41,271 nucleotides of DNA from Halobacteriales archaeon QS_4_66_20 (GTDB lineage: Archaea; Halobacteriota; Halobacteria; Halobacteriales; Haloarculaceae). The DNA lies in the NCBI GenBank assembly GCA_003021015.1, contig PXRK01000085.1, positions 1 to 41,271 of the forward strand. Reading direction: 5' to 3'. Position numbers and translations under genes: made by a program. This document shows positions 1-41,271 of this stretch, piece after piece. Below the pieces are notes generated by a model. It saw only the letters and a list, made by a program, of their open reading frames with translations. It made no database searches and had not been told where the DNA came from. How positions within the stretch are numbered: position 1 is the first letter of the stretch; each line of letters opens with the position of its first letter.

Positions 1-31
1 AATCCAGGCGGAACGGGTCTGTCTCCGCAGA

Positions 32-144
32 TAGACAGCCAGACGTGATTCAGGTACGCCATGCCGTCCCAACTCCCGTTGGTCGGGCCATGACACAGCC
101 GATGGACTGTCCTGGCACTGGACGGAGTCACGTCTGGCTGTCTA
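32..144. mobile_element. MITE-like element with 17-bp perfect terminal inverted repeats
   Basis: The 17 bases at 32-48 (TAGACAGCCAGACGTGA) recur as a perfect reverse complement at 128-144. The element is 113 bp, has no coding capacity, and is flanked by the same 5 bases on both sides (GCAGA at 27-31 and 145-149), which looks like a target-site duplication. The inner part of the repeat, GCC(A/G)GACGTGA, matches the terminal repeat of the 114-bp element at 25019-25132, so the two appear related. It is inferred to be a non-autonomous miniature transposable element; the mobilising transposase is not identified. Confidence 0.7.
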
Positions 145-185
145 GCAGAGACTGGTGAGGAAACGAATTACAGCCACCAGTATCA

Positions 186-208
186 CCCGGTGAACGGGAG
201 GCTTTTTT
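186..208 (+). terminator. Hairpin followed by T6, terminator-like
   Basis: A short stem (CCCG at 186-189 with CGGG at 195-198) is followed by six T residues at 203-208. Archaeal polymerase terminates at oligo-T, so this could end a transcript entering from the left edge. The rest of 1-362 shows no gene that I can support besides the element at 32-144. Confidence 0.35.
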
Positions 209-330
209 CGCTGGGGCGGCGAGTACCAGGCGGTGGCGATGATGAACAGTTACCCCCACCGAGCCCCTTCTGACGAGACGTTCCACTGAGCCACCACTTC
301 TGGTCGCCGATCGGGGTTGAGGAACACGGT

Positions 331-339
331 GACTTAAGA
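331..339 (+). promoter_or_regulatory. TATA-like box for the PfkB-family gene
   Basis: GACTTAAGA lies about 28 nt before the ATG at 363, the spacing expected for a leaderless haloarchaeal transcript. Confidence 0.45.
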
Positions 340-362
340 CAGTTGCAACGAATGGGGGAGGT

Positions 363-1328
363 ATGGCGGAACTGATCACGTTCGGTGAAACGCCGCTGCG
401 ATTCTCACCGCTGACCGCGCAGCGGCTGGAGGTGGCACGGGAAGCGAGCATCTACGCCGACGGGACGGCGAGCAACGTCGCAGTCACGGCCCAGGAACTC
501 GGGACCGACGCGCTGTGGCTGTCGAAACTTCCCGACACGCCGCTGGGTCGGCGGGTCGCCACGCAGCTCGAGGGGCAGGGAATCGGGACGGAAGTCGTCT
601 GGACCGACGACGACGCACACCGACAGGGGCTGGTGTTCCGGGAATCGGGCGCACCGCCGCGCCGGCCGCGACACGTGCACGACCGGAGTCACACGGCGGC
701 GGCGACGGCCGAGCCCGGGGAGTTCCCGATGGAGCGCCTCCAGGGAGGGGCGGTAGTGTTTACCGGCCTCAGCACGGCTGTGCTCTCCGAACAGGCCGCG
801 AGCACGACCGAAGCCATGCTGCGGGCGGCCAGCAGCGGCAGCGCGGTCACAGCCGCGGACCTGGACTACAGCAGCGGCCTCGCGCCGCCCGAGCGCTACC
901 AGGAGGTCCTGCACAACATTTCGGACGAACTGGACATCCTGATCGCCAGCGAGGAGGCTGTCGAAGAGGCGCTCGACAGGAGCGCCAAACCCCGAGAGCT
1001 CGCCAATATCATCGCTTCCGAGCACGACCTCGACATCATGGTGATTTCGCGGTCCGAACACGGCGCTGTCGCCTTGCACGACTCGCCGGGCACGAACGTC
1101 ATCCACGAGCGGGACGCGATCGAAATGGACGCTGTCGATCCGGCAGGGACCCACAGCGCGTTCGCGGGCGCGTTCCTCCAGCAACTCATCGCCGGATCGG
1201 ACCCGGCACGGGCACTCAGCTACGCGGTCGCGGTGGCGTCGCTGGTGCGGACGCTGCCCGGACCTTTCCTCACGACCACGGCAGCGGAGATCGAACCGCT
1301 GGTCGATCGGGTCGTCGAGGGATCCTAA
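363..1328 (+). CDS. PfkB-family sugar kinase-like protein with degenerate catalytic motif
   Basis: A 321-aa protein of the PfkB/ribokinase fold. The N-terminal sugar-binding region is recognisable (FGETPLRFSP at 8-17; ADGTASNVA at 32-40, the usual GG-x-N region) and the C-terminal half has the usual order of strands. In active PfkB kinases the anion hole and catalytic base lie in a D-T-x-G-A-G-D motif; here the aligned stretch is DPAGTHSAF (259-267), so the second Gly is His264 and the catalytic Asp is Ser265. The protein may be catalytically dead, regulatory, or use another base. The ATG follows a purine-rich stretch and a TATA-like box. The gene stands alone; the next gene is about 100 nt downstream on the same strand. 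Confidence 0.8.
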   Translation: MAELITFGETPLRFSPLTAQRLEVAREASIYADGTASNVAVTAQELGTDALWLSKLPDTPLGRRVATQLEGQGIGTEVVWTDDDAHRQGLVFRESGAPPRRPRHVHDRSHTAAATAEPGEFPMERLQGGAVVFTGLSTAVLSEQAASTTEAMLRAASSGSAVTAADLDYSSGLAPPERYQEVLHNISDELDILIASEEAVEEALDRSAKPRELANIIASEHDLDIMVISRSEHGAVALHDSPGTNVIHERDAIEMDAVDPAGTHSAFAGAFLQQLIAGSDPARALSYAVAVASLVRTLPGPFLTTTAAEIEPLVDRVVEGS

Positions 1329-1400
1329 TCACGGGGCGCGGAGAGGTCTGCGAATCCTCCGGCTAGCACCCTCGGCTGCCGTCGGCCCGTCGCTCGCAGG

Positions 1401-1408
1401 AGTTAACC
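1401..1408 (+). promoter_or_regulatory. TATA-like box for the YgfZ/GcvT-like gene
   Basis: AGTTAACC lies about 27 nt before the ATG at 1432, consistent with a leaderless transcript. Confidence 0.45.
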
Positions 1409-1431
1409 CTCGCGGGCCCGCACCGGACGGT

Positions 1432-2544
1432 ATGACGCTGCTTCGCGAGGTCCACGAGCGACACGACGCGACGTTCGAGGAGCGCGGCGGCCGCGAGTTC
1501 GTCTCCACGTACGGCCGCCCGGACCGCTCCCACGGCGCCGTCCGGAACGTCGTCGGCGTGACCGAGATGGCCTACGACGTCCTCGCGATCACCGGCGAGG
1601 ACCGGATCGAGTACGTCGACAACGCCGTCTCGAACAACGTCCCGACGACTGACGGTCAGGGCTCCTACGCACTCTTGCTCACGCCGCAGGGTCGCATCCG
1701 GACCGATATGTACGTCTTCAACGGCGGCGAGCGACTCCTCCTCTTTCTCCCGCCGGGACAGGGTGAACCGATCGCGGAGGACTGGAGCGAGAAGACGTTC
1801 ATCCAGGACGTCGAGATCGACGTCGTGTCCGATTCATTCGGCGTGTTCGGAGTACACGGCCCCGAGGCGACAGAGAAGGTCGCCAGCGTGTTTACCGATC
1901 AGACGCCCGACGAGCAGCTCACGTTCACCCGCGGGTCGATGGGCGACGCCGGCGTGACCGTCATCCGCACCGACGCGCCGACCGGCGAGGTGGGCTACGA
2001 GGCCGTCTGTGACGCGAGCGTCGCCGAGGACGTGTGGGACAGCCTCGAAAACCGCGGTCTGAACGCCGCTGCCTTCGGCCTGCAGGCCTGGCAGTCGCTC
2101 ACCCTGGAGGCCGGCACGCCGCTGTTCGGGAGCGAACTCGACGACGGCGTGCCGAACAACCTCGGCCTGCGCACCGCCGTCGACTTCGAGAAGGGCTGTT
2201 TCGTCGGCCAGGAAGTCGTCTCCCGCGTCGAGAACCGCGGCGAGGCGACGAAGCGACTCGTGGGGCTCGTCCTCGACGGCGCGGACGCTCCGCTGCCCGA
2301 CGCCGGCGCCACCGTCTTCGACGGCGACGGGAGTCTCGGCGAGGTGACCAGAGCCGTCCACAGTCCCACACGGGAGGAACCGATCGCAATGGCGCTACTG
2401 GGCAAGAACGTCGTTGAGGTGCTCGGCGAGGAGCGCGCGCTCGACGTCCGGATCGACGGGGAGGAACACCCGGCGACAGCGGTCGAACTGCCGTTCGTCG
2501 ATGGCTCGGACCGGTCGGCGCGGGTCCCGTCGTACACCGTGTAA
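1432..2544 (+). CDS. YgfZ/GcvT-type folate-binding aminomethyltransferase-like protein
   Basis: A 370-aa protein of the GcvT/YgfZ fold. The family signature KGCFVGQE is present at 254-261, with the conserved Cys256 that distinguishes YgfZ-type proteins from true glycine-cleavage T proteins. Known YgfZ proteins bind tetrahydrofolate and help assembly or repair of Fe-S enzymes such as MiaB; archaeal homologues are mostly annotated as aminomethyltransferase or folate-binding proteins. The absence of gcvH or gcvP nearby fits a YgfZ-like role rather than glycine cleavage. Length is typical. The ATG is preceded by a TATA-like box at the leaderless distance. Confidence 0.85.
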   Translation: MTLLREVHERHDATFEERGGREFVSTYGRPDRSHGAVRNVVGVTEMAYDVLAITGEDRIEYVDNAVSNNVPTTDGQGSYALLLTPQGRIRTDMYVFNGGERLLLFLPPGQGEPIAEDWSEKTFIQDVEIDVVSDSFGVFGVHGPEATEKVASVFTDQTPDEQLTFTRGSMGDAGVTVIRTDAPTGEVGYEAVCDASVAEDVWDSLENRGLNAAAFGLQAWQSLTLEAGTPLFGSELDDGVPNNLGLRTAVDFEKGCFVGQEVVSRVENRGEATKRLVGLVLDGADAPLPDAGATVFDGDGSLGEVTRAVHSPTREEPIAMALLGKNVVEVLGEERALDVRIDGEEHPATAVELPFVDGSDRSARVPSYTV

Positions 2545-2552
2545 CGTGGAAC

Positions 2553-3002
2553 TCACCGGAACAGAAAGAGGAGAATCAGGGTTACTGCGGCGGCGACGAC
2601 GAAGGTGAGCGTCAGCAGTTCCGCTCCGAAGAGCACGCCGATCGCTCCGGGTACGGCGAAGGCCGCAGCGGCCAACAACAGGGTGGTGGATGGGGTACCG
2701 ACGGCGAAACGGCCCGAGATGGCCGACCCGCCCTTAGCGCCCATTCTGTCGGCGGTATCGGCCCGGCGGAGGACGAGAGACGCGGCGAGTAGCACAGCCC
2801 CGAAAAGAAGCGAGAGGAGATAGAAGTCGGCCGGGTCCCGGGACGCCGTCAACGGAGCCACGGTGATCCAGCCCGCGATCCAGAGGAGACAGCCCGAAAG
2901 CGCGATCCGGCGGAGCAGGCCCGTGCTCGTGGTTGCCCCGAGGGCGAGACAGCAGGCGAGTCCGCCCAGCGTGGCCCCGAGAAACGCGGCGAACCCCGTC
3001 AC
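2553..3002 (-). CDS. Small integral membrane protein of unknown function
   Basis: A 149-aa hydrophobic protein with about five predicted membrane segments: near residues 2-22, 30-50, 61-78, 107-125 and 130-148. The loop around residues 79-100 is polar (RRADTADRMG). No catalytic motif or family is recognised. The start is GTG at 3002; a TATA-like box (GGTTTAAGG on the minus strand) lies 26-33 nt upstream, which supports this start as leaderless. It converges on the YgfZ-like gene and is divergent from the molybdopterin oxidoreductase gene. Confidence 0.7.
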   Translation of the reverse strand: MTGFAAFLGATLGGLACCLALGATTSTGLLRRIALSGCLLWIAGWITVAPLTASRDPADFYLLSLLFGAVLLAASLVLRRADTADRMGAKGGSAISGRFAVGTPSTTLLLAAAAFAVPGAIGVLFGAELLTLTFVVAAAVTLILLFLFR

Positions 3003-3026
3003 GTTCGCGGTCTGGGCCCCTCGCTA

Positions 3027-3035
3027 CCTTAAACC
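3027..3035 (-). promoter_or_regulatory. TATA-like box for the 149-aa membrane protein gene
   Basis: Minus-strand GGTTTAAGG sits 26-33 nt before the GTG start at 3002. It supports the choice of a non-ATG start. Confidence 0.45.
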
Positions 3036-3059
3036 CTGGGCGGGCACAGCCGCCGAACT

Positions 3060-3066
3060 GTTAAGG
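3060..3066 (+). promoter_or_regulatory. TATA-like box for the molybdopterin oxidoreductase gene
   Basis: GTTAAGG lies about 28 nt before the ATG at 3092. Confidence 0.45.
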
Positions 3067-3091
3067 CCAGTCTGCCACTAGCTGACGTAAC

Positions 3092-4180
3092 ATGTCCGGT
3101 GGGCTCCGGGGACAGCTACGCCGCGGGGTGGTCTGGCTGGAACCGCCGCCGCGGGTGGTGGACTGGTCGATCTTCGGCGCAGTGCTGTTCCTCGCCGGGA
3201 CGGGCATCCTCTCATTTCTCGGTCACACCCCCGAGTGGATCGTCCTGTTCTGGGCCCACAGGCTGGTCGGGCTGTCGCTGATCCCGCTGCTGGCGTTCAA
3301 ACTCGCCCGCGTCCGGACGCGGCTGACCGACCCCGGGAACTGGCAGCTCTCGACGCCGCTGTCGATCCTGACTGGCGTCGCGGCACTCGTGGTGATCGCG
3401 ACGGGGGCGCTGTGGGTGTTCGGCGTCGAGCCCGATCTGGGGCCGGTGACGATGCTGAGCGTCCACGCCGGCCTGGGTCTGCTGCTGGTCCTGTTGATGG
3501 TGCTGCACGCCCGCACCCGCTTTCGCCCGCCCAGCACGCCGGAGTTCGCACGCCGCCGGACGGCGATGCAGTACGGGGCGATGCTCGTGGCTGCTGCGCT
3601 CGTCTACCGCGGGCAGACCCTGCTCAACGAGGTGTTCGACGCCGCCGGGGCGGACCGTCGGCTGACCGGGTCGCATCGACGGGAAGGCTCAGGCAACGAC
3701 AGCTTCCCCGTGGTCTCGTGGGTGGCCGACGACCCTGACCCGGTGGCTGTCGACGAGTGGGCGCTCGCCGTGGGGGGTACCGTCGAGGAGTCGCTGGCGC
3801 TGCCCTACGGGACACTCACACCCGACACCGTGGCGGAGGCGACCCTGGACTGTACCGGCGGCTGGTACACTGTCCAGGAGTGGGGCGGGGTTCGCGTCGG
3901 TGAGCTGCTGGATAAGGCTGGCGCCACCGGGGACGCCCGCTACGTCCGATTCGAGTCTGTCACTGGCTACCGGTGGAGCCTCCCCATCGAGGAGGCGAGG
4001 GGCGTGTTGCTCGCGACGCACGTGGGCGGCGAGCGGCTGAGCCACGGCCACGGCGCGCCGCTGCGGCTGGTCGCGCCGGGGCGGCGCGGCTTCCAGTGGG
4101 TGAAGTGGGTCGAGCGGGTAGAGGTTCGCCGCCGCGGCGACCCCGCGCAGTGGCTCGCGACGCTCGTCAGCGGCCTTTGA
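3092..4180 (+). CDS. Membrane-anchored molybdopterin-dependent oxidoreductase (sulfite-oxidase fold) fused to a cytochrome b-like domain
   Basis: A 362-aa fusion. Residues 1-180 form a membrane domain with about five helices (near 26-44, 50-70, 89-111, 120-139, 158-175); His45, His56, His125 and His139 are near helix ends and could ligate heme as in cytochrome b561-type subunits. Residues 200-362 form an oxidoreductase molybdopterin-binding domain like the sulfite oxidase/MsrP family; Cys254 in TLDCTGGWYT is the expected Mo ligand. The enzyme likely transfers electrons between an extracytoplasmic substrate and the membrane quinone pool; the substrate cannot be told. The stop codon TGA at 4178-4180 is also the first three bases of a repeat element, and the last 14 nt overlap the converging ATP-NAD kinase gene. 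Confidence 0.82.
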   Translation: MSGGLRGQLRRGVVWLEPPPRVVDWSIFGAVLFLAGTGILSFLGHTPEWIVLFWAHRLVGLSLIPLLAFKLARVRTRLTDPGNWQLSTPLSILTGVAALVVIATGALWVFGVEPDLGPVTMLSVHAGLGLLLVLLMVLHARTRFRPPSTPEFARRRTAMQYGAMLVAAALVYRGQTLLNEVFDAAGADRRLTGSHRREGSGNDSFPVVSWVADDPDPVAVDEWALAVGGTVEESLALPYGTLTPDTVAEATLDCTGGWYTVQEWGGVRVGELLDKAGATGDARYVRFESVTGYRWSLPIEEARGVLLATHVGGERLSHGHGAPLRLVAPGRRGFQWVKWVERVEVRRRGDPAQWLATLVSGL

Positions 4181-5261
4181 TACGGTCGTGCGTGATTATT
4201 TTCAGCACCGGGTCCCAATATCGGCGGTTTCGCGGTCTGAAACGCCCAATGCGTGACTCTATAGCGGTAAAGAGTCTGGTGTCGACGCGGAGGACGCCGA
4301 GGTCGTCCAGCTTGCGCCGCGAGGCGACGATTTCGACGTCGGACTGGCGGATCACGGCCGGCGAGATCTGCTGGTTGCCGCGGCCGAACACGAACCCCTG
4401 GCCGCCGATCGGCGTCACGACGATGACGTTGTCCTCGCCGAGATGGTCGAGGATTTCGGATTCGCTGGCGTCGGTCGCGAGCACCTCGCCGTCTCGGTAG
4501 ACGTCGACGCCGAGCGGCGACCCGTCGAACCCCAGTTTCTCCTTGATCGTCCCGACGGTGCTGCCCGGGCCGAGCACGTGCGTGACGCCGGGTTCGACCG
4601 CCTCGGCGACGCGGTCGGCGAGCCCCTCGACGCTGCCGCCGCCGAGCTGTTTGCTCGCCTGGCGCTGCTCGTCCGCCGGCACGCGCGCGACGGCCCGGAG
4701 TTCGGTGTGGACCTCCCCCTCGCGGTACTCGTCCTCGTCGATATCGTTGACCTCCGCGCGTTCCGTCTCCTCGAAGGTGCCCGCCACGTACCCCGCGGCC
4801 TCCGGCGTGACGCCGAAGACGGCCGAGTACACCTTGACGCCGGCCGGGACGCCGAGGATCGGTACGTCCGCATCGAGGTCGTCCAGCGTCTCCGCGACGT
4901 CAGCCGCCGTGCCGTCGCCGCCGGTGAACAGGATCAGGTCGACGCCCGCCTCGACGAACGCCCGGACGGCGTCCCTGGTGTCGGCCGCGCTGGTTGCGGA
5001 CTCGTCGGCGGGGTAGCCCACCACGGTCGGCTCGAAGCCGGCCTTGCGGGCCTCGGTTTCGCCCATGCGGCCGCCGACGGTGAGCAGCGCCACGTCCGCA
5101 CCCGAGTTCGCGAGCGCCCGGAGCGCGTCGCGGCCGCGGTCCGGCGCGCGCATCTCCGCGCCACGCTCGCGCGCCTCCGCGACCTTGCCGTCAGTGCCCT
5201 TGAGGCCGACCCTGCCACCCATCCCGGCGATGGGGTTGACGACGAATCCGATCCGGCGCAT
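4167..5261 (-). CDS. ATP-NAD kinase family protein (COG3199)
   Basis: A 364-aa predicted NAD(+) kinase that would make NADP from NAD and ATP or polyphosphate. The N-terminus MRRIGFVVNPIAGMGG and the GGDGT motif (114-118, in LFTGGDGTAADV) are diagnostic. An upstream in-frame start at 5288 would add nine basic residues; the ATG at 5261 gives the usual family N-terminus. The last 35 or so residues (about 4167-4277, including ESRIGRFRP and KIITHDRIKGR) are basic and unlike the rest of the protein; they are encoded by the repeat element at 4178-4264 and by the tail of the converging gene. This looks like a replaced C-terminus. Confidence 0.85.
   Translation of the reverse strand: MRRIGFVVNPIAGMGGRVGLKGTDGKVAEARERGAEMRAPDRGRDALRALANSGADVALLTVGGRMGETEARKAGFEPTVVGYPADESATSAADTRDAVRAFVEAGVDLILFTGGDGTAADVAETLDDLDADVPILGVPAGVKVYSAVFGVTPEAAGYVAGTFEETERAEVNDIDEDEYREGEVHTELRAVARVPADEQRQASKQLGGGSVEGLADRVAEAVEPGVTHVLGPGSTVGTIKEKLGFDGSPLGVDVYRDGEVLATDASESEILDHLGEDNVIVVTPIGGQGFVFGRGNQQISPAVIRQSDVEIVASRRKLDDLGVLRVDTRLFTAIESRIGRFRPRNRRYWDPVLKIITHDRIKGR
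4178..4264 (+). repeat. TGATA-end repeat copy 1, anchored at a stop codon
   Basis: The 18-nt end TGATACGGTCGTGCGTGA (4178-4195) begins exactly at the stop codon of the molybdopterin oxidoreductase gene, then continues TTATTTTCAGCACC like the other family members. Inside, arms at 4223-4231 (GGCGGTTTC) and 4239-4246 (GAAACGCC) form a hairpin. The far end (4247-4264) is only a weak inverted match, so the right border is approximate. The whole copy is also read in frame by the opposite-strand ATP-NAD kinase gene. Confidence 0.6.
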
Positions 5262-5333
5262 CGTACGTCGTTGGCGCGAGACGGTCAAAAGCGAACCGGA
5301 ATGCCCTAATTGGAGGCGTCACAACGGCCGGAC

Positions 5334-5456
5334 ATGTTGCTCCAGAACGCGACGCAGGTCGGCGTCGGTAGCACGCCCGTCGAAGTGGCCGCCTGGATCG
5401 TCCTGCTCGGCGGAATTTTGCTCACGGTGCTGTGGGCGAGACACCTGCTCGGCTGA
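5334..5456 (+). CDS. 40-aa single-pass membrane microprotein
   Basis: An ATG-to-TGA frame of 40 codons. The product starts MLLQNATQVGVGSTPVEVAA and carries one hydrophobic segment at about residues 19-34 (AAWIVLLGGILLTVLW), ending ARHLLG. It fills the gap between the divergent ATP-NAD kinase start (5261) and the end of the CinA-like gene, abutting the latter's stop at 5457 with no spacing. GC-rich third positions and the clean hydrophobic pattern suggest a real gene, but no function can be assigned. Confidence 0.55.
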   Translation: MLLQNATQVGVGSTPVEVAAWIVLLGGILLTVLWARHLLG

Positions 5457-6152
5457 TCAGGCGTCGTCCGGCGCCTCGACGTTCGCTTTTAGCCACGCTG
5501 TCGCCTCCGTGACGGTGTCCTCGTCGTATCCTTCGATTTTCAGCCGGACGTGTTCGCCGGGGTAGCTGCCGACGATCACGCCGAAGCGCTCGCGGAGTTC
5601 CTCGATCCTGTCCAGCAGTTCACTCTCCGGTTCGGGCGTCTCGACCGTTGCGACGTGTCTGACGTCGCCGCCGAACTCGTCGGCGATCAACTCGAACATC
5701 GCCTTCATCTCCGCCGGCAGGCCGGGCAGGACGTACACGTTGCCGATAGTACAGCCCGGCGCCACCCCTTCGGGGTTGCGCAGAAACGTCGCTTCATCCG
5801 GGATGGCCGTCGTCTCCGGCGCGAGGTCGTCCCCGCTGTAGCCGGCCTCCTCAGCCAGCCACCGCTCCGCCTCCTGGTCGGGCGCGACCTCGGTGCCGAA
5901 CGCCGCTGCGACCCCGTCCATCGTCACGTCGTCGTGAGTCGGGCCGAGCCCGCCGGTGACGATCACGGCGTCGTACTCGGCGCGGTACTCGTTGACAACG
6001 CGGGCGATGTCGGCCACCCGGTCGGGGATGACGGTCAGCCGCTCGACGTCCGCACCCGACGCTGTGAGCCGCTCACCCAACCACGCGGCGTTCGTGTTGA
6101 CTGTGTCTCCCGAGAGGATCTCGTCCCCGACTGTGATCAACGCGACGCGCAT
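5457..6152 (-). CDS. CinA/MoaB-like molybdopterin-binding domain protein
   Basis: A 231-aa protein made only of the MoaB/Mog-type (MPT-binding) fold found in the N-terminal half of CinA. It starts MRVALITVGDEILSG, keeps the nucleotide-binding-like motif GGLGPTHDD (67-75), and lacks the CinA C-terminal nicotinamide-nucleotide amidase domain. Such stand-alone proteins are usually annotated as competence/damage-inducible protein A or molybdopterin-binding protein; the true reaction may be ADP-ribose pyrophosphatase-like as in CinA. A start three codons upstream at 6161 (MSGM...) is equally possible. It converges with the 40-aa microprotein gene. Confidence 0.85.
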   Translation of the reverse strand: MRVALITVGDEILSGDTVNTNAAWLGERLTASGADVERLTVIPDRVADIARVVNEYRAEYDAVIVTGGLGPTHDDVTMDGVAAAFGTEVAPDQEAERWLAEEAGYSGDDLAPETTAIPDEATFLRNPEGVAPGCTIGNVYVLPGLPAEMKAMFELIADEFGGDVRHVATVETPEPESELLDRIEELRERFGVIVGSYPGEHVRLKIEGYDEDTVTEATAWLKANVEAPDDA

Positions 6153-6223
6153 ACCGCTCATTCGGACGGGACCGACAAAGCCTCACCGCCTCTGCGGGAC
6201 CGCTCACTCGGCTGCGAACATCC

Positions 6224-7012
6224 TCACCGCATCCCGGGTGGCGGCCCGTCGCCGCCGACGTCGTCGTCATCGACCTCGACGTCGAGCCCGACGTCCTCGC
6301 GTTTCTCCTTCGCCGCGCGGATCTGGCGGACGTAGTAGGCGATCCCGGCGACGCCGAGCAGCAGCGAGATGCCGATGATACCGCCGAAGATGTAGAGGTC
6401 ACGCAGCAGGTAAAAGCGGACGTCGATCGAGCCGTCCTCGATCTCGCCCCAGTACAGCGTCATGCGGTTGTCCTCGACCGTCGAGTCGTACCCGCCCGGA
6501 TCCGCCCGCGACAGCAGCGGAATGCCGACCCGCGTCGCGTTGGGGAGGGTCACCTCGTGGGAGCCCTCGACGTACACCGGCGTCGACCAGCTACGCCCGC
6601 TCCGGCCGGCACGGAACGCGACCGTGCCGTTCGACGCCGGGACCTGGACCTCCGTCGCGTCCGACCCCTCGACTGCGGTCAGGTTGGCGTGGCTCGCGTT
6701 CACGACCGTGCCGTTCGTGAATCTGAACTGCAGCGCCTCGATGCTCAGTGAACTGTCCCCGCGGAAGGTGCTCTCGCGGTACACTTCGACTGTCGACTGG
6801 TTCGTGAGTTCGATCACCGCCGAGTACTCCGGCGACGACAGCGAGAACGTCTCGCCGGTGATGAGCGTGTACGTCGTCGTGGCGTTCGTGTCCCAGTCGT
6901 ACTCGGCGTCCTCGGCGAGTTCGTCCTGAGAGATTTCCCCGCCGCCGGCCGAACAGCCCGCCAGGAACACGAGGAGGCCGAGGCCACAGATGATGAGCAC
7001 GCGGCGCTTCAT
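6224..7012 (-). CDS. Lipoprotein with C-terminal membrane anchor (DUF5803-like)
   Basis: A 262-aa exported protein. The N-terminus MKRRVLIICGLGLLVFLAGC is a lipobox signal peptide with the lipid-attachment Cys20 (LAGC). The middle is a beta-rich extracellular domain with several N-x-S/T sequons (for example NATTT, NQSTV, NASHANLT). A second hydrophobic segment lies near residues 207-227, followed by a charged cytoplasmic tail rich in Asp ending GDGPPPGMR. It is the third gene of an operon with tfe and the DUF2110 gene; its ATG overlaps the preceding stop by 4 nt (7009-7012), indicating translational coupling. The DUF number is from memory of this haloarchaeal gene order. Confidence 0.72.
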   Translation of the reverse strand: MKRRVLIICGLGLLVFLAGCSAGGGEISQDELAEDAEYDWDTNATTTYTLITGETFSLSSPEYSAVIELTNQSTVEVYRESTFRGDSSLSIEALQFRFTNGTVVNASHANLTAVEGSDATEVQVPASNGTVAFRAGRSGRSWSTPVYVEGSHEVTLPNATRVGIPLLSRADPGGYDSTVEDNRMTLYWGEIEDGSIDVRFYLLRDLYIFGGIIGISLLLGVAGIAYYVRQIRAAKEKREDVGLDVEVDDDDVGGDGPPPGMR

Positions 7013-7674
7013 GGGACGACACAGAGCAGTTCTGCCGGGACGTACTGGCCGATGCTCGCGAGCAACCCCGGCGGGTCGGTTCCCTCGCGGCAGACGATGC
7101 TCTGTTCGAGCAGCCCCAGGCGCTCGACGGTGACGATGTCCTCGGCGTGGCCCGCGCGGTTGACCGTCGCTCTGACTTCGGCGCGCGTCGCGCTGTTGAC
7201 GTTCACACGGCCGGTGCCCCGCGTCCACTCGTACAGGCGGTCACGCTCTGCGTCGGCAAGCCGCGGGGTGTCGCCGGCGACGAACCGCAGCGGGACGTGC
7301 TGGACGAGGCCGAAGCGGGTCCGGAGCTGCCCGGCGTCGCCGGGCCCCAGCCCGAGTTCGTCGGTGGGGATCCGGACCTCGCGACCGGCGTCGAGGACGA
7401 ACCCCTCGGCGTCCCAGGATTCGAGGGTGCCGACGGCTTCCTGGCCGGGCTCCAGGTGTGGCGTGATCTCGCCCCAGCGCTCCCGGAGCAGGTTCCGGAC
7501 CGCAGTCGCGTCCTCGCCCTCGACGGTCACCGACGGGAACCCGTCGTCGCGCAGCCCCACCTCGAAGGTGACCGAGAGTTCGCCGACGCCGTTCTCGACG
7601 AGCGACCCGAGCGAGTCCAGCGCCCGCTCGCGGGCGTCGCCCTCGACGTAGCATTTCGTGGCGAGTACGACCAT
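7009..7674 (-). CDS. DUF2110 family protein
   Basis: A 221-aa soluble protein that starts MVVLATKCYVEGDARERALD and is placed directly after tfe, the usual position of DUF2110 in haloarchaea. No enzyme motif is seen; the middle section (WDAEGFVLDAGREVRIPTDE) resembles a small beta-barrel RNA-binding domain, and the part around residues 160-190 (VNVNSATRAEVRATVNRAG) reads like a helix-hairpin-like segment, both suggestions only. The ATG at 7674 shares one base with the tfe stop codon, and its own stop overlaps the lipoprotein start, so the three genes form a tightly coupled operon. Confidence 0.75.
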   Translation of the reverse strand: MVVLATKCYVEGDARERALDSLGSLVENGVGELSVTFEVGLRDDGFPSVTVEGEDATAVRNLLRERWGEITPHLEPGQEAVGTLESWDAEGFVLDAGREVRIPTDELGLGPGDAGQLRTRFGLVQHVPLRFVAGDTPRLADAERDRLYEWTRGTGRVNVNSATRAEVRATVNRAGHAEDIVTVERLGLLEQSIVCREGTDPPGLLASIGQYVPAELLCVVP

Positions 7675-8207
7675 CAGACCTCGACCTGGGCGGTGTCGAC
7701 GTTGAGTTCGTCCCGCAGCGCCTCGATCCGCCCCTCCATCGCATCGAGCAGCCGCGTGTTCTCCATCGGTTCGACCGAGGAGCCACACTGCGGACACTCG
7801 AAGCCGAACTCCATCGCCTCGTCGAACTCGAAGCGGATGCCACACTGCTCACAGAGGTAGAACTCGTTTTGCAGCTCGTACTCGTGGCGGCCCTCCAGCG
7901 CCGCGAGCAGGCGGTGCATCTCCTCCTCCAGTTGCTCGGGAATCTTGTCGTACTCGAACGTCCAGAGGTACGTGAGCCACCCCGAATCCTCGTCCCGGAG
8001 CCGCCTGTAGCTCGCCAGGTCGTTCTCGTACAGGATGAACAGCGCCCGGCGGACGTCGTTGAGTTCCAGCCCCAGCTCCTCCGCGAGTTCTTCGTCGGTC
8101 ACCTCGCCGTCCGGCGGCGCCGCCGCGACGGGCATCCCCTTCGGGCCGACGAGTTCGTGGAGGTACTTCTGAATCACCGGATCCTCCAGGAGTTCCTCAA
8201 AAGCCAT
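7674..8207 (-). CDS. tfe: Transcription initiation factor E subunit alpha (TFE)
   Basis: A 177-aa archaeal TFE-alpha, homologous to the large TFIIE subunit. It helps RNA polymerase open promoters at weak TATA elements. The N-terminal winged helix (about 1-90) has the typical MAFEELLEDPVIQKYLHELVG start; a zinc ribbon follows with CEQC (119-122) and CPQC (138-141). Length is normal. It is the first gene of an operon with DUF2110 and a lipoprotein gene, with a TATA-like box 25-32 nt upstream. Confidence 0.97.
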   Translation of the reverse strand: MAFEELLEDPVIQKYLHELVGPKGMPVAAAPPDGEVTDEELAEELGLELNDVRRALFILYENDLASYRRLRDEDSGWLTYLWTFEYDKIPEQLEEEMHRLLAALEGRHEYELQNEFYLCEQCGIRFEFDEAMEFGFECPQCGSSVEPMENTRLLDAMEGRIEALRDELNVDTAQVEV

Positions 8208-8230
8208 TACTCGAACAACGGGGAGTCACT

Positions 8231-8240
8231 CGTTTAAAAC
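8231..8240 (-). promoter_or_regulatory. TATA box of the tfe operon
   Basis: Minus-strand GTTTTAAACG is centred about 28 nt before the tfe ATG at 8207, fitting a leaderless transcript. Confidence 0.55.
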
Positions 8241-8301
8241 CACCGGGTCGTCCCGGCCAGTCCCGACCTGTCCCGACTTATCTGAGGCCTACTCCGCTGT
8301 G

Positions 8302-8841
8302 TCACTCGACGTCGCGGACTTCCTTCCCGACTGCCTTCGGGACCACCACTCGCTCGGCGCCCTCCCACTCGCGGTCGAGCTCCTCGCCCTCGAACAGCCG
8401 GTCGAGAAAGACGGCCAGAGAGGCGATTTCGGAGTGTGGCTGGTTCGTGACCGCGACGTTCCAGTCCGCTTCGTCGTAGACGTCGAACGGCACCTTCCCG
8501 CCACCGACGACGGCGAGCAGCGGCGTCCCCGACTCGAACGTCTCCCGTACCTCCCCCACCACGTCCTGGATCGACAGTCCGTACATCGTCAGGTGGACGA
8601 TCGCGCCCTCCCACTGTTTCAGGAACTCGATCGGGTTGTGAGTGGCGCCGACCTCGAACGGCCCGCCGAAGCGGTCGGTGATGTCGTCGATCGACGCCCG
8701 GCGGCCCGCCGCTTCGTCGGCGAGGACGACGCGATCGGCGCCGAGCGCCCGGGCTGTCAGCCCGACGTGGGTCGTCGTGCGCTCGTCACGACCGGGACGG
8801 TGACCGAGGCGCAACACTGCGAGTTCCGGTGTCCCCTGCAT
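8302..8841 (-). CDS. trm56: tRNA (cytidine(56)-2'-O)-methyltransferase
   Basis: A 179-aa SPOUT-class methyltransferase that 2'-O-methylates C56 in the T-loop of archaeal tRNA using S-adenosylmethionine. The N-terminus (PELAVLRLGHRPGRDERTTT) with conserved RLGHR-x-RD-x-R-x-THV is diagnostic of aTrm56, and the trefoil-knot SAM-binding loops are seen around LLAVVGGGKVPFDVYD and NVAVTNQPHSEIASLAVFLD. Length is typical. It stands between tfe and the divergent dph2 gene. Confidence 0.93.
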   Translation of the reverse strand: MQGTPELAVLRLGHRPGRDERTTTHVGLTARALGADRVVLADEAAGRRASIDDITDRFGGPFEVGATHNPIEFLKQWEGAIVHLTMYGLSIQDVVGEVRETFESGTPLLAVVGGGKVPFDVYDEADWNVAVTNQPHSEIASLAVFLDRLFEGEELDREWEGAERVVVPKAVGKEVRDVE

Positions 8842-9027
8842 CTCCGGTGTCAGTACCCCCCGCCCCCCATGCTATCGTCAAGCGCGTGGTCCATGCGCCG
8901 ACGGTTGTGGCTCGGTCGGTAAAACCTGCTTGTTTGCCCGGAAGGGATTTCCTGATTGACGGGTGGGAGTGGCGCCGGGCCAGGCTTTTGGGGAGTCGCC
9001 GCGTCGGCGTCGTCTCGAAACGTCGTT

Positions 9028-9034
9028 GTTTTAC
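9028..9034 (+). promoter_or_regulatory. TATA-like box for dph2
   Basis: GTTTTAC at about 9028-9034 lies roughly 27 nt before the chosen ATG at 9059 and supports that start over the longer in-frame start at 8963. Confidence 0.45.
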
Positions 9035-9058
9035 GCTCCGGACGGGTACAGGAGTGCA

Positions 9059-10114
9059 ATGAGTCAGGAATCGACGGATCGGCCGGACGGCGACCTCCGC
9101 GAGACCGGGATGTCGCTCCGGCACGACCGCGAGTGGGACTACGAACTCGACCGCATCACGAACGCGGTCGCCGAGCGCGACGCGACCTCAGTCGGGCTCC
9201 AGTTCCCTGAGGGGCTGAAGCGGCGCGGGCCCGGCGTCGCCGACGACCTCCGGGAACTGTTGCCCGACGGCGTCAACGTCCTCATCTCCGGCCAACCCTG
9301 TTACGGCGCCTGCGACCTCGATACGTTTCTGATGAAGCGGACCGACGTGTTCGTCCACTTCGGCCACTCGCCGATGAAGGAGTCCGAGAAGATCATCTAC
9401 GTGCCGCTGTTCTCGAACGTCGAGGTGACACCGATCGTCGACCGGGCGATGGCGGAGGAACTCGCTAGTCCCGACGAAGATCCTGACGTCGGGCTCGTGA
9501 CGACCGCCCAGCACATGAACAACTTCGAGGAGATGCGGGCGTATCTTGAGGACCGGGGGTACGAGGTCCACACCCGCCGGGGTGACGAGCGGTTGACCCA
9601 CGAGGGGCAGGTGCTTGGCTGTAACTATGCGTCTGCCGAGGTGGAGGCCGAGCAGGTGCTGTACGTCGGCGGCGGGAAGTTCCACCCGCTCGGGCTGGCG
9701 ATGGAGTACCCCGACAAACACGTCGTGATTGCGGATCCAGTGAACAACGTGGTTACTGTGGCCGACACGGAGAAGTTCATGAAACAGCGGTATGCGTCGG
9801 TTCACAAGGCGATGGACGCGGACACCTGGGGCGTGATCTTCTGTACGAAGATCGGACAGGGTCGATGGGAGGAAGCCGAGGAAATCGTCGAGAACAACGA
9901 CGATGCCTACCTGATTACGATGGACGAAGTGACACCGGATCGGTTGCGCAACTTCGGCCTGGACGCGTACGTGAACACCGGCTGTCCGCGGATAACGACT
10001 GACGACGGGCCGCAGTTCGACGCCCCGATGCTGACGCCCGGCGAGTACAAGATTGCGATCGGCGAGAAGCCGCTAGAGGAGTTGGAGTTCGATACGTTCC
10101 ACGGGACGTGGTAA
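9059..10114 (+). CDS. dph2: Diphthamide biosynthesis enzyme Dph2
   Basis: A 351-aa non-classical radical SAM enzyme that transfers the 3-amino-3-carboxypropyl group of SAM to a histidine of elongation factor 2, the first step of diphthamide synthesis. Three widely spaced cysteines should bind the 4Fe-4S cluster: Cys85 in PCYGACDLDTF, Cys188 in LGCNYAS and Cys309 in NTGCPR; Cys81 and Cys262 are also present. An in-frame extension to 8963 (32 residues) lacks acidic character and is rejected in favour of MSQEST at 9059. Length is usual for the archaeal homodimer form. Confidence 0.95.
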   Translation: MSQESTDRPDGDLRETGMSLRHDREWDYELDRITNAVAERDATSVGLQFPEGLKRRGPGVADDLRELLPDGVNVLISGQPCYGACDLDTFLMKRTDVFVHFGHSPMKESEKIIYVPLFSNVEVTPIVDRAMAEELASPDEDPDVGLVTTAQHMNNFEEMRAYLEDRGYEVHTRRGDERLTHEGQVLGCNYASAEVEAEQVLYVGGGKFHPLGLAMEYPDKHVVIADPVNNVVTVADTEKFMKQRYASVHKAMDADTWGVIFCTKIGQGRWEEAEEIVENNDDAYLITMDEVTPDRLRNFGLDAYVNTGCPRITTDDGPQFDAPMLTPGEYKIAIGEKPLEELEFDTFHGTW

Positions 10115-10299
10115 TTGATTTCCAAAGAGACACACCATACCCGATTGCCCCTACGGAGAACATACGGTAGGATCTTACATTGCCTGAAGCCTCTTACGGA
10201 TCTTCTACGAGGTCGTCAGCAGTATCAGGAGGTTGTTCCCGACGCCAATACCGCCCAAAAACAAGCACTGGTCCGACGTAACGGAACACCGACAGCAGA

Positions 10300-11763
10300 T
10301 CAGATCCGGGGATACGGCGGGTCAACCGGTATATTTCGGTTAACTGTGGCTCGGAACTTGGTTGAGATTGCCAGTAGAAACACGAAATACACGAAAGACC
10401 CAACGCCAACCAGTAGACAGACCGTAGCAAAGTTGTGCTGAATCAATCCAGCACTTTCAATGAGATTCTCAAACCCCCAGACGATCCCACCCATAAGAAG
10501 CGCCGAAATCCACTGTCTACCGATCTCATCAAAGGGGATACTCAACGGGAGCGTTTGGGCAAGCAGGGTGTACGAAAGGACCAACCCGAGCCCTGACGCG
10601 GTAACGCTTGCAACAGCTGCGCCGACCCACCCTATTTGCCAGATGAGTATTATATTTAGAACAACATTAGACGCTACAAAGATGATATTAACCCGGAAGG
10701 CTGCATCCGGGCGATCCACCGCATTCAAGGCGTTTAACTGCTGTTGCAGGTAGGTGTAAAAAAGGATTGATAGGAGGAGCAACCAGAAGACTTCCGTTCC
10801 TTGGATGAACTCCGCACTGTAGATTCGGAGCAGTCGGTCAGAAAGTAGAGTCCCTCCTATCACCCCTGGTATTACGATGAAACCGCCGTAGGTCAGCGAA
10901 TCTTCAATTAAACCCGCGGCCGATTCAACCGACTCTTGGGCGGAGACATTACTGATTTCCGGAAACATCGTCTGGCTAACGGCCACACCAAACAGATCAA
11001 GGAATTTAGTTAAGCTCCACGCAACGGCGTAGATACCGACGAGATTTTGCGGGACTAACGCACCAAGAACAAGGATATCGACATCATTAAACGCGCGAGA
11101 TTTAAGACCCCCGAGCCAGGAGAACTTCGCATACGCCAAAAGACTCCGGAAATGGTGGCTTGCAGGCTTGCGAAGCTGTCCGGAAACGAACACTATCCCG
11201 AGCAACGTTATGAGTATCGTTCCCAACGCGTAGCCTAGAAGCATCCCCACAAGTCCGAAGCCGATAAAGACAAGAATTACTTGAACAACACTCTGAACCG
11301 CAATTCTGGTCGGTCGGAGCGGTCCTGCAATGTGGACACTGCGTTGTCCTATAAGCGCCGAGGTGACGAGTGAGAAGCTCAAGTATGCCATCAAAAGAAG
11401 GACGAGGAACCAAACAACAGAAATCGAGGAGTACTGGTTGAACGCCCCAACGTACCGTTCAACGGGGTCCCGCAGGAGGACTATCAAAACCGAAAGAATA
11501 ATACTTGAAGACACCAGCAGTACTGTTCCAGCAGCCAAGTATTCTCCCTCGCTTTTACCCTCACTTACCCGTTTCTTTATTGCTTTTGAGACTCCAAGCC
11601 GACCTGCCAGTCCCAACCACGCTACTAGTGCTATAATAACAGAATAGATACCGATTACCTCAGCACCGAGTACTCTTGCGAAATAGATTGTTGCGACAAA
11701 ACCGAGTGCTGACCCGACGAGCTTTGATATGAAGACGACAAGTGAGGTCTGGCCGATTTTCAT
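10300..11763 (-). CDS. Polysaccharide/lipid-linked oligosaccharide flippase (Wzx/MATE-like)
   Basis: A 487-aa polytopic protein with about 12-14 hydrophobic segments, starting MKIGQTSLVVFISKLVGSAL, the usual N-terminus of the polysaccharide biosynthesis flippase family (MOP/MVF superfamily, e.g. AglR-type proteins). It would move a lipid-linked glycan across the membrane. Codon and base use are AT-richer than in flanking housekeeping genes, pointing to lateral origin. The last 20 residues (ATVNRNIPVDPPYPRI) are odd; the neighbouring frame continues with an acidic haloarchaeal-looking tail to 10194, so a frameshift near 10330-10365 is possible. Confidence 0.85.
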   Translation of the reverse strand: MKIGQTSLVVFISKLVGSALGFVATIYFARVLGAEVIGIYSVIIALVAWLGLAGRLGVSKAIKKRVSEGKSEGEYLAAGTVLLVSSSIILSVLIVLLRDPVERYVGAFNQYSSISVVWFLVLLLMAYLSFSLVTSALIGQRSVHIAGPLRPTRIAVQSVVQVILVFIGFGLVGMLLGYALGTILITLLGIVFVSGQLRKPASHHFRSLLAYAKFSWLGGLKSRAFNDVDILVLGALVPQNLVGIYAVAWSLTKFLDLFGVAVSQTMFPEISNVSAQESVESAAGLIEDSLTYGGFIVIPGVIGGTLLSDRLLRIYSAEFIQGTEVFWLLLLSILFYTYLQQQLNALNAVDRPDAAFRVNIIFVASNVVLNIILIWQIGWVGAAVASVTASGLGLVLSYTLLAQTLPLSIPFDEIGRQWISALLMGGIVWGFENLIESAGLIQHNFATVCLLVGVGSFVYFVFLLAISTKFRATVNRNIPVDPPYPRI

Positions 11764-11983
11764 GTGTCCAAACTTGGAAGGTCGAACGGCCCCAGACGCC
11801 TCAATAACTCCACGAGACCGATTATATTCGTAGAGCGTACATCAAGTATTTTGTGATACATATGACCGTAAGGGCCGGTGTGCGTGACGGTGGATATTTC
11901 ATCACGATCGATATATTTGTTTGGCGTTCGCTTTGGCTCCGAACTCAAAACACCTAAGTGGACATCCTCGTTTCGTTGGCGTG

Positions 11984-12892
11984 ATGACTAGTATCGGTCT
12001 GGGTGTAACAGTCTTTGAGCGTACAAAAAAGTTGTCCAATCTTCTCTCCTCAATCAGTGCAAACTCGCTTATTTCTACGGTTTACATCGGTGATAACGGT
12101 CGACTGACAGATGAAAAGCGATCACTCTACGCCACGGAATTCCCTTTCGAACTTGAGGTCGTGAACCTAGAGTTTGACGCAGGCCTCGCGCAGTCACGAA
12201 AGGCAGTAGTTGAGGAGTCCGACGATGATTTCTTCCTTGTAGTCGACAATGACGTCAAAATCCCACACAATGTTTCAAATCTCCTGACAATCCTGCAAGA
12301 GCAGCAGGAACTTGGCGGCGTTGGCGGTATTTTGATAGAGAACGGCCGCATACGGAGCGACTGTTATGACCTTCACGAACGGGGACCGCTTCTGCTGAAA
12401 GACATCAGAGAAGATAAGCCAATCCGGTCAGTCGACGGACATCCGCTAGTCCAGTTCGACCAAATACAGAACGTCACCATGTATCGCAGGGAATGTCTGG
12501 AGGACTACTGTTGGGACCCCGAATACGTCATCGGGTGGGAGCACACTGATTTTTTCCTGGGCCACAAGAAGAAGACGAACTGGGAGTTCGGCGTTTGTCC
12601 TGAAGTCATGTTTCGACACTATCCGGGGGGCAACACCGATTATATCTCCAAACGGCGGAGCCATCACCGCATCCGACAGACTAAGAAATACTTCCTCGAT
12701 AAATGGGGATACGAGCAGGTCCTCAACGGACAGACGAACTGGCTCGAATCCCACGACGGACTCCCACCAACAGAAGCGCCTGCATCGGAATTGGGAAAAC
12801 AGGGGCTTTTAGCTCTCCCGACAGGATTACAGGTACACCTCATGAACCTCCGTGATTCCGTTCGTAAACTAAGGGGTGAGCCGCCATTCTAA
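11984..12892 (+). CDS. Glycosyltransferase family 2 protein
   Basis: A 302-aa GT-A fold glycosyltransferase. The start MTSIGLGVTVFERTKKL leads into the nucleotide-sugar binding half; DND at 88-90 (FFLVVDNDVKIP) is the metal/nucleotide-binding DxD variant, and a later acidic helix WEHTDFFLGHKKK (near 188) fits the catalytic base region. There are no membrane segments, so it is cytoplasmic. The ATG at 11984 is chosen; a longer frame from 11921 adds 21 unlikely residues. It diverges from the flippase and belongs to the AT-richer part of the glycan locus. The sugar transferred is unknown. Confidence 0.82.
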   Translation: MTSIGLGVTVFERTKKLSNLLSSISANSLISTVYIGDNGRLTDEKRSLYATEFPFELEVVNLEFDAGLAQSRKAVVEESDDDFFLVVDNDVKIPHNVSNLLTILQEQQELGGVGGILIENGRIRSDCYDLHERGPLLLKDIREDKPIRSVDGHPLVQFDQIQNVTMYRRECLEDYCWDPEYVIGWEHTDFFLGHKKKTNWEFGVCPEVMFRHYPGGNTDYISKRRSHHRIRQTKKYFLDKWGYEQVLNGQTNWLESHDGLPPTEAPASELGKQGLLALPTGLQVHLMNLRDSVRKLRGEPPF

Positions 12893-12922
12893 ACGCTCTG
12901 ACCACACGCGGAAATCAAATAG

Positions 12923-14362
12923 TCAGGCGTATCCGAGGTCTTCCAGTCGCTGCTGGACTTCCGCGTCCACGTCGGACGCCTTACCAGTAACTTCCTTCTG
13001 ATCAAGAGTTGCAAACACCGATTCGACTTCTCCCTCGCTTGAATTAGATATCCGGTAGTGTGTCTGCGCGTCTCGGACCTCTAAGGTTGCCTCCTCGGAC
13101 TTCCATGTTATTCGCTTCCGAACGGTGCCATTCTGTACATTCTCGTAATAAACCCGTGTCTCCCCTTCGTAGGGTGTCAGGTCATTGCAGAATTTCGAAG
13201 CGTTCTGCCGCATCCGGTCGTTGAGACCGTACCCCGAAGCGACAACTGGTTCAGCAGGCGGGAATCTATTTTCAGATTCGTTTCCTGTCGTTGAATCGAT
13301 GAGTCCCGGAAGGTGAGTCAGACTACACACCGAATTGTCGACGGATCCCTCAGACTGCCCAGGGATCTTCACTACTAAGGGAACGTGTAGGAGAACTTCG
13401 TGCGATCCGCCGTTTCCGTGAGCAACCGCACGCGTTCCAGGTTTGATATTACTGGGTTCACCGAACCCTTCACCGTGATCACCCGCGATAATGAGTAACG
13501 TATTCTCAAGTACGTCTCGGCGTTGTAGGCGGGAAACGATTCGTTCTAATATTGCATCCAACTGCCGAATAGAACCGTCGTAAAGTGCTTCAAGGGCCCG
13601 TCGCTGCCACCATGGTCTCTGTCCACCGTTGAACTCCCATATCGAGTCGATGTCGTCTTGAAGTTTATGCAGATATTCCTCCCCCCAGTTGTCGTATTCT
13701 GGGGCAGGCTTATAGGGCTGATGAGCGTCCATGAGATTCACACAGACAGCCCACGGTCCAGATTGTTCGGTCTCCCATTCAAGGAATTTATCGGCAAACC
13801 GGACACCGGAGTTGTCATTCCGGACGGCATCAGGAAGGAGTCTCGGCGCAGCACGGTCGAGCTTTTCGTATACCCCGTTTGCGAGTGACGCCACTGGTCG
13901 TCCAGATGTAATCGCCTCTCGAAAGAACGCAGTGTAGGCTCCTTTGCCCTGCTCTCGAACGAACTCGCGGGGATCCATAGCATTCTCGAACGGTAGATCA
14001 GCCATTCCGACTGAATGTTCAAAGGTCTCTTCCAGGCCCACCGGGGCAGCAGTCAGAAAGGGATTTGACGAAAACACCGCAGTTGCGTAGTCTTGGTCGT
14101 CGCGAAGATCTTCCCATATCGTGTGTCCTGGTTTGAGACGCTGATCTCGGCCATTGAGTTGGTGTTCGTAGGGATACAGACCAGTAAACATACTCACATG
14201 ACTCGGGAGGCTCCAAGTCGAGGGTGCTCGTGCCTGCGTATACGTGGTTGCACCCTCTGCGAACCGCTCCAAGAACGGTGTCGTCTCGTTGTGGTGCCCG
14301 TAAAGCGACATATTACGGGCTCTGACACTGTCGAGGATCAAAAGGAGAACGTTCGGTTTCAC
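12923..14362 (-). CDS. Sulfatase-like hydrolase/transferase (alkaline phosphatase superfamily), first of three
   Basis: A 479-aa protein of the alkaline phosphatase/sulfatase superfamily. Metal-site residues are visible: Asp11 (LILDSVR), Asp295-His296 (IIAGDHGEGFGE), and a late His in the segment GNGGSHEVLLHVP. The nucleophile position is S51-L-P-S-H instead of the C-x-P-S-R of classical sulfatases, so it is not a Cys-type sulfatase; it may be a phosphatase, phosphotransferase or Ser-type enzyme. The C-terminus ends RLEDLGYA, a tail shared with the next two genes. No signal peptide is visible. It is last in the minus-strand run from the GT4 gene; base use is AT-richer than downstream. Confidence 0.8.
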   Translation of the reverse strand: MKPNVLLLILDSVRARNMSLYGHHNETTPFLERFAEGATTYTQARAPSTWSLPSHVSMFTGLYPYEHQLNGRDQRLKPGHTIWEDLRDDQDYATAVFSSNPFLTAAPVGLEETFEHSVGMADLPFENAMDPREFVREQGKGAYTAFFREAITSGRPVASLANGVYEKLDRAAPRLLPDAVRNDNSGVRFADKFLEWETEQSGPWAVCVNLMDAHQPYKPAPEYDNWGEEYLHKLQDDIDSIWEFNGGQRPWWQRRALEALYDGSIRQLDAILERIVSRLQRRDVLENTLLIIAGDHGEGFGEPSNIKPGTRAVAHGNGGSHEVLLHVPLVVKIPGQSEGSVDNSVCSLTHLPGLIDSTTGNESENRFPPAEPVVASGYGLNDRMRQNASKFCNDLTPYEGETRVYYENVQNGTVRKRITWKSEEATLEVRDAQTHYRISNSSEGEVESVFATLDQKEVTGKASDVDAEVQQRLEDLGYA

Positions 14363-14483
14363 ATCAGGAGTTGATGAAAACCGCCCATAAGACCATCGAT
14401 TACTGTCCGATGTCCAGGGAGGTGCCCTAATACGTCTCTGCCTGAGCGGATGGCATCGAACGAACTCTTACTGGTAAATCCCA

Positions 14484-15875
14484 TCACATCTCGTGATCCA
14501 GATATCCCAGATCGGCCAGACGCGACCGCATCTCCTCGTCGACTTCGATGTTGTCGCCAGCCCCGATACGCTTACCCTCCGTGTCGAGCCACTCGGTTAG
14601 CCACGCGTCCAACGTTTCCGCAATCTCCTCATACTGGTCGGTCACTGTCGACTCCTCGTCGGGAAGGCGATAGAGGCCCAGTTCGTCCGGCCGCTGGACA
14701 TATTTGAACCGCCCGTCCTGGATCACCGAGTACGCCTCGGTCGGGAATTTCGAACGGTCGAACGCCGGATTGTGCTCCAGCAGCGGTTCGATTGAGCCGG
14801 GAGGCGACTGGCTGATGGCGTACTCACGGGAGTCCTCGCGCAGATCGACACCCTGTATCGTCTCCGTCTCCGCCCCTACGACCTCCAGGAGCGTCCGGAC
14901 GACGTCTGAGTGTTGGATTATCCCGCTCTCAGACAGCCCCGGAAGGCCCTGGACGACCATCGGGACGTTCAACACAGCATTGTGCATACTGTATTTGTGG
15001 GCCAGCATATCGTCCTCCCCGAACAGTTCCCCGTGATCGGCGGTGACGACGACGATCGTCTCACCCAGTTCGCCCTGGATCGTTCGGTATAACTCGCCGA
15101 CCCGTTCGTCCGTATAGGCGATTTCGCCGTCGTACATCGCCTCGAGAGCGGCCATCTCCGTCTCCGTCAGGTCGCATCCGTTGGCGACGGTCTCCACGAG
15201 ATTGTAGTGAACGTCCATCGCCAGCGTCGCAGCGTCGCTGGCACTCATCGGGAGATTGTCCGTGAACTGATTAAGAAACGGCAGGGGCGGGTAGTACGCT
15301 CTGTGGGGTTCGTTGTAGTGGACGTACATGAACAGCGGCTCGTCGGCGTTCCGTACCCGGCGTTTTGCGATTTCGTTCAGCAGAAACGCCCCGGAATGCG
15401 CCTGAAAGTCGGTTTCGAATCCCACCGAGTGAGTCCGGATGTTAGCCACGTACTTCAGGACGCTCCAGACCCCGGCACTCTGGAGGATTTCTGTCGGGTT
15501 CGACCCCAGGAGCGTGAACTCCTCGAACCCCCGGTCAACGCCAGTCAGGGAACTCGCGTACCCGTTGTTCGATACTCCCACCGTTCGATATCCCTTCTCC
15601 GCGAGCAGTTCGGCCACGAGCGGGAGTTCGTCCGGAAACGCCGCCTTGTTGTCGTAGTACGTACCGTGTCTCGACGGATAGGTCCCGCTCAAAATCGACG
15701 GGACCGACGTGGACGACGACCGGGAGTGGGAGAAACAGGAGGAGTACGCAACACCGTCGGATCTGTCGGCGATCGCCTGGATGTTGGGGGTTGTGTCTCT
15801 CCGGTACCCGTCCATCGTCGTGTGATCCTGTCGAACGCTGTCGAGCGTGAGCCAGATGATGTTCGGTTTCTGCAT
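14484..15875 (-). CDS. Sulfatase-like hydrolase/transferase, second of three
   Basis: A 463-aa relative of the preceding protein. It begins MQKPNIIWLTLDSVRQDHTT with metal ligand Asp12, has the nucleophile region S57-V-P-S-I, and Asp280-His281 in VVTADHGELFGEDD with a later His in AHKYSMHNAVLNVPMVV. Again the first position of the sulfatase signature is Ser. The C-terminus carries RLADLGYLDHEM. No signal peptide is visible, suggesting a cytoplasmic enzyme acting on nucleotide-linked or lipid-linked glycan, or an atypical exporter. Only 3 nt separate its ATG from the stop of the upstream gene at 15879, so the two are co-transcribed. Confidence 0.82.
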   Translation of the reverse strand: MQKPNIIWLTLDSVRQDHTTMDGYRRDTTPNIQAIADRSDGVAYSSCFSHSRSSSTSVPSILSGTYPSRHGTYYDNKAAFPDELPLVAELLAEKGYRTVGVSNNGYASSLTGVDRGFEEFTLLGSNPTEILQSAGVWSVLKYVANIRTHSVGFETDFQAHSGAFLLNEIAKRRVRNADEPLFMYVHYNEPHRAYYPPLPFLNQFTDNLPMSASDAATLAMDVHYNLVETVANGCDLTETEMAALEAMYDGEIAYTDERVGELYRTIQGELGETIVVVTADHGELFGEDDMLAHKYSMHNAVLNVPMVVQGLPGLSESGIIQHSDVVRTLLEVVGAETETIQGVDLREDSREYAISQSPPGSIEPLLEHNPAFDRSKFPTEAYSVIQDGRFKYVQRPDELGLYRLPDEESTVTDQYEEIAETLDAWLTEWLDTEGKRIGAGDNIEVDEEMRSRLADLGYLDHEM

Positions 15876-15878
15876 CGT

Positions 15879-16832
15879 TCACATGTACCCCAGTTCTTCG
15901 AGTTGTTCGGCCACGCGCTCCGACGGTCCTTGCGTCGAGTTGTCCTCCCGCCACCGGGTCCCTGGCGAGTGATCGCCGTTCAGAAGTTCGTCTTCGATCG
16001 CCCCCCGGACGTCCGTAACTCCCGCGACGTCAGCGAGTATAGAGGGATCCGTACTCGCGATCATCGCCTCGTGCGTGTGCAGACCGTCCTGGAGACCGTG
16101 GTCGCTCACCAGTATCAACGCGTCGTCGTCCCGCAAATCACCGGTGAGTTCGCCGACATACTGATTGAGTTCATCGTAGGCCTCCTGCTGGACGTCGGGC
16201 CGGTCGTGTGAGACGTGTCCGATCAGATCGAGGCCGCTCGTGTACCCGAAGACGAGTTCATACCGTCGCCCCCGGAGGGCGCGCCTGACGCGCGCGATCC
16301 GAACCATCGCCATCTCCAGACACTGTTCGTAGAACTCCTCGACGTCGGCGGAGGAGTGACCGCCCTTCGCGTCAGGGTCGCGCTCGAACAGTTTGCCCAT
16401 GTCCCGCCGGAGCTGGTGTTCCCGATCCTCCGAGTTCGGGTCGACGACGTAGTTCGGAACGCCGATCGCTTTCGACTCGATCCCGTTGAACACCGTCGGG
16501 AGGTCGTTTTCCTCGTAGTAGGTGGCGGGGACCCGAAAGGCATCCTCGGCGGTGTTGTTGAGGAGCCAGGCGCCCAGTGCCGTCTGGAGAGAATCGGGCA
16601 GCACGTAGTCTCCCGCAGAACTCGCCACCCGTAACAACGGGTTCTCCCAGGCCACGCCGTCGTCGAGTTCCAGCCCGTGGTCCGGCGGTGCGAGCCCGGT
16701 GATTATGGTCGGCCAGAGTTCGTGCGTGCTCGGTTCCCCGGCCGAACTCACGATCGTCTCGATCGGCTGGTGGCGTTCGAGGGCGAGATTGGAATGTCTC
16801 CCGGCGTCAATGCCCAGGACGACAACTGTCAT
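15879..16832 (-). CDS. Type I phosphodiesterase/nucleotide pyrophosphatase-like protein, third of three
   Basis: A 317-aa compact member of the alkaline phosphatase superfamily. Metal-site residues are seen in order: Asp9 (VLGIDAGRH), a Thr-rich nucleophile region ELWPTIITGLAPPDHG (38-53), Asp202 and His206 (SGLDLIGHVSH), Asp244-His245 (LVSDHGLQDG) and a late His (LNGDHSPGTR). This spacing matches nucleotide pyrophosphatase/phosphodiesterase or phosphoglycerate-mutase-like enzymes rather than sulfatases. The C-terminus ends QLEELGYM, like its two neighbours. It starts 26 nt after the GT4 gene ends and runs almost directly into the second sulfatase-like gene. Confidence 0.8.
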   Translation of the reverse strand: MTVVVLGIDAGRHSNLALERHQPIETIVSSAGEPSTHELWPTIITGLAPPDHGLELDDGVAWENPLLRVASSAGDYVLPDSLQTALGAWLLNNTAEDAFRVPATYYEENDLPTVFNGIESKAIGVPNYVVDPNSEDREHQLRRDMGKLFERDPDAKGGHSSADVEEFYEQCLEMAMVRIARVRRALRGRRYELVFGYTSGLDLIGHVSHDRPDVQQEAYDELNQYVGELTGDLRDDDALILVSDHGLQDGLHTHEAMIASTDPSILADVAGVTDVRGAIEDELLNGDHSPGTRWREDNSTQGPSERVAEQLEELGYM

Positions 16833-16857
16833 GCTCCCGGGTAGCCCCCCTCAACTG

Positions 16858-18027
16858 TTATACGTTTCGTCGTCGATCAGGACGCCCGCGGCTCGGACCC
16901 AGAATGTCCTCGTACCGCGCCACGGCCGCGTCGAAGTTGTACTCCGCTTCGATCAGCCCCCGGGCGTTCGCGCTCGTCTCGGCGAGGTCGTCGCGCCTCA
17001 GGATTGACTCTATTTCGTCTGCGATCACCGCGCCGTCTACGGTTGCCATCAGAAATCCAGTCTCTCCCTCCCGAACCACGTCCGGAACGCCCGACACTGG
17101 TGTTGCATACGCCGGTGTCCCGCAAGCCATCCCCTCCAGGATCGCCGTAGGCAGTCCTTCGGTCGGATGCGACGGCACAATTTGCAGCCGCAGTCGGTTC
17201 AGCTGCTCGGGGACGTCGTCGCGACCGACCCATCCGACGACCTCCACCTTTCCGCGCTCGATCTCGTCAGAGAGCTCCCGTTCGAGTCGTTCCCGGTAGT
17301 CGCCGTCCCCGACGAAGATGAACCGGACGTCGTCGGGTAACCCCTGTGCAGCAGCGACGAGCTCGGTCACTCGCTTTTCTACGTCGAGTCGGCCGATGAA
17401 TCCCACAGCACGCTCGCGGTCTTCGTACGGTACCGAGACGTCGAACTGCTCGGTGTCGATGAATCGGGCGCCGTTGGTGTAGAGTTTGTCCTCGTATCGT
17501 TCCAGGCCGAGCTGCGCGGCCAGCGATGGCGTGTACGTGACCACGGCGTGAGCGAGGTGGTAGTTCAGGTGTTCAAGGAGAGCGACGAAGCCGGCCAGCA
17601 CGCGGGCCACCGCTGTCGGGAGCCGTTGTTCCCATCGCAAGCGCAGTGAGAGCGGGACGTCGCCTCGCGGTAACACGATGACGCGCTTCCCCCGAAGCCG
17701 CGAGAACAGTATCGGAAGAAGGTACGACGTCGTCCCGAAAAACAACACCGACCCCTCGTCGCGACGGTGGATTGCGCGACAGAGTCGGAGCTGGTTCATT
17801 ACGAATCGAAACGCTTCGACGATCACTCGTTCTCCCGTTCCGCTGGCACTGTACTCGACGACCTCGTGATCGTCCCGGAGCGGTGAGTCGGCCGGAAGGT
17901 TGGCGGTCAACACCGCGACGGAGGTGATCTCTGCGATGACGTCGGCAAGGTCATGAGCATGATCCTTCGACGGCCGGTTCCGCTGTGGCTGCGTAACGAT
18001 ACAGACACCCGATTCGACGTCAGTCAT
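16858..18027 (-). CDS. Glycosyltransferase family 4 protein
   Basis: A 389-aa GT-B retaining glycosyltransferase. The C-terminal Rossmann half holds the donor-site motif E-x7-E in EGLPTAILEGMACGTP, and the sequence GFIGRLDVEKRVTELVAAA is the typical linker start. The N-terminal half has a hydrophobic patch (VLAGFVALLEHLNYHLAHAV), likely a membrane-association surface. The start at 18027 (MTDVESGVCIVTQ) is preferred to 18069, which adds a basic stretch. It heads the minus-strand run with the three phosphatase-superfamily genes, so it probably adds a sugar to the same glycan. Donor and acceptor are unknown. Confidence 0.85.
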   Translation of the reverse strand: MTDVESGVCIVTQPQRNRPSKDHAHDLADVIAEITSVAVLTANLPADSPLRDDHEVVEYSASGTGERVIVEAFRFVMNQLRLCRAIHRRDEGSVLFFGTTSYLLPILFSRLRGKRVIVLPRGDVPLSLRLRWEQRLPTAVARVLAGFVALLEHLNYHLAHAVVTYTPSLAAQLGLERYEDKLYTNGARFIDTEQFDVSVPYEDRERAVGFIGRLDVEKRVTELVAAAQGLPDDVRFIFVGDGDYRERLERELSDEIERGKVEVVGWVGRDDVPEQLNRLRLQIVPSHPTEGLPTAILEGMACGTPAYATPVSGVPDVVREGETGFLMATVDGAVIADEIESILRRDDLAETSANARGLIEAEYNFDAAVARYEDILGPSRGRPDRRRNV

Positions 18028-18101
18028 CCTGTCTAAGTCGCCCTTCCCGTGCATCCTTCTTGAACCCACCGCCCTCGGGGCAGGTATCTGGACGCTGCGA
18101 G

Positions 18102-19031
18102 TCAGTCGAACGACTCGATCGTCCGCCGGAGGCCTTCTTCGAACGAAACTTCAGGATCGTATCCGAGCATCTCGCGGGCTTTCGAGACGTCCGCGTGCGA
18201 GTGCCGGACGTCCCCGGGACGCGGGTCGTCGTAGATTGGCTGCAACTCCGTTCCCAAGATATCGTTCAGCGTCTCGACCAGTTCATTGACCGTCACCCGC
18301 TCGCCACAGCCCACGTTGAACACCTCGCCCGAGACGCCACCCTCAGCGGCGCGCACGTTGGCCTGGATCACATTCTCGATGAACGTGAAGTCACGTGACT
18401 GCTCGCCGTCGCCGTAGATCACCGGGCGCTCGCCGTCGAGCATCAGACGGATGAATTTCGGAATTACCGCCGCGTACTCCCCCTGCGGGTCCTGATACGG
18501 GCCGAACACGTTGAAATACCGGAGCGCGACCGCGTCGATGTCGTAGAGGTAGCTACACTGGACTGCGAGTTGCTCGGTGTAGTACTTCGAGAGCGCGTAG
18601 GGTGACTCGGGGCTGGGCCGCATCGTCTCAACTTTCGGCAACTCCTCGCTCGAACCGTACACCGACGACGAGGAGGCGACGACGGCTGCGTCGATGCCCG
18701 CCTTGCGGGCTGCGTCGAGCACTGTCGCCGTTCCAGTGCAGTTCGCGTCGGTCGACGTGACCGGGTCCTCGACGCTCCTGGGCACCGACGGGACCGCAGC
18801 CTGGTGGAACAGGTAGTCGACGCACTCCATCACTTCCGCGACACCCTCGGGATCCCGGATATCGATCTCGGCAAAGGTGAATTCGCTGTGTCCGTCAACT
18901 CTCTCCAGGTTCTCCCGTTCGCCCGTCGCGAAGTTGTCGATGCCACGGACCGTGTATCCGCGGTCGAGTAGCGCAGCAGCGAGGCTGGACCCGATGAACC
19001 CGCCCACGCCCGTCACCAGCGCAGTTGTCAT
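18102..19031 (-). CDS. NAD-dependent UDP-sugar 4-epimerase (WbpP-like)
   Basis: A 309-aa extended short-chain dehydrogenase. The NAD-binding GxxGxxG is at 8-14 (TGVGGFIGS) and the catalytic triad is Ser122/123, Tyr145, Lys149 (SPYALSKYYTEQ). The segments RYFNVFGPYQDPQGEYAAVI and YGDGEQSRDFTFIENV closely follow WbpP-type UDP-GlcNAc 4-epimerases, so UDP-GlcNAc/UDP-GalNAc interconversion is the best guess over UDP-Glc/UDP-Gal. The start at 19031 is preferred over 19052. It is followed upstream by a dehydrogenase gene whose family works with WbpP-like epimerases. Confidence 0.88.
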   Translation of the reverse strand: MTTALVTGVGGFIGSSLAAALLDRGYTVRGIDNFATGERENLERVDGHSEFTFAEIDIRDPEGVAEVMECVDYLFHQAAVPSVPRSVEDPVTSTDANCTGTATVLDAARKAGIDAAVVASSSSVYGSSEELPKVETMRPSPESPYALSKYYTEQLAVQCSYLYDIDAVALRYFNVFGPYQDPQGEYAAVIPKFIRLMLDGERPVIYGDGEQSRDFTFIENVIQANVRAAEGGVSGEVFNVGCGERVTVNELVETLNDILGTELQPIYDDPRPGDVRHSHADVSKAREMLGYDPEVSFEEGLRRTIESFD

Positions 19032-19100
19032 GCTTCGCCCTCTGACGAGCATCCAGTTGAAGGTGTTGACTCGGAGGCGAGGACGGGCGCTGGAGCGGGA

Positions 19101-20372
19101 TCAGAGGCGGACAATGTTGTCACCTTCGACGCCTTCGGTCGCGTTTCTGGTGTCGAACACCAGCGGCGCTGCGGTCGCAATTTCTTTTATGTCGAACCCG
19201 GAGTGGTCGGTCACGAGCACCACGCAGTCCGCTGCCTGGAGCCGCTCGCGGGTCAGCTCGACGGACTCGTACTCGGTCCCGACAACGTCCAGCGTCGGAA
19301 CGTGTGGGTCGTGGTACGCCACGTCGGCGTTCCAGCCCTCGAGCTGGTTGATGATGTCGATCGCAGGCGACTCGCGCGTGTCCGAGACATCCGGCTTGTA
19401 CGCGACGCCGGCAACCAAGATGTCCGCGTTCGACAGTGCGATCCCACGATCGTTCAGCAACTCGACCACCCGCTGGACGACGTGGCCGGGCATCTCGCGG
19501 TTGACGGTGTCTGCGAGGTGGATGAAGCGGGTGTCGATCCCCTGCTGACTTGCCTTCCAGGAGAGGTAGAACGGGTCGACGGGGATGCAGTGGCCCCCCA
19601 GCCCTGGCCCCGGATAGAAGGACATGAAGCCGAACGGCTTCGTGGCGGCCGCGTCGATCGTGCTCCAGATGTTGGCGTCCAGTTCGTGAGCGACCTGTGC
19701 GAGCTCGTTGATGAGACCGATGTTGACCGCGCGGAACGTGTTCTCGAGCAGCTTGACGAGCTCCGCCTCCGTGGCGGAGTTCACCCGGACGATTTCGTCG
19801 AACACCTGTTCGTACAGCGCCTCGGCGTGGTCGCCGCAGGCGTCGGTGACCCCGCCGAGCACCTTCGGGATCTCCGTCGGCCCGTACTCCTCGTTACCGG
19901 GGTCGATCCGTTCGGGTGAGAACGCGAGATAAATATCCTCGCCGGTCGTCTTGCCGTTCTCCGCGAGCGTGTCCCCGACGACTTCCCGCGTCGCCCCCGG
20001 GTAGACAGTGCTTTCGAGAACAACTGTGCAGCCGTCGGGCACCATGGGGGCAAGCTGTTGGGCAGCGTCGACGACGAAGGAGAGATCCGGCGTATCGGTT
20101 TTCCGCAGCGGCGTCGGCACACAGATCGAGACGCCGTCGACGGCCGAGAGTGCGGCGTAATCCGTCGTAAATGTAATCCCCTCCTCCAGTGCGTTGGCGA
20201 CATCCGCGTCCGAGACGTCGCTGACTGTCGAGTGACCGTCGCGGAGCGATGCGACCGTGTCCTCGTCAACGTCGACGCCGACCACGTCGTAGCCGGCCCT
20301 GTGCATCGCGAGCGAAAGCGGGAGCCCGACGTAGCCGAGGCCGACGACGCCGACCCGGGTCTGTCCTGACAT
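19101..20372 (-). CDS. Nucleotide sugar dehydrogenase (UDP-GlcNAc/ManNAc 6-dehydrogenase type)
   Basis: A 423-aa enzyme oxidising the C6 hydroxyl of a UDP-sugar to a carboxylate with two NAD. N-terminal Rossmann motif GLGYVGLPLS (11-20); Lys207 in the central helix; catalytic Cys262 in GPGLGGHCIPVDPFYL. The GGHCIPVDP form is that of the WecC/WbpA group that uses N-acetylated sugars, whereas UDP-glucose dehydrogenases have G-x-C-F-P-K-D. With the adjacent WbpP-like epimerase, UDP-GalNAcA or a related uronic acid is a plausible product. Length is typical. A gap of about 70 nt separates it from the epimerase gene. Confidence 0.9.
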   Translation of the reverse strand: MSGQTRVGVVGLGYVGLPLSLAMHRAGYDVVGVDVDEDTVASLRDGHSTVSDVSDADVANALEEGITFTTDYAALSAVDGVSICVPTPLRKTDTPDLSFVVDAAQQLAPMVPDGCTVVLESTVYPGATREVVGDTLAENGKTTGEDIYLAFSPERIDPGNEEYGPTEIPKVLGGVTDACGDHAEALYEQVFDEIVRVNSATEAELVKLLENTFRAVNIGLINELAQVAHELDANIWSTIDAAATKPFGFMSFYPGPGLGGHCIPVDPFYLSWKASQQGIDTRFIHLADTVNREMPGHVVQRVVELLNDRGIALSNADILVAGVAYKPDVSDTRESPAIDIINQLEGWNADVAYHDPHVPTLDVVGTEYESVELTRERLQAADCVVLVTDHSGFDIKEIATAAPLVFDTRNATEGVEGDNIVRL

Positions 20373-20482
20373 ACTGTGATCCTGGGCGGTGGTGAATTTC
20401 AGTCCATCGGTTGTGTGCCCACCATCCTGATAGTTACAGCCAGCTTACGCCGGCACAACGAGACGACGGGATCGGAGGCACC

Positions 20483-21415
20483 TCAAGCTGTGTCGCCATC
20501 CCAGGTCAAAATCCCATACACGTAGCCGAAGCCGACGAGCGCAGTGAGCAACACTAGCCAGAGGAGTTGTTCGACGTTTTCCCGCGACGGGTCGTCGACG
20601 ATGCCCCGGATGCGGCGCGGGACCGCCTCGATGCCGAGGAACCGCAGGAAGTCGGACTCCTCGGATGTGTCGGCCTCCGGCAAGAGCGTTTCGAGGACGC
20701 GTTTCGAATACCCCTGATAGAACGCTCGTTCGGCAATCCAGACCCGGTCAGTCCGGTAGTCGAAAATCTTGTGTGCGACTTCGGCGTCCGGGTTGTAGAT
20801 AACACCCCGGTCGAACTCCCGCTGTAGCCGGGTTCCGATCTCCGACTCGGTCGCCTGGATCTCTGCTTCACCCTTGCGGCCGACGTTCGGATCGAATCCA
20901 CCCAGTTCCTCGATTACCTCTCTGCGGAACGAGATGTTCGAGGCGTAAGTGTTTCTGACCTCCTCCATGGGCTCGGCGAACCACCGATGGTTGACGCCGA
21001 TCAGCCAGTAGAACTCCTCCGGGAGAAACCGGGGCTTGCCTGCGACCCACTTCGGTGTCATCTTCCCGCCAGCGGCGATGGCGTCTGTCTCCTCGTACAC
21101 CCGCACCAGTTCTGCCACCCACTCCGGGTCGGCGACCGCGTCGTCGTCGATCTGGGCGACGGCGTCGCCTGTCGCCTGTTCGATCCCGTGGTTGCGAGCC
21201 TCACCGACGCCGACGTTCTCCGCTGTCATCGTCACGATCACGTCCGGATGGTCGCCGTAGTCTTGCTGCATGCGCTCGTGGACCGCCTCGTCGCCGTCCG
21301 AAACGAGGACCAGTTCCACGTCCTGGTATGTCTGACCGAGAATACTGTCGACGGCATCCTGAAAATCGTCGTACATATCCATCGTATAGGTGCAGATAAT
21401 GACCGAGACTCTCAT
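20483..21415 (-). CDS. Glycosyltransferase family 2, AglG/AglI/AglE-like, with C-terminal membrane anchor
   Basis: A 310-aa GT2 enzyme. It begins MRVSVIICTYTMDMYDDF, has the DxD-type motif in QIDDDAVAD (about 116-124) and the later catalytic region around NISFRREVIEELGGFD and GEAEIQATESEIGTRL. A hydrophobic segment near residues 285-303 (LLWLVLLTALVGFGYVYGIL) ends the protein. The pattern resembles haloarchaeal Agl enzymes that add hexuronic acids to dolichyl-phosphate-linked sugars during N-glycosylation, fitting the uronic-acid-forming dehydrogenase next door. The ATG at 21415 is chosen over a GTG two codons upstream. Confidence 0.82.
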   Translation of the reverse strand: MRVSVIICTYTMDMYDDFQDAVDSILGQTYQDVELVLVSDGDEAVHERMQQDYGDHPDVIVTMTAENVGVGEARNHGIEQATGDAVAQIDDDAVADPEWVAELVRVYEETDAIAAGGKMTPKWVAGKPRFLPEEFYWLIGVNHRWFAEPMEEVRNTYASNISFRREVIEELGGFDPNVGRKGEAEIQATESEIGTRLQREFDRGVIYNPDAEVAHKIFDYRTDRVWIAERAFYQGYSKRVLETLLPEADTSEESDFLRFLGIEAVPRRIRGIVDDPSRENVEQLLWLVLLTALVGFGYVYGILTWDGDTA

Positions 21416-21531
21416 TAGCACCCCTTTACAGCAATCTCCGATAAGGGTTATGAACCATCTGCGGCGCCCTCTAGGACCTATGCAAACAGTATTCCAGACG
21501 AACGATCCGAGCTGTTGATTGTCCAGTCGGG

Positions 21532-22182
21532 TTAAAAATCCTCGAGCGTCGACTGATCCAGTTCTGCCAGTGCGCCCTGGCTGGTCTGCCAGCTCCGCCG
21601 CGCACAGGCCGGCAGTTCCTCCTCGGCCTCGACGTAGGTCTTGAGGAACTCGCGCGTGGCCGAGTCGCCGGGGTACCCACTACCGACCTCGCCGTACCCC
21701 TGCCCGTCGTACTCCGCGGCGAGGTCGGCCACGTGGGCGTCCCGGCTGACCTTCGCGACGATGCTCGCCGCGCTCACGATCGGGTACGCCTCGTCGGCGC
21801 CGTGCTCGGCCCGGAGCTCCAGGTCGGCCGCAACGCGGTTCCCGACACGGCGCTCGAACCTGACGGCGTTGGTGTCGCCGGCGTCGAGATACGCGGGCAA
21901 GTCGTCGCGGGCGACCTGGGAGAGAGCCTCAGCGTGCGCTTCGACCGTCAACTCGTTCATATCGGTCTCGGGGTCGTCGATCCGAGCCACAGGAATCTCG
22001 GCGACACTGACGGCGTCGGCACGCTCGCGGATCGTCTCTGCCAGCGACTCTCGCCTGTCGGCCGACAGCTGCTTCGAGTCGGCCACTTCGTCGGGGAGAG
22101 CCTCGACGGGGGCGCGGACGCAGGCGGCGAACATCGACCCCAGCACCGGGCCCTTCCCGGCCTCGTCGACCCCGAGTTGCAT
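21532..22182 (-). CDS. rnhB: Ribonuclease HII
   Basis: A 216-aa RNase HII, which cuts the RNA strand of RNA-DNA hybrids and single ribonucleotides in DNA. It opens MQLGVDEAGKGPVLGSM, giving the D-E-A-G-x-G-P active-site motif with Asp6 and Glu7; further conserved stretches are DSKQLSADRR (about 36-45) and SAASIVAKVSRD near residue 140. Length is normal. A TATA-like box precedes the ATG at the leaderless distance. It lies downstream of pus10 with a repeat element between them. Confidence 0.95.
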   Translation of the reverse strand: MQLGVDEAGKGPVLGSMFAACVRAPVEALPDEVADSKQLSADRRESLAETIRERADAVSVAEIPVARIDDPETDMNELTVEAHAEALSQVARDDLPAYLDAGDTNAVRFERRVGNRVAADLELRAEHGADEAYPIVSAASIVAKVSRDAHVADLAAEYDGQGYGEVGSGYPGDSATREFLKTYVEAEEELPACARRSWQTSQGALAELDQSTLEDF

Positions 22183-22203
22183 ACCCCGCCGGTTCGGTGT
22201 CGG

Positions 22204-22213
22204 TAACTATAAA
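22204..22213 (-). promoter_or_regulatory. TATA box of rnhB
   Basis: Minus-strand TTTATAGTTA is centred about 27 nt before the rnhB ATG at 22182. Confidence 0.55.
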
Positions 22214-22247
22214 CTGCCGGTTCCGCCGCCGGGGCTTTCCGGAACTC

Positions 22248-22296
22248 TCGTACTGATTGTTGTGATTATTGTAAAGACTCACAACAGTCAGTATCA
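22248..22296 (-). repeat. TGATA-end repeat copy 2, short palindromic form at the pus10 stop
   Basis: Read on the minus strand, TGATACTGACTGTTGTGA (22296-22279) starts at the TGA stop codon of pus10. The other end (22248-22265, TCGTACTGATTGTTGTGA) matches it in inverted orientation at 15 of 18 positions, so this 49-bp copy is nearly two terminal repeats back to back. A GTCTTTACAATAAT tract lies between them. Confidence 0.65.
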
Positions 22297-23598
22297 CTCT
22301 TCGTCACCGTCCCCGGAGTCGTCTCGGAAAAACGCCGGCTGCTCGAACGGTTCGTCCTCACCCCGGACCTCGAGCACGTCCAGCGCAGTGACCTCGGCGT
22401 CGACGCCAAGCAGGCCCGCGAGGCTCGGCTCCGTCCGTCCGTCGTCGCTGCTGACGAGTTCCTTGACGTACAGCCCGCCCTCGCCGTGGATCTCGACCGT
22501 CGCGTGACGCTCGCCGTTCAGCTCCCCCGACGCCTCGTACACGGACCGGACGCGGGTCTTCGCGGCTCTGCGATGTGAAACGCGCTGGGGCGTCTCCTGC
22601 TCGACCGTCGCGCTCTCGAGTTCGGCCAGCGCTCCCTCGAACGCTTCGGAGTCGACCGTCTCGGCGAACTCGACGTCCATCCGGTAGGTCTTGCTGGCGT
22701 CGAGTTCCTTGACCCGCTCGACCATATCGTGAGTTGCCAGCCGGAGGCCCTCGACTTCGACCCGGCCGTCGGCGACTTCGTTGATCCGCTCCTGGACGGC
22801 ATCGGTGTCGATCGATCGCTTGCGCGGTTCGTCGATTTCGATCACGAACGGCCGCCCGGAGCCGAGCATGAGTGCGTCGACGTCCTCGCGGCCGGCACCG
22901 TGGAACGTCCCGCTGTCGCCGTTCATGGCGTCTTCGACGATGGGGACAGTCTCCTGCTCGACGCTCGTGTCGTACCGGTAGCCCGTCCCGTCACAGCCGT
23001 CGCAGTGTGAGCCCTGGTCCAGTCCCGTCCCGTTGCACTCGCGGCAGGGCCACTCCGTCTGGGGGACGTCCCGTTCGAGTTTCCGGTAGCGGCCGTAGAC
23101 GAACGCGGAGTTGACCTGGGCCTCGACCTCGTCGGTCGCCAGGTCACACAGCACGAGCAGGTCCGGCCGCTCGAAATCGACCGTCGTCCCGGTCATCTCG
23201 CCGAGGCGCTTGCCCACCTCGCGGTTGCACTCGCTTTTCAGCAGTTCGCCCGCCTCGGGGTCGAGGCCCGCGTCCTCGCGGAGCAGGCGGTCGTTCTCCT
23301 CCAGCAGCGGCGGCACCTTCGTCCCCACCTGGTAGGTGTCGAACTCGTAGCCGTGGACAGCGGCTGTGGCCTGCTCGGCCCACCACTCGAAACGCTCGCA
23401 CTCGTCCTCACAGACCCAGCAGGGCTCCTCCGGCGGGTCGAACTCCTCGTCGTCCGCAAGCGCGACCGCGATCCGCAGACTCCGCCCGCGCTCGTCGTTC
23501 GAGAGCCCGAAACTCCGGTCGGCGACGAGCCGGCCGAGGCAGTTGTCGCACACCGGCCCGGAGTCGAGCGCCCGCCGGGCGGTCGAGAGCACTGTCAT
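22294..23598 (-). CDS. pus10: tRNA pseudouridine(54/55) synthase Pus10
   Basis: A 434-aa archaeal Pus10 that makes pseudouridine 54 and 55 in the tRNA T-loop. The N-terminal zinc/THUMP-like half has CDNCLGRLV (18-26), CWVCEDEC and a CRECNGTG...CDGCDGTG zinc-finger-like region; the catalytic half shows the conserved Asp in AGREDVDALMLGSGRPFVIE (about residue 236) and the downstream motif DASKTYRMDVEF. The start MTVLSTARRALDSGPVCDNC is normal for haloarchaea. Its TGA stop is the first three bases of a repeat element. Confidence 0.93.
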   Translation of the reverse strand: MTVLSTARRALDSGPVCDNCLGRLVADRSFGLSNDERGRSLRIAVALADDEEFDPPEEPCWVCEDECERFEWWAEQATAAVHGYEFDTYQVGTKVPPLLEENDRLLREDAGLDPEAGELLKSECNREVGKRLGEMTGTTVDFERPDLLVLCDLATDEVEAQVNSAFVYGRYRKLERDVPQTEWPCRECNGTGLDQGSHCDGCDGTGYRYDTSVEQETVPIVEDAMNGDSGTFHGAGREDVDALMLGSGRPFVIEIDEPRKRSIDTDAVQERINEVADGRVEVEGLRLATHDMVERVKELDASKTYRMDVEFAETVDSEAFEGALAELESATVEQETPQRVSHRRAAKTRVRSVYEASGELNGERHATVEIHGEGGLYVKELVSSDDGRTEPSLAGLLGVDAEVTALDVLEVRGEDEPFEQPAFFRDDSGDGDEE

Positions 23599-23712
23599 TA
23601 CCCGGTCGTCGCGCCCGGAGCGTAATTCGCTTTCGGAGACGGGCAGACGGTGTCTCGGGCGCGTCCGTGAGAGTTTTCACCTGGTTGGGTGTACCCACGC
23701 CCAGTGCCGCCG

Positions 23713-25014
23713 ATGACCCAGGACGGATGGCTCGCGGCGGCGACTGGCCGCCCGCTCGTCGCCCGGCGGTACTTCGGTGCCTGGCTGGTGCTGCTCGCGA
23801 CGCTCCCCCTGGGGCTGTATCGGTACTACACCAGCCCCGACATCGGACTCCTCACCTGGCGGGTGGGCGAATCGACCTCCGGTGCGTACATGGGGATCAA
23901 CTACCACGTCTACCACGTCGCTGCCCAACGCGTGCTCGCGGGGGAGCCGTTCTACGGCGTGGCGCCGGATACCGCGACCGGCAACTTCGTCTATCTCTAC
24001 CCGCCAGTCACCGTCACCGGCTTCCTCCCGTTCGGCTCCCTGGACTGGACGACGGGATACCTGGTGTTCACGTTCCTGAGCCTCTGTGGCGCGCTCGCCG
24101 CGACCGTCGTCGTCGTCCGCTACGTCGAATCGCTCGGAACGCCGCTGGGCTGGCTCGACCTCGCGCTGGTGTTCGGGCTGTTCGCCCTGTCGATCCACGT
24201 CAGTGCCACGGTCTACTTCGGGAACATCAACGTCCTCCTCGGGCTGGCGTTCGCAGCCGGCTTCTGGGCCCTCCGGCAGGACCGGGAGTGTGCCGCCGGG
24301 ACCGCCTTCGGTATCGCGGCACTGTTCAAACTGTTCCCGGCGCTCGTCGGACTCTGGCTGCTCCGGGACCGCCGGTGGGAAGCCACCGCGGCCGCTATCG
24401 GGACCGGCGTCGCCGGCCTCCTCGCGGGGATCGCCCTCTTCGGCGTCGACACGACAGTGCACTTCTTCAGGACCGTCGTTCCGAACCGATCGGATTCGGC
24501 GGCGTTCGTCGGCGGTCTCCCGGCTGACGGGCCGTTCTACGTGACTGTCCAACGTCCGCTTTCGCACCTGCTCTGGGGGCTCTGGCCTGGTGCGCCGTAC
24601 CCCCTGCTTCCGGCGAGCGCGGCCCTGGTCTGTGGCGCGACGCTCGCGGTGTTCTACCGCCGGATCGAAACCGAACGTGACCGGCTGATGGCTATCTTCG
24701 CTACGGTCGTCGTCACGCTCGTTGCCGTCCCGTCGTTCAGGCTGTACGCACCCCTGCTGTTCCTGCCCCTGGTCGCCCTGCTGTACACCTGGACCGACGG
24801 AGCCGGCAGGCGGCTGTTTCTCGCCGGGGGCCTGCTGTTCTCCGTCGTCGCACGGCCGCGCCACGTGCTGACCGCTTCGGAGTTTCTCGGGCCGCTGGAA
24901 GCGCCGGTCGCGGCCGCCGGGCGGGTTGTGACCATCCAGCTTCTGGCCTACGGCGTCATGCTTGCGGCCTGTGGCTGGCACCTGCACAGCGGCGAAAACA
25001 TCCATCGACAGTAA
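23713..25014 (+). CDS. Glycosyltransferase family 87 (DUF2029) membrane protein
   Basis: A 433-aa polytopic protein with about ten hydrophobic segments. Membrane GT-C enzymes of this family (mannosyl- or arabinosyl-transferases using polyprenyl-phosphate sugars) have an acidic motif in the first extracytoplasmic loop; here the loop GINYHVYHVAAQRVLAGEPF and the following FVYLYPPVTVTGFLPFG are family-like. The ATG at 23713 (MTQDGWLAAATG) is preferred over a GTG eight codons upstream. It probably adds a sugar on the outer face of the membrane. A repeat element starts 5 nt after its TAA stop. Confidence 0.8.
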   Translation: MTQDGWLAAATGRPLVARRYFGAWLVLLATLPLGLYRYYTSPDIGLLTWRVGESTSGAYMGINYHVYHVAAQRVLAGEPFYGVAPDTATGNFVYLYPPVTVTGFLPFGSLDWTTGYLVFTFLSLCGALAATVVVVRYVESLGTPLGWLDLALVFGLFALSIHVSATVYFGNINVLLGLAFAAGFWALRQDRECAAGTAFGIAALFKLFPALVGLWLLRDRRWEATAAAIGTGVAGLLAGIALFGVDTTVHFFRTVVPNRSDSAAFVGGLPADGPFYVTVQRPLSHLLWGLWPGAPYPLLPASAALVCGATLAVFYRRIETERDRLMAIFATVVVTLVAVPSFRLYAPLLFLPLVALLYTWTDGAGRRLFLAGGLLFSVVARPRHVLTASEFLGPLEAPVAAAGRVVTIQLLAYGVMLAACGWHLHSGENIHRQ

Positions 25015-25018
25015 CCAC

Positions 25019-25132
25019 TGATACTGCCGGACGTGACTATGTTACTCCGAGTGATGCTCGGACTGGGGTTTTCGGTTGTCTCAGATGCTGAGCGCTATCC
25101 GGGTGGGAACGGAATCACGTCCGGCAGTATGA
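25019..25132 (+). mobile_element. TGATA-end repeat copy 3, 114-bp MITE-like element
   Basis: Terminal inverted repeats TGATACTGCCGGACGTGA (25019-25036) and its reverse complement at 25115-25132 match at 17 of 18 positions. Its last 52 bp (25081-25132) recur at 38110-38161 with one mismatch. The element has no coding capacity and lies in sense orientation 5 nt after the stop of the GT87 gene. The end sequence GCCGGACGTGA links it to the element at 32-144. No target duplication is obvious. Confidence 0.75.
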
Positions 25133-25199
25133 TTACTGGCGCAGGGCGGCCGTCACAGCAAAAATCCAACGATCAGGCACTGCACGAAGGGAGCCCAAA

Positions 25200-25214
25200 C
25201 GTTCAAATCGAACG
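25200..25214 (+). promoter_or_regulatory. Promoter-proximal TTCAAAT box inside a small inverted repeat
   Basis: TTCAAAT at 25202-25208 lies about 26 nt before the ATG at 25231, the TATA-box position for a leaderless transcript. It is embedded in an inverted repeat (CGTTC at 25200-25204, GAACG at 25210-25214), which might be an operator or chance. Confidence 0.35.
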
Positions 25215-25230
25215 ACCGTTTGCTGTAGGT

Positions 25231-26424
25231 ATGAACGTTCGGACCGCGGTCGTCCTGGCAGCCGGGGAAGGAACGCGGCTACGTCCCCTCACGAAGAACA
25301 GGCCGAAACCGATGCTCGCCGCCGGAAACCGGCCAATCCTGGAGCACGTCCTCGACGCGCTGGTCGACGCTGGCATCGAGAAGCTGGTGGTCGTCGTCGG
25401 CTACCGGCGGACGCGCGTCCAGGAGTACTTCGGCCCCGAGTACCGGAACGTCCCCATCGAGTACGTCCTCCAGGGCAAACAGCTGGGGAGCGGCCACGCG
25501 CTCCTGCAGGCGCGCGACGCGACGGCCGGACCGCTCGTCGTCGTCAACGGCGACCGCGTCATCGAACCGGGCTCCGTCACGCAGGTAATGGAGGCGTTCG
25601 ACGCGGGCGGCGGCTCGCCGGTGATGGCGGTCATCGAACGCGACGACGCACACGAGTACGGTGGCGTGCGGCTATCGGGCGGTGAGATCACCGACCTCGT
25701 CGAGAAGCCCCAGCCTGGCGCCTTCCGCCTGATCAACGCGGGCATCTACGCGTTCGAACACGATATCTTCGACGCCATCGAGGAGACGCCGCGGGAGGCC
25801 GGCGAACTCGCCCTGACCGACACGATCGAACGGCTCATGGAGCGCAACAGCGTCAGCGGCGTCCAGACGAGCGGGATCTGGGCCGACGCGACCTACCCCT
25901 GGGACCTGCTCGAGGTGACATCGACAGTGCTCGCCGACGGCCGCGTCAAAGAAGCGCCGCGGGCGGACGGCGTCTGGGTCGGCGAGAGCGCGACAGTCCA
26001 CCAGGACGCGACGCTGCGGCCGCCGGTCGCAGTCGGTGCCGACTGCGTCGTCGGTCCGGGCTCGGTCGTGGGGCCGGACGTCGCACTCGGCGAGAACACG
26101 ACCGTGGGCGCGAACGTGACCGTCGAGCGTTCGGTCGTCGACTCGGACTCGCGGATCGGCCACGGCTCGACCGTGGTCGACGCGGTGCTCGGCCAGAGCG
26201 GTCACCTGCAAGCCGACGCATCGATCCCGGGCGGCCCTGCGGACGTCCGCGTCGACAACGAGGTGTTCGAGGATCAGCGGCTGGGGGCAGTGCTGGGTGA
26301 CCGGGTCGAGGCCGGCGGGAGCGTCACCTTCGAACCCGGCGCCCTCGTCGGGTCCGGCGCAGCGATCGGCGACGGCTGCTGCGTGGCCGGTCACGTGCCG
26401 AGCGACGCGGAGGTGGTGCGCTGA
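25231..26424 (+). CDS. Bifunctional sugar-1-phosphate nucleotidyltransferase/acetyltransferase (GlmU-like)
   Basis: A 397-aa protein with an N-terminal nucleotidyltransferase domain (MNVRTAVVLAAGEGTRLRPL, then NRPKPML as the pyrophosphorylase Lys region) and a C-terminal left-handed beta-helix of hexapeptide repeats from about residue 250 (VGADCVVGPGSVVGPDVALG). Archaeal enzymes of this layout make UDP-GlcNAc from GlcN-1-P, or UDP/dTDP-glucose; the overlap with glmS by one base (26424) favours the amino-sugar role. An in-frame extension to 25033 reads through the repeat element and is rejected. Confidence 0.88.
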   Translation: MNVRTAVVLAAGEGTRLRPLTKNRPKPMLAAGNRPILEHVLDALVDAGIEKLVVVVGYRRTRVQEYFGPEYRNVPIEYVLQGKQLGSGHALLQARDATAGPLVVVNGDRVIEPGSVTQVMEAFDAGGGSPVMAVIERDDAHEYGGVRLSGGEITDLVEKPQPGAFRLINAGIYAFEHDIFDAIEETPREAGELALTDTIERLMERNSVSGVQTSGIWADATYPWDLLEVTSTVLADGRVKEAPRADGVWVGESATVHQDATLRPPVAVGADCVVGPGSVVGPDVALGENTTVGANVTVERSVVDSDSRIGHGSTVVDAVLGQSGHLQADASIPGGPADVRVDNEVFEDQRLGAVLGDRVEAGGSVTFEPGALVGSGAAIGDGCCVAGHVPSDAEVVR

Positions 26425-28232
26425 TGTGCGGGATCATCGGCTGTGTCGGGCGCGGCGAGCGCACGCTGGATACGCTGGTCGACGGGCTCGAACGGCTGGA
26501 GTATCGCGGGTACGACTCCGCGGGGATCACCCTCCTCGACGACGACCTCGGTGTCCGCAAAACGGCCGGGAAGATCGCGGACCTCGAGACCCTCCTCGAC
26601 GAGCGGCCGGTCGACGGCCGCATCGGGATCGGCCACACGCGCTGGAGTACCCACGGCCCGCCTACGGACGCGAACGCCCACCCCCACCAGGACTGCACCG
26701 GGGACGTGGCCGTGGTCCACAACGGCATCATCGAGAACTACCAGTCGCTGCGCGACGACCTCTCCGCGGAGGGGCACACGTTCACCAGCGACACCGACAC
26801 CGAAGTGGTTCCGCACCTGATCGAGCGCGGGCTCGAGATGGGCGACTCACCCGAGGCGGCGTTCCGCAACGCGATCGCACAGCTCGACGGGAGCTACGCG
26901 ATCGCAGCGATCGTCGGGAACGAGGAGGCAGTGTTCGCGGCCCGGAACGACTCGCCGCTGGTGATCGGCATCGGCGACGGGACGGCGTCGGGCGACCGGG
27001 AGTACTTCCTGGCGAGCGACGTGCCGGCGTTCAGGGAGTACACCGGCGAGGTGATCTACGTCGAAGACGGCGAGTTCGCCAGACTCGATTCGGAGCTGGC
27101 GGTGACCGACAGCGACGGCCAGCCGGTCGACAAGGCGGTCCACACCATCGAGTGGGACGCCGAGGAGACCGGGAAAAGCGGGTACGATCACTACATGCTC
27201 AAGGAGATTCACGAGCAGCCCCGGGCGCTGCGGCAGTGTCTCAGCGGCCGCGTCGACGAACTCGCCGGGACGGTCAATCTGGACGGTCTCAGCGATCGGT
27301 CGCCGAGCAGCGTCCAGTTCGTCGCCATGGGGACGTCGTATCACGCCGCACTCTACGGCACCCACCTGTTCCAGCAGGCGGGCATCCCGGCCCAGGCGTT
27401 CCACGCGAGCGAGTACGCGACCGCGACCCCGCCGACCGGCGACGCGCTCGTGATCGGGATCACCCAGAGCGGCGAGACAGCCGACACGCTGAGCGCGCTA
27501 CGCGAGGCGCGCAGCCGCGGCGCGGAGACGATGGCCGTGACGAACACCGTCGGCTCGACTGCCGACAGGGAGTGCGACGAGACGCTGTTGATCCGGTCGG
27601 GGCCCGAGATCGGCGTCGCCGCCTCGAAGACGTTCACCGGACAGCTCGCAGCCCTGAACCTCCTCGCGCTCGCGACGGTCGAATCCACCCGCACGCGCCG
27701 GAACGTCGTCCCGGAACTCCGGGAGCTGCCAGGTCGGGTCCAGTCGATTCTCGACGATTCGAACGCTGCCGAAATCGCCGAGGAGTACCACGACTCCGAG
27801 TCGTTTTTCTTCATCGGTCGGCGCTACCAGTACCCTGTCGCGCTGGAGGGCGCGCTGAAGCTCAAGGAGATCAGCTACGAGCACGCAGAGGGGTTCTCGG
27901 CCGGCGACCTCAAGCACGGGCCGCTCGCGCTGGTCGACGAGGATACCCCCGTGTTCGCGATGGTGACTGGCGACGACGAAGTCGCCCGCAAGACTGTCGG
28001 CAACATCAAGGAGGTGGAAGCACGCGACGCGCCGGTCGTCGCCGTCACCGACGGCCGGAGCGACGCGGCGCTGTACGCCGATCACGTCCTCGAAGTCCCG
28101 GAGACGATCCCCCGCGCGGCTGCCGTGCTGACGAACGTGCAGCTCCAGCTGGTCGCCTACCACGTGGCGAACCTGCTCGGCAGGCCCATCGACAAGCCAC
28201 GGAACCTCGCGAAAAGCGTCACCGTGGAGTAG
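26424..28232 (+). CDS. glmS: Glutamine-fructose-6-phosphate aminotransferase (isomerizing)
   Basis: A 602-aa GlmS, first step of amino-sugar synthesis: fructose-6-P plus glutamine to glucosamine-6-P. After Met1 the nucleophile Cys2 opens the Ntn glutaminase domain (CGIIGCVGRGERTLD), with IGHTRWSTHG and the HNGIIENYQ region. Two SIS sugar-isomerase domains follow (FVAMGTSYHAALYG and ITQSGETADTLSAL; later RRYQYPVALEGALKLKEISY). The C-terminus NLAKSVTVE matches the conserved PRNLAKSVTVE end. Its start codon overlaps the stop of the GlmU-like gene, so both are translated together. Confidence 0.97.
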   Translation: MCGIIGCVGRGERTLDTLVDGLERLEYRGYDSAGITLLDDDLGVRKTAGKIADLETLLDERPVDGRIGIGHTRWSTHGPPTDANAHPHQDCTGDVAVVHNGIIENYQSLRDDLSAEGHTFTSDTDTEVVPHLIERGLEMGDSPEAAFRNAIAQLDGSYAIAAIVGNEEAVFAARNDSPLVIGIGDGTASGDREYFLASDVPAFREYTGEVIYVEDGEFARLDSELAVTDSDGQPVDKAVHTIEWDAEETGKSGYDHYMLKEIHEQPRALRQCLSGRVDELAGTVNLDGLSDRSPSSVQFVAMGTSYHAALYGTHLFQQAGIPAQAFHASEYATATPPTGDALVIGITQSGETADTLSALREARSRGAETMAVTNTVGSTADRECDETLLIRSGPEIGVAASKTFTGQLAALNLLALATVESTRTRRNVVPELRELPGRVQSILDDSNAAEIAEEYHDSESFFFIGRRYQYPVALEGALKLKEISYEHAEGFSAGDLKHGPLALVDEDTPVFAMVTGDDEVARKTVGNIKEVEARDAPVVAVTDGRSDAALYADHVLEVPETIPRAAAVLTNVQLQLVAYHVANLLGRPIDKPRNLAKSVTVE

Positions 28233-28248
28233 GTTCCCACGTGCGAAC

Positions 28249-28254
28249 TTTTTT
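28249..28254 (+). terminator. T6 tract after glmS
   Basis: Six T residues lie 17-22 nt after the glmS TAG stop. Archaeal RNA polymerase can terminate at such tracts, so it probably ends the glmU-like/glmS transcript before the convergent dys gene. Confidence 0.4.
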
Positions 28255-28284
28255 GACTGTGAATATTCTCACGAAGGATAGAAA

Positions 28285-29349
28285 TCAGTCTTCGGGGGGA
28301 GAACCGTCCGGAAACCGATCGGCGAGTCGTTCCCGCGCGGCGGCCACGACGATCGGCAGCGTGATCGTGGCGTCGGCGTACACCGAGGCGTTCCGGGCGG
28401 CGGCTTCCAGCTTCCCCCAGGAGCGCGCTTCGTCGAGCGACGCGCCGGAGAGGCCGCCGGTCTCTGGCGGATCCATCGTCAGCTGGACGGCGTAGTCGTA
28501 CGCGTCCGGCGCGACCAGCATCGTCTGGAGCACGTAGTTTTTCGGCACGCCGCCGCCGACGACCATCGCACCCGCGCGCTCGCTCTCGTGGGCGAGGTCG
28601 TTCAGCGGTTTCATGTCCGCGAGCGCGTCCAGCGAGAAATCGGAGGTCTGGCTGTACATCCAGGCCTGCAGGCCAAGCACCGAGTCCTGGACCGCGGGAC
28701 AGAACACCGGAACGTCGTGCTCGGCGGCAGCAGCGGCGATTCCTGCTGACTCCTCGACCTCCTCGCGGTCGTTGACCTCGCTGTTGGCGCGCCCCAGTTC
28801 CTCGGTGAACCGCTGGATGCTCACGACGCCCTCGGCCTCCAGCGGCGGAAACACCTCCTCGCGGAGGTGCGACTCGAACAGCGTGAAGTGCTCCTGGGGC
28901 AGGTAGACGTTGTAGATGCGGTCGACGCCCTCCTCGCGGAGCTGTTCGTCGTGGTCGCGGCGGGACTCGTCGTCGGGACTGCGCCCGTGGTGGTGCTTGC
29001 CACCGATCGCCTCGATGCTGTCGTGGGTCAGGTTCGCGCCGGTCGTCACCAGCGCGTCGACGTGGCCGTCGCGGATCAGGTCGGCGACAAGCTGGCGCAT
29101 CCCCGCGGGCACCATCGCGCCGGCGAGCCCGAAGAAGTTGGTGACGTCGTCGTCCCGGAGCATCTCTGTGTAGATGTCTACCGCCTCGTGGAGCGTCCGC
29201 GCGCCGATTCCCGCCTTGCCGTACTCCGCCACGAGGTCGTCGACGGTCATCTCGTCGCCGACGGAGACGTGGCCGATCGGATCGTGAGCGAACTCCTCGC
29301 GGTGCGGTGTGTGCCCGGTCCCCTCGTCGTGCTCGCCCTCGTCGGTCAT
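28285..29349 (-). CDS. dys: Deoxyhypusine synthase
   Basis: A 354-aa deoxyhypusine synthase-family enzyme, which modifies a lysine of initiation factor aIF5A using a polyamine (spermidine, or agmatine in haloarchaea) and NAD. Conserved elements are NFFGLAGAMVPAGMRQL (about 71-87), TTGANLTHD (102-110), and VVGGGVPKNYVLQ with the catalytic Lys270. The frame is open further upstream, but the region before 29349 contains a 25-bp tandem repeat giving a low-complexity basic peptide, so MTDEGEHDEG at 29349 is taken as the start. Confidence 0.92.
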   Translation of the reverse strand: MTDEGEHDEGTGHTPHREEFAHDPIGHVSVGDEMTVDDLVAEYGKAGIGARTLHEAVDIYTEMLRDDDVTNFFGLAGAMVPAGMRQLVADLIRDGHVDALVTTGANLTHDSIEAIGGKHHHGRSPDDESRRDHDEQLREEGVDRIYNVYLPQEHFTLFESHLREEVFPPLEAEGVVSIQRFTEELGRANSEVNDREEVEESAGIAAAAAEHDVPVFCPAVQDSVLGLQAWMYSQTSDFSLDALADMKPLNDLAHESERAGAMVVGGGVPKNYVLQTMLVAPDAYDYAVQLTMDPPETGGLSGASLDEARSWGKLEAAARNASVYADATITLPIVVAAARERLADRFPDGSPPED

Positions 29350-29378
29350 TGGCGGGTATCCGACAGCGATCCCTATCA

Positions 29379-29447
29379 GGCCGTCGGTTGGCGTCGGGCG
29401 CACGGCCGTCGGTTGGCGCCGGGCGCACGGCCGTCGGTTGGCGTCGG
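29379..29447. repeat. Tandem repeat, 25-bp unit, about 2.8 copies
   Basis: The unit begins GGCCGTCGGTTGGCGTCGGG and ends CGCAC. Copies lie at 29379-29403, 29404-29428 (one change) and 29429-29447 (partial). The array sits in the region upstream of the dys start codon, where a promoter would be expected. Confidence 0.85.
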
Positions 29448-29456
29448 CCACCAGCC

Positions 29457-29542
29457 TCATAGTGATTTTTGTGAGTCGTTCCGGGATCGACCGCACGACT
29501 GCGTGCGGCCGACCCGGTAAACAGTCACAAAACTCACTATCA
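29457..29542 (-). repeat. TGATA-end repeat copy 4, 86-bp palindromic element at a stop codon
   Basis: On the minus strand TGATAGTGAGTTTTGTGA (29542-29525) begins at the TGA stop of the acidic membrane protein gene. The opposite end TCATAGTGATTTTTGTGA (29457-29474) matches it in inverted orientation at 16 of 18 positions. The interior has a further perfect hairpin (CCGCAC and GTGCGG around 29491-29508). It separates that gene from the dys promoter region. Confidence 0.72.
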
Positions 29543-30403
29543 GATGATCGGTTCGGCATTCTCGCGGATGATGAGGTACGCGGGGACGGCCATGACGTTC
29601 AGCGCCGGAATCATTGAGAAGAACGCCCAGAACAGCGGCCCGCCATCCCAGTCGGTCGTCGTGCGGAGGTTCCACGCATCGAGGTACACCGACGCTGGCA
29701 GGATCAGCAGCGTCGATACGAGCCACAGGAAAAAAAACGGCGCGTTAAACACGAACGACCCGAGGCCGAAGATGCCCGCGAGCGCGATCAGCAGGCTCGG
29801 CACGAGTCCCGCGATGATCCCGTAGAAGCCGCGCGAATCCCCTCGTGGCTCCTCGTCGGGCAGCACCGGCACGTAGTACCCGTCCTCGATCGTCAGGAGG
29901 ATCGTCTCGCCGTGGATGTCGGCGAACCGGTCCATCGGGATGTCGCGCAACGAGAGCAGGCGCGCCAGCCGCGGATCGGTGCCCTGGTCGGGCCACTCGA
30001 AGTAGACCACGACCGTCTCGTTGTCCGCGTCGACTATCGACAGCTGCAGCGCCAGCGCCTCCTCGGTGTCGATCTCGGCCGGGTAGTCGTCCGGAATCTC
30101 GCTGGTCGGGACGCGCTCGACGCCGATCGCCTCCCCGCGACCGCGCATCCCCTCCGCGAGCCCCTTCATCTCCTGCTCGACCTCGACGAACGACTGTGCG
30201 GCGTGATCTAGCTCCGCCTTCTCGGGGTCCTCGGCCATCTCCGCCGAGTCTGACTCTGCCGAGTCTGACTCCGCGTCGGCGTCCGACCCCTCGGCGGTGC
30301 TGGCGCTCCCCTCCTCGGGTGCCTCGATCGTTGTCGTCGTCTCGGCGCTGCTGCTCGCCTCCGTCTCGGCCCCTTCGCCGTCCAGTTCGTCGTCTCCCGT
30401 CAC
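29540..30403 (-). CDS. Acidic-N-terminus membrane protein of unknown function
   Basis: A 287-aa protein. Residues 1-65 are low-complexity acidic and Ser/Ala/Thr-rich (for example SDADAESDSAESDSAEMAED), probably disordered. Residues 70-185 form a soluble domain with the segment TVVVYFEWPDQGTDPRLARL. Residues 195-287 hold three hydrophobic segments (near 197-217, 219-240 and 260-280). No known family is recognised; similar haloarchaeal proteins are annotated only as hypothetical. The start MTGDDELDGEG is ATG-type or GTG-type at 30403, divergent from the thymidylate kinase gene. The stop codon is provided by a repeat element. Confidence 0.72.
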   Translation of the reverse strand: MTGDDELDGEGAETEASSSAETTTTIEAPEEGSASTAEGSDADAESDSAESDSAEMAEDPEKAELDHAAQSFVEVEQEMKGLAEGMRGRGEAIGVERVPTSEIPDDYPAEIDTEEALALQLSIVDADNETVVVYFEWPDQGTDPRLARLLSLRDIPMDRFADIHGETILLTIEDGYYVPVLPDEEPRGDSRGFYGIIAGLVPSLLIALAGIFGLGSFVFNAPFFFLWLVSTLLILPASVYLDAWNLRTTTDWDGGPLFWAFFSMIPALNVMAVPAYLIIRENAEPII

Positions 30404-30474
30404 TGTTTTGCACGCAGTTCAACGTCCGGGCAACTAAACGTATCGCTGTGTCGGGCCGCTGGCGGTCCAGTGCG

Positions 30475-30482
30475 TTTACATA
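30475..30482 (+). promoter_or_regulatory. TATA box of thymidylate kinase gene
   Basis: TTTACATA lies about 26 nt before the ATG at 30504; this supports that start over the GTG at 30489. Confidence 0.55.
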
Positions 30483-30503
30483 CCGCTGGTGAGAGCTACA
30501 AGT

Positions 30504-31097
30504 ATGCTCCTGACGCTGGAAGGGCTGGACGGGAGCGGGAAGAGTAGCTGCATCGACGCGCTCCGGAGTTCGACTGCGGTCCCCGAGGGCGCCGTGTTCA
30601 CCCGCGAACCGACAGACTCCTGGTACGGCGAGGCCGTCCGCCGCTCGATCGCCGACGACCGGGCCGACCCGCTCGCGGAGCTGTTCCTGTACACGGCCGA
30701 CCACGCCGCCCACCTGAGCGGAACGGTCCGCCCGGCGCTGGAGCGGGGCGCGCCTGTCATCTCCGACCGCTACTCCGACTCCCGGTTCGCCTACCAGGGC
30801 GCGACGCTCGCCGGGGCGTACGAGTTCGACGATCCGGTCGCGTTCGTCAGGGGCGTCCACGAACCCTGGACGCGCCCGCCGGACGCCACCATCTATCTCG
30901 ACGTCGACCCCGAAACCGCCGCAGAGCGCAGCGGCGCAACGAACAAGTTCGAGACCACCGCCTATCTCGAATCCGTCCAGGAGAACTACGAACGGCTCAT
31001 CGAGCAAGAGCGCGAACGGTTCGTCCGTATCGACGCCTCCCCACCGGAGGATGACGTCGTCGACCAGGTCATCGAGGCAGTCGGGACGCTGCTGTAA
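30504..31097 (+). CDS. tmk: Thymidylate kinase
   Basis: A 197-aa dTMP kinase making dTDP for DNA synthesis. The P-loop is in [20 protein letters not shown] (G-x4-GKS at about 7-14); the DR(Y/H) motif is in [17 protein letters not shown], which binds d[15 protein letters not shown] is the adenine-side motif. The E-P motif [10 protein letters not shown] is also present. Length is slightly short but complete. A GTG five codons upstream is rejected because the TATA box fits the ATG. Confidence 0.93.
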
Positions 31098-31109
31098 AAC
31101 CGCCGCTAC

Positions 31110-31149
31110 TGCGATGTGGTGGCGAAAATACTCACACCAATCGCTATCA
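31110..31149 (-). repeat. TGATA-end repeat copy 5
   Basis: On the minus strand TGATAGCGATTGGTGTGA (31149-31132) starts 7 nt after the stop of the 122-aa protein gene. The 40 bases 31110-31149 match the copy at 37598-37637 at 33 of 40 positions, including the GTGAGTATTTTCG T-rich stretch. It fills the gap between convergent tmk and the 122-aa gene. Confidence 0.65.
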
Positions 31150-31156
31150 GTCAGAA

Positions 31157-31525
31157 TCAGGAGACGCCGGACTCCAGATTCTCCAGGAGTTTGCCGACGA
31201 AAAGCCCCAGGCGCGGGGAGATGTCGTCCTCGCTGGCCGGTTCGGCAGGTTGTGCGGCGAGCGTCTCGACGAACCGCTCGGAGTGTGTCATCGCGTTGAT
31301 GATGTCGACGACGTCCACCGTCAACCCCTCGTCGGAGGTGTCGAGGTCGGGGTGGCGCTGCTTGGCCTCCTCGGGGTAGGTGATCGTCCACGAGGGGCCG
31401 CCTATCGTTGCGAGCACGTCCCCAACGTCGCCGACTTCGAGCCGGCCGTCCGGGATACCGACGTAGATGCTCCCATCCTCGACGTCCGTGCCGTACCGAT
31501 CCATCGTGTCCCCGTTCGCAGCCAT
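31157..31525 (-). CDS. Small soluble protein of unknown function
   Basis: A 122-aa acidic protein beginning MAANGDTMDRYGTDVEDGSI. An alternative start at Met8 (31504) gives MDRYGTDVED. It contains a conserved-looking segment TITYPEEAKQRHPDLDTSDE and TVDVVDIINAMTHSERFVET. No family or motif is recognised. It overlaps the out-of-frame 3' part of the broken MTH1187-family gene upstream and ends 7 nt before a repeat element. Confidence 0.6.
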   Translation of the reverse strand: MAANGDTMDRYGTDVEDGSIYVGIPDGRLEVGDVGDVLATIGGPSWTITYPEEAKQRHPDLDTSDEGLTVDVVDIINAMTHSERFVETLAAQPAEPASEDDISPRLGLFVGKLLENLESGVS

Positions 31526-31800
31526 CCCCCGTCGGTCTTTCGCCGGTCGAGGGGGATCGACGGGGACTGACAGAGGGACGGCGTGTTACTCCTTGCGGCG
31601 GCGTCGCCGCCGACGGCCTCGTGTGCCGCTGCAGCCGCCTCGAACACGACCGCGACGTCGTCGGCTTCGAGGATTGTTCCCATCGGTGTCGTCTCGTACT
31701 CGACATCGAACGACTCGAGGGCGTCGACCGCCTTCGCGACCTCGGGTGCCATGCTCCCGTCAGTGTCGGGCGAGACCGCCAGGAATGCTGTCGCTGTCAT
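31402..31800 (-). pseudogene. MTH1187/YkoF-family thiamine-binding-like protein, C-terminal half lost
   Basis: The first 65 or so residues (MTATAFLAVSPDTDGSMAPE ... YETTPMGTILEADD ... AAAAAHEAVGGD) match the small MTH1187/TTHA0132 family, normally about 100 residues with a ferredoxin-like fold. After VGGD the expected second half (a strand of the S-L-K-x-D type and an E-rich helix) is missing; the frame instead runs into NTPSLCQSPSIPLDRRKTDG and then overlaps the 122-aa gene to 31402. A G/C-rich inverted repeat (GGCGGCG and CGCCGCC) lies at the break near 31595-31612. A deletion is likely; no other frame restores the family tail. Confidence 0.6.
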
Positions 31801-31825
31801 GTGGTCAGCTACGGCAGTCGGCCAC

Positions 31826-32776
31826 CTAACTCTGTGGTTCGGTCGACTCGGCCAGGTCGATGTCCAGGAGGCCGGCCTCGATCTCCTCGCGGCGGTTCTC
31901 GAGCCACTCGGGGAGGACGAGCCGCTCGCCGAGTTCCGACAGCGGTTCGTCGACTGTGTAGCCCGGCTCCCTGGTGGCGAACTCGAACAGCACGCCCCCG
32001 CTGGTCCGGGCGTAGACGGACTCGAACCACTTGCGGTCGATGATCTCCGTCGGGCGCAGCCCGTGGTCCATCAGCAGTTCGCGCCACGCTTCCTGCTCGT
32101 CCTCGGGCACCTGGAAGGCGACGTGGTGGACGGTGCCCGCACCCGGCTGCCCGCGCGTGTCCTCCGGAAGTTCGAGGATGTCCACGACGTACCCCAGGTC
32201 GCCCGATGACTCGTACCGGGTTCTGTCCTCTTCGGTCGCGGTCCGCTCGTATCCCATCGCCTCCAGCAGCGGTGCGGTCGACTCCAGGGAGGCGAGCGAC
32301 AGCGTCACGCCGAAGAAGCCGCGGATCGCGTGCTCGGCCGGGACGGGTCTCTCGTGGGGGTTCCCCGCTGGCGCGTCCTCGCGCGCGACGAGTTCGAGCT
32401 GCGTCCCGTCCGGATCGGTGAACGGGACGACGGTGTCGCCGATCCGCTCGCGCGGTTCCTCGACGTCGACCCCGTGGTCGTCGAGGCGGTCGACCCAGTA
32501 GTCAACAGAATCGCCGGGGATCAGGAACTGCGTCGTCGAAGCCTGTCCCACGCCGACCTGGCCCTGTCGGGCGTTCGTGTACGGGAAAAACGTCATGCTG
32601 GTGCCGGGCGAGCCCTCCTCGTCGGCGTAAAACAGGTGGTAGACCGAGACATCGTCCTGGTTGACGGTCTGCTTGACGAGGCGCAACCCGAGCGTCCCCG
32701 TGTAGAACTCGTAGTTTCGCCCCGGGTCACTGCCGATCGCTGTGACGTGGTGGATGCCTGGCGTGGAGGTTACCAT
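31826..32776 (-). CDS. Two-domain VOC-family protein, ring-cleaving dioxygenase type
   Basis: A 316-aa protein with two vicinal-oxygen-chelate modules. Metal ligands expected for extradiol-type members are present: His9/His10 (GIHHVTAIG), a Glu in TQLELVAR (about 128), His near 220 (TVHHVAFQVPED) and a Glu in GVLFEFATREPGY (about 266). The segment SVYHLFYADEEGSPGTSMTF is typical of the MhqO/PcpA-like group that cleaves hydroquinones or acts in quinone detoxification. The substrate is not determined. It is first in a run with the broken MTH1187 gene and the 122-aa gene. Confidence 0.85.
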   Translation of the reverse strand: MVTSTPGIHHVTAIGSDPGRNYEFYTGTLGLRLVKQTVNQDDVSVYHLFYADEEGSPGTSMTFFPYTNARQGQVGVGQASTTQFLIPGDSVDYWVDRLDDHGVDVEEPRERIGDTVVPFTDPDGTQLELVAREDAPAGNPHERPVPAEHAIRGFFGVTLSLASLESTAPLLEAMGYERTATEEDRTRYESSGDLGYVVDILELPEDTRGQPGAGTVHHVAFQVPEDEQEAWRELLMDHGLRPTEIIDRKWFESVYARTSGGVLFEFATREPGYTVDEPLSELGERLVLPEWLENRREEIEAGLLDIDLAESTEPQS

Positions 32777-32879
32777 AGCTCACCTACGGTTCAAAGGTGC
32801 ATAACTGCTGTGGACTCCGCCCTTATTGGTAGCCGTTTCCGCCCCGTATGGGACCGTTCCGGCCCCAGTCGCCGACCGG

Positions 32880-33752
32880 TCAGTCGTTCGATTTGCGCTT
32901 CTGTTCGGGATGATCCGCGACGAATACGCTCGTGTTGTCCGGGACGTCGTCAGTCACCCAGGAGTTCGCGCCGATGCTCACGTGATCCCCGACCTCGACC
33001 GTCCCGAGCACGTTGCTCCCGGCACCGATGACGACGTGGTCCCCGATGTCGGGATGGCGCTTGTAGTTTTTCGCGAGCATCTTGTCCTCGTTTTCGGCCT
33101 CCTCGAAGTGCAGCGCGCCCAGCGTGACGTTCTGATAGATCCGCGCCCAGTCGCCGACCGTCGCCGTCTCGCCGATGACGACACCGGTCCCGTGATCGAC
33201 GAAAAAGTACTCGCCGATCTCCGCACCCGGGTGGATGTCGATGCCCGTCTCGGTCTTCGAATCCTCGGCGAGTTCGCGGGCGTACTCGTACATCTCCTCC
33301 TCGTAGAGTGTGTGTGCTACCCGGTGGGTCATGATAGCGTGAAACCCGGGATAGGAGCGGATGATCTCACAGTAGCTCTTCGCCGCCGGATCCCCTTTGT
33401 AAGCGGCTTCGACGTCCTTCTTGAGGGCACGACGGATTGCGGGCAACCGATCGAGGGCCCTGTCGACGACGGCAGTCAGTTCGGCCTCGTCGCGGTCGGA
33501 GTAGGCCGTGATGCCCGTGTGGATGCAGCTCCCGAGGTCGGTTAGGCGGGCGAGGGTTTCCGCAGGGTCGTCGAGCAACTCGGTCGCATTCCAGCAGTTG
33601 GGGAACAGCAGCTGTTTGAGGAGGTGGAGTTCGTCGCGCAGTGAATCGCGGCGTGGGTACACGCGCGAGGTGTCCGTCGGGAAGGGCGATTCGTCTGCTC
33701 GGTACGAGTCGACGAGTTCGCGGTGGGCGTCGCCGGTGTACTCGTATCCCAT
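32880..33752 (-). CDS. Serine O-acetyltransferase (CysE/EpsC-like)
   Basis: A 290-aa serine acetyltransferase that makes O-acetylserine for cysteine synthesis. The helical N-terminal domain (1-150) includes SYPGFHAIMTHRVAHTLYEE, with the conserved R-x-A-H. The C-terminal left-handed beta-helix holds DIHPGAEIGEYFFVDHGTGV with catalytic His and GVVIGETATVGDWARIYQNV. Length is longer than E. coli CysE mainly at the N-terminus, as in the EpsC/SATase subgroup. It stands alone, with a TATA-like stretch upstream of the ATG. Confidence 0.92.
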   Translation of the reverse strand: MGYEYTGDAHRELVDSYRADESPFPTDTSRVYPRRDSLRDELHLLKQLLFPNCWNATELLDDPAETLARLTDLGSCIHTGITAYSDRDEAELTAVVDRALDRLPAIRRALKKDVEAAYKGDPAAKSYCEIIRSYPGFHAIMTHRVAHTLYEEEMYEYARELAEDSKTETGIDIHPGAEIGEYFFVDHGTGVVIGETATVGDWARIYQNVTLGALHFEEAENEDKMLAKNYKRHPDIGDHVVIGAGSNVLGTVEVGDHVSIGANSWVTDDVPDNTSVFVADHPEQKRKSND

Positions 33753-33818
33753 TCCGTAGTGATTGACGCCGTCGAGTAAAGTGAGTTACTGTCATTCCTC
33801 GGCGGTGGCAGCGAGTCG

Positions 33819-34409
33819 TCAGGACTCGTATTCCAGCCAGAGGTACTTCGTGGCGTAGCTCCGGTAGGGCTCCCAGTCGCGGGCTTTCTCGACCATCTCC
33901 TCGCGGCTCATGTCGCCGTAAATCTCTACCATCCCGCGACGCACGCCGAGGTCACCGATCGGGAACACGTCGTCGCGCCCGAGTACGAACAGGAGGTACA
34001 TGTCGGCAGTCCACCGGCCGACACCGCGGATCTCGGTCAGGGTCTGGACGACCGCCTGCTCGCTGGCCTCCCTGAGAACGTCCGGTGCGATGACCCCGTC
34101 CGCGTACGCGCCTGCGACGTTTCGAATGTACTCGGCCTTCTGTCCGCCGACGATCGCTGCCAGCGGCTCCTCGCCGTACTCCATGACGGCTTCGGGTGCG
34201 ATCGGCTGCTCGAACGCCGAGAACAGGTCCTCGCGGATCGAGTCGGCAGCGGCGGTGCTGATGCTCTGGTTGACGATCGACACCACGAGCCGCTGGAAGG
34301 GGTGCTCGGCCGGGGTGACCGTCACCGGCCCGTGCCTCGCCACCAGCTCCGCCATGGGATCGTCCGCCTCGAGAACCGCAGCGACGTCCGGATCCAGTTT
34401 CGCTGTCAT
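33819..34409 (-). CDS. DNA-3-methyladenine glycosylase II family (AlkA-like, HhH-GPD)
   Basis: A 196-aa DNA glycosylase of the helix-hairpin-helix GPD superfamily, removing alkylated purines. The region [20 protein letters not shown] (37-56) is the family entry; the HhH is [20 protein letters not shown] (124-143), and the catalytic Asp153 lies in [12 protein letters not shown]. It lacks the N-terminal TBP-like domain of E. coli AlkA, as in short archaeal forms. It is divergent from the pelota gene, with a gap of about 120 nt. Confidence 0.9.
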
Positions 34410-34497
34410 CCTGCGGCCCAGTTAGAGCCAGGGGGCCGGATACGTTTCGGTCCAGGGCGTCACCCCGGCGGCACCTCCGCCGCGCCGAGTTGGCAAG

Positions 34498-34505
34498 CCC
34501 TAAAC
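34498..34505 (+). promoter_or_regulatory. TATA-like box for the pelota gene
   Basis: CCCTAAAC lies about 27 nt before the ATG at 34529 and supports this start over the longer frame from 34490. Confidence 0.4.
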
Positions 34506-34528
34506 CGTTCTGCGCCGGAGAGGGAGGT

Positions 34529-35596
34529 ATGCGAATCGCCGACCGTCACCAGGTCGACGGGGAGCGCGAGCGGCTGACGGTGGTCCCCGAGAACGTCGAC
34601 GACCTCTGGCACCTCTCGCACGTGATCGAGCCGTGCGACCGCGTCGCCGGGGACACCACCCGCCGGATACAGCGCAACGACGACCAGCTCCGGGACACCG
34701 GCGGCGAGCGCGAACACCTTTGGGTCGAGATCGGCGTCGAGGACGTCGAGTTCGCCCGCTTCGCCAACCGCCTGCGGGTCGGCGGCGTGATCGAGGACTG
34801 CTCGCGGGAGGATCAGCTCGGCCTCCACCACACGATCAACGTCGAGGACAACGCCGAGATCGAGATCGAGAAACGGTTCAAACCTGACCAGCGCGAGCGC
34901 ATCGAGGAGGCGGTGGAGGCGACCGACGTCCCGGACGTCGCCATCGCGACAGTCGAGGAGGGCCAGGCGTACGTCCACTCCGTCGCACAGTACGGCACCG
35001 AGGAGCGCGCGTCGATCACCGCCCCCACAGGGAAAGGCGAGTACGCCCGCCCGCGGAAGGAACTGTTCGAGGAACTCGCCACCGTCCTGGGGCGACTCGA
35101 CGCCGACGCGATCATCCTCGCGGGCCCCGGCTTCACCAAACAGGACGCCCTCGACTACATCGAGGAGCACGCGCCCGATCTGGTCGAGCGGATCACCACC
35201 GTCGACACGAGCAGCGTCAGCGACCGCGGCGTCCACGAAGTGCTGAAACGCGGCGCGGTCGAGGACGTCCAGCAGCAGACCCGCATCGCCGCCGAATCGG
35301 AGCTGATCGACGACCTCATGGAACGCATCGCCGAGGGCTCGGAAGCCGCCTACGGCCCCGAGCAGGTGGCGAAAGCCGCCGACTACGGCGCAATCGAACA
35401 CCTGCTGGTCCTCGACGAGCGGCTCCGGATCGAGCGCGCCGGCGACGGCGACTGGGACGTCGACGTCGACGCCATCGTGGAAACGGCCGAGCAGAAAGGC
35501 GGGGAGGTGACCGTCTTCTCCAGCGAGTTCGACCCCGGCCAGCAGCTGGCGAACCTCGGTGGTATCGCCGCCCTCCTGCGGTATCGCCTGGACTGA
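34529..35596 (+). CDS. pelA: mRNA surveillance protein pelota
   Basis: A 355-aa archaeal pelota (Dom34), the eRF1-like factor that with aEF1A/ABCE1 frees stalled ribosomes. The Sm-like N domain starts [20 protein letters not shown]; the linker [24 protein letters not shown] precedes the central domain ([20 protein letters not shown]); the C domain includes [19 protein letters not shown] and ends ALLRYRLD, the usual end. The ATG at 34529 is right after GGGAGGT. An extension to 34490 has no family similarity. A tandem repeat-end sits 24 nt after the stop. Confidence 0.95.
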
Positions 35597-35619
35597 CCAG
35601 CTGAAAAGCCGCTACAGCC

Positions 35620-35660
35620 TGATACGGTCGTGCGTGATACTGATTGTCGTGAGTGTTTTC
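35620..35660 (+). repeat. TGATA-end repeat copy 6, two ends overlapping in tandem
   Basis: TGATACGGTCGTGCGTGA (35620-35637), identical to the copy-1 end, is immediately followed with a 3-base overlap by TGATACTGATTGTCGTGA (35635-35652), then GTGTTTTC. So two variant ends are stacked with a 15-nt period. It is 24 nt after the pelota stop, in sense orientation. Confidence 0.65.
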
Positions 35661-35668
35661 GACACCTC

Positions 35669-35758
35669 GGGAGGGAGCAGGTCGACAGCGGCGAGACGAT
35701 CATCGGCAGGGACTCGTTCACCGAACACACGTACGAACTCCCGATCGAAACGTCCTGA
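35669..35758 (+). pseudogene. Possible gene-end remnant
   Basis: One frame reads REQVDSGETIIGRDSFTEHT followed by a short tail ending LPIETS and a TGA stop. Composition looks like the C-terminal end of an extracellular beta-sandwich or lipoprotein-type haloarchaeal protein, but no start or body precedes it: the upstream bases belong to a repeat element. It may be the leftover of a deleted gene; evidence is weak. Confidence 0.25.
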
Positions 35759-35810
35759 TCGCGGTGCATCCATACGCAGTCCCTGTCTCTGGTTCAGAAA
35801 CTGAATAGCA

Positions 35811-35818
35811 ACATACAA
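35811..35818 (+). promoter_or_regulatory. TATA-like box for the ABC exporter operon
   Basis: ACATACAA lies about 29 nt before the ATG at 35844. Confidence 0.4.
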
Positions 35819-35843
35819 ACCTCGATCACTTGAAGCGTCGCCC

Positions 35844-36773
35844 ATGTCAGTAATCGAGACCCAGGGGTTGACGAAGCGGTACGGGGCAGTCACCGCCGTC
35901 GAGAACCTCTCGATACGGATCGAAGAGGGGGAGATCTTCGGCTTCCTGGGGCCCAACGGAGCGGGGAAGTCGACGACGATCAACATGCTGCTCGATTTCG
36001 CCAAACCGACCTCGGGGAGTGCCCGGGTGTTCGGGATGGACTGCCAGGAGAACGGCAAGCAGATCCGGCGACGGATCGGCGTGCTGCCGGAGGGGTACGA
36101 CGTCTACGAGCGGCTGACCGGCCGCCAGCACCTGGAGTTCGTCCTCGAATCGAAGGAGGCAAATGAGGACATCCACGCGCTGCTGGACCGCGTCGGCATC
36201 GCTGGCGACGCCGACCGGAAGGCCGGCGACTACTCGAAAGGGATGAAACAGCGCCTCGTGCTGGCGATGGCGCTGGTCGGCGACCCCGACCTGCTGATCC
36301 TCGACGAGCCCACGACCGGGCTCGACCCCAACGGCGCCCGCGAGGTCCGCCGGATCATTCAGGAGGAGAACGACCGCGGGACGACCGTCTTCTTCTCCAG
36401 TCACATCCTCGAACAGGTCGAGGCCGTCTGCGACCGCGTCGGGATCCTGCGCGACGGGGAACTGGTCGCGGACGACTCCATCGAGGGGCTCCGCGCCAAC
36501 GTCGGCGGCGGCGAGACGCTGGTCGTCGAGGGCGAGGGCTTCACCGAGGAAGTCGTCCGGAACGTCGAAGCGATGGACGGCGTCGCGGGCGTGCAGGTGC
36601 GGGGCGGCGGATCGGAGCTTGCGATAAACGTCGGCCAGGACGTCAACAAGTCCGAGGTACTCGGGCTGATCGAGGACGCCGGTGCAACCGTCGCTGACTT
36701 CTCAACCGAGGAGGCGTCGCTAGAGGAGCTATTCGCCTCGTACACGACCGACTACGGGGGTGCAGAGGCATGA
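35844..36773 (+). CDS. ABC transporter ATP-binding protein (ABC-2 type exporter)
   Basis: A 309-aa ATPase. Walker A is GPNGAGKST (36-44), the signature region is DYSKGMKQRLVLAMAL, Walker B is LLILDEPTTGLDPNG, and the H-loop is FFSSHILEQVEAVCDRVGIL. The C-terminal 80 residues form the extension typical of CcmA/NosF/Nod-type subunits, ending with EEASLEELFASYT. It overlaps the permease gene by 4 nt (ATGA at 36770-36773), so the two form one operon. Substrate is unknown; NosF-type or general lipid/antibiotic exporters share this layout. Confidence 0.93.
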   Translation: MSVIETQGLTKRYGAVTAVENLSIRIEEGEIFGFLGPNGAGKSTTINMLLDFAKPTSGSARVFGMDCQENGKQIRRRIGVLPEGYDVYERLTGRQHLEFVLESKEANEDIHALLDRVGIAGDADRKAGDYSKGMKQRLVLAMALVGDPDLLILDEPTTGLDPNGAREVRRIIQEENDRGTTVFFSSHILEQVEAVCDRVGILRDGELVADDSIEGLRANVGGGETLVVEGEGFTEEVVRNVEAMDGVAGVQVRGGGSELAINVGQDVNKSEVLGLIEDAGATVADFSTEEASLEELFASYTTDYGGAEA

Positions 36774-37600
36774 GCTGGACGGCGATCGCCAAGAAAGACC
36801 TCCAGGACAGCATCCGCTCGCGAACGCTGTGGGCGACGATCGGGATCTTCCTGGGGCTGATCCTGCTTCTGTCGTGGCTGTTCACCGACGGCTCCGGCGA
36901 GGAGACGTTCATCGCGGCCGCCGGGTTCACGTTTCTCATCGGCGTCCTGTTTTTCGTCCCGATGGCCGGCCTGCTGCTTAGCGTGAAGTCGATCATCCGC
37001 GAGCGCAACTCCGGAACGATCAATCTGCTCCTCTCGCTGCCACACACCCGCGGCGAGATGATCCTCGGCAAGTTCGTCGGGCGCTCGATCGTCATGGTCG
37101 TCACCGTCCTGGCGGGCTTTCTGCCCGCGCTGCTGTACATCTTCGTACAGGTCAACGGAACGGACGTCATCCAGCTGTTGACATTCCTCTTTGCTCTCAG
37201 CGTGTTCGGCATCATGTGGATCGGCATCGGAATCGGCCTCTCCGCGCTGGTCAACAGCGAAACGCAGGCCACCATCACCGGTGTCGTGATGTTCGCTGTG
37301 CTGATCCTGTGGCCGCTCATCTTCGAACAGGCCGGCATCGACCTCCCGTCGTTCGCCCAGCGGTTCTGGCTGCTCGTCATCTTCGCCGACCTCTTTTTCC
37401 TCCCTGGCAGGATTGCCGACGGCGATTTCACCTTCCCCTCGGTCGTCGAGTTCGACGAGGTACTCCTCGAGGAGGTCAACGACGTCGCAATCTCCGTCGG
37501 GCCGCACCTGCAGATGTGGTTCGTGGTCGTCCTGGTCGCGTTCTGGATCCTCCTCCCGATCGGGGTCGGGTACTACCGGTTTAGCAGCACTGACCTCTGA
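36770..37600 (+). CDS. ABC-2 type transporter permease
   Basis: A 276-aa membrane subunit starting MSWTAIAKKDLQDSIRSRTL, the common N-terminus of NosY-like permeases. About six hydrophobic segments are seen (near 22-44, 49-70, 104-126, 131-155, 168-190, 247-266), plus the conserved short motif RERNSGTINLLLSLPHTRGE between the second and third. It partners with the ATPase encoded immediately upstream. Its stop codon TGA (37598-37600) is also the start of a repeat element. Confidence 0.9.
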   Translation: MSWTAIAKKDLQDSIRSRTLWATIGIFLGLILLLSWLFTDGSGEETFIAAAGFTFLIGVLFFVPMAGLLLSVKSIIRERNSGTINLLLSLPHTRGEMILGKFVGRSIVMVVTVLAGFLPALLYIFVQVNGTDVIQLLTFLFALSVFGIMWIGIGIGLSALVNSETQATITGVVMFAVLILWPLIFEQAGIDLPSFAQRFWLLVIFADLFFLPGRIADGDFTFPSVVEFDEVLLEEVNDVAISVGPHLQMWFVVVLVAFWILLPIGVGYYRFSSTDL

Positions 37601-37649
37601 TAGCGATTGTTGTGATTGTTTTCGGCGTTACATCGCAATATCACTATGA
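37598..37649 (+). repeat. TGATA-end repeat copy 7, at the permease stop
   Basis: TGATAGCGATTGTTGTGA (37598-37615) begins at the TGA stop of the permease gene and is followed by TTGTTTTCGGCG. The far end (TCATAGTGATATTGCGAT on the minus strand, from 37649) is a partial inverted match. The first 40 bases match copy 5 at 33 of 40 positions. Confidence 0.68.
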
Positions 37650-37671
37650 CAGGAGCCAAATCACGTCCGGG

Positions 37672-37679
37672 TGTATAAG
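37672..37679 (+). promoter_or_regulatory. TATA box of the VOC gene
   Basis: TGTATAAG is centred about 27 nt before the ATG at 37703. Confidence 0.55.
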
Positions 37680-37702
37680 GACGTCGCCGACGACGGGGTA
37701 GT

Positions 37703-38101
37703 ATGGACGTCGTCGACCTCGACCACGTGGCGATCCGCGTATCGGATCTCGACCGGGCGCTGTCGTTCTACCACGACCTGCTGGGCATGGAACTCCGCGA
37801 CCGGGAGCGATACGACGCCGGCGAGGTCCCGTACGTGGCCGTCGTCGCGGGTGGCCGTCACGTGCACATCGTGCCGACCGAGGAGGAGTTCACAGTCGAA
37901 CGGGAGCATATCTGCTTTCTCCTCCGGTCTTCGGAGGTCGACTCCCGCGAGGAACTGGAGGACCTGCTCGACCGGCTCCGCGAGGAGGGTATCGAGGTCG
38001 AGGAGGGGGAGCCGTACAGGCGCTACGGCGCCTACGGCCGCGCCTGGGCCGCCTACGTCCGGGATCCCGACGGCCGGCGCGTCGAACTCAAAATCCACTG
38101 A
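37703..38101 (+). CDS. Single-domain VOC (glyoxalase/bleomycin resistance) family protein
   Basis: A 132-aa VOC protein. It starts MDVVDLDHVAIRVSDLDRAL with a metal-binding His8 and ends YVRDPDGRRVELKIH with the usual Glu ligand. The segment SFYHDLLGMELRDRERYDAG is typical. The family includes glyoxalase I, methylmalonyl-CoA epimerase and antibiotic-binding proteins; nothing here decides between them. Its TGA stop is part of a truncated repeat element that also lies 3' to the convergent arcS gene. Confidence 0.85.
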   Translation: MDVVDLDHVAIRVSDLDRALSFYHDLLGMELRDRERYDAGEVPYVAVVAGGRHVHIVPTEEEFTVEREHICFLLRSSEVDSREELEDLLDRLREEGIEVEEGEPYRRYGAYGRAWAAYVRDPDGRRVELKIH

Positions 38102-38161
38102 TACTGCCATCAGATGCTGAGCGCTATCCGGGTGGTAACGGAATCACGTCCGGCAGTATGA
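38099..38161 (+). mobile_element. TGATA-end repeat copy 8, internally deleted derivative of copy 3
   Basis: TGATACTGCC (38099-38108) starts at the TGA stop of the VOC gene. It is followed after one base by 52 bp (38110-38161) that match 25081-25132 at 51 of 52 positions, ending with the terminal repeat. Compared with copy 3, about 50 inner bases including half of the left terminal repeat are missing. Confidence 0.75.
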
Positions 38162-38176
38162 GCGTGCGCTCCCCAG

Positions 38177-39928
38177 CTACTGTTCCTCGACGTGCCGGAC
38201 CGCGCTCGCAATCCCGCGCGAACTCTCGACCATCTCGGGGCCGGACATCTCGGCCCGCCCGACCGCGAACGCCTTCGGGCCCTCGATGACGACTTCGTCG
38301 CCGGGCCGGATCTCCGGCGACGCCGCGACGACGCCCGGCGCGAGCACGGAGCCGTGGGGGACGAACGCATCGATCTCGATCTGTTTCGTCGGGACCTCAC
38401 TGTCGACCCAGCGGCGCGCGCCGGCCAGCGTCAGTGAGAGCACGCCGTACTCGGGGACGAGCATCGCCAGTTGCTCGCCGTCGGCCGACAGCGCCCGGAG
38501 CTTGGGGTAGACGCTCTCGACAGCCAGGTCCGCGAACAGGTCGTCCCCCGCATCCTCGCCGAACTGGTAGTCGGCGACTGCGCGGATCGTGTTGTGCTGG
38601 CGCTCCCGTTTCGAGTACTTGAGCTCCTGGGAGAGCGTCGACGCGAGGTTCGCCAGCGAATCGCCAGCGGTGGGGTGGCCCTCGACGGTGTACTCGAAGT
38701 CCAGGCCCAGCGACGACTCGACGCGCTCGCAGATCTCGCGATACCCCTCCTCGGGGACGTGCGCGACGATCCTGGGATAGTCGTTCCGTTCGAGATACGC
38801 CTCCAGCACGGTCGCGACGAACTCGATCTCGGTCGCGGACCACCGGCCTGTCACCGCGGTGTCGTACTGCTGTGCCGGGTAGGTGAGTTCGAGTTCCTGC
38901 GGGACGACGCCGATCGGCGAGGTCATCGACACCAGGTGCGCGCGGTACTGGATCGCGTCGTGGAACTGCCCGTGGCTCTGGGACTCGCTGTAGGGCTTCC
39001 GCGCCGAGCACGGCACCAGTACGAGCGGGTTGTCGAACCGGTTGCGGTACCGGCCCGTCACCCGCTCGGCGTAGCGCTGGATCTCTACCCGGCGCATCGC
39101 GTCCGCGGAGGTGGCGGTGATCTCCGCCTGCCTGACGATCGGCGTCCGCTGTTCGAGGTAGGCGTACTGCTGGTCGAGACCCCGGAACGTCGCGGTCAGC
39201 CACTGCTCGTGGCGGGCCTGCGCCTCGACGTAATCCCGGAGGGTGCCCGCCCTGATCCGCTCGCGGACGACGCCCAGCGCCGCGCGGAGTGCGTGCTCGT
39301 TGTGCTCGGCACACGCTGCGCGGTCGAACTCTGCGAGGGGACGCTGGCAGGCCGGGCAGGCACAGGGCAGTTCCGAGAGATCCGAGAGAAAGCGCTCGCC
39401 GTCGGTCGTGAGGTACTTGCCTTGAGTACCTTTCACGGCGGCCCGGTCTGGGTCGAACAGGTCCACACCCGCGTATGCGAGCGTGGCAACGTTCGCGGGC
39501 GTCGCGATGCCGGGCAGGTACAGCGCGGTGTCGGCGGGAATCGCCTCGCGCGTCTCGACGACTGCCGTGACGAGTGCTGCGGCGTGGCCCGCGAGTTCCT
39601 GCGCGTTCGAGAGCACGTACGCGTCGGTGCCGTGGTCGTCGGCGGTGGCCGGCGAAACGACGGCCGCGCTCGGGAACTCGGCGTCCGGCGGGTCCGGGGC
39701 GAACGCTTCGGTGACCTCCTCGGGCGTCCCGCCCGGGAGCGCCCGGTGGGGCAGGACGGTCAGTTCGTCCTCGGAGCCCTCGGGATCCTCCCGCGATTCG
39801 ACCCACTCGCTGCCCGCGTCGGTCAGTACCTCGTCGACCAGTGCCGGCGTGTGGAGGGGCTCGGCCAGGCGGAGTTCGCCCAGCCGCGCCGCACTGTCGC
39901 GCTCGTGGACCTCGAAGTACTCCGTCAT
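38177..39928 (-). CDS. arcS: Archaeosine synthase subunit alpha (ArcS/TgtA2)
   Basis: A 583-aa enzyme of archaeosine synthesis, converting preQ0 at tRNA position 15 towards archaeosine with an amino donor. The N-terminal TGT-like domain (MTEYFEVHERDSAARLGELR) contains the zinc-type CACPACQRPLAEFDRAAC segment; the central ArcS motif PCSARKPYSESQSHGQFHD is present; the C-terminal PUA domain ends with SGPEMVESSRGIASAVRHVE. The upstream start at 39985 adds a low-complexity stretch; 39928 gives the family N-terminus. Length is typical. Confidence 0.93.
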   Translation of the reverse strand: MTEYFEVHERDSAARLGELRLAEPLHTPALVDEVLTDAGSEWVESREDPEGSEDELTVLPHRALPGGTPEEVTEAFAPDPPDAEFPSAAVVSPATADDHGTDAYVLSNAQELAGHAAALVTAVVETREAIPADTALYLPGIATPANVATLAYAGVDLFDPDRAAVKGTQGKYLTTDGERFLSDLSELPCACPACQRPLAEFDRAACAEHNEHALRAALGVVRERIRAGTLRDYVEAQARHEQWLTATFRGLDQQYAYLEQRTPIVRQAEITATSADAMRRVEIQRYAERVTGRYRNRFDNPLVLVPCSARKPYSESQSHGQFHDAIQYRAHLVSMTSPIGVVPQELELTYPAQQYDTAVTGRWSATEIEFVATVLEAYLERNDYPRIVAHVPEEGYREICERVESSLGLDFEYTVEGHPTAGDSLANLASTLSQELKYSKRERQHNTIRAVADYQFGEDAGDDLFADLAVESVYPKLRALSADGEQLAMLVPEYGVLSLTLAGARRWVDSEVPTKQIEIDAFVPHGSVLAPGVVAASPEIRPGDEVVIEGPKAFAVGRAEMSGPEMVESSRGIASAVRHVEEQ

Positions 39929-39997
39929 CCCGGCGGCGCACCTCCGCTGGCCTCCTTCGGGGAGCCGCTCCTGTCGTTCATGCAACGTTCTGGGATG

Positions 39998-40300
39998 TCA
40001 CCGGATAACTGTTCGTCGGTTCGCTCTGCATTTTCCGTCGGCCGCCGTCGTCGCAGCCACGAATCGCTTAATCGACCGATAGCCGCTCTCGATCTCCCAG
40101 CGATAACCGTACTCTGTGAGGTGACCGCTCCTACAATTCGACATGAACGCCGAGTACTGCCGGTGATCGTCGTATTCTGAGTCCTCTTTCCAGAACTTGC
40201 TGGCTGTCGAACTCCCGGTCCATCAACACGTTATCGACGTGGATCAGGTCCTCAGCGGAATCCAGCAGATCCTCGACGATTTCCTTCGGTGAAGTCCTCA
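39998..40300 (-). pseudogene. Decayed haloarchaeal transposase fragment
   Basis: On the minus strand one frame encodes IVEDLLDSAEDLIHVDNVL then MDREFDSQQVLE, with the D-R-E-F catalytic-region pattern of IS4-like haloarchaeal transposases. The reading then shifts frame to KEDSEYDDHRQYSAFMSNCR, GHLTEYGYRWEIESGYRSIK and RFVAATTAADGKC before a stop at 39998. The segment normally between VLE and the K-E-D part, and both protein ends, are missing, so the copy has an internal deletion with frameshift and is dead. It lies against the 3' end of the EamA gene and upstream of arcS; no inverted repeats were found. Confidence 0.8.
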
Positions 40301-40302
40301 CC

Positions 40303-41241
40303 CTATCGTTCGCTGTATTTTTCCAAACCCACCCACTCCGGGATGGAGAGCTCCTCTCGAATTGCATCGCGTTTCAGCAGAATGAACCCACCGAAGATGC
40401 CGAAGAAGCCGACGATGGACAGCAAATCGAGCGTCTCATCGAGGACGAGCCAGCCGGAGACGGCAGCGAATACTGGTGCAGCATACGACACCAGATTGAT
40501 CTCAATCGCTCCCAAGCGGTCGAGTAGATCGAAGTAAATGAAGTAGCCGATCGCACTGGCGAACACCGCAAGGTACAGAATTGCGCTGAGCGCTTCAATC
40601 GAGATAGTTACAGAACTCACCGATTCCGAAGGGAGGCCAGCGCTTATCAGATGGAGAATCACAGCACCGAGTGCGTTTGACCACGCAACCATCCCTTCAG
40701 TCGAAATGGTGCTATCGGTACGTTGCACCAAAACGCTCCCGAGAGCAATGCAGACGGCTGCGAGCAGCACGAACCCCGACGCAACGAAGTCGCTCGTCAG
40801 AAGATTCGTTGGATTCGGGCGGACAACGATCCCAACCCCGATAATTCCGAGCAACAGTCCTACGACGCCGATCGAGCGTAATCGCTCCTCGGGCAAAAAG
40901 AGGCGAGAAAAGCCTGTCGCCAGAATCGGATTCAGAGCCACGAGAATCGCCGCCACGCCGCTTGTCACACCTTGCTGACCAATGAACAGGAACGCATTGT
41001 AGAGGGCGATAATCAGCACCGCGCCGACAGCGACAGTCGCCCAGTCCGCGCGGGACCGGGGCCGCCAGTTGTCGGTCGCATAGGCTGCGTATCCGAGCAT
41101 GATGACTCCCGCAATATCGTACCTGAACCCCGCGAACAGGACCGGTGGAATGTACGCCAACCCGGCTTTTATCGCCATGAATGCGGTGCCCCAGAGAATC
41201 GACAACAGGAGGAACAGACCTCCGTTTCGGTACGAACTCAT
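40303..41241 (-). CDS. EamA/DMT-family transporter
   Basis: A 312-aa member of the drug/metabolite transporter superfamily with ten hydrophobic segments and two internal EamA repeats (first about 10-140, second about 150-290). Typical segments are ILWGTAFMAIKAGLAYIPPV near the start and the duplicated counterpart ALGSVLVQRTDSTISTEGMV. Substrate is unknown (amino acids, metabolites or nucleotides in this family). The ATG at 41241 is chosen over a TTG three codons upstream. The tail LSIPEWVGLEKYSER directly meets a transposase remnant, which may have changed its last residues. Confidence 0.88.
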   Translation of the reverse strand: MSSYRNGGLFLLLSILWGTAFMAIKAGLAYIPPVLFAGFRYDIAGVIMLGYAAYATDNWRPRSRADWATVAVGAVLIIALYNAFLFIGQQGVTSGVAAILVALNPILATGFSRLFLPEERLRSIGVVGLLLGIIGVGIVVRPNPTNLLTSDFVASGFVLLAAVCIALGSVLVQRTDSTISTEGMVAWSNALGAVILHLISAGLPSESVSSVTISIEALSAILYLAVFASAIGYFIYFDLLDRLGAIEINLVSYAAPVFAAVSGWLVLDETLDLLSIVGFFGIFGGFILLKRDAIREELSIPEWVGLEKYSER

Positions 41242-41271
41242 GTCTGGCAACGGTCCCGCCGAGTGAATAAC

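Follow-up and report, generated by a model that had tools for sequence, protein, structure and literature searches.

Eight copies of an 18-nt repeat lie at or close to gene 3′ ends in the window, the whole stretch of 41,271 nt analysed here. At five of them, 4178, 22296(-), 29542(-), 37598 and 38099, the TGA that opens the repeat is also the in-frame stop codon. The first-pass annotation took the repeat to bring or create the stop and suggested that it may act as a portable terminator, and the locus thus raises the question of what the repeat is and whether it supplies the stop. The eight sites read as described there, and the host genome, a member of the Halovenus group, holds 264 matches to TGATASNGNNNNNNGTGA compared to two for a reversed-pattern control.

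The repeat as one end of a palindromic element

Each 18-nt motif marks one end of an element that is palindromic and MITE-like, arranged as TGA, a 15-bp inverted repeat of consensus TA[CG]NG(N6)GTGA, an interior, the inverted partner and a second TGA, with the ends being inverted repeats down to the last base. Only the TGA-reading ends had been listed before; their inverted partners close elements of 43, 108, 80 and 57 bp at 22296, 25019, 29542 and 38099, and the double site at 35620/35635 proved to be one left end inserted into the GTGA of another. The dys stop (28287), proposed as a ninth case, reads TGATTTC, departs from the motif and does not belong to the family. The features in the window, with the states of the relatives G006 and G017 where they bear on a site, are as follows (TSD, target-site duplication).

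4178..4276, +: 109-type element with the TACGGTCGTGCGTGA end, aligned to related copies over 4180-4276; left TSD TGA 4178-4180 is the stop of ORF 3092-4180; it no longer has its right inverted repeat.
22248..22296, -: element shortened to 43 bp by internal deletion (22251-22293); TSD TGA 22294-22296 is the stop of ORF 22294-23598; the flank on the other side, with one change, reads CGA.
25019..25132, +: complete 108-bp element (25022-25129) flanked by TGA 25019-25021 and TGA 25130-25132; the TAA stop of the upstream gene begins 7 nt before the repeat's TGA.
29457..29542, -: complete 80-bp element (29460-29539) flanked by TGA 29540-29542, the stop of ORF 29540-30403 (-), and TGA 29457-29459; absent from G006, where the outer flank has diverged.
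31132..31149, -: solitary TGA-reading end, common to the window and G006, no partner found; the repeat's TGA comes 10 nt after the start of the stop codon of ORF 31157-31525.
35620..35652, +: nested pair of left ends, the second inside the GTGA of the first, partners not found; the upstream stop begins 26 nt before the repeat's TGA.
37598..37649, +: degenerate 46-bp element with a partial right end, flanked by TGA 37598-37600, the stop of ORF 36770-37600, and TGA 37647-37649; G017 has the matching stop without the element.
38099..38161, +: 57-bp internally deleted element (38102-38158), part of the left repeat lost, flanked by TGA 38099-38101, the stop of ORF 37703-38101, and TGA 38159-38161; G006 has the same form, and in G017 the form is longer, a further element (TSD TCA) being nested in it.
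33793..33795, -: empty target site, TCA on the + strand; G006 has an 80-bp element between two TCA copies, and G017 is likewise empty.
32..144, no strand assigned: sibling element of TA-target type with ends TAGACAGCCAGACGTGATTC / GAGTCACGTCTGGCTGTCTA; a TA-type insertion is seen at 21479 versus G006.

In the stretches taken from its own genome we found 62 complete pairs, which are short, non-coding and bounded by terminal inverted repeats, as expected of MITEs. Two classes dominate, at ~80 bp and ~109 bp, one of them nearly always 80 bp: 47 of the 59 orientable own-genome elements measure 80, 108 or 109 bp, and the lengths peak at 80 and 107-109 bp among the matches listed together with the own-genome elements. 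Elements also nest within one another. Clustering the 122 solo ends by inner sequence gave 11 groups of two to three members, none of which is a larger element. All four elements tested fold into long hairpins (z -5.0 to -7.4). Covariation is seen in the inner hairpin of the 80-bp class, in an alignment of 14 of the 15 cluster representatives from 42 rows near 80 bp (the 72-bp L303 excluded). Element function or mobility probably requires this hairpin. The consensus structure of the 109-type is limited to the 15-bp end pairs, with no further conserved RNA found in an alignment of 22 rows, drawn by clustering at 88% from 65 oriented ones of 106-110 bp, and Rfam gave no window match at gathering scores.

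Copy number has burst in five of 18 genomes of the genus, own genome included (264, 173, 138, 101 and 24). Strict patterns match 17/392 and 15/391 haloarchaeal genomes. Plasmid matches comprise a partial one in Halovenus salina, three Natribaculum plasmids, and a lone motif match without a partner on Haloquadratum plasmid PL47, which is no element. The phages searched gave no matches, and the one and 26 matching stretches on viral contigs, which show no inverted partner within 130 nt, were judged to be chance.

Duplication of a TGA or TCA target triplet

TGA or TCA flanks both sides in 51 of the 62 complete pairs, and orthologous loci of the window, G006 and G017 show presence versus absence of the element at this triplet. 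An empty-site probe matched another locus for 17 elements, and for nine of them the empty allele holds a single TGA or TCA; the element therefore duplicates a 3-bp target. Seven of these nine aligned cleanly on both flanks; in the other two counted, window 29460 and G017 L153:3224, each compared with G006, one flank has diverged. The eight queries that gave no clean TSA (TGA or TCA) empty site comprise two poor alignments (one TCA against TGA), one with unequal flanks, two records of one nested case and three TA-type records of two sites. Some paralogue rows of the counted queries carry GCA, CCA, TGC or TGG at the triplet. The duplication, together with the inverted ends, bears out the proposal that the repeats are miniature palindromic mobile units.

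The preferred target extends to C|TSA|G, with C at -1 in 67% and G at +1 in 57% of 51 insertions, compared to 26% and 22% in the background. In other genomes, where the flanks were left unconstrained, 34/36 ends in fetched loci adjoin TGA or TCA, and the same triplet stands on both sides in 22/27 ends that have a partner. Both polarities of the triplet relative to the asymmetric ends occur: 19 TCA to 18 TGA in the 42 rows near 80 bp, some of which are one copy in overlapping loci; in the own genome the ratio is 21:9, a further 21 being ambiguous.

That one-sided lean in the own genome, with the palindromic form, the many intergenic copies and the conserved triplet on both flanks, would fit palindromes moved by an HUH/Y1 enzyme, of REPIN/RAYT or IS200/605-PATE type, in which TGA is a cleavage-site guide and no true duplication occurs. 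A strand-specific HUH enzyme would not, however, use TGA or TCA in both polarities, and the fixed target polarity of REPINs and IS200/605 elements is not seen here; since the ends are also inverted repeats to the last base, we regard this explanation as very improbable. The repeats are instead, with high probability, the inverted ends of a non-autonomous palindromic cut-and-paste superfamily that duplicates TSA and is moved by an enzyme from elsewhere.

Stop codons as insertion sites

The stop-codon bias suspected in the window holds in the own-genome stretches when tabulated against control sites: 19/59 elements occupy a stop codon, compared to 5.3% of noncoding TSA sites. These gene statistics use 59 of the 62 complete pairs, the three without TGA or TCA on the usable side having been dropped. 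The codon-usage gene caller misses genes (e.g. window 10.3-14.4 kb), so that 'intergenic' TSA sites are over-counted, and we therefore made a second control from TSA within 100 nt downstream, against which the excess at stop codons persists (OR 2.5, p=0.0095). Elsewhere, stop-codon elements number 8/17 in other genomes (mostly of other genera), 8/30 in Halovenus-type MAGs and isolates, 2/6 in G006/G017 (p=0.13) and 0/1 in the group remaining after de-duplication; eight loci of unrelated bacteria, being chance matches, are excluded from these counts.

The stop codon was there beforehand and is copied rather than supplied by the repeat. In the empty sites the triplet is present first and then duplicated, and the claim that the repeat brings or creates the stop is not supported. 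Three properties make TGA stops hotspots: they are legal targets, duplication of the triplet gives the gene its stop back and leaves it unharmed, and the preceding base is often C (0.44, compared to 0.26-0.30 at other noncoding TSA). Together they explain much, but not all, of the excess. Somewhat the more probable view, and one compatible with a mobile element, is that purifying selection and target sequence are its only causes, gene ends not being actively preferred: with 3392 coding TSA sites on offer, none of the 59 elements lies within a called gene, apart from one overlap with a weak call, and with context weighting the enrichment falls to ~1.6-fold (19 stop to 17 downstream, or 53%, against an expected stop share of 32%). 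The residual excess (p=0.009) argues against it, as does one stop codon occupied by different elements in two lineages, the 80-bp element at 29460-29539 in the window and a 109-bp element in G017.

The stop-codon excess is also what would be expected of portable transcription terminators or 3′-end RNA elements selected at gene ends, and so are the long hairpins and the covarying inner helix of the 80-bp class. Sense copies are in excess over the 200 nt that follow a called gene (19:6 compared to 280:255 available, p=0.024), with 15:6 within 100 nt (p=0.26) and 9:5 within 60 nt (p=0.59), and runs of at least four T within 60 nt are commoner at genes that have an element close to their end (22/71 compared to 21/147, p=0.006). 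Runs of at least five T are not enriched, however (3/71 and 9/147, p=0.76), and among stop-codon copies the T-rich end (TTTTC) lies on the gene side in four and on the far side in six, the proximal:distal ratio being 7:16 for those of the 59 orientable elements that have it at one end. The T-run of the 80-bp class lies before the hairpin, so the hairpin followed by a T-run in sense with the gene that defines an intrinsic terminator is not seen, and the 109-type has only its 15-bp ends as consensus structure. The statement that all copies lie in sense holds for the listed sites but does not extend to intergenic copies away from stops (20 same to 17 opposite, 533:643 available, p=0.32), the impression having arisen partly because the search took the TGA-reading end only. 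Selection as terminators is therefore improbable, and we retain insertion of a target-duplicating element as the explanation.

Mechanism and relation to known elements

On this explanation, an enzyme supplied from elsewhere would recognise the 15-bp inverted repeat and make a 3-nt staggered cut in the symmetric C|TSA|G target, the element would be inserted, and repair of the cut would duplicate TSA; where the hit falls on a TGA stop, the duplicated triplet would keep the stop and leave the gene unharmed. It is from the target geometry only that we infer a trans-acting mover, a DDE transposase like those of IS5/PIF-Harbinger. Neither an autonomous copy nor a matching transposase turned up, the family search being for PF01609 in five draft genomes; four of these have matches, with one in the own genome, and the five loci inspected have no matching ends beside them. 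Inspection by eye revealed no transposase-like ORF in two long inverted pairs of own loci whose triplets match, and no transposase in 13 further long-pair rows (some of them one pair in two records) or L108; of the two pairs, that at L049 encloses an ORF that we take to be RimK/LysX-like. A transposase-bearing parent may be absent from the drafts rather than nonexistent, and the contrast between four genomes of the genus with 101-264 copies and sisters at or near chance level offers a comparative route to the driver.

The near-fixed lengths (80 and 107-109 bp) and the covarying inner hairpin would be unusual in transposon derivatives formed by passive deletion. A bolder and rather unlikely reading is that these are class-wide haloarchaeal 'self-healing' mobile hairpins without an encoding parent, moved by an enzyme whose target is the symmetric C|TSA|G, for which TGA stops are safe harbours and the hairpin is part of the mobility machinery; compensatory change would then keep the inner hairpin because a folded strand, cruciform DNA or RNA, acts in mobility. 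For the cut-and-paste elements that we favour, a duplicated triplet that can be a stop codon would allow invasion of gene ends at no coding cost, which turns the stop-codon pattern into a testable insertion mechanism.

The bacterial ERIC, RUP and Correia sequences are palindromic intergenic elements, and REPINs are also comparable; ERIC and RUP insert at TA, and REP/REPIN mobility is GTAG-tagged and single-stranded. The present elements resemble them as ~80-130-bp imperfect palindromes with many copies and clustering, but target TSA rather than TA and differ likewise from the GTAG-tagged, single-stranded REPINs.

The closest kinds appear to be the Haloquadratum 'small mobile repeats' (SMRs) and MITEs and, by target geometry, the IS5/PIF-Harbinger superfamily. 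SMR-A of Haloquadratum walsbyi is ~110 bp and HqIRS41, an SMR-B, is 80 bp; SMRs have prominent inverted terminal repeats unrelated to known transposons and no transposase, nest in other mobile elements, with SMR-A favouring the palindromes of IS605-type elements and PATEs, are reported without target duplications, and have a mobilisation termed enigmatic (PMC3119063). Compared by description, the present elements share the lengths of 80 and ~110 bp, the inverted terminal repeats, the lack of a detected transposase and the nesting, but unlike SMRs as reported they make a 3-bp TSA duplication and favour stop codons. A precise target, a duplication, an end consensus and size classes are thereby given for transposase-free haloarchaeal repeats of a kind called enigmatic. 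As to the superfamily, the eukaryotic IS5/PIF-Harbinger-type NuwaII group is described as having the target C|TNA|G and a 3-bp TSD (PMC4482050). Our elements are like IS5/PIF-Harbinger MITEs in their C|TSA|G target, 3-bp TNA-type duplication and short inverted repeats, and differ from NuwaII in being archaeal, in a middle base that is almost always G or C, in the inner hairpin and in that the searches found no transposase for them.

Repeat motif and element anatomy

The 18-nt motif TGATASNGNNNNNNGTGA matched 264 times in the 2.89-Mb draft genome (86 contigs) to which the window belongs, against 2 matches for the reversed pattern as control. All eight sites named in the first-pass annotation were found in the window; its reading of the repeat's TGA as an in-frame stop codon was borne out at 4178, 22296, 29542, 37598, and 38099, and the other three sites are indeed close to a gene end, with the upstream stop starting 7, 10, and 26 nt earlier. 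Every site marks one terminus of an element with inverted repeats, of the form TGA-TA[CG]NG(N6)GTGA...TCAC(N6)CN[CG]TA-TGA. The 260 kb of own-genome sequence analysed (67 stretches plus the window) contain 62 complete inverted pairs. An orientation could be assigned to 59 of these: 37 measure 108–109 bp, 10 measure 80 bp, and the remainder are shorter or longer. The inner end bases differ by subfamily and covary on both arms, with compensatory change in 8 of 15 end pairs. Inward of the ends, the 109-type carries two unlike conserved motifs, approximately GTGANTNTTTACCG on one side and GTGANTATTTTCGG on the other.

At 4178–4276, a truncated element is crossed by a minus-strand ORF (4167–5288) that terminates (4167) within the coding end of its neighbour; part of the C-terminus of this ORF thus seems to come from the element. 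A sibling family has the ends TACAGCC[AG]GACGTGA, with a window copy at 32–144 (TAGACAGCCAGACGTGA), and duplicates 2 bp (TA) on insertion: the window is empty at 21479 (CCTATGC), and its counterpart in G006, a genome of the same genus, has TA on both sides of the sibling element (C67:10126-10234). A second sibling end, TACTGGTGGCTGT(GA/AC), occurs in the congeneric genome G017 (C20; L153:12892-13048) and at loci L245, L250, L261, and L075; in G017, a copy with this end sits inside an older 38099-type element and has duplicated TCA there. Finally, G006 has ~2 kb not alignable to the window (C67:13729-15713) in place of window 24992–25171, the region of the 25019 element.

Target site and duplication

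Identical TGA or TCA triplets flank both sides in 51 of the 62 own-genome pairs, and the element end adjoins TGA or TCA at 34 of 36 loci of other genomes, which were found without a flank condition. Of the 51 insertions, 67% have C at −1 and 57% have G at +1, compared with 26% and 22% in the noncoding background, and from this excess the preferred target is the palindromic C-TSA-G (S, G or C). As TGA and TCA are one site on opposite strands, the triplet in itself is no stop signal.

Related genomes supply alleles of the same loci, G006 at 94–98% identity to the window (in its closely syntenic part) and G017 at 77–93%. The window is empty at 33793–33795, where G006 has an 80-bp element with a TCA copy on either side, and the window element at 29460–29539 is absent from G006, which has one TCA there. 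The stop at 37598 is present in G017 without the element, and one and the same stop codon holds different elements in the window (80 bp, at 29540–29542) and in G017 (109 bp, L153:3224-3332). When joined flanks were used as queries for those among 132 elements whose flanks were long enough, junction-spanning matches were obtained for 17, and for nine of these the empty allele had just one TSA; both flanks aligned cleanly in seven of these nine, and several of the single-TSA cases are nested inside other copies.

The polarity of the triplet relative to the asymmetric ~80-bp element is TCA:TGA = 19:18 (42 rows, some of them duplicates). In the own genome, 21 elements have the A end, one of the two unlike ends, on the TGA side and 9 have it on the TCA side, while 21 are ambiguous. 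Both polarities occur, which fits symmetric double-strand integration, since such integration predicts them; a strand-specific HUH enzyme as the mover would not predict two polarities. The own-genome count of 21:9 does lean to one side.

These elements also insert into a separate repeated unit, CGAGTATCGACCC TGA CAGTCCCGAGTTGTGTCGAGATGA with variants, which is found repeatedly in the own genome.

Own-genome stretches (C) and a further locus with the CGAGTATCGACCC TGA CAGTCCCGAGTTGTGTCGAGATGA unit
C13:1854-5079
C24:6969-9986
C9:7146-11585
C35:26854-29871
Locus L220

Stop codons, orientation and termination

With genes called from codon usage, 19 of the 59 orientable elements (14 of 51 when only those with full duplication are counted) have a TGA that coincides exactly with a gene's stop codon, compared with 82 of 1539 noncoding TSA sites (5.3%). 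Because this noncoding denominator includes missed genes, we used a tighter control of TSA sites at most 100 nt downstream of called genes, in which the elements are 19 stop to 21 downstream and the available sites 133 to 364 (odds ratio 2.5, p = 0.0095). Weighting by C/G context gives 19:17 against an expected stop share of 32% (p = 0.009). By the same method, 8 of 17 elements in other genomes (mostly of other genera, with two loci from the same genus) and 8 of 30 from isolates and MAGs of Halovenus type lie at the exact stop; G006 and G017 have 2 of 6 (p = 0.13), and a small leftover group has 0 of 1. By independent annotation, with an incomplete gene table, one of four elements on a plasmid of Natribaculum luteum sits exactly at the trmO stop codon. 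No complete element (0 of 59) lies inside a called gene, one overlapping a weak call, with 3392 coding TSA sites available.

The first-pass annotation had all eight repeats in sense with the upstream gene. The excess at stop codons stood up to tabulation, but a general orientation bias did not: intergenic copies away from stops are 20 same to 17 opposite versus 533:643 available (p = 0.32). Among copies no more than 200 nt downstream of called genes, the sense orientation is in excess (19:6 versus 280:255, p = 0.024), but significance is lost when the limit is 100 nt (15:6, p = 0.26) or 60 nt (9:5, p = 0.59). The simplest account of the stop codons combines a legal target, a harmless outcome and a favourable context with a modest excess left unexplained. 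The striking feature has an ordinary explanation, a stop-codon target that gets duplicated.

A role as portable terminators, also proposed at first pass, has in its favour runs of at least four T within 60 nt, present at 22 of 71 genes with an element near the end and 21 of 147 without (p = 0.006). Runs of at least five T, however, are not commoner (3 of 71 with an element, 9 of 147 without, p = 0.76); the TTTTC end at stop codons is gene-proximal in 4 cases and distal in 6 (7 and 16 across all classes), and in the 80-bp class the T-run precedes the hairpin. Termination is a possible side effect of the elements and not a consistent function.

Hairpin, distribution and known systems

All four elements tested fold end to end (z −5.0 to −7.4), and no inner helix was found in the 109-type consensus. 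The 80-bp class has an inner helix of 8 pairs, with 90.2% paired cells versus 51.6% in shuffles and 41 double-changed cells versus 17.3, while the number of pairs with any double change does not differ (7 versus 6.8); these shuffle tests may be inflated by kinship of the sequences. Slid controls, which retain kinship, drop pairing to 19.6–45.5% at 1–3 columns, and alignment-free pairing of position i with 81−i (12 clusters from 35 distinct elements) gives 77% Watson–Crick inner pairs versus 23–33% at shifts. From inner-helix pairing against the shuffled, slid and shifted controls, we infer that the 80-bp hairpin is retained despite sequence change. This near-fixed, covarying hairpin and the missing driver are the less ordinary features. 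No driver was found in a search of draft genomes with one transposase family (PF01609), which has one match in the own genome; matching ends were not found beside it.

The repeats are real, mobile and distributed across the haloarchaea. Beside the own genome, the 18-nt pattern matches 173 times in G006, 138 in G017, 101 in G009, and 24 in G008, all of the same genus, and at most 13 times in each of the remaining 54 of 59 genomes searched (reversed control, 0–3 per genome). With the own genome included, a stricter A end pattern matches in 17 of 392 genomes (11 of 95 genera) and the B end pattern in 5 of 392 (4 genera). A whole-element pattern (spacer 40–70, permitted lengths 76–106) matches in 15 of 391 genomes and 12 of 86 genera, its reversed control giving 0 in each genome among the matches listed. 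Among the 49 matches listed, 45 have a length of 86 bp, made up of 80 bp and a triplet on each side, three are 85 and one is 105. Hosts known by name include at least H. salina, SHR40, Tc-Br11_E2g27, SW_7_65_23, SW_10_66_29, and LUM.78, together with three Natribaculum species.

We found no description in the open-access literature searched of TGA/TCA duplication or stop-codon insertion by such haloarchaeal elements, and a 2024 review of MITEs in prokaryotes does not use the term 'stop codon' in its main text (PMC10969869). For the elements listed in a study of Halobacterium salinarum, target duplications are 5 to 8 bp (PMC10264941). The small mobile repeats of Haloquadratum are ~110 bp, or 80 bp for HqIRS41; their inverted repeats are related to no transposon, and their mobilisation is called 'enigmatic'. 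Going by their description, they differ in being reported without target duplication (PMC3119063). The C-TSA-G geometry and 3-bp duplication of the present elements agree with the PIF-Harbinger/IS5 superfamily, in which NuwaII has the target C-TNA-G (PMC4482050).
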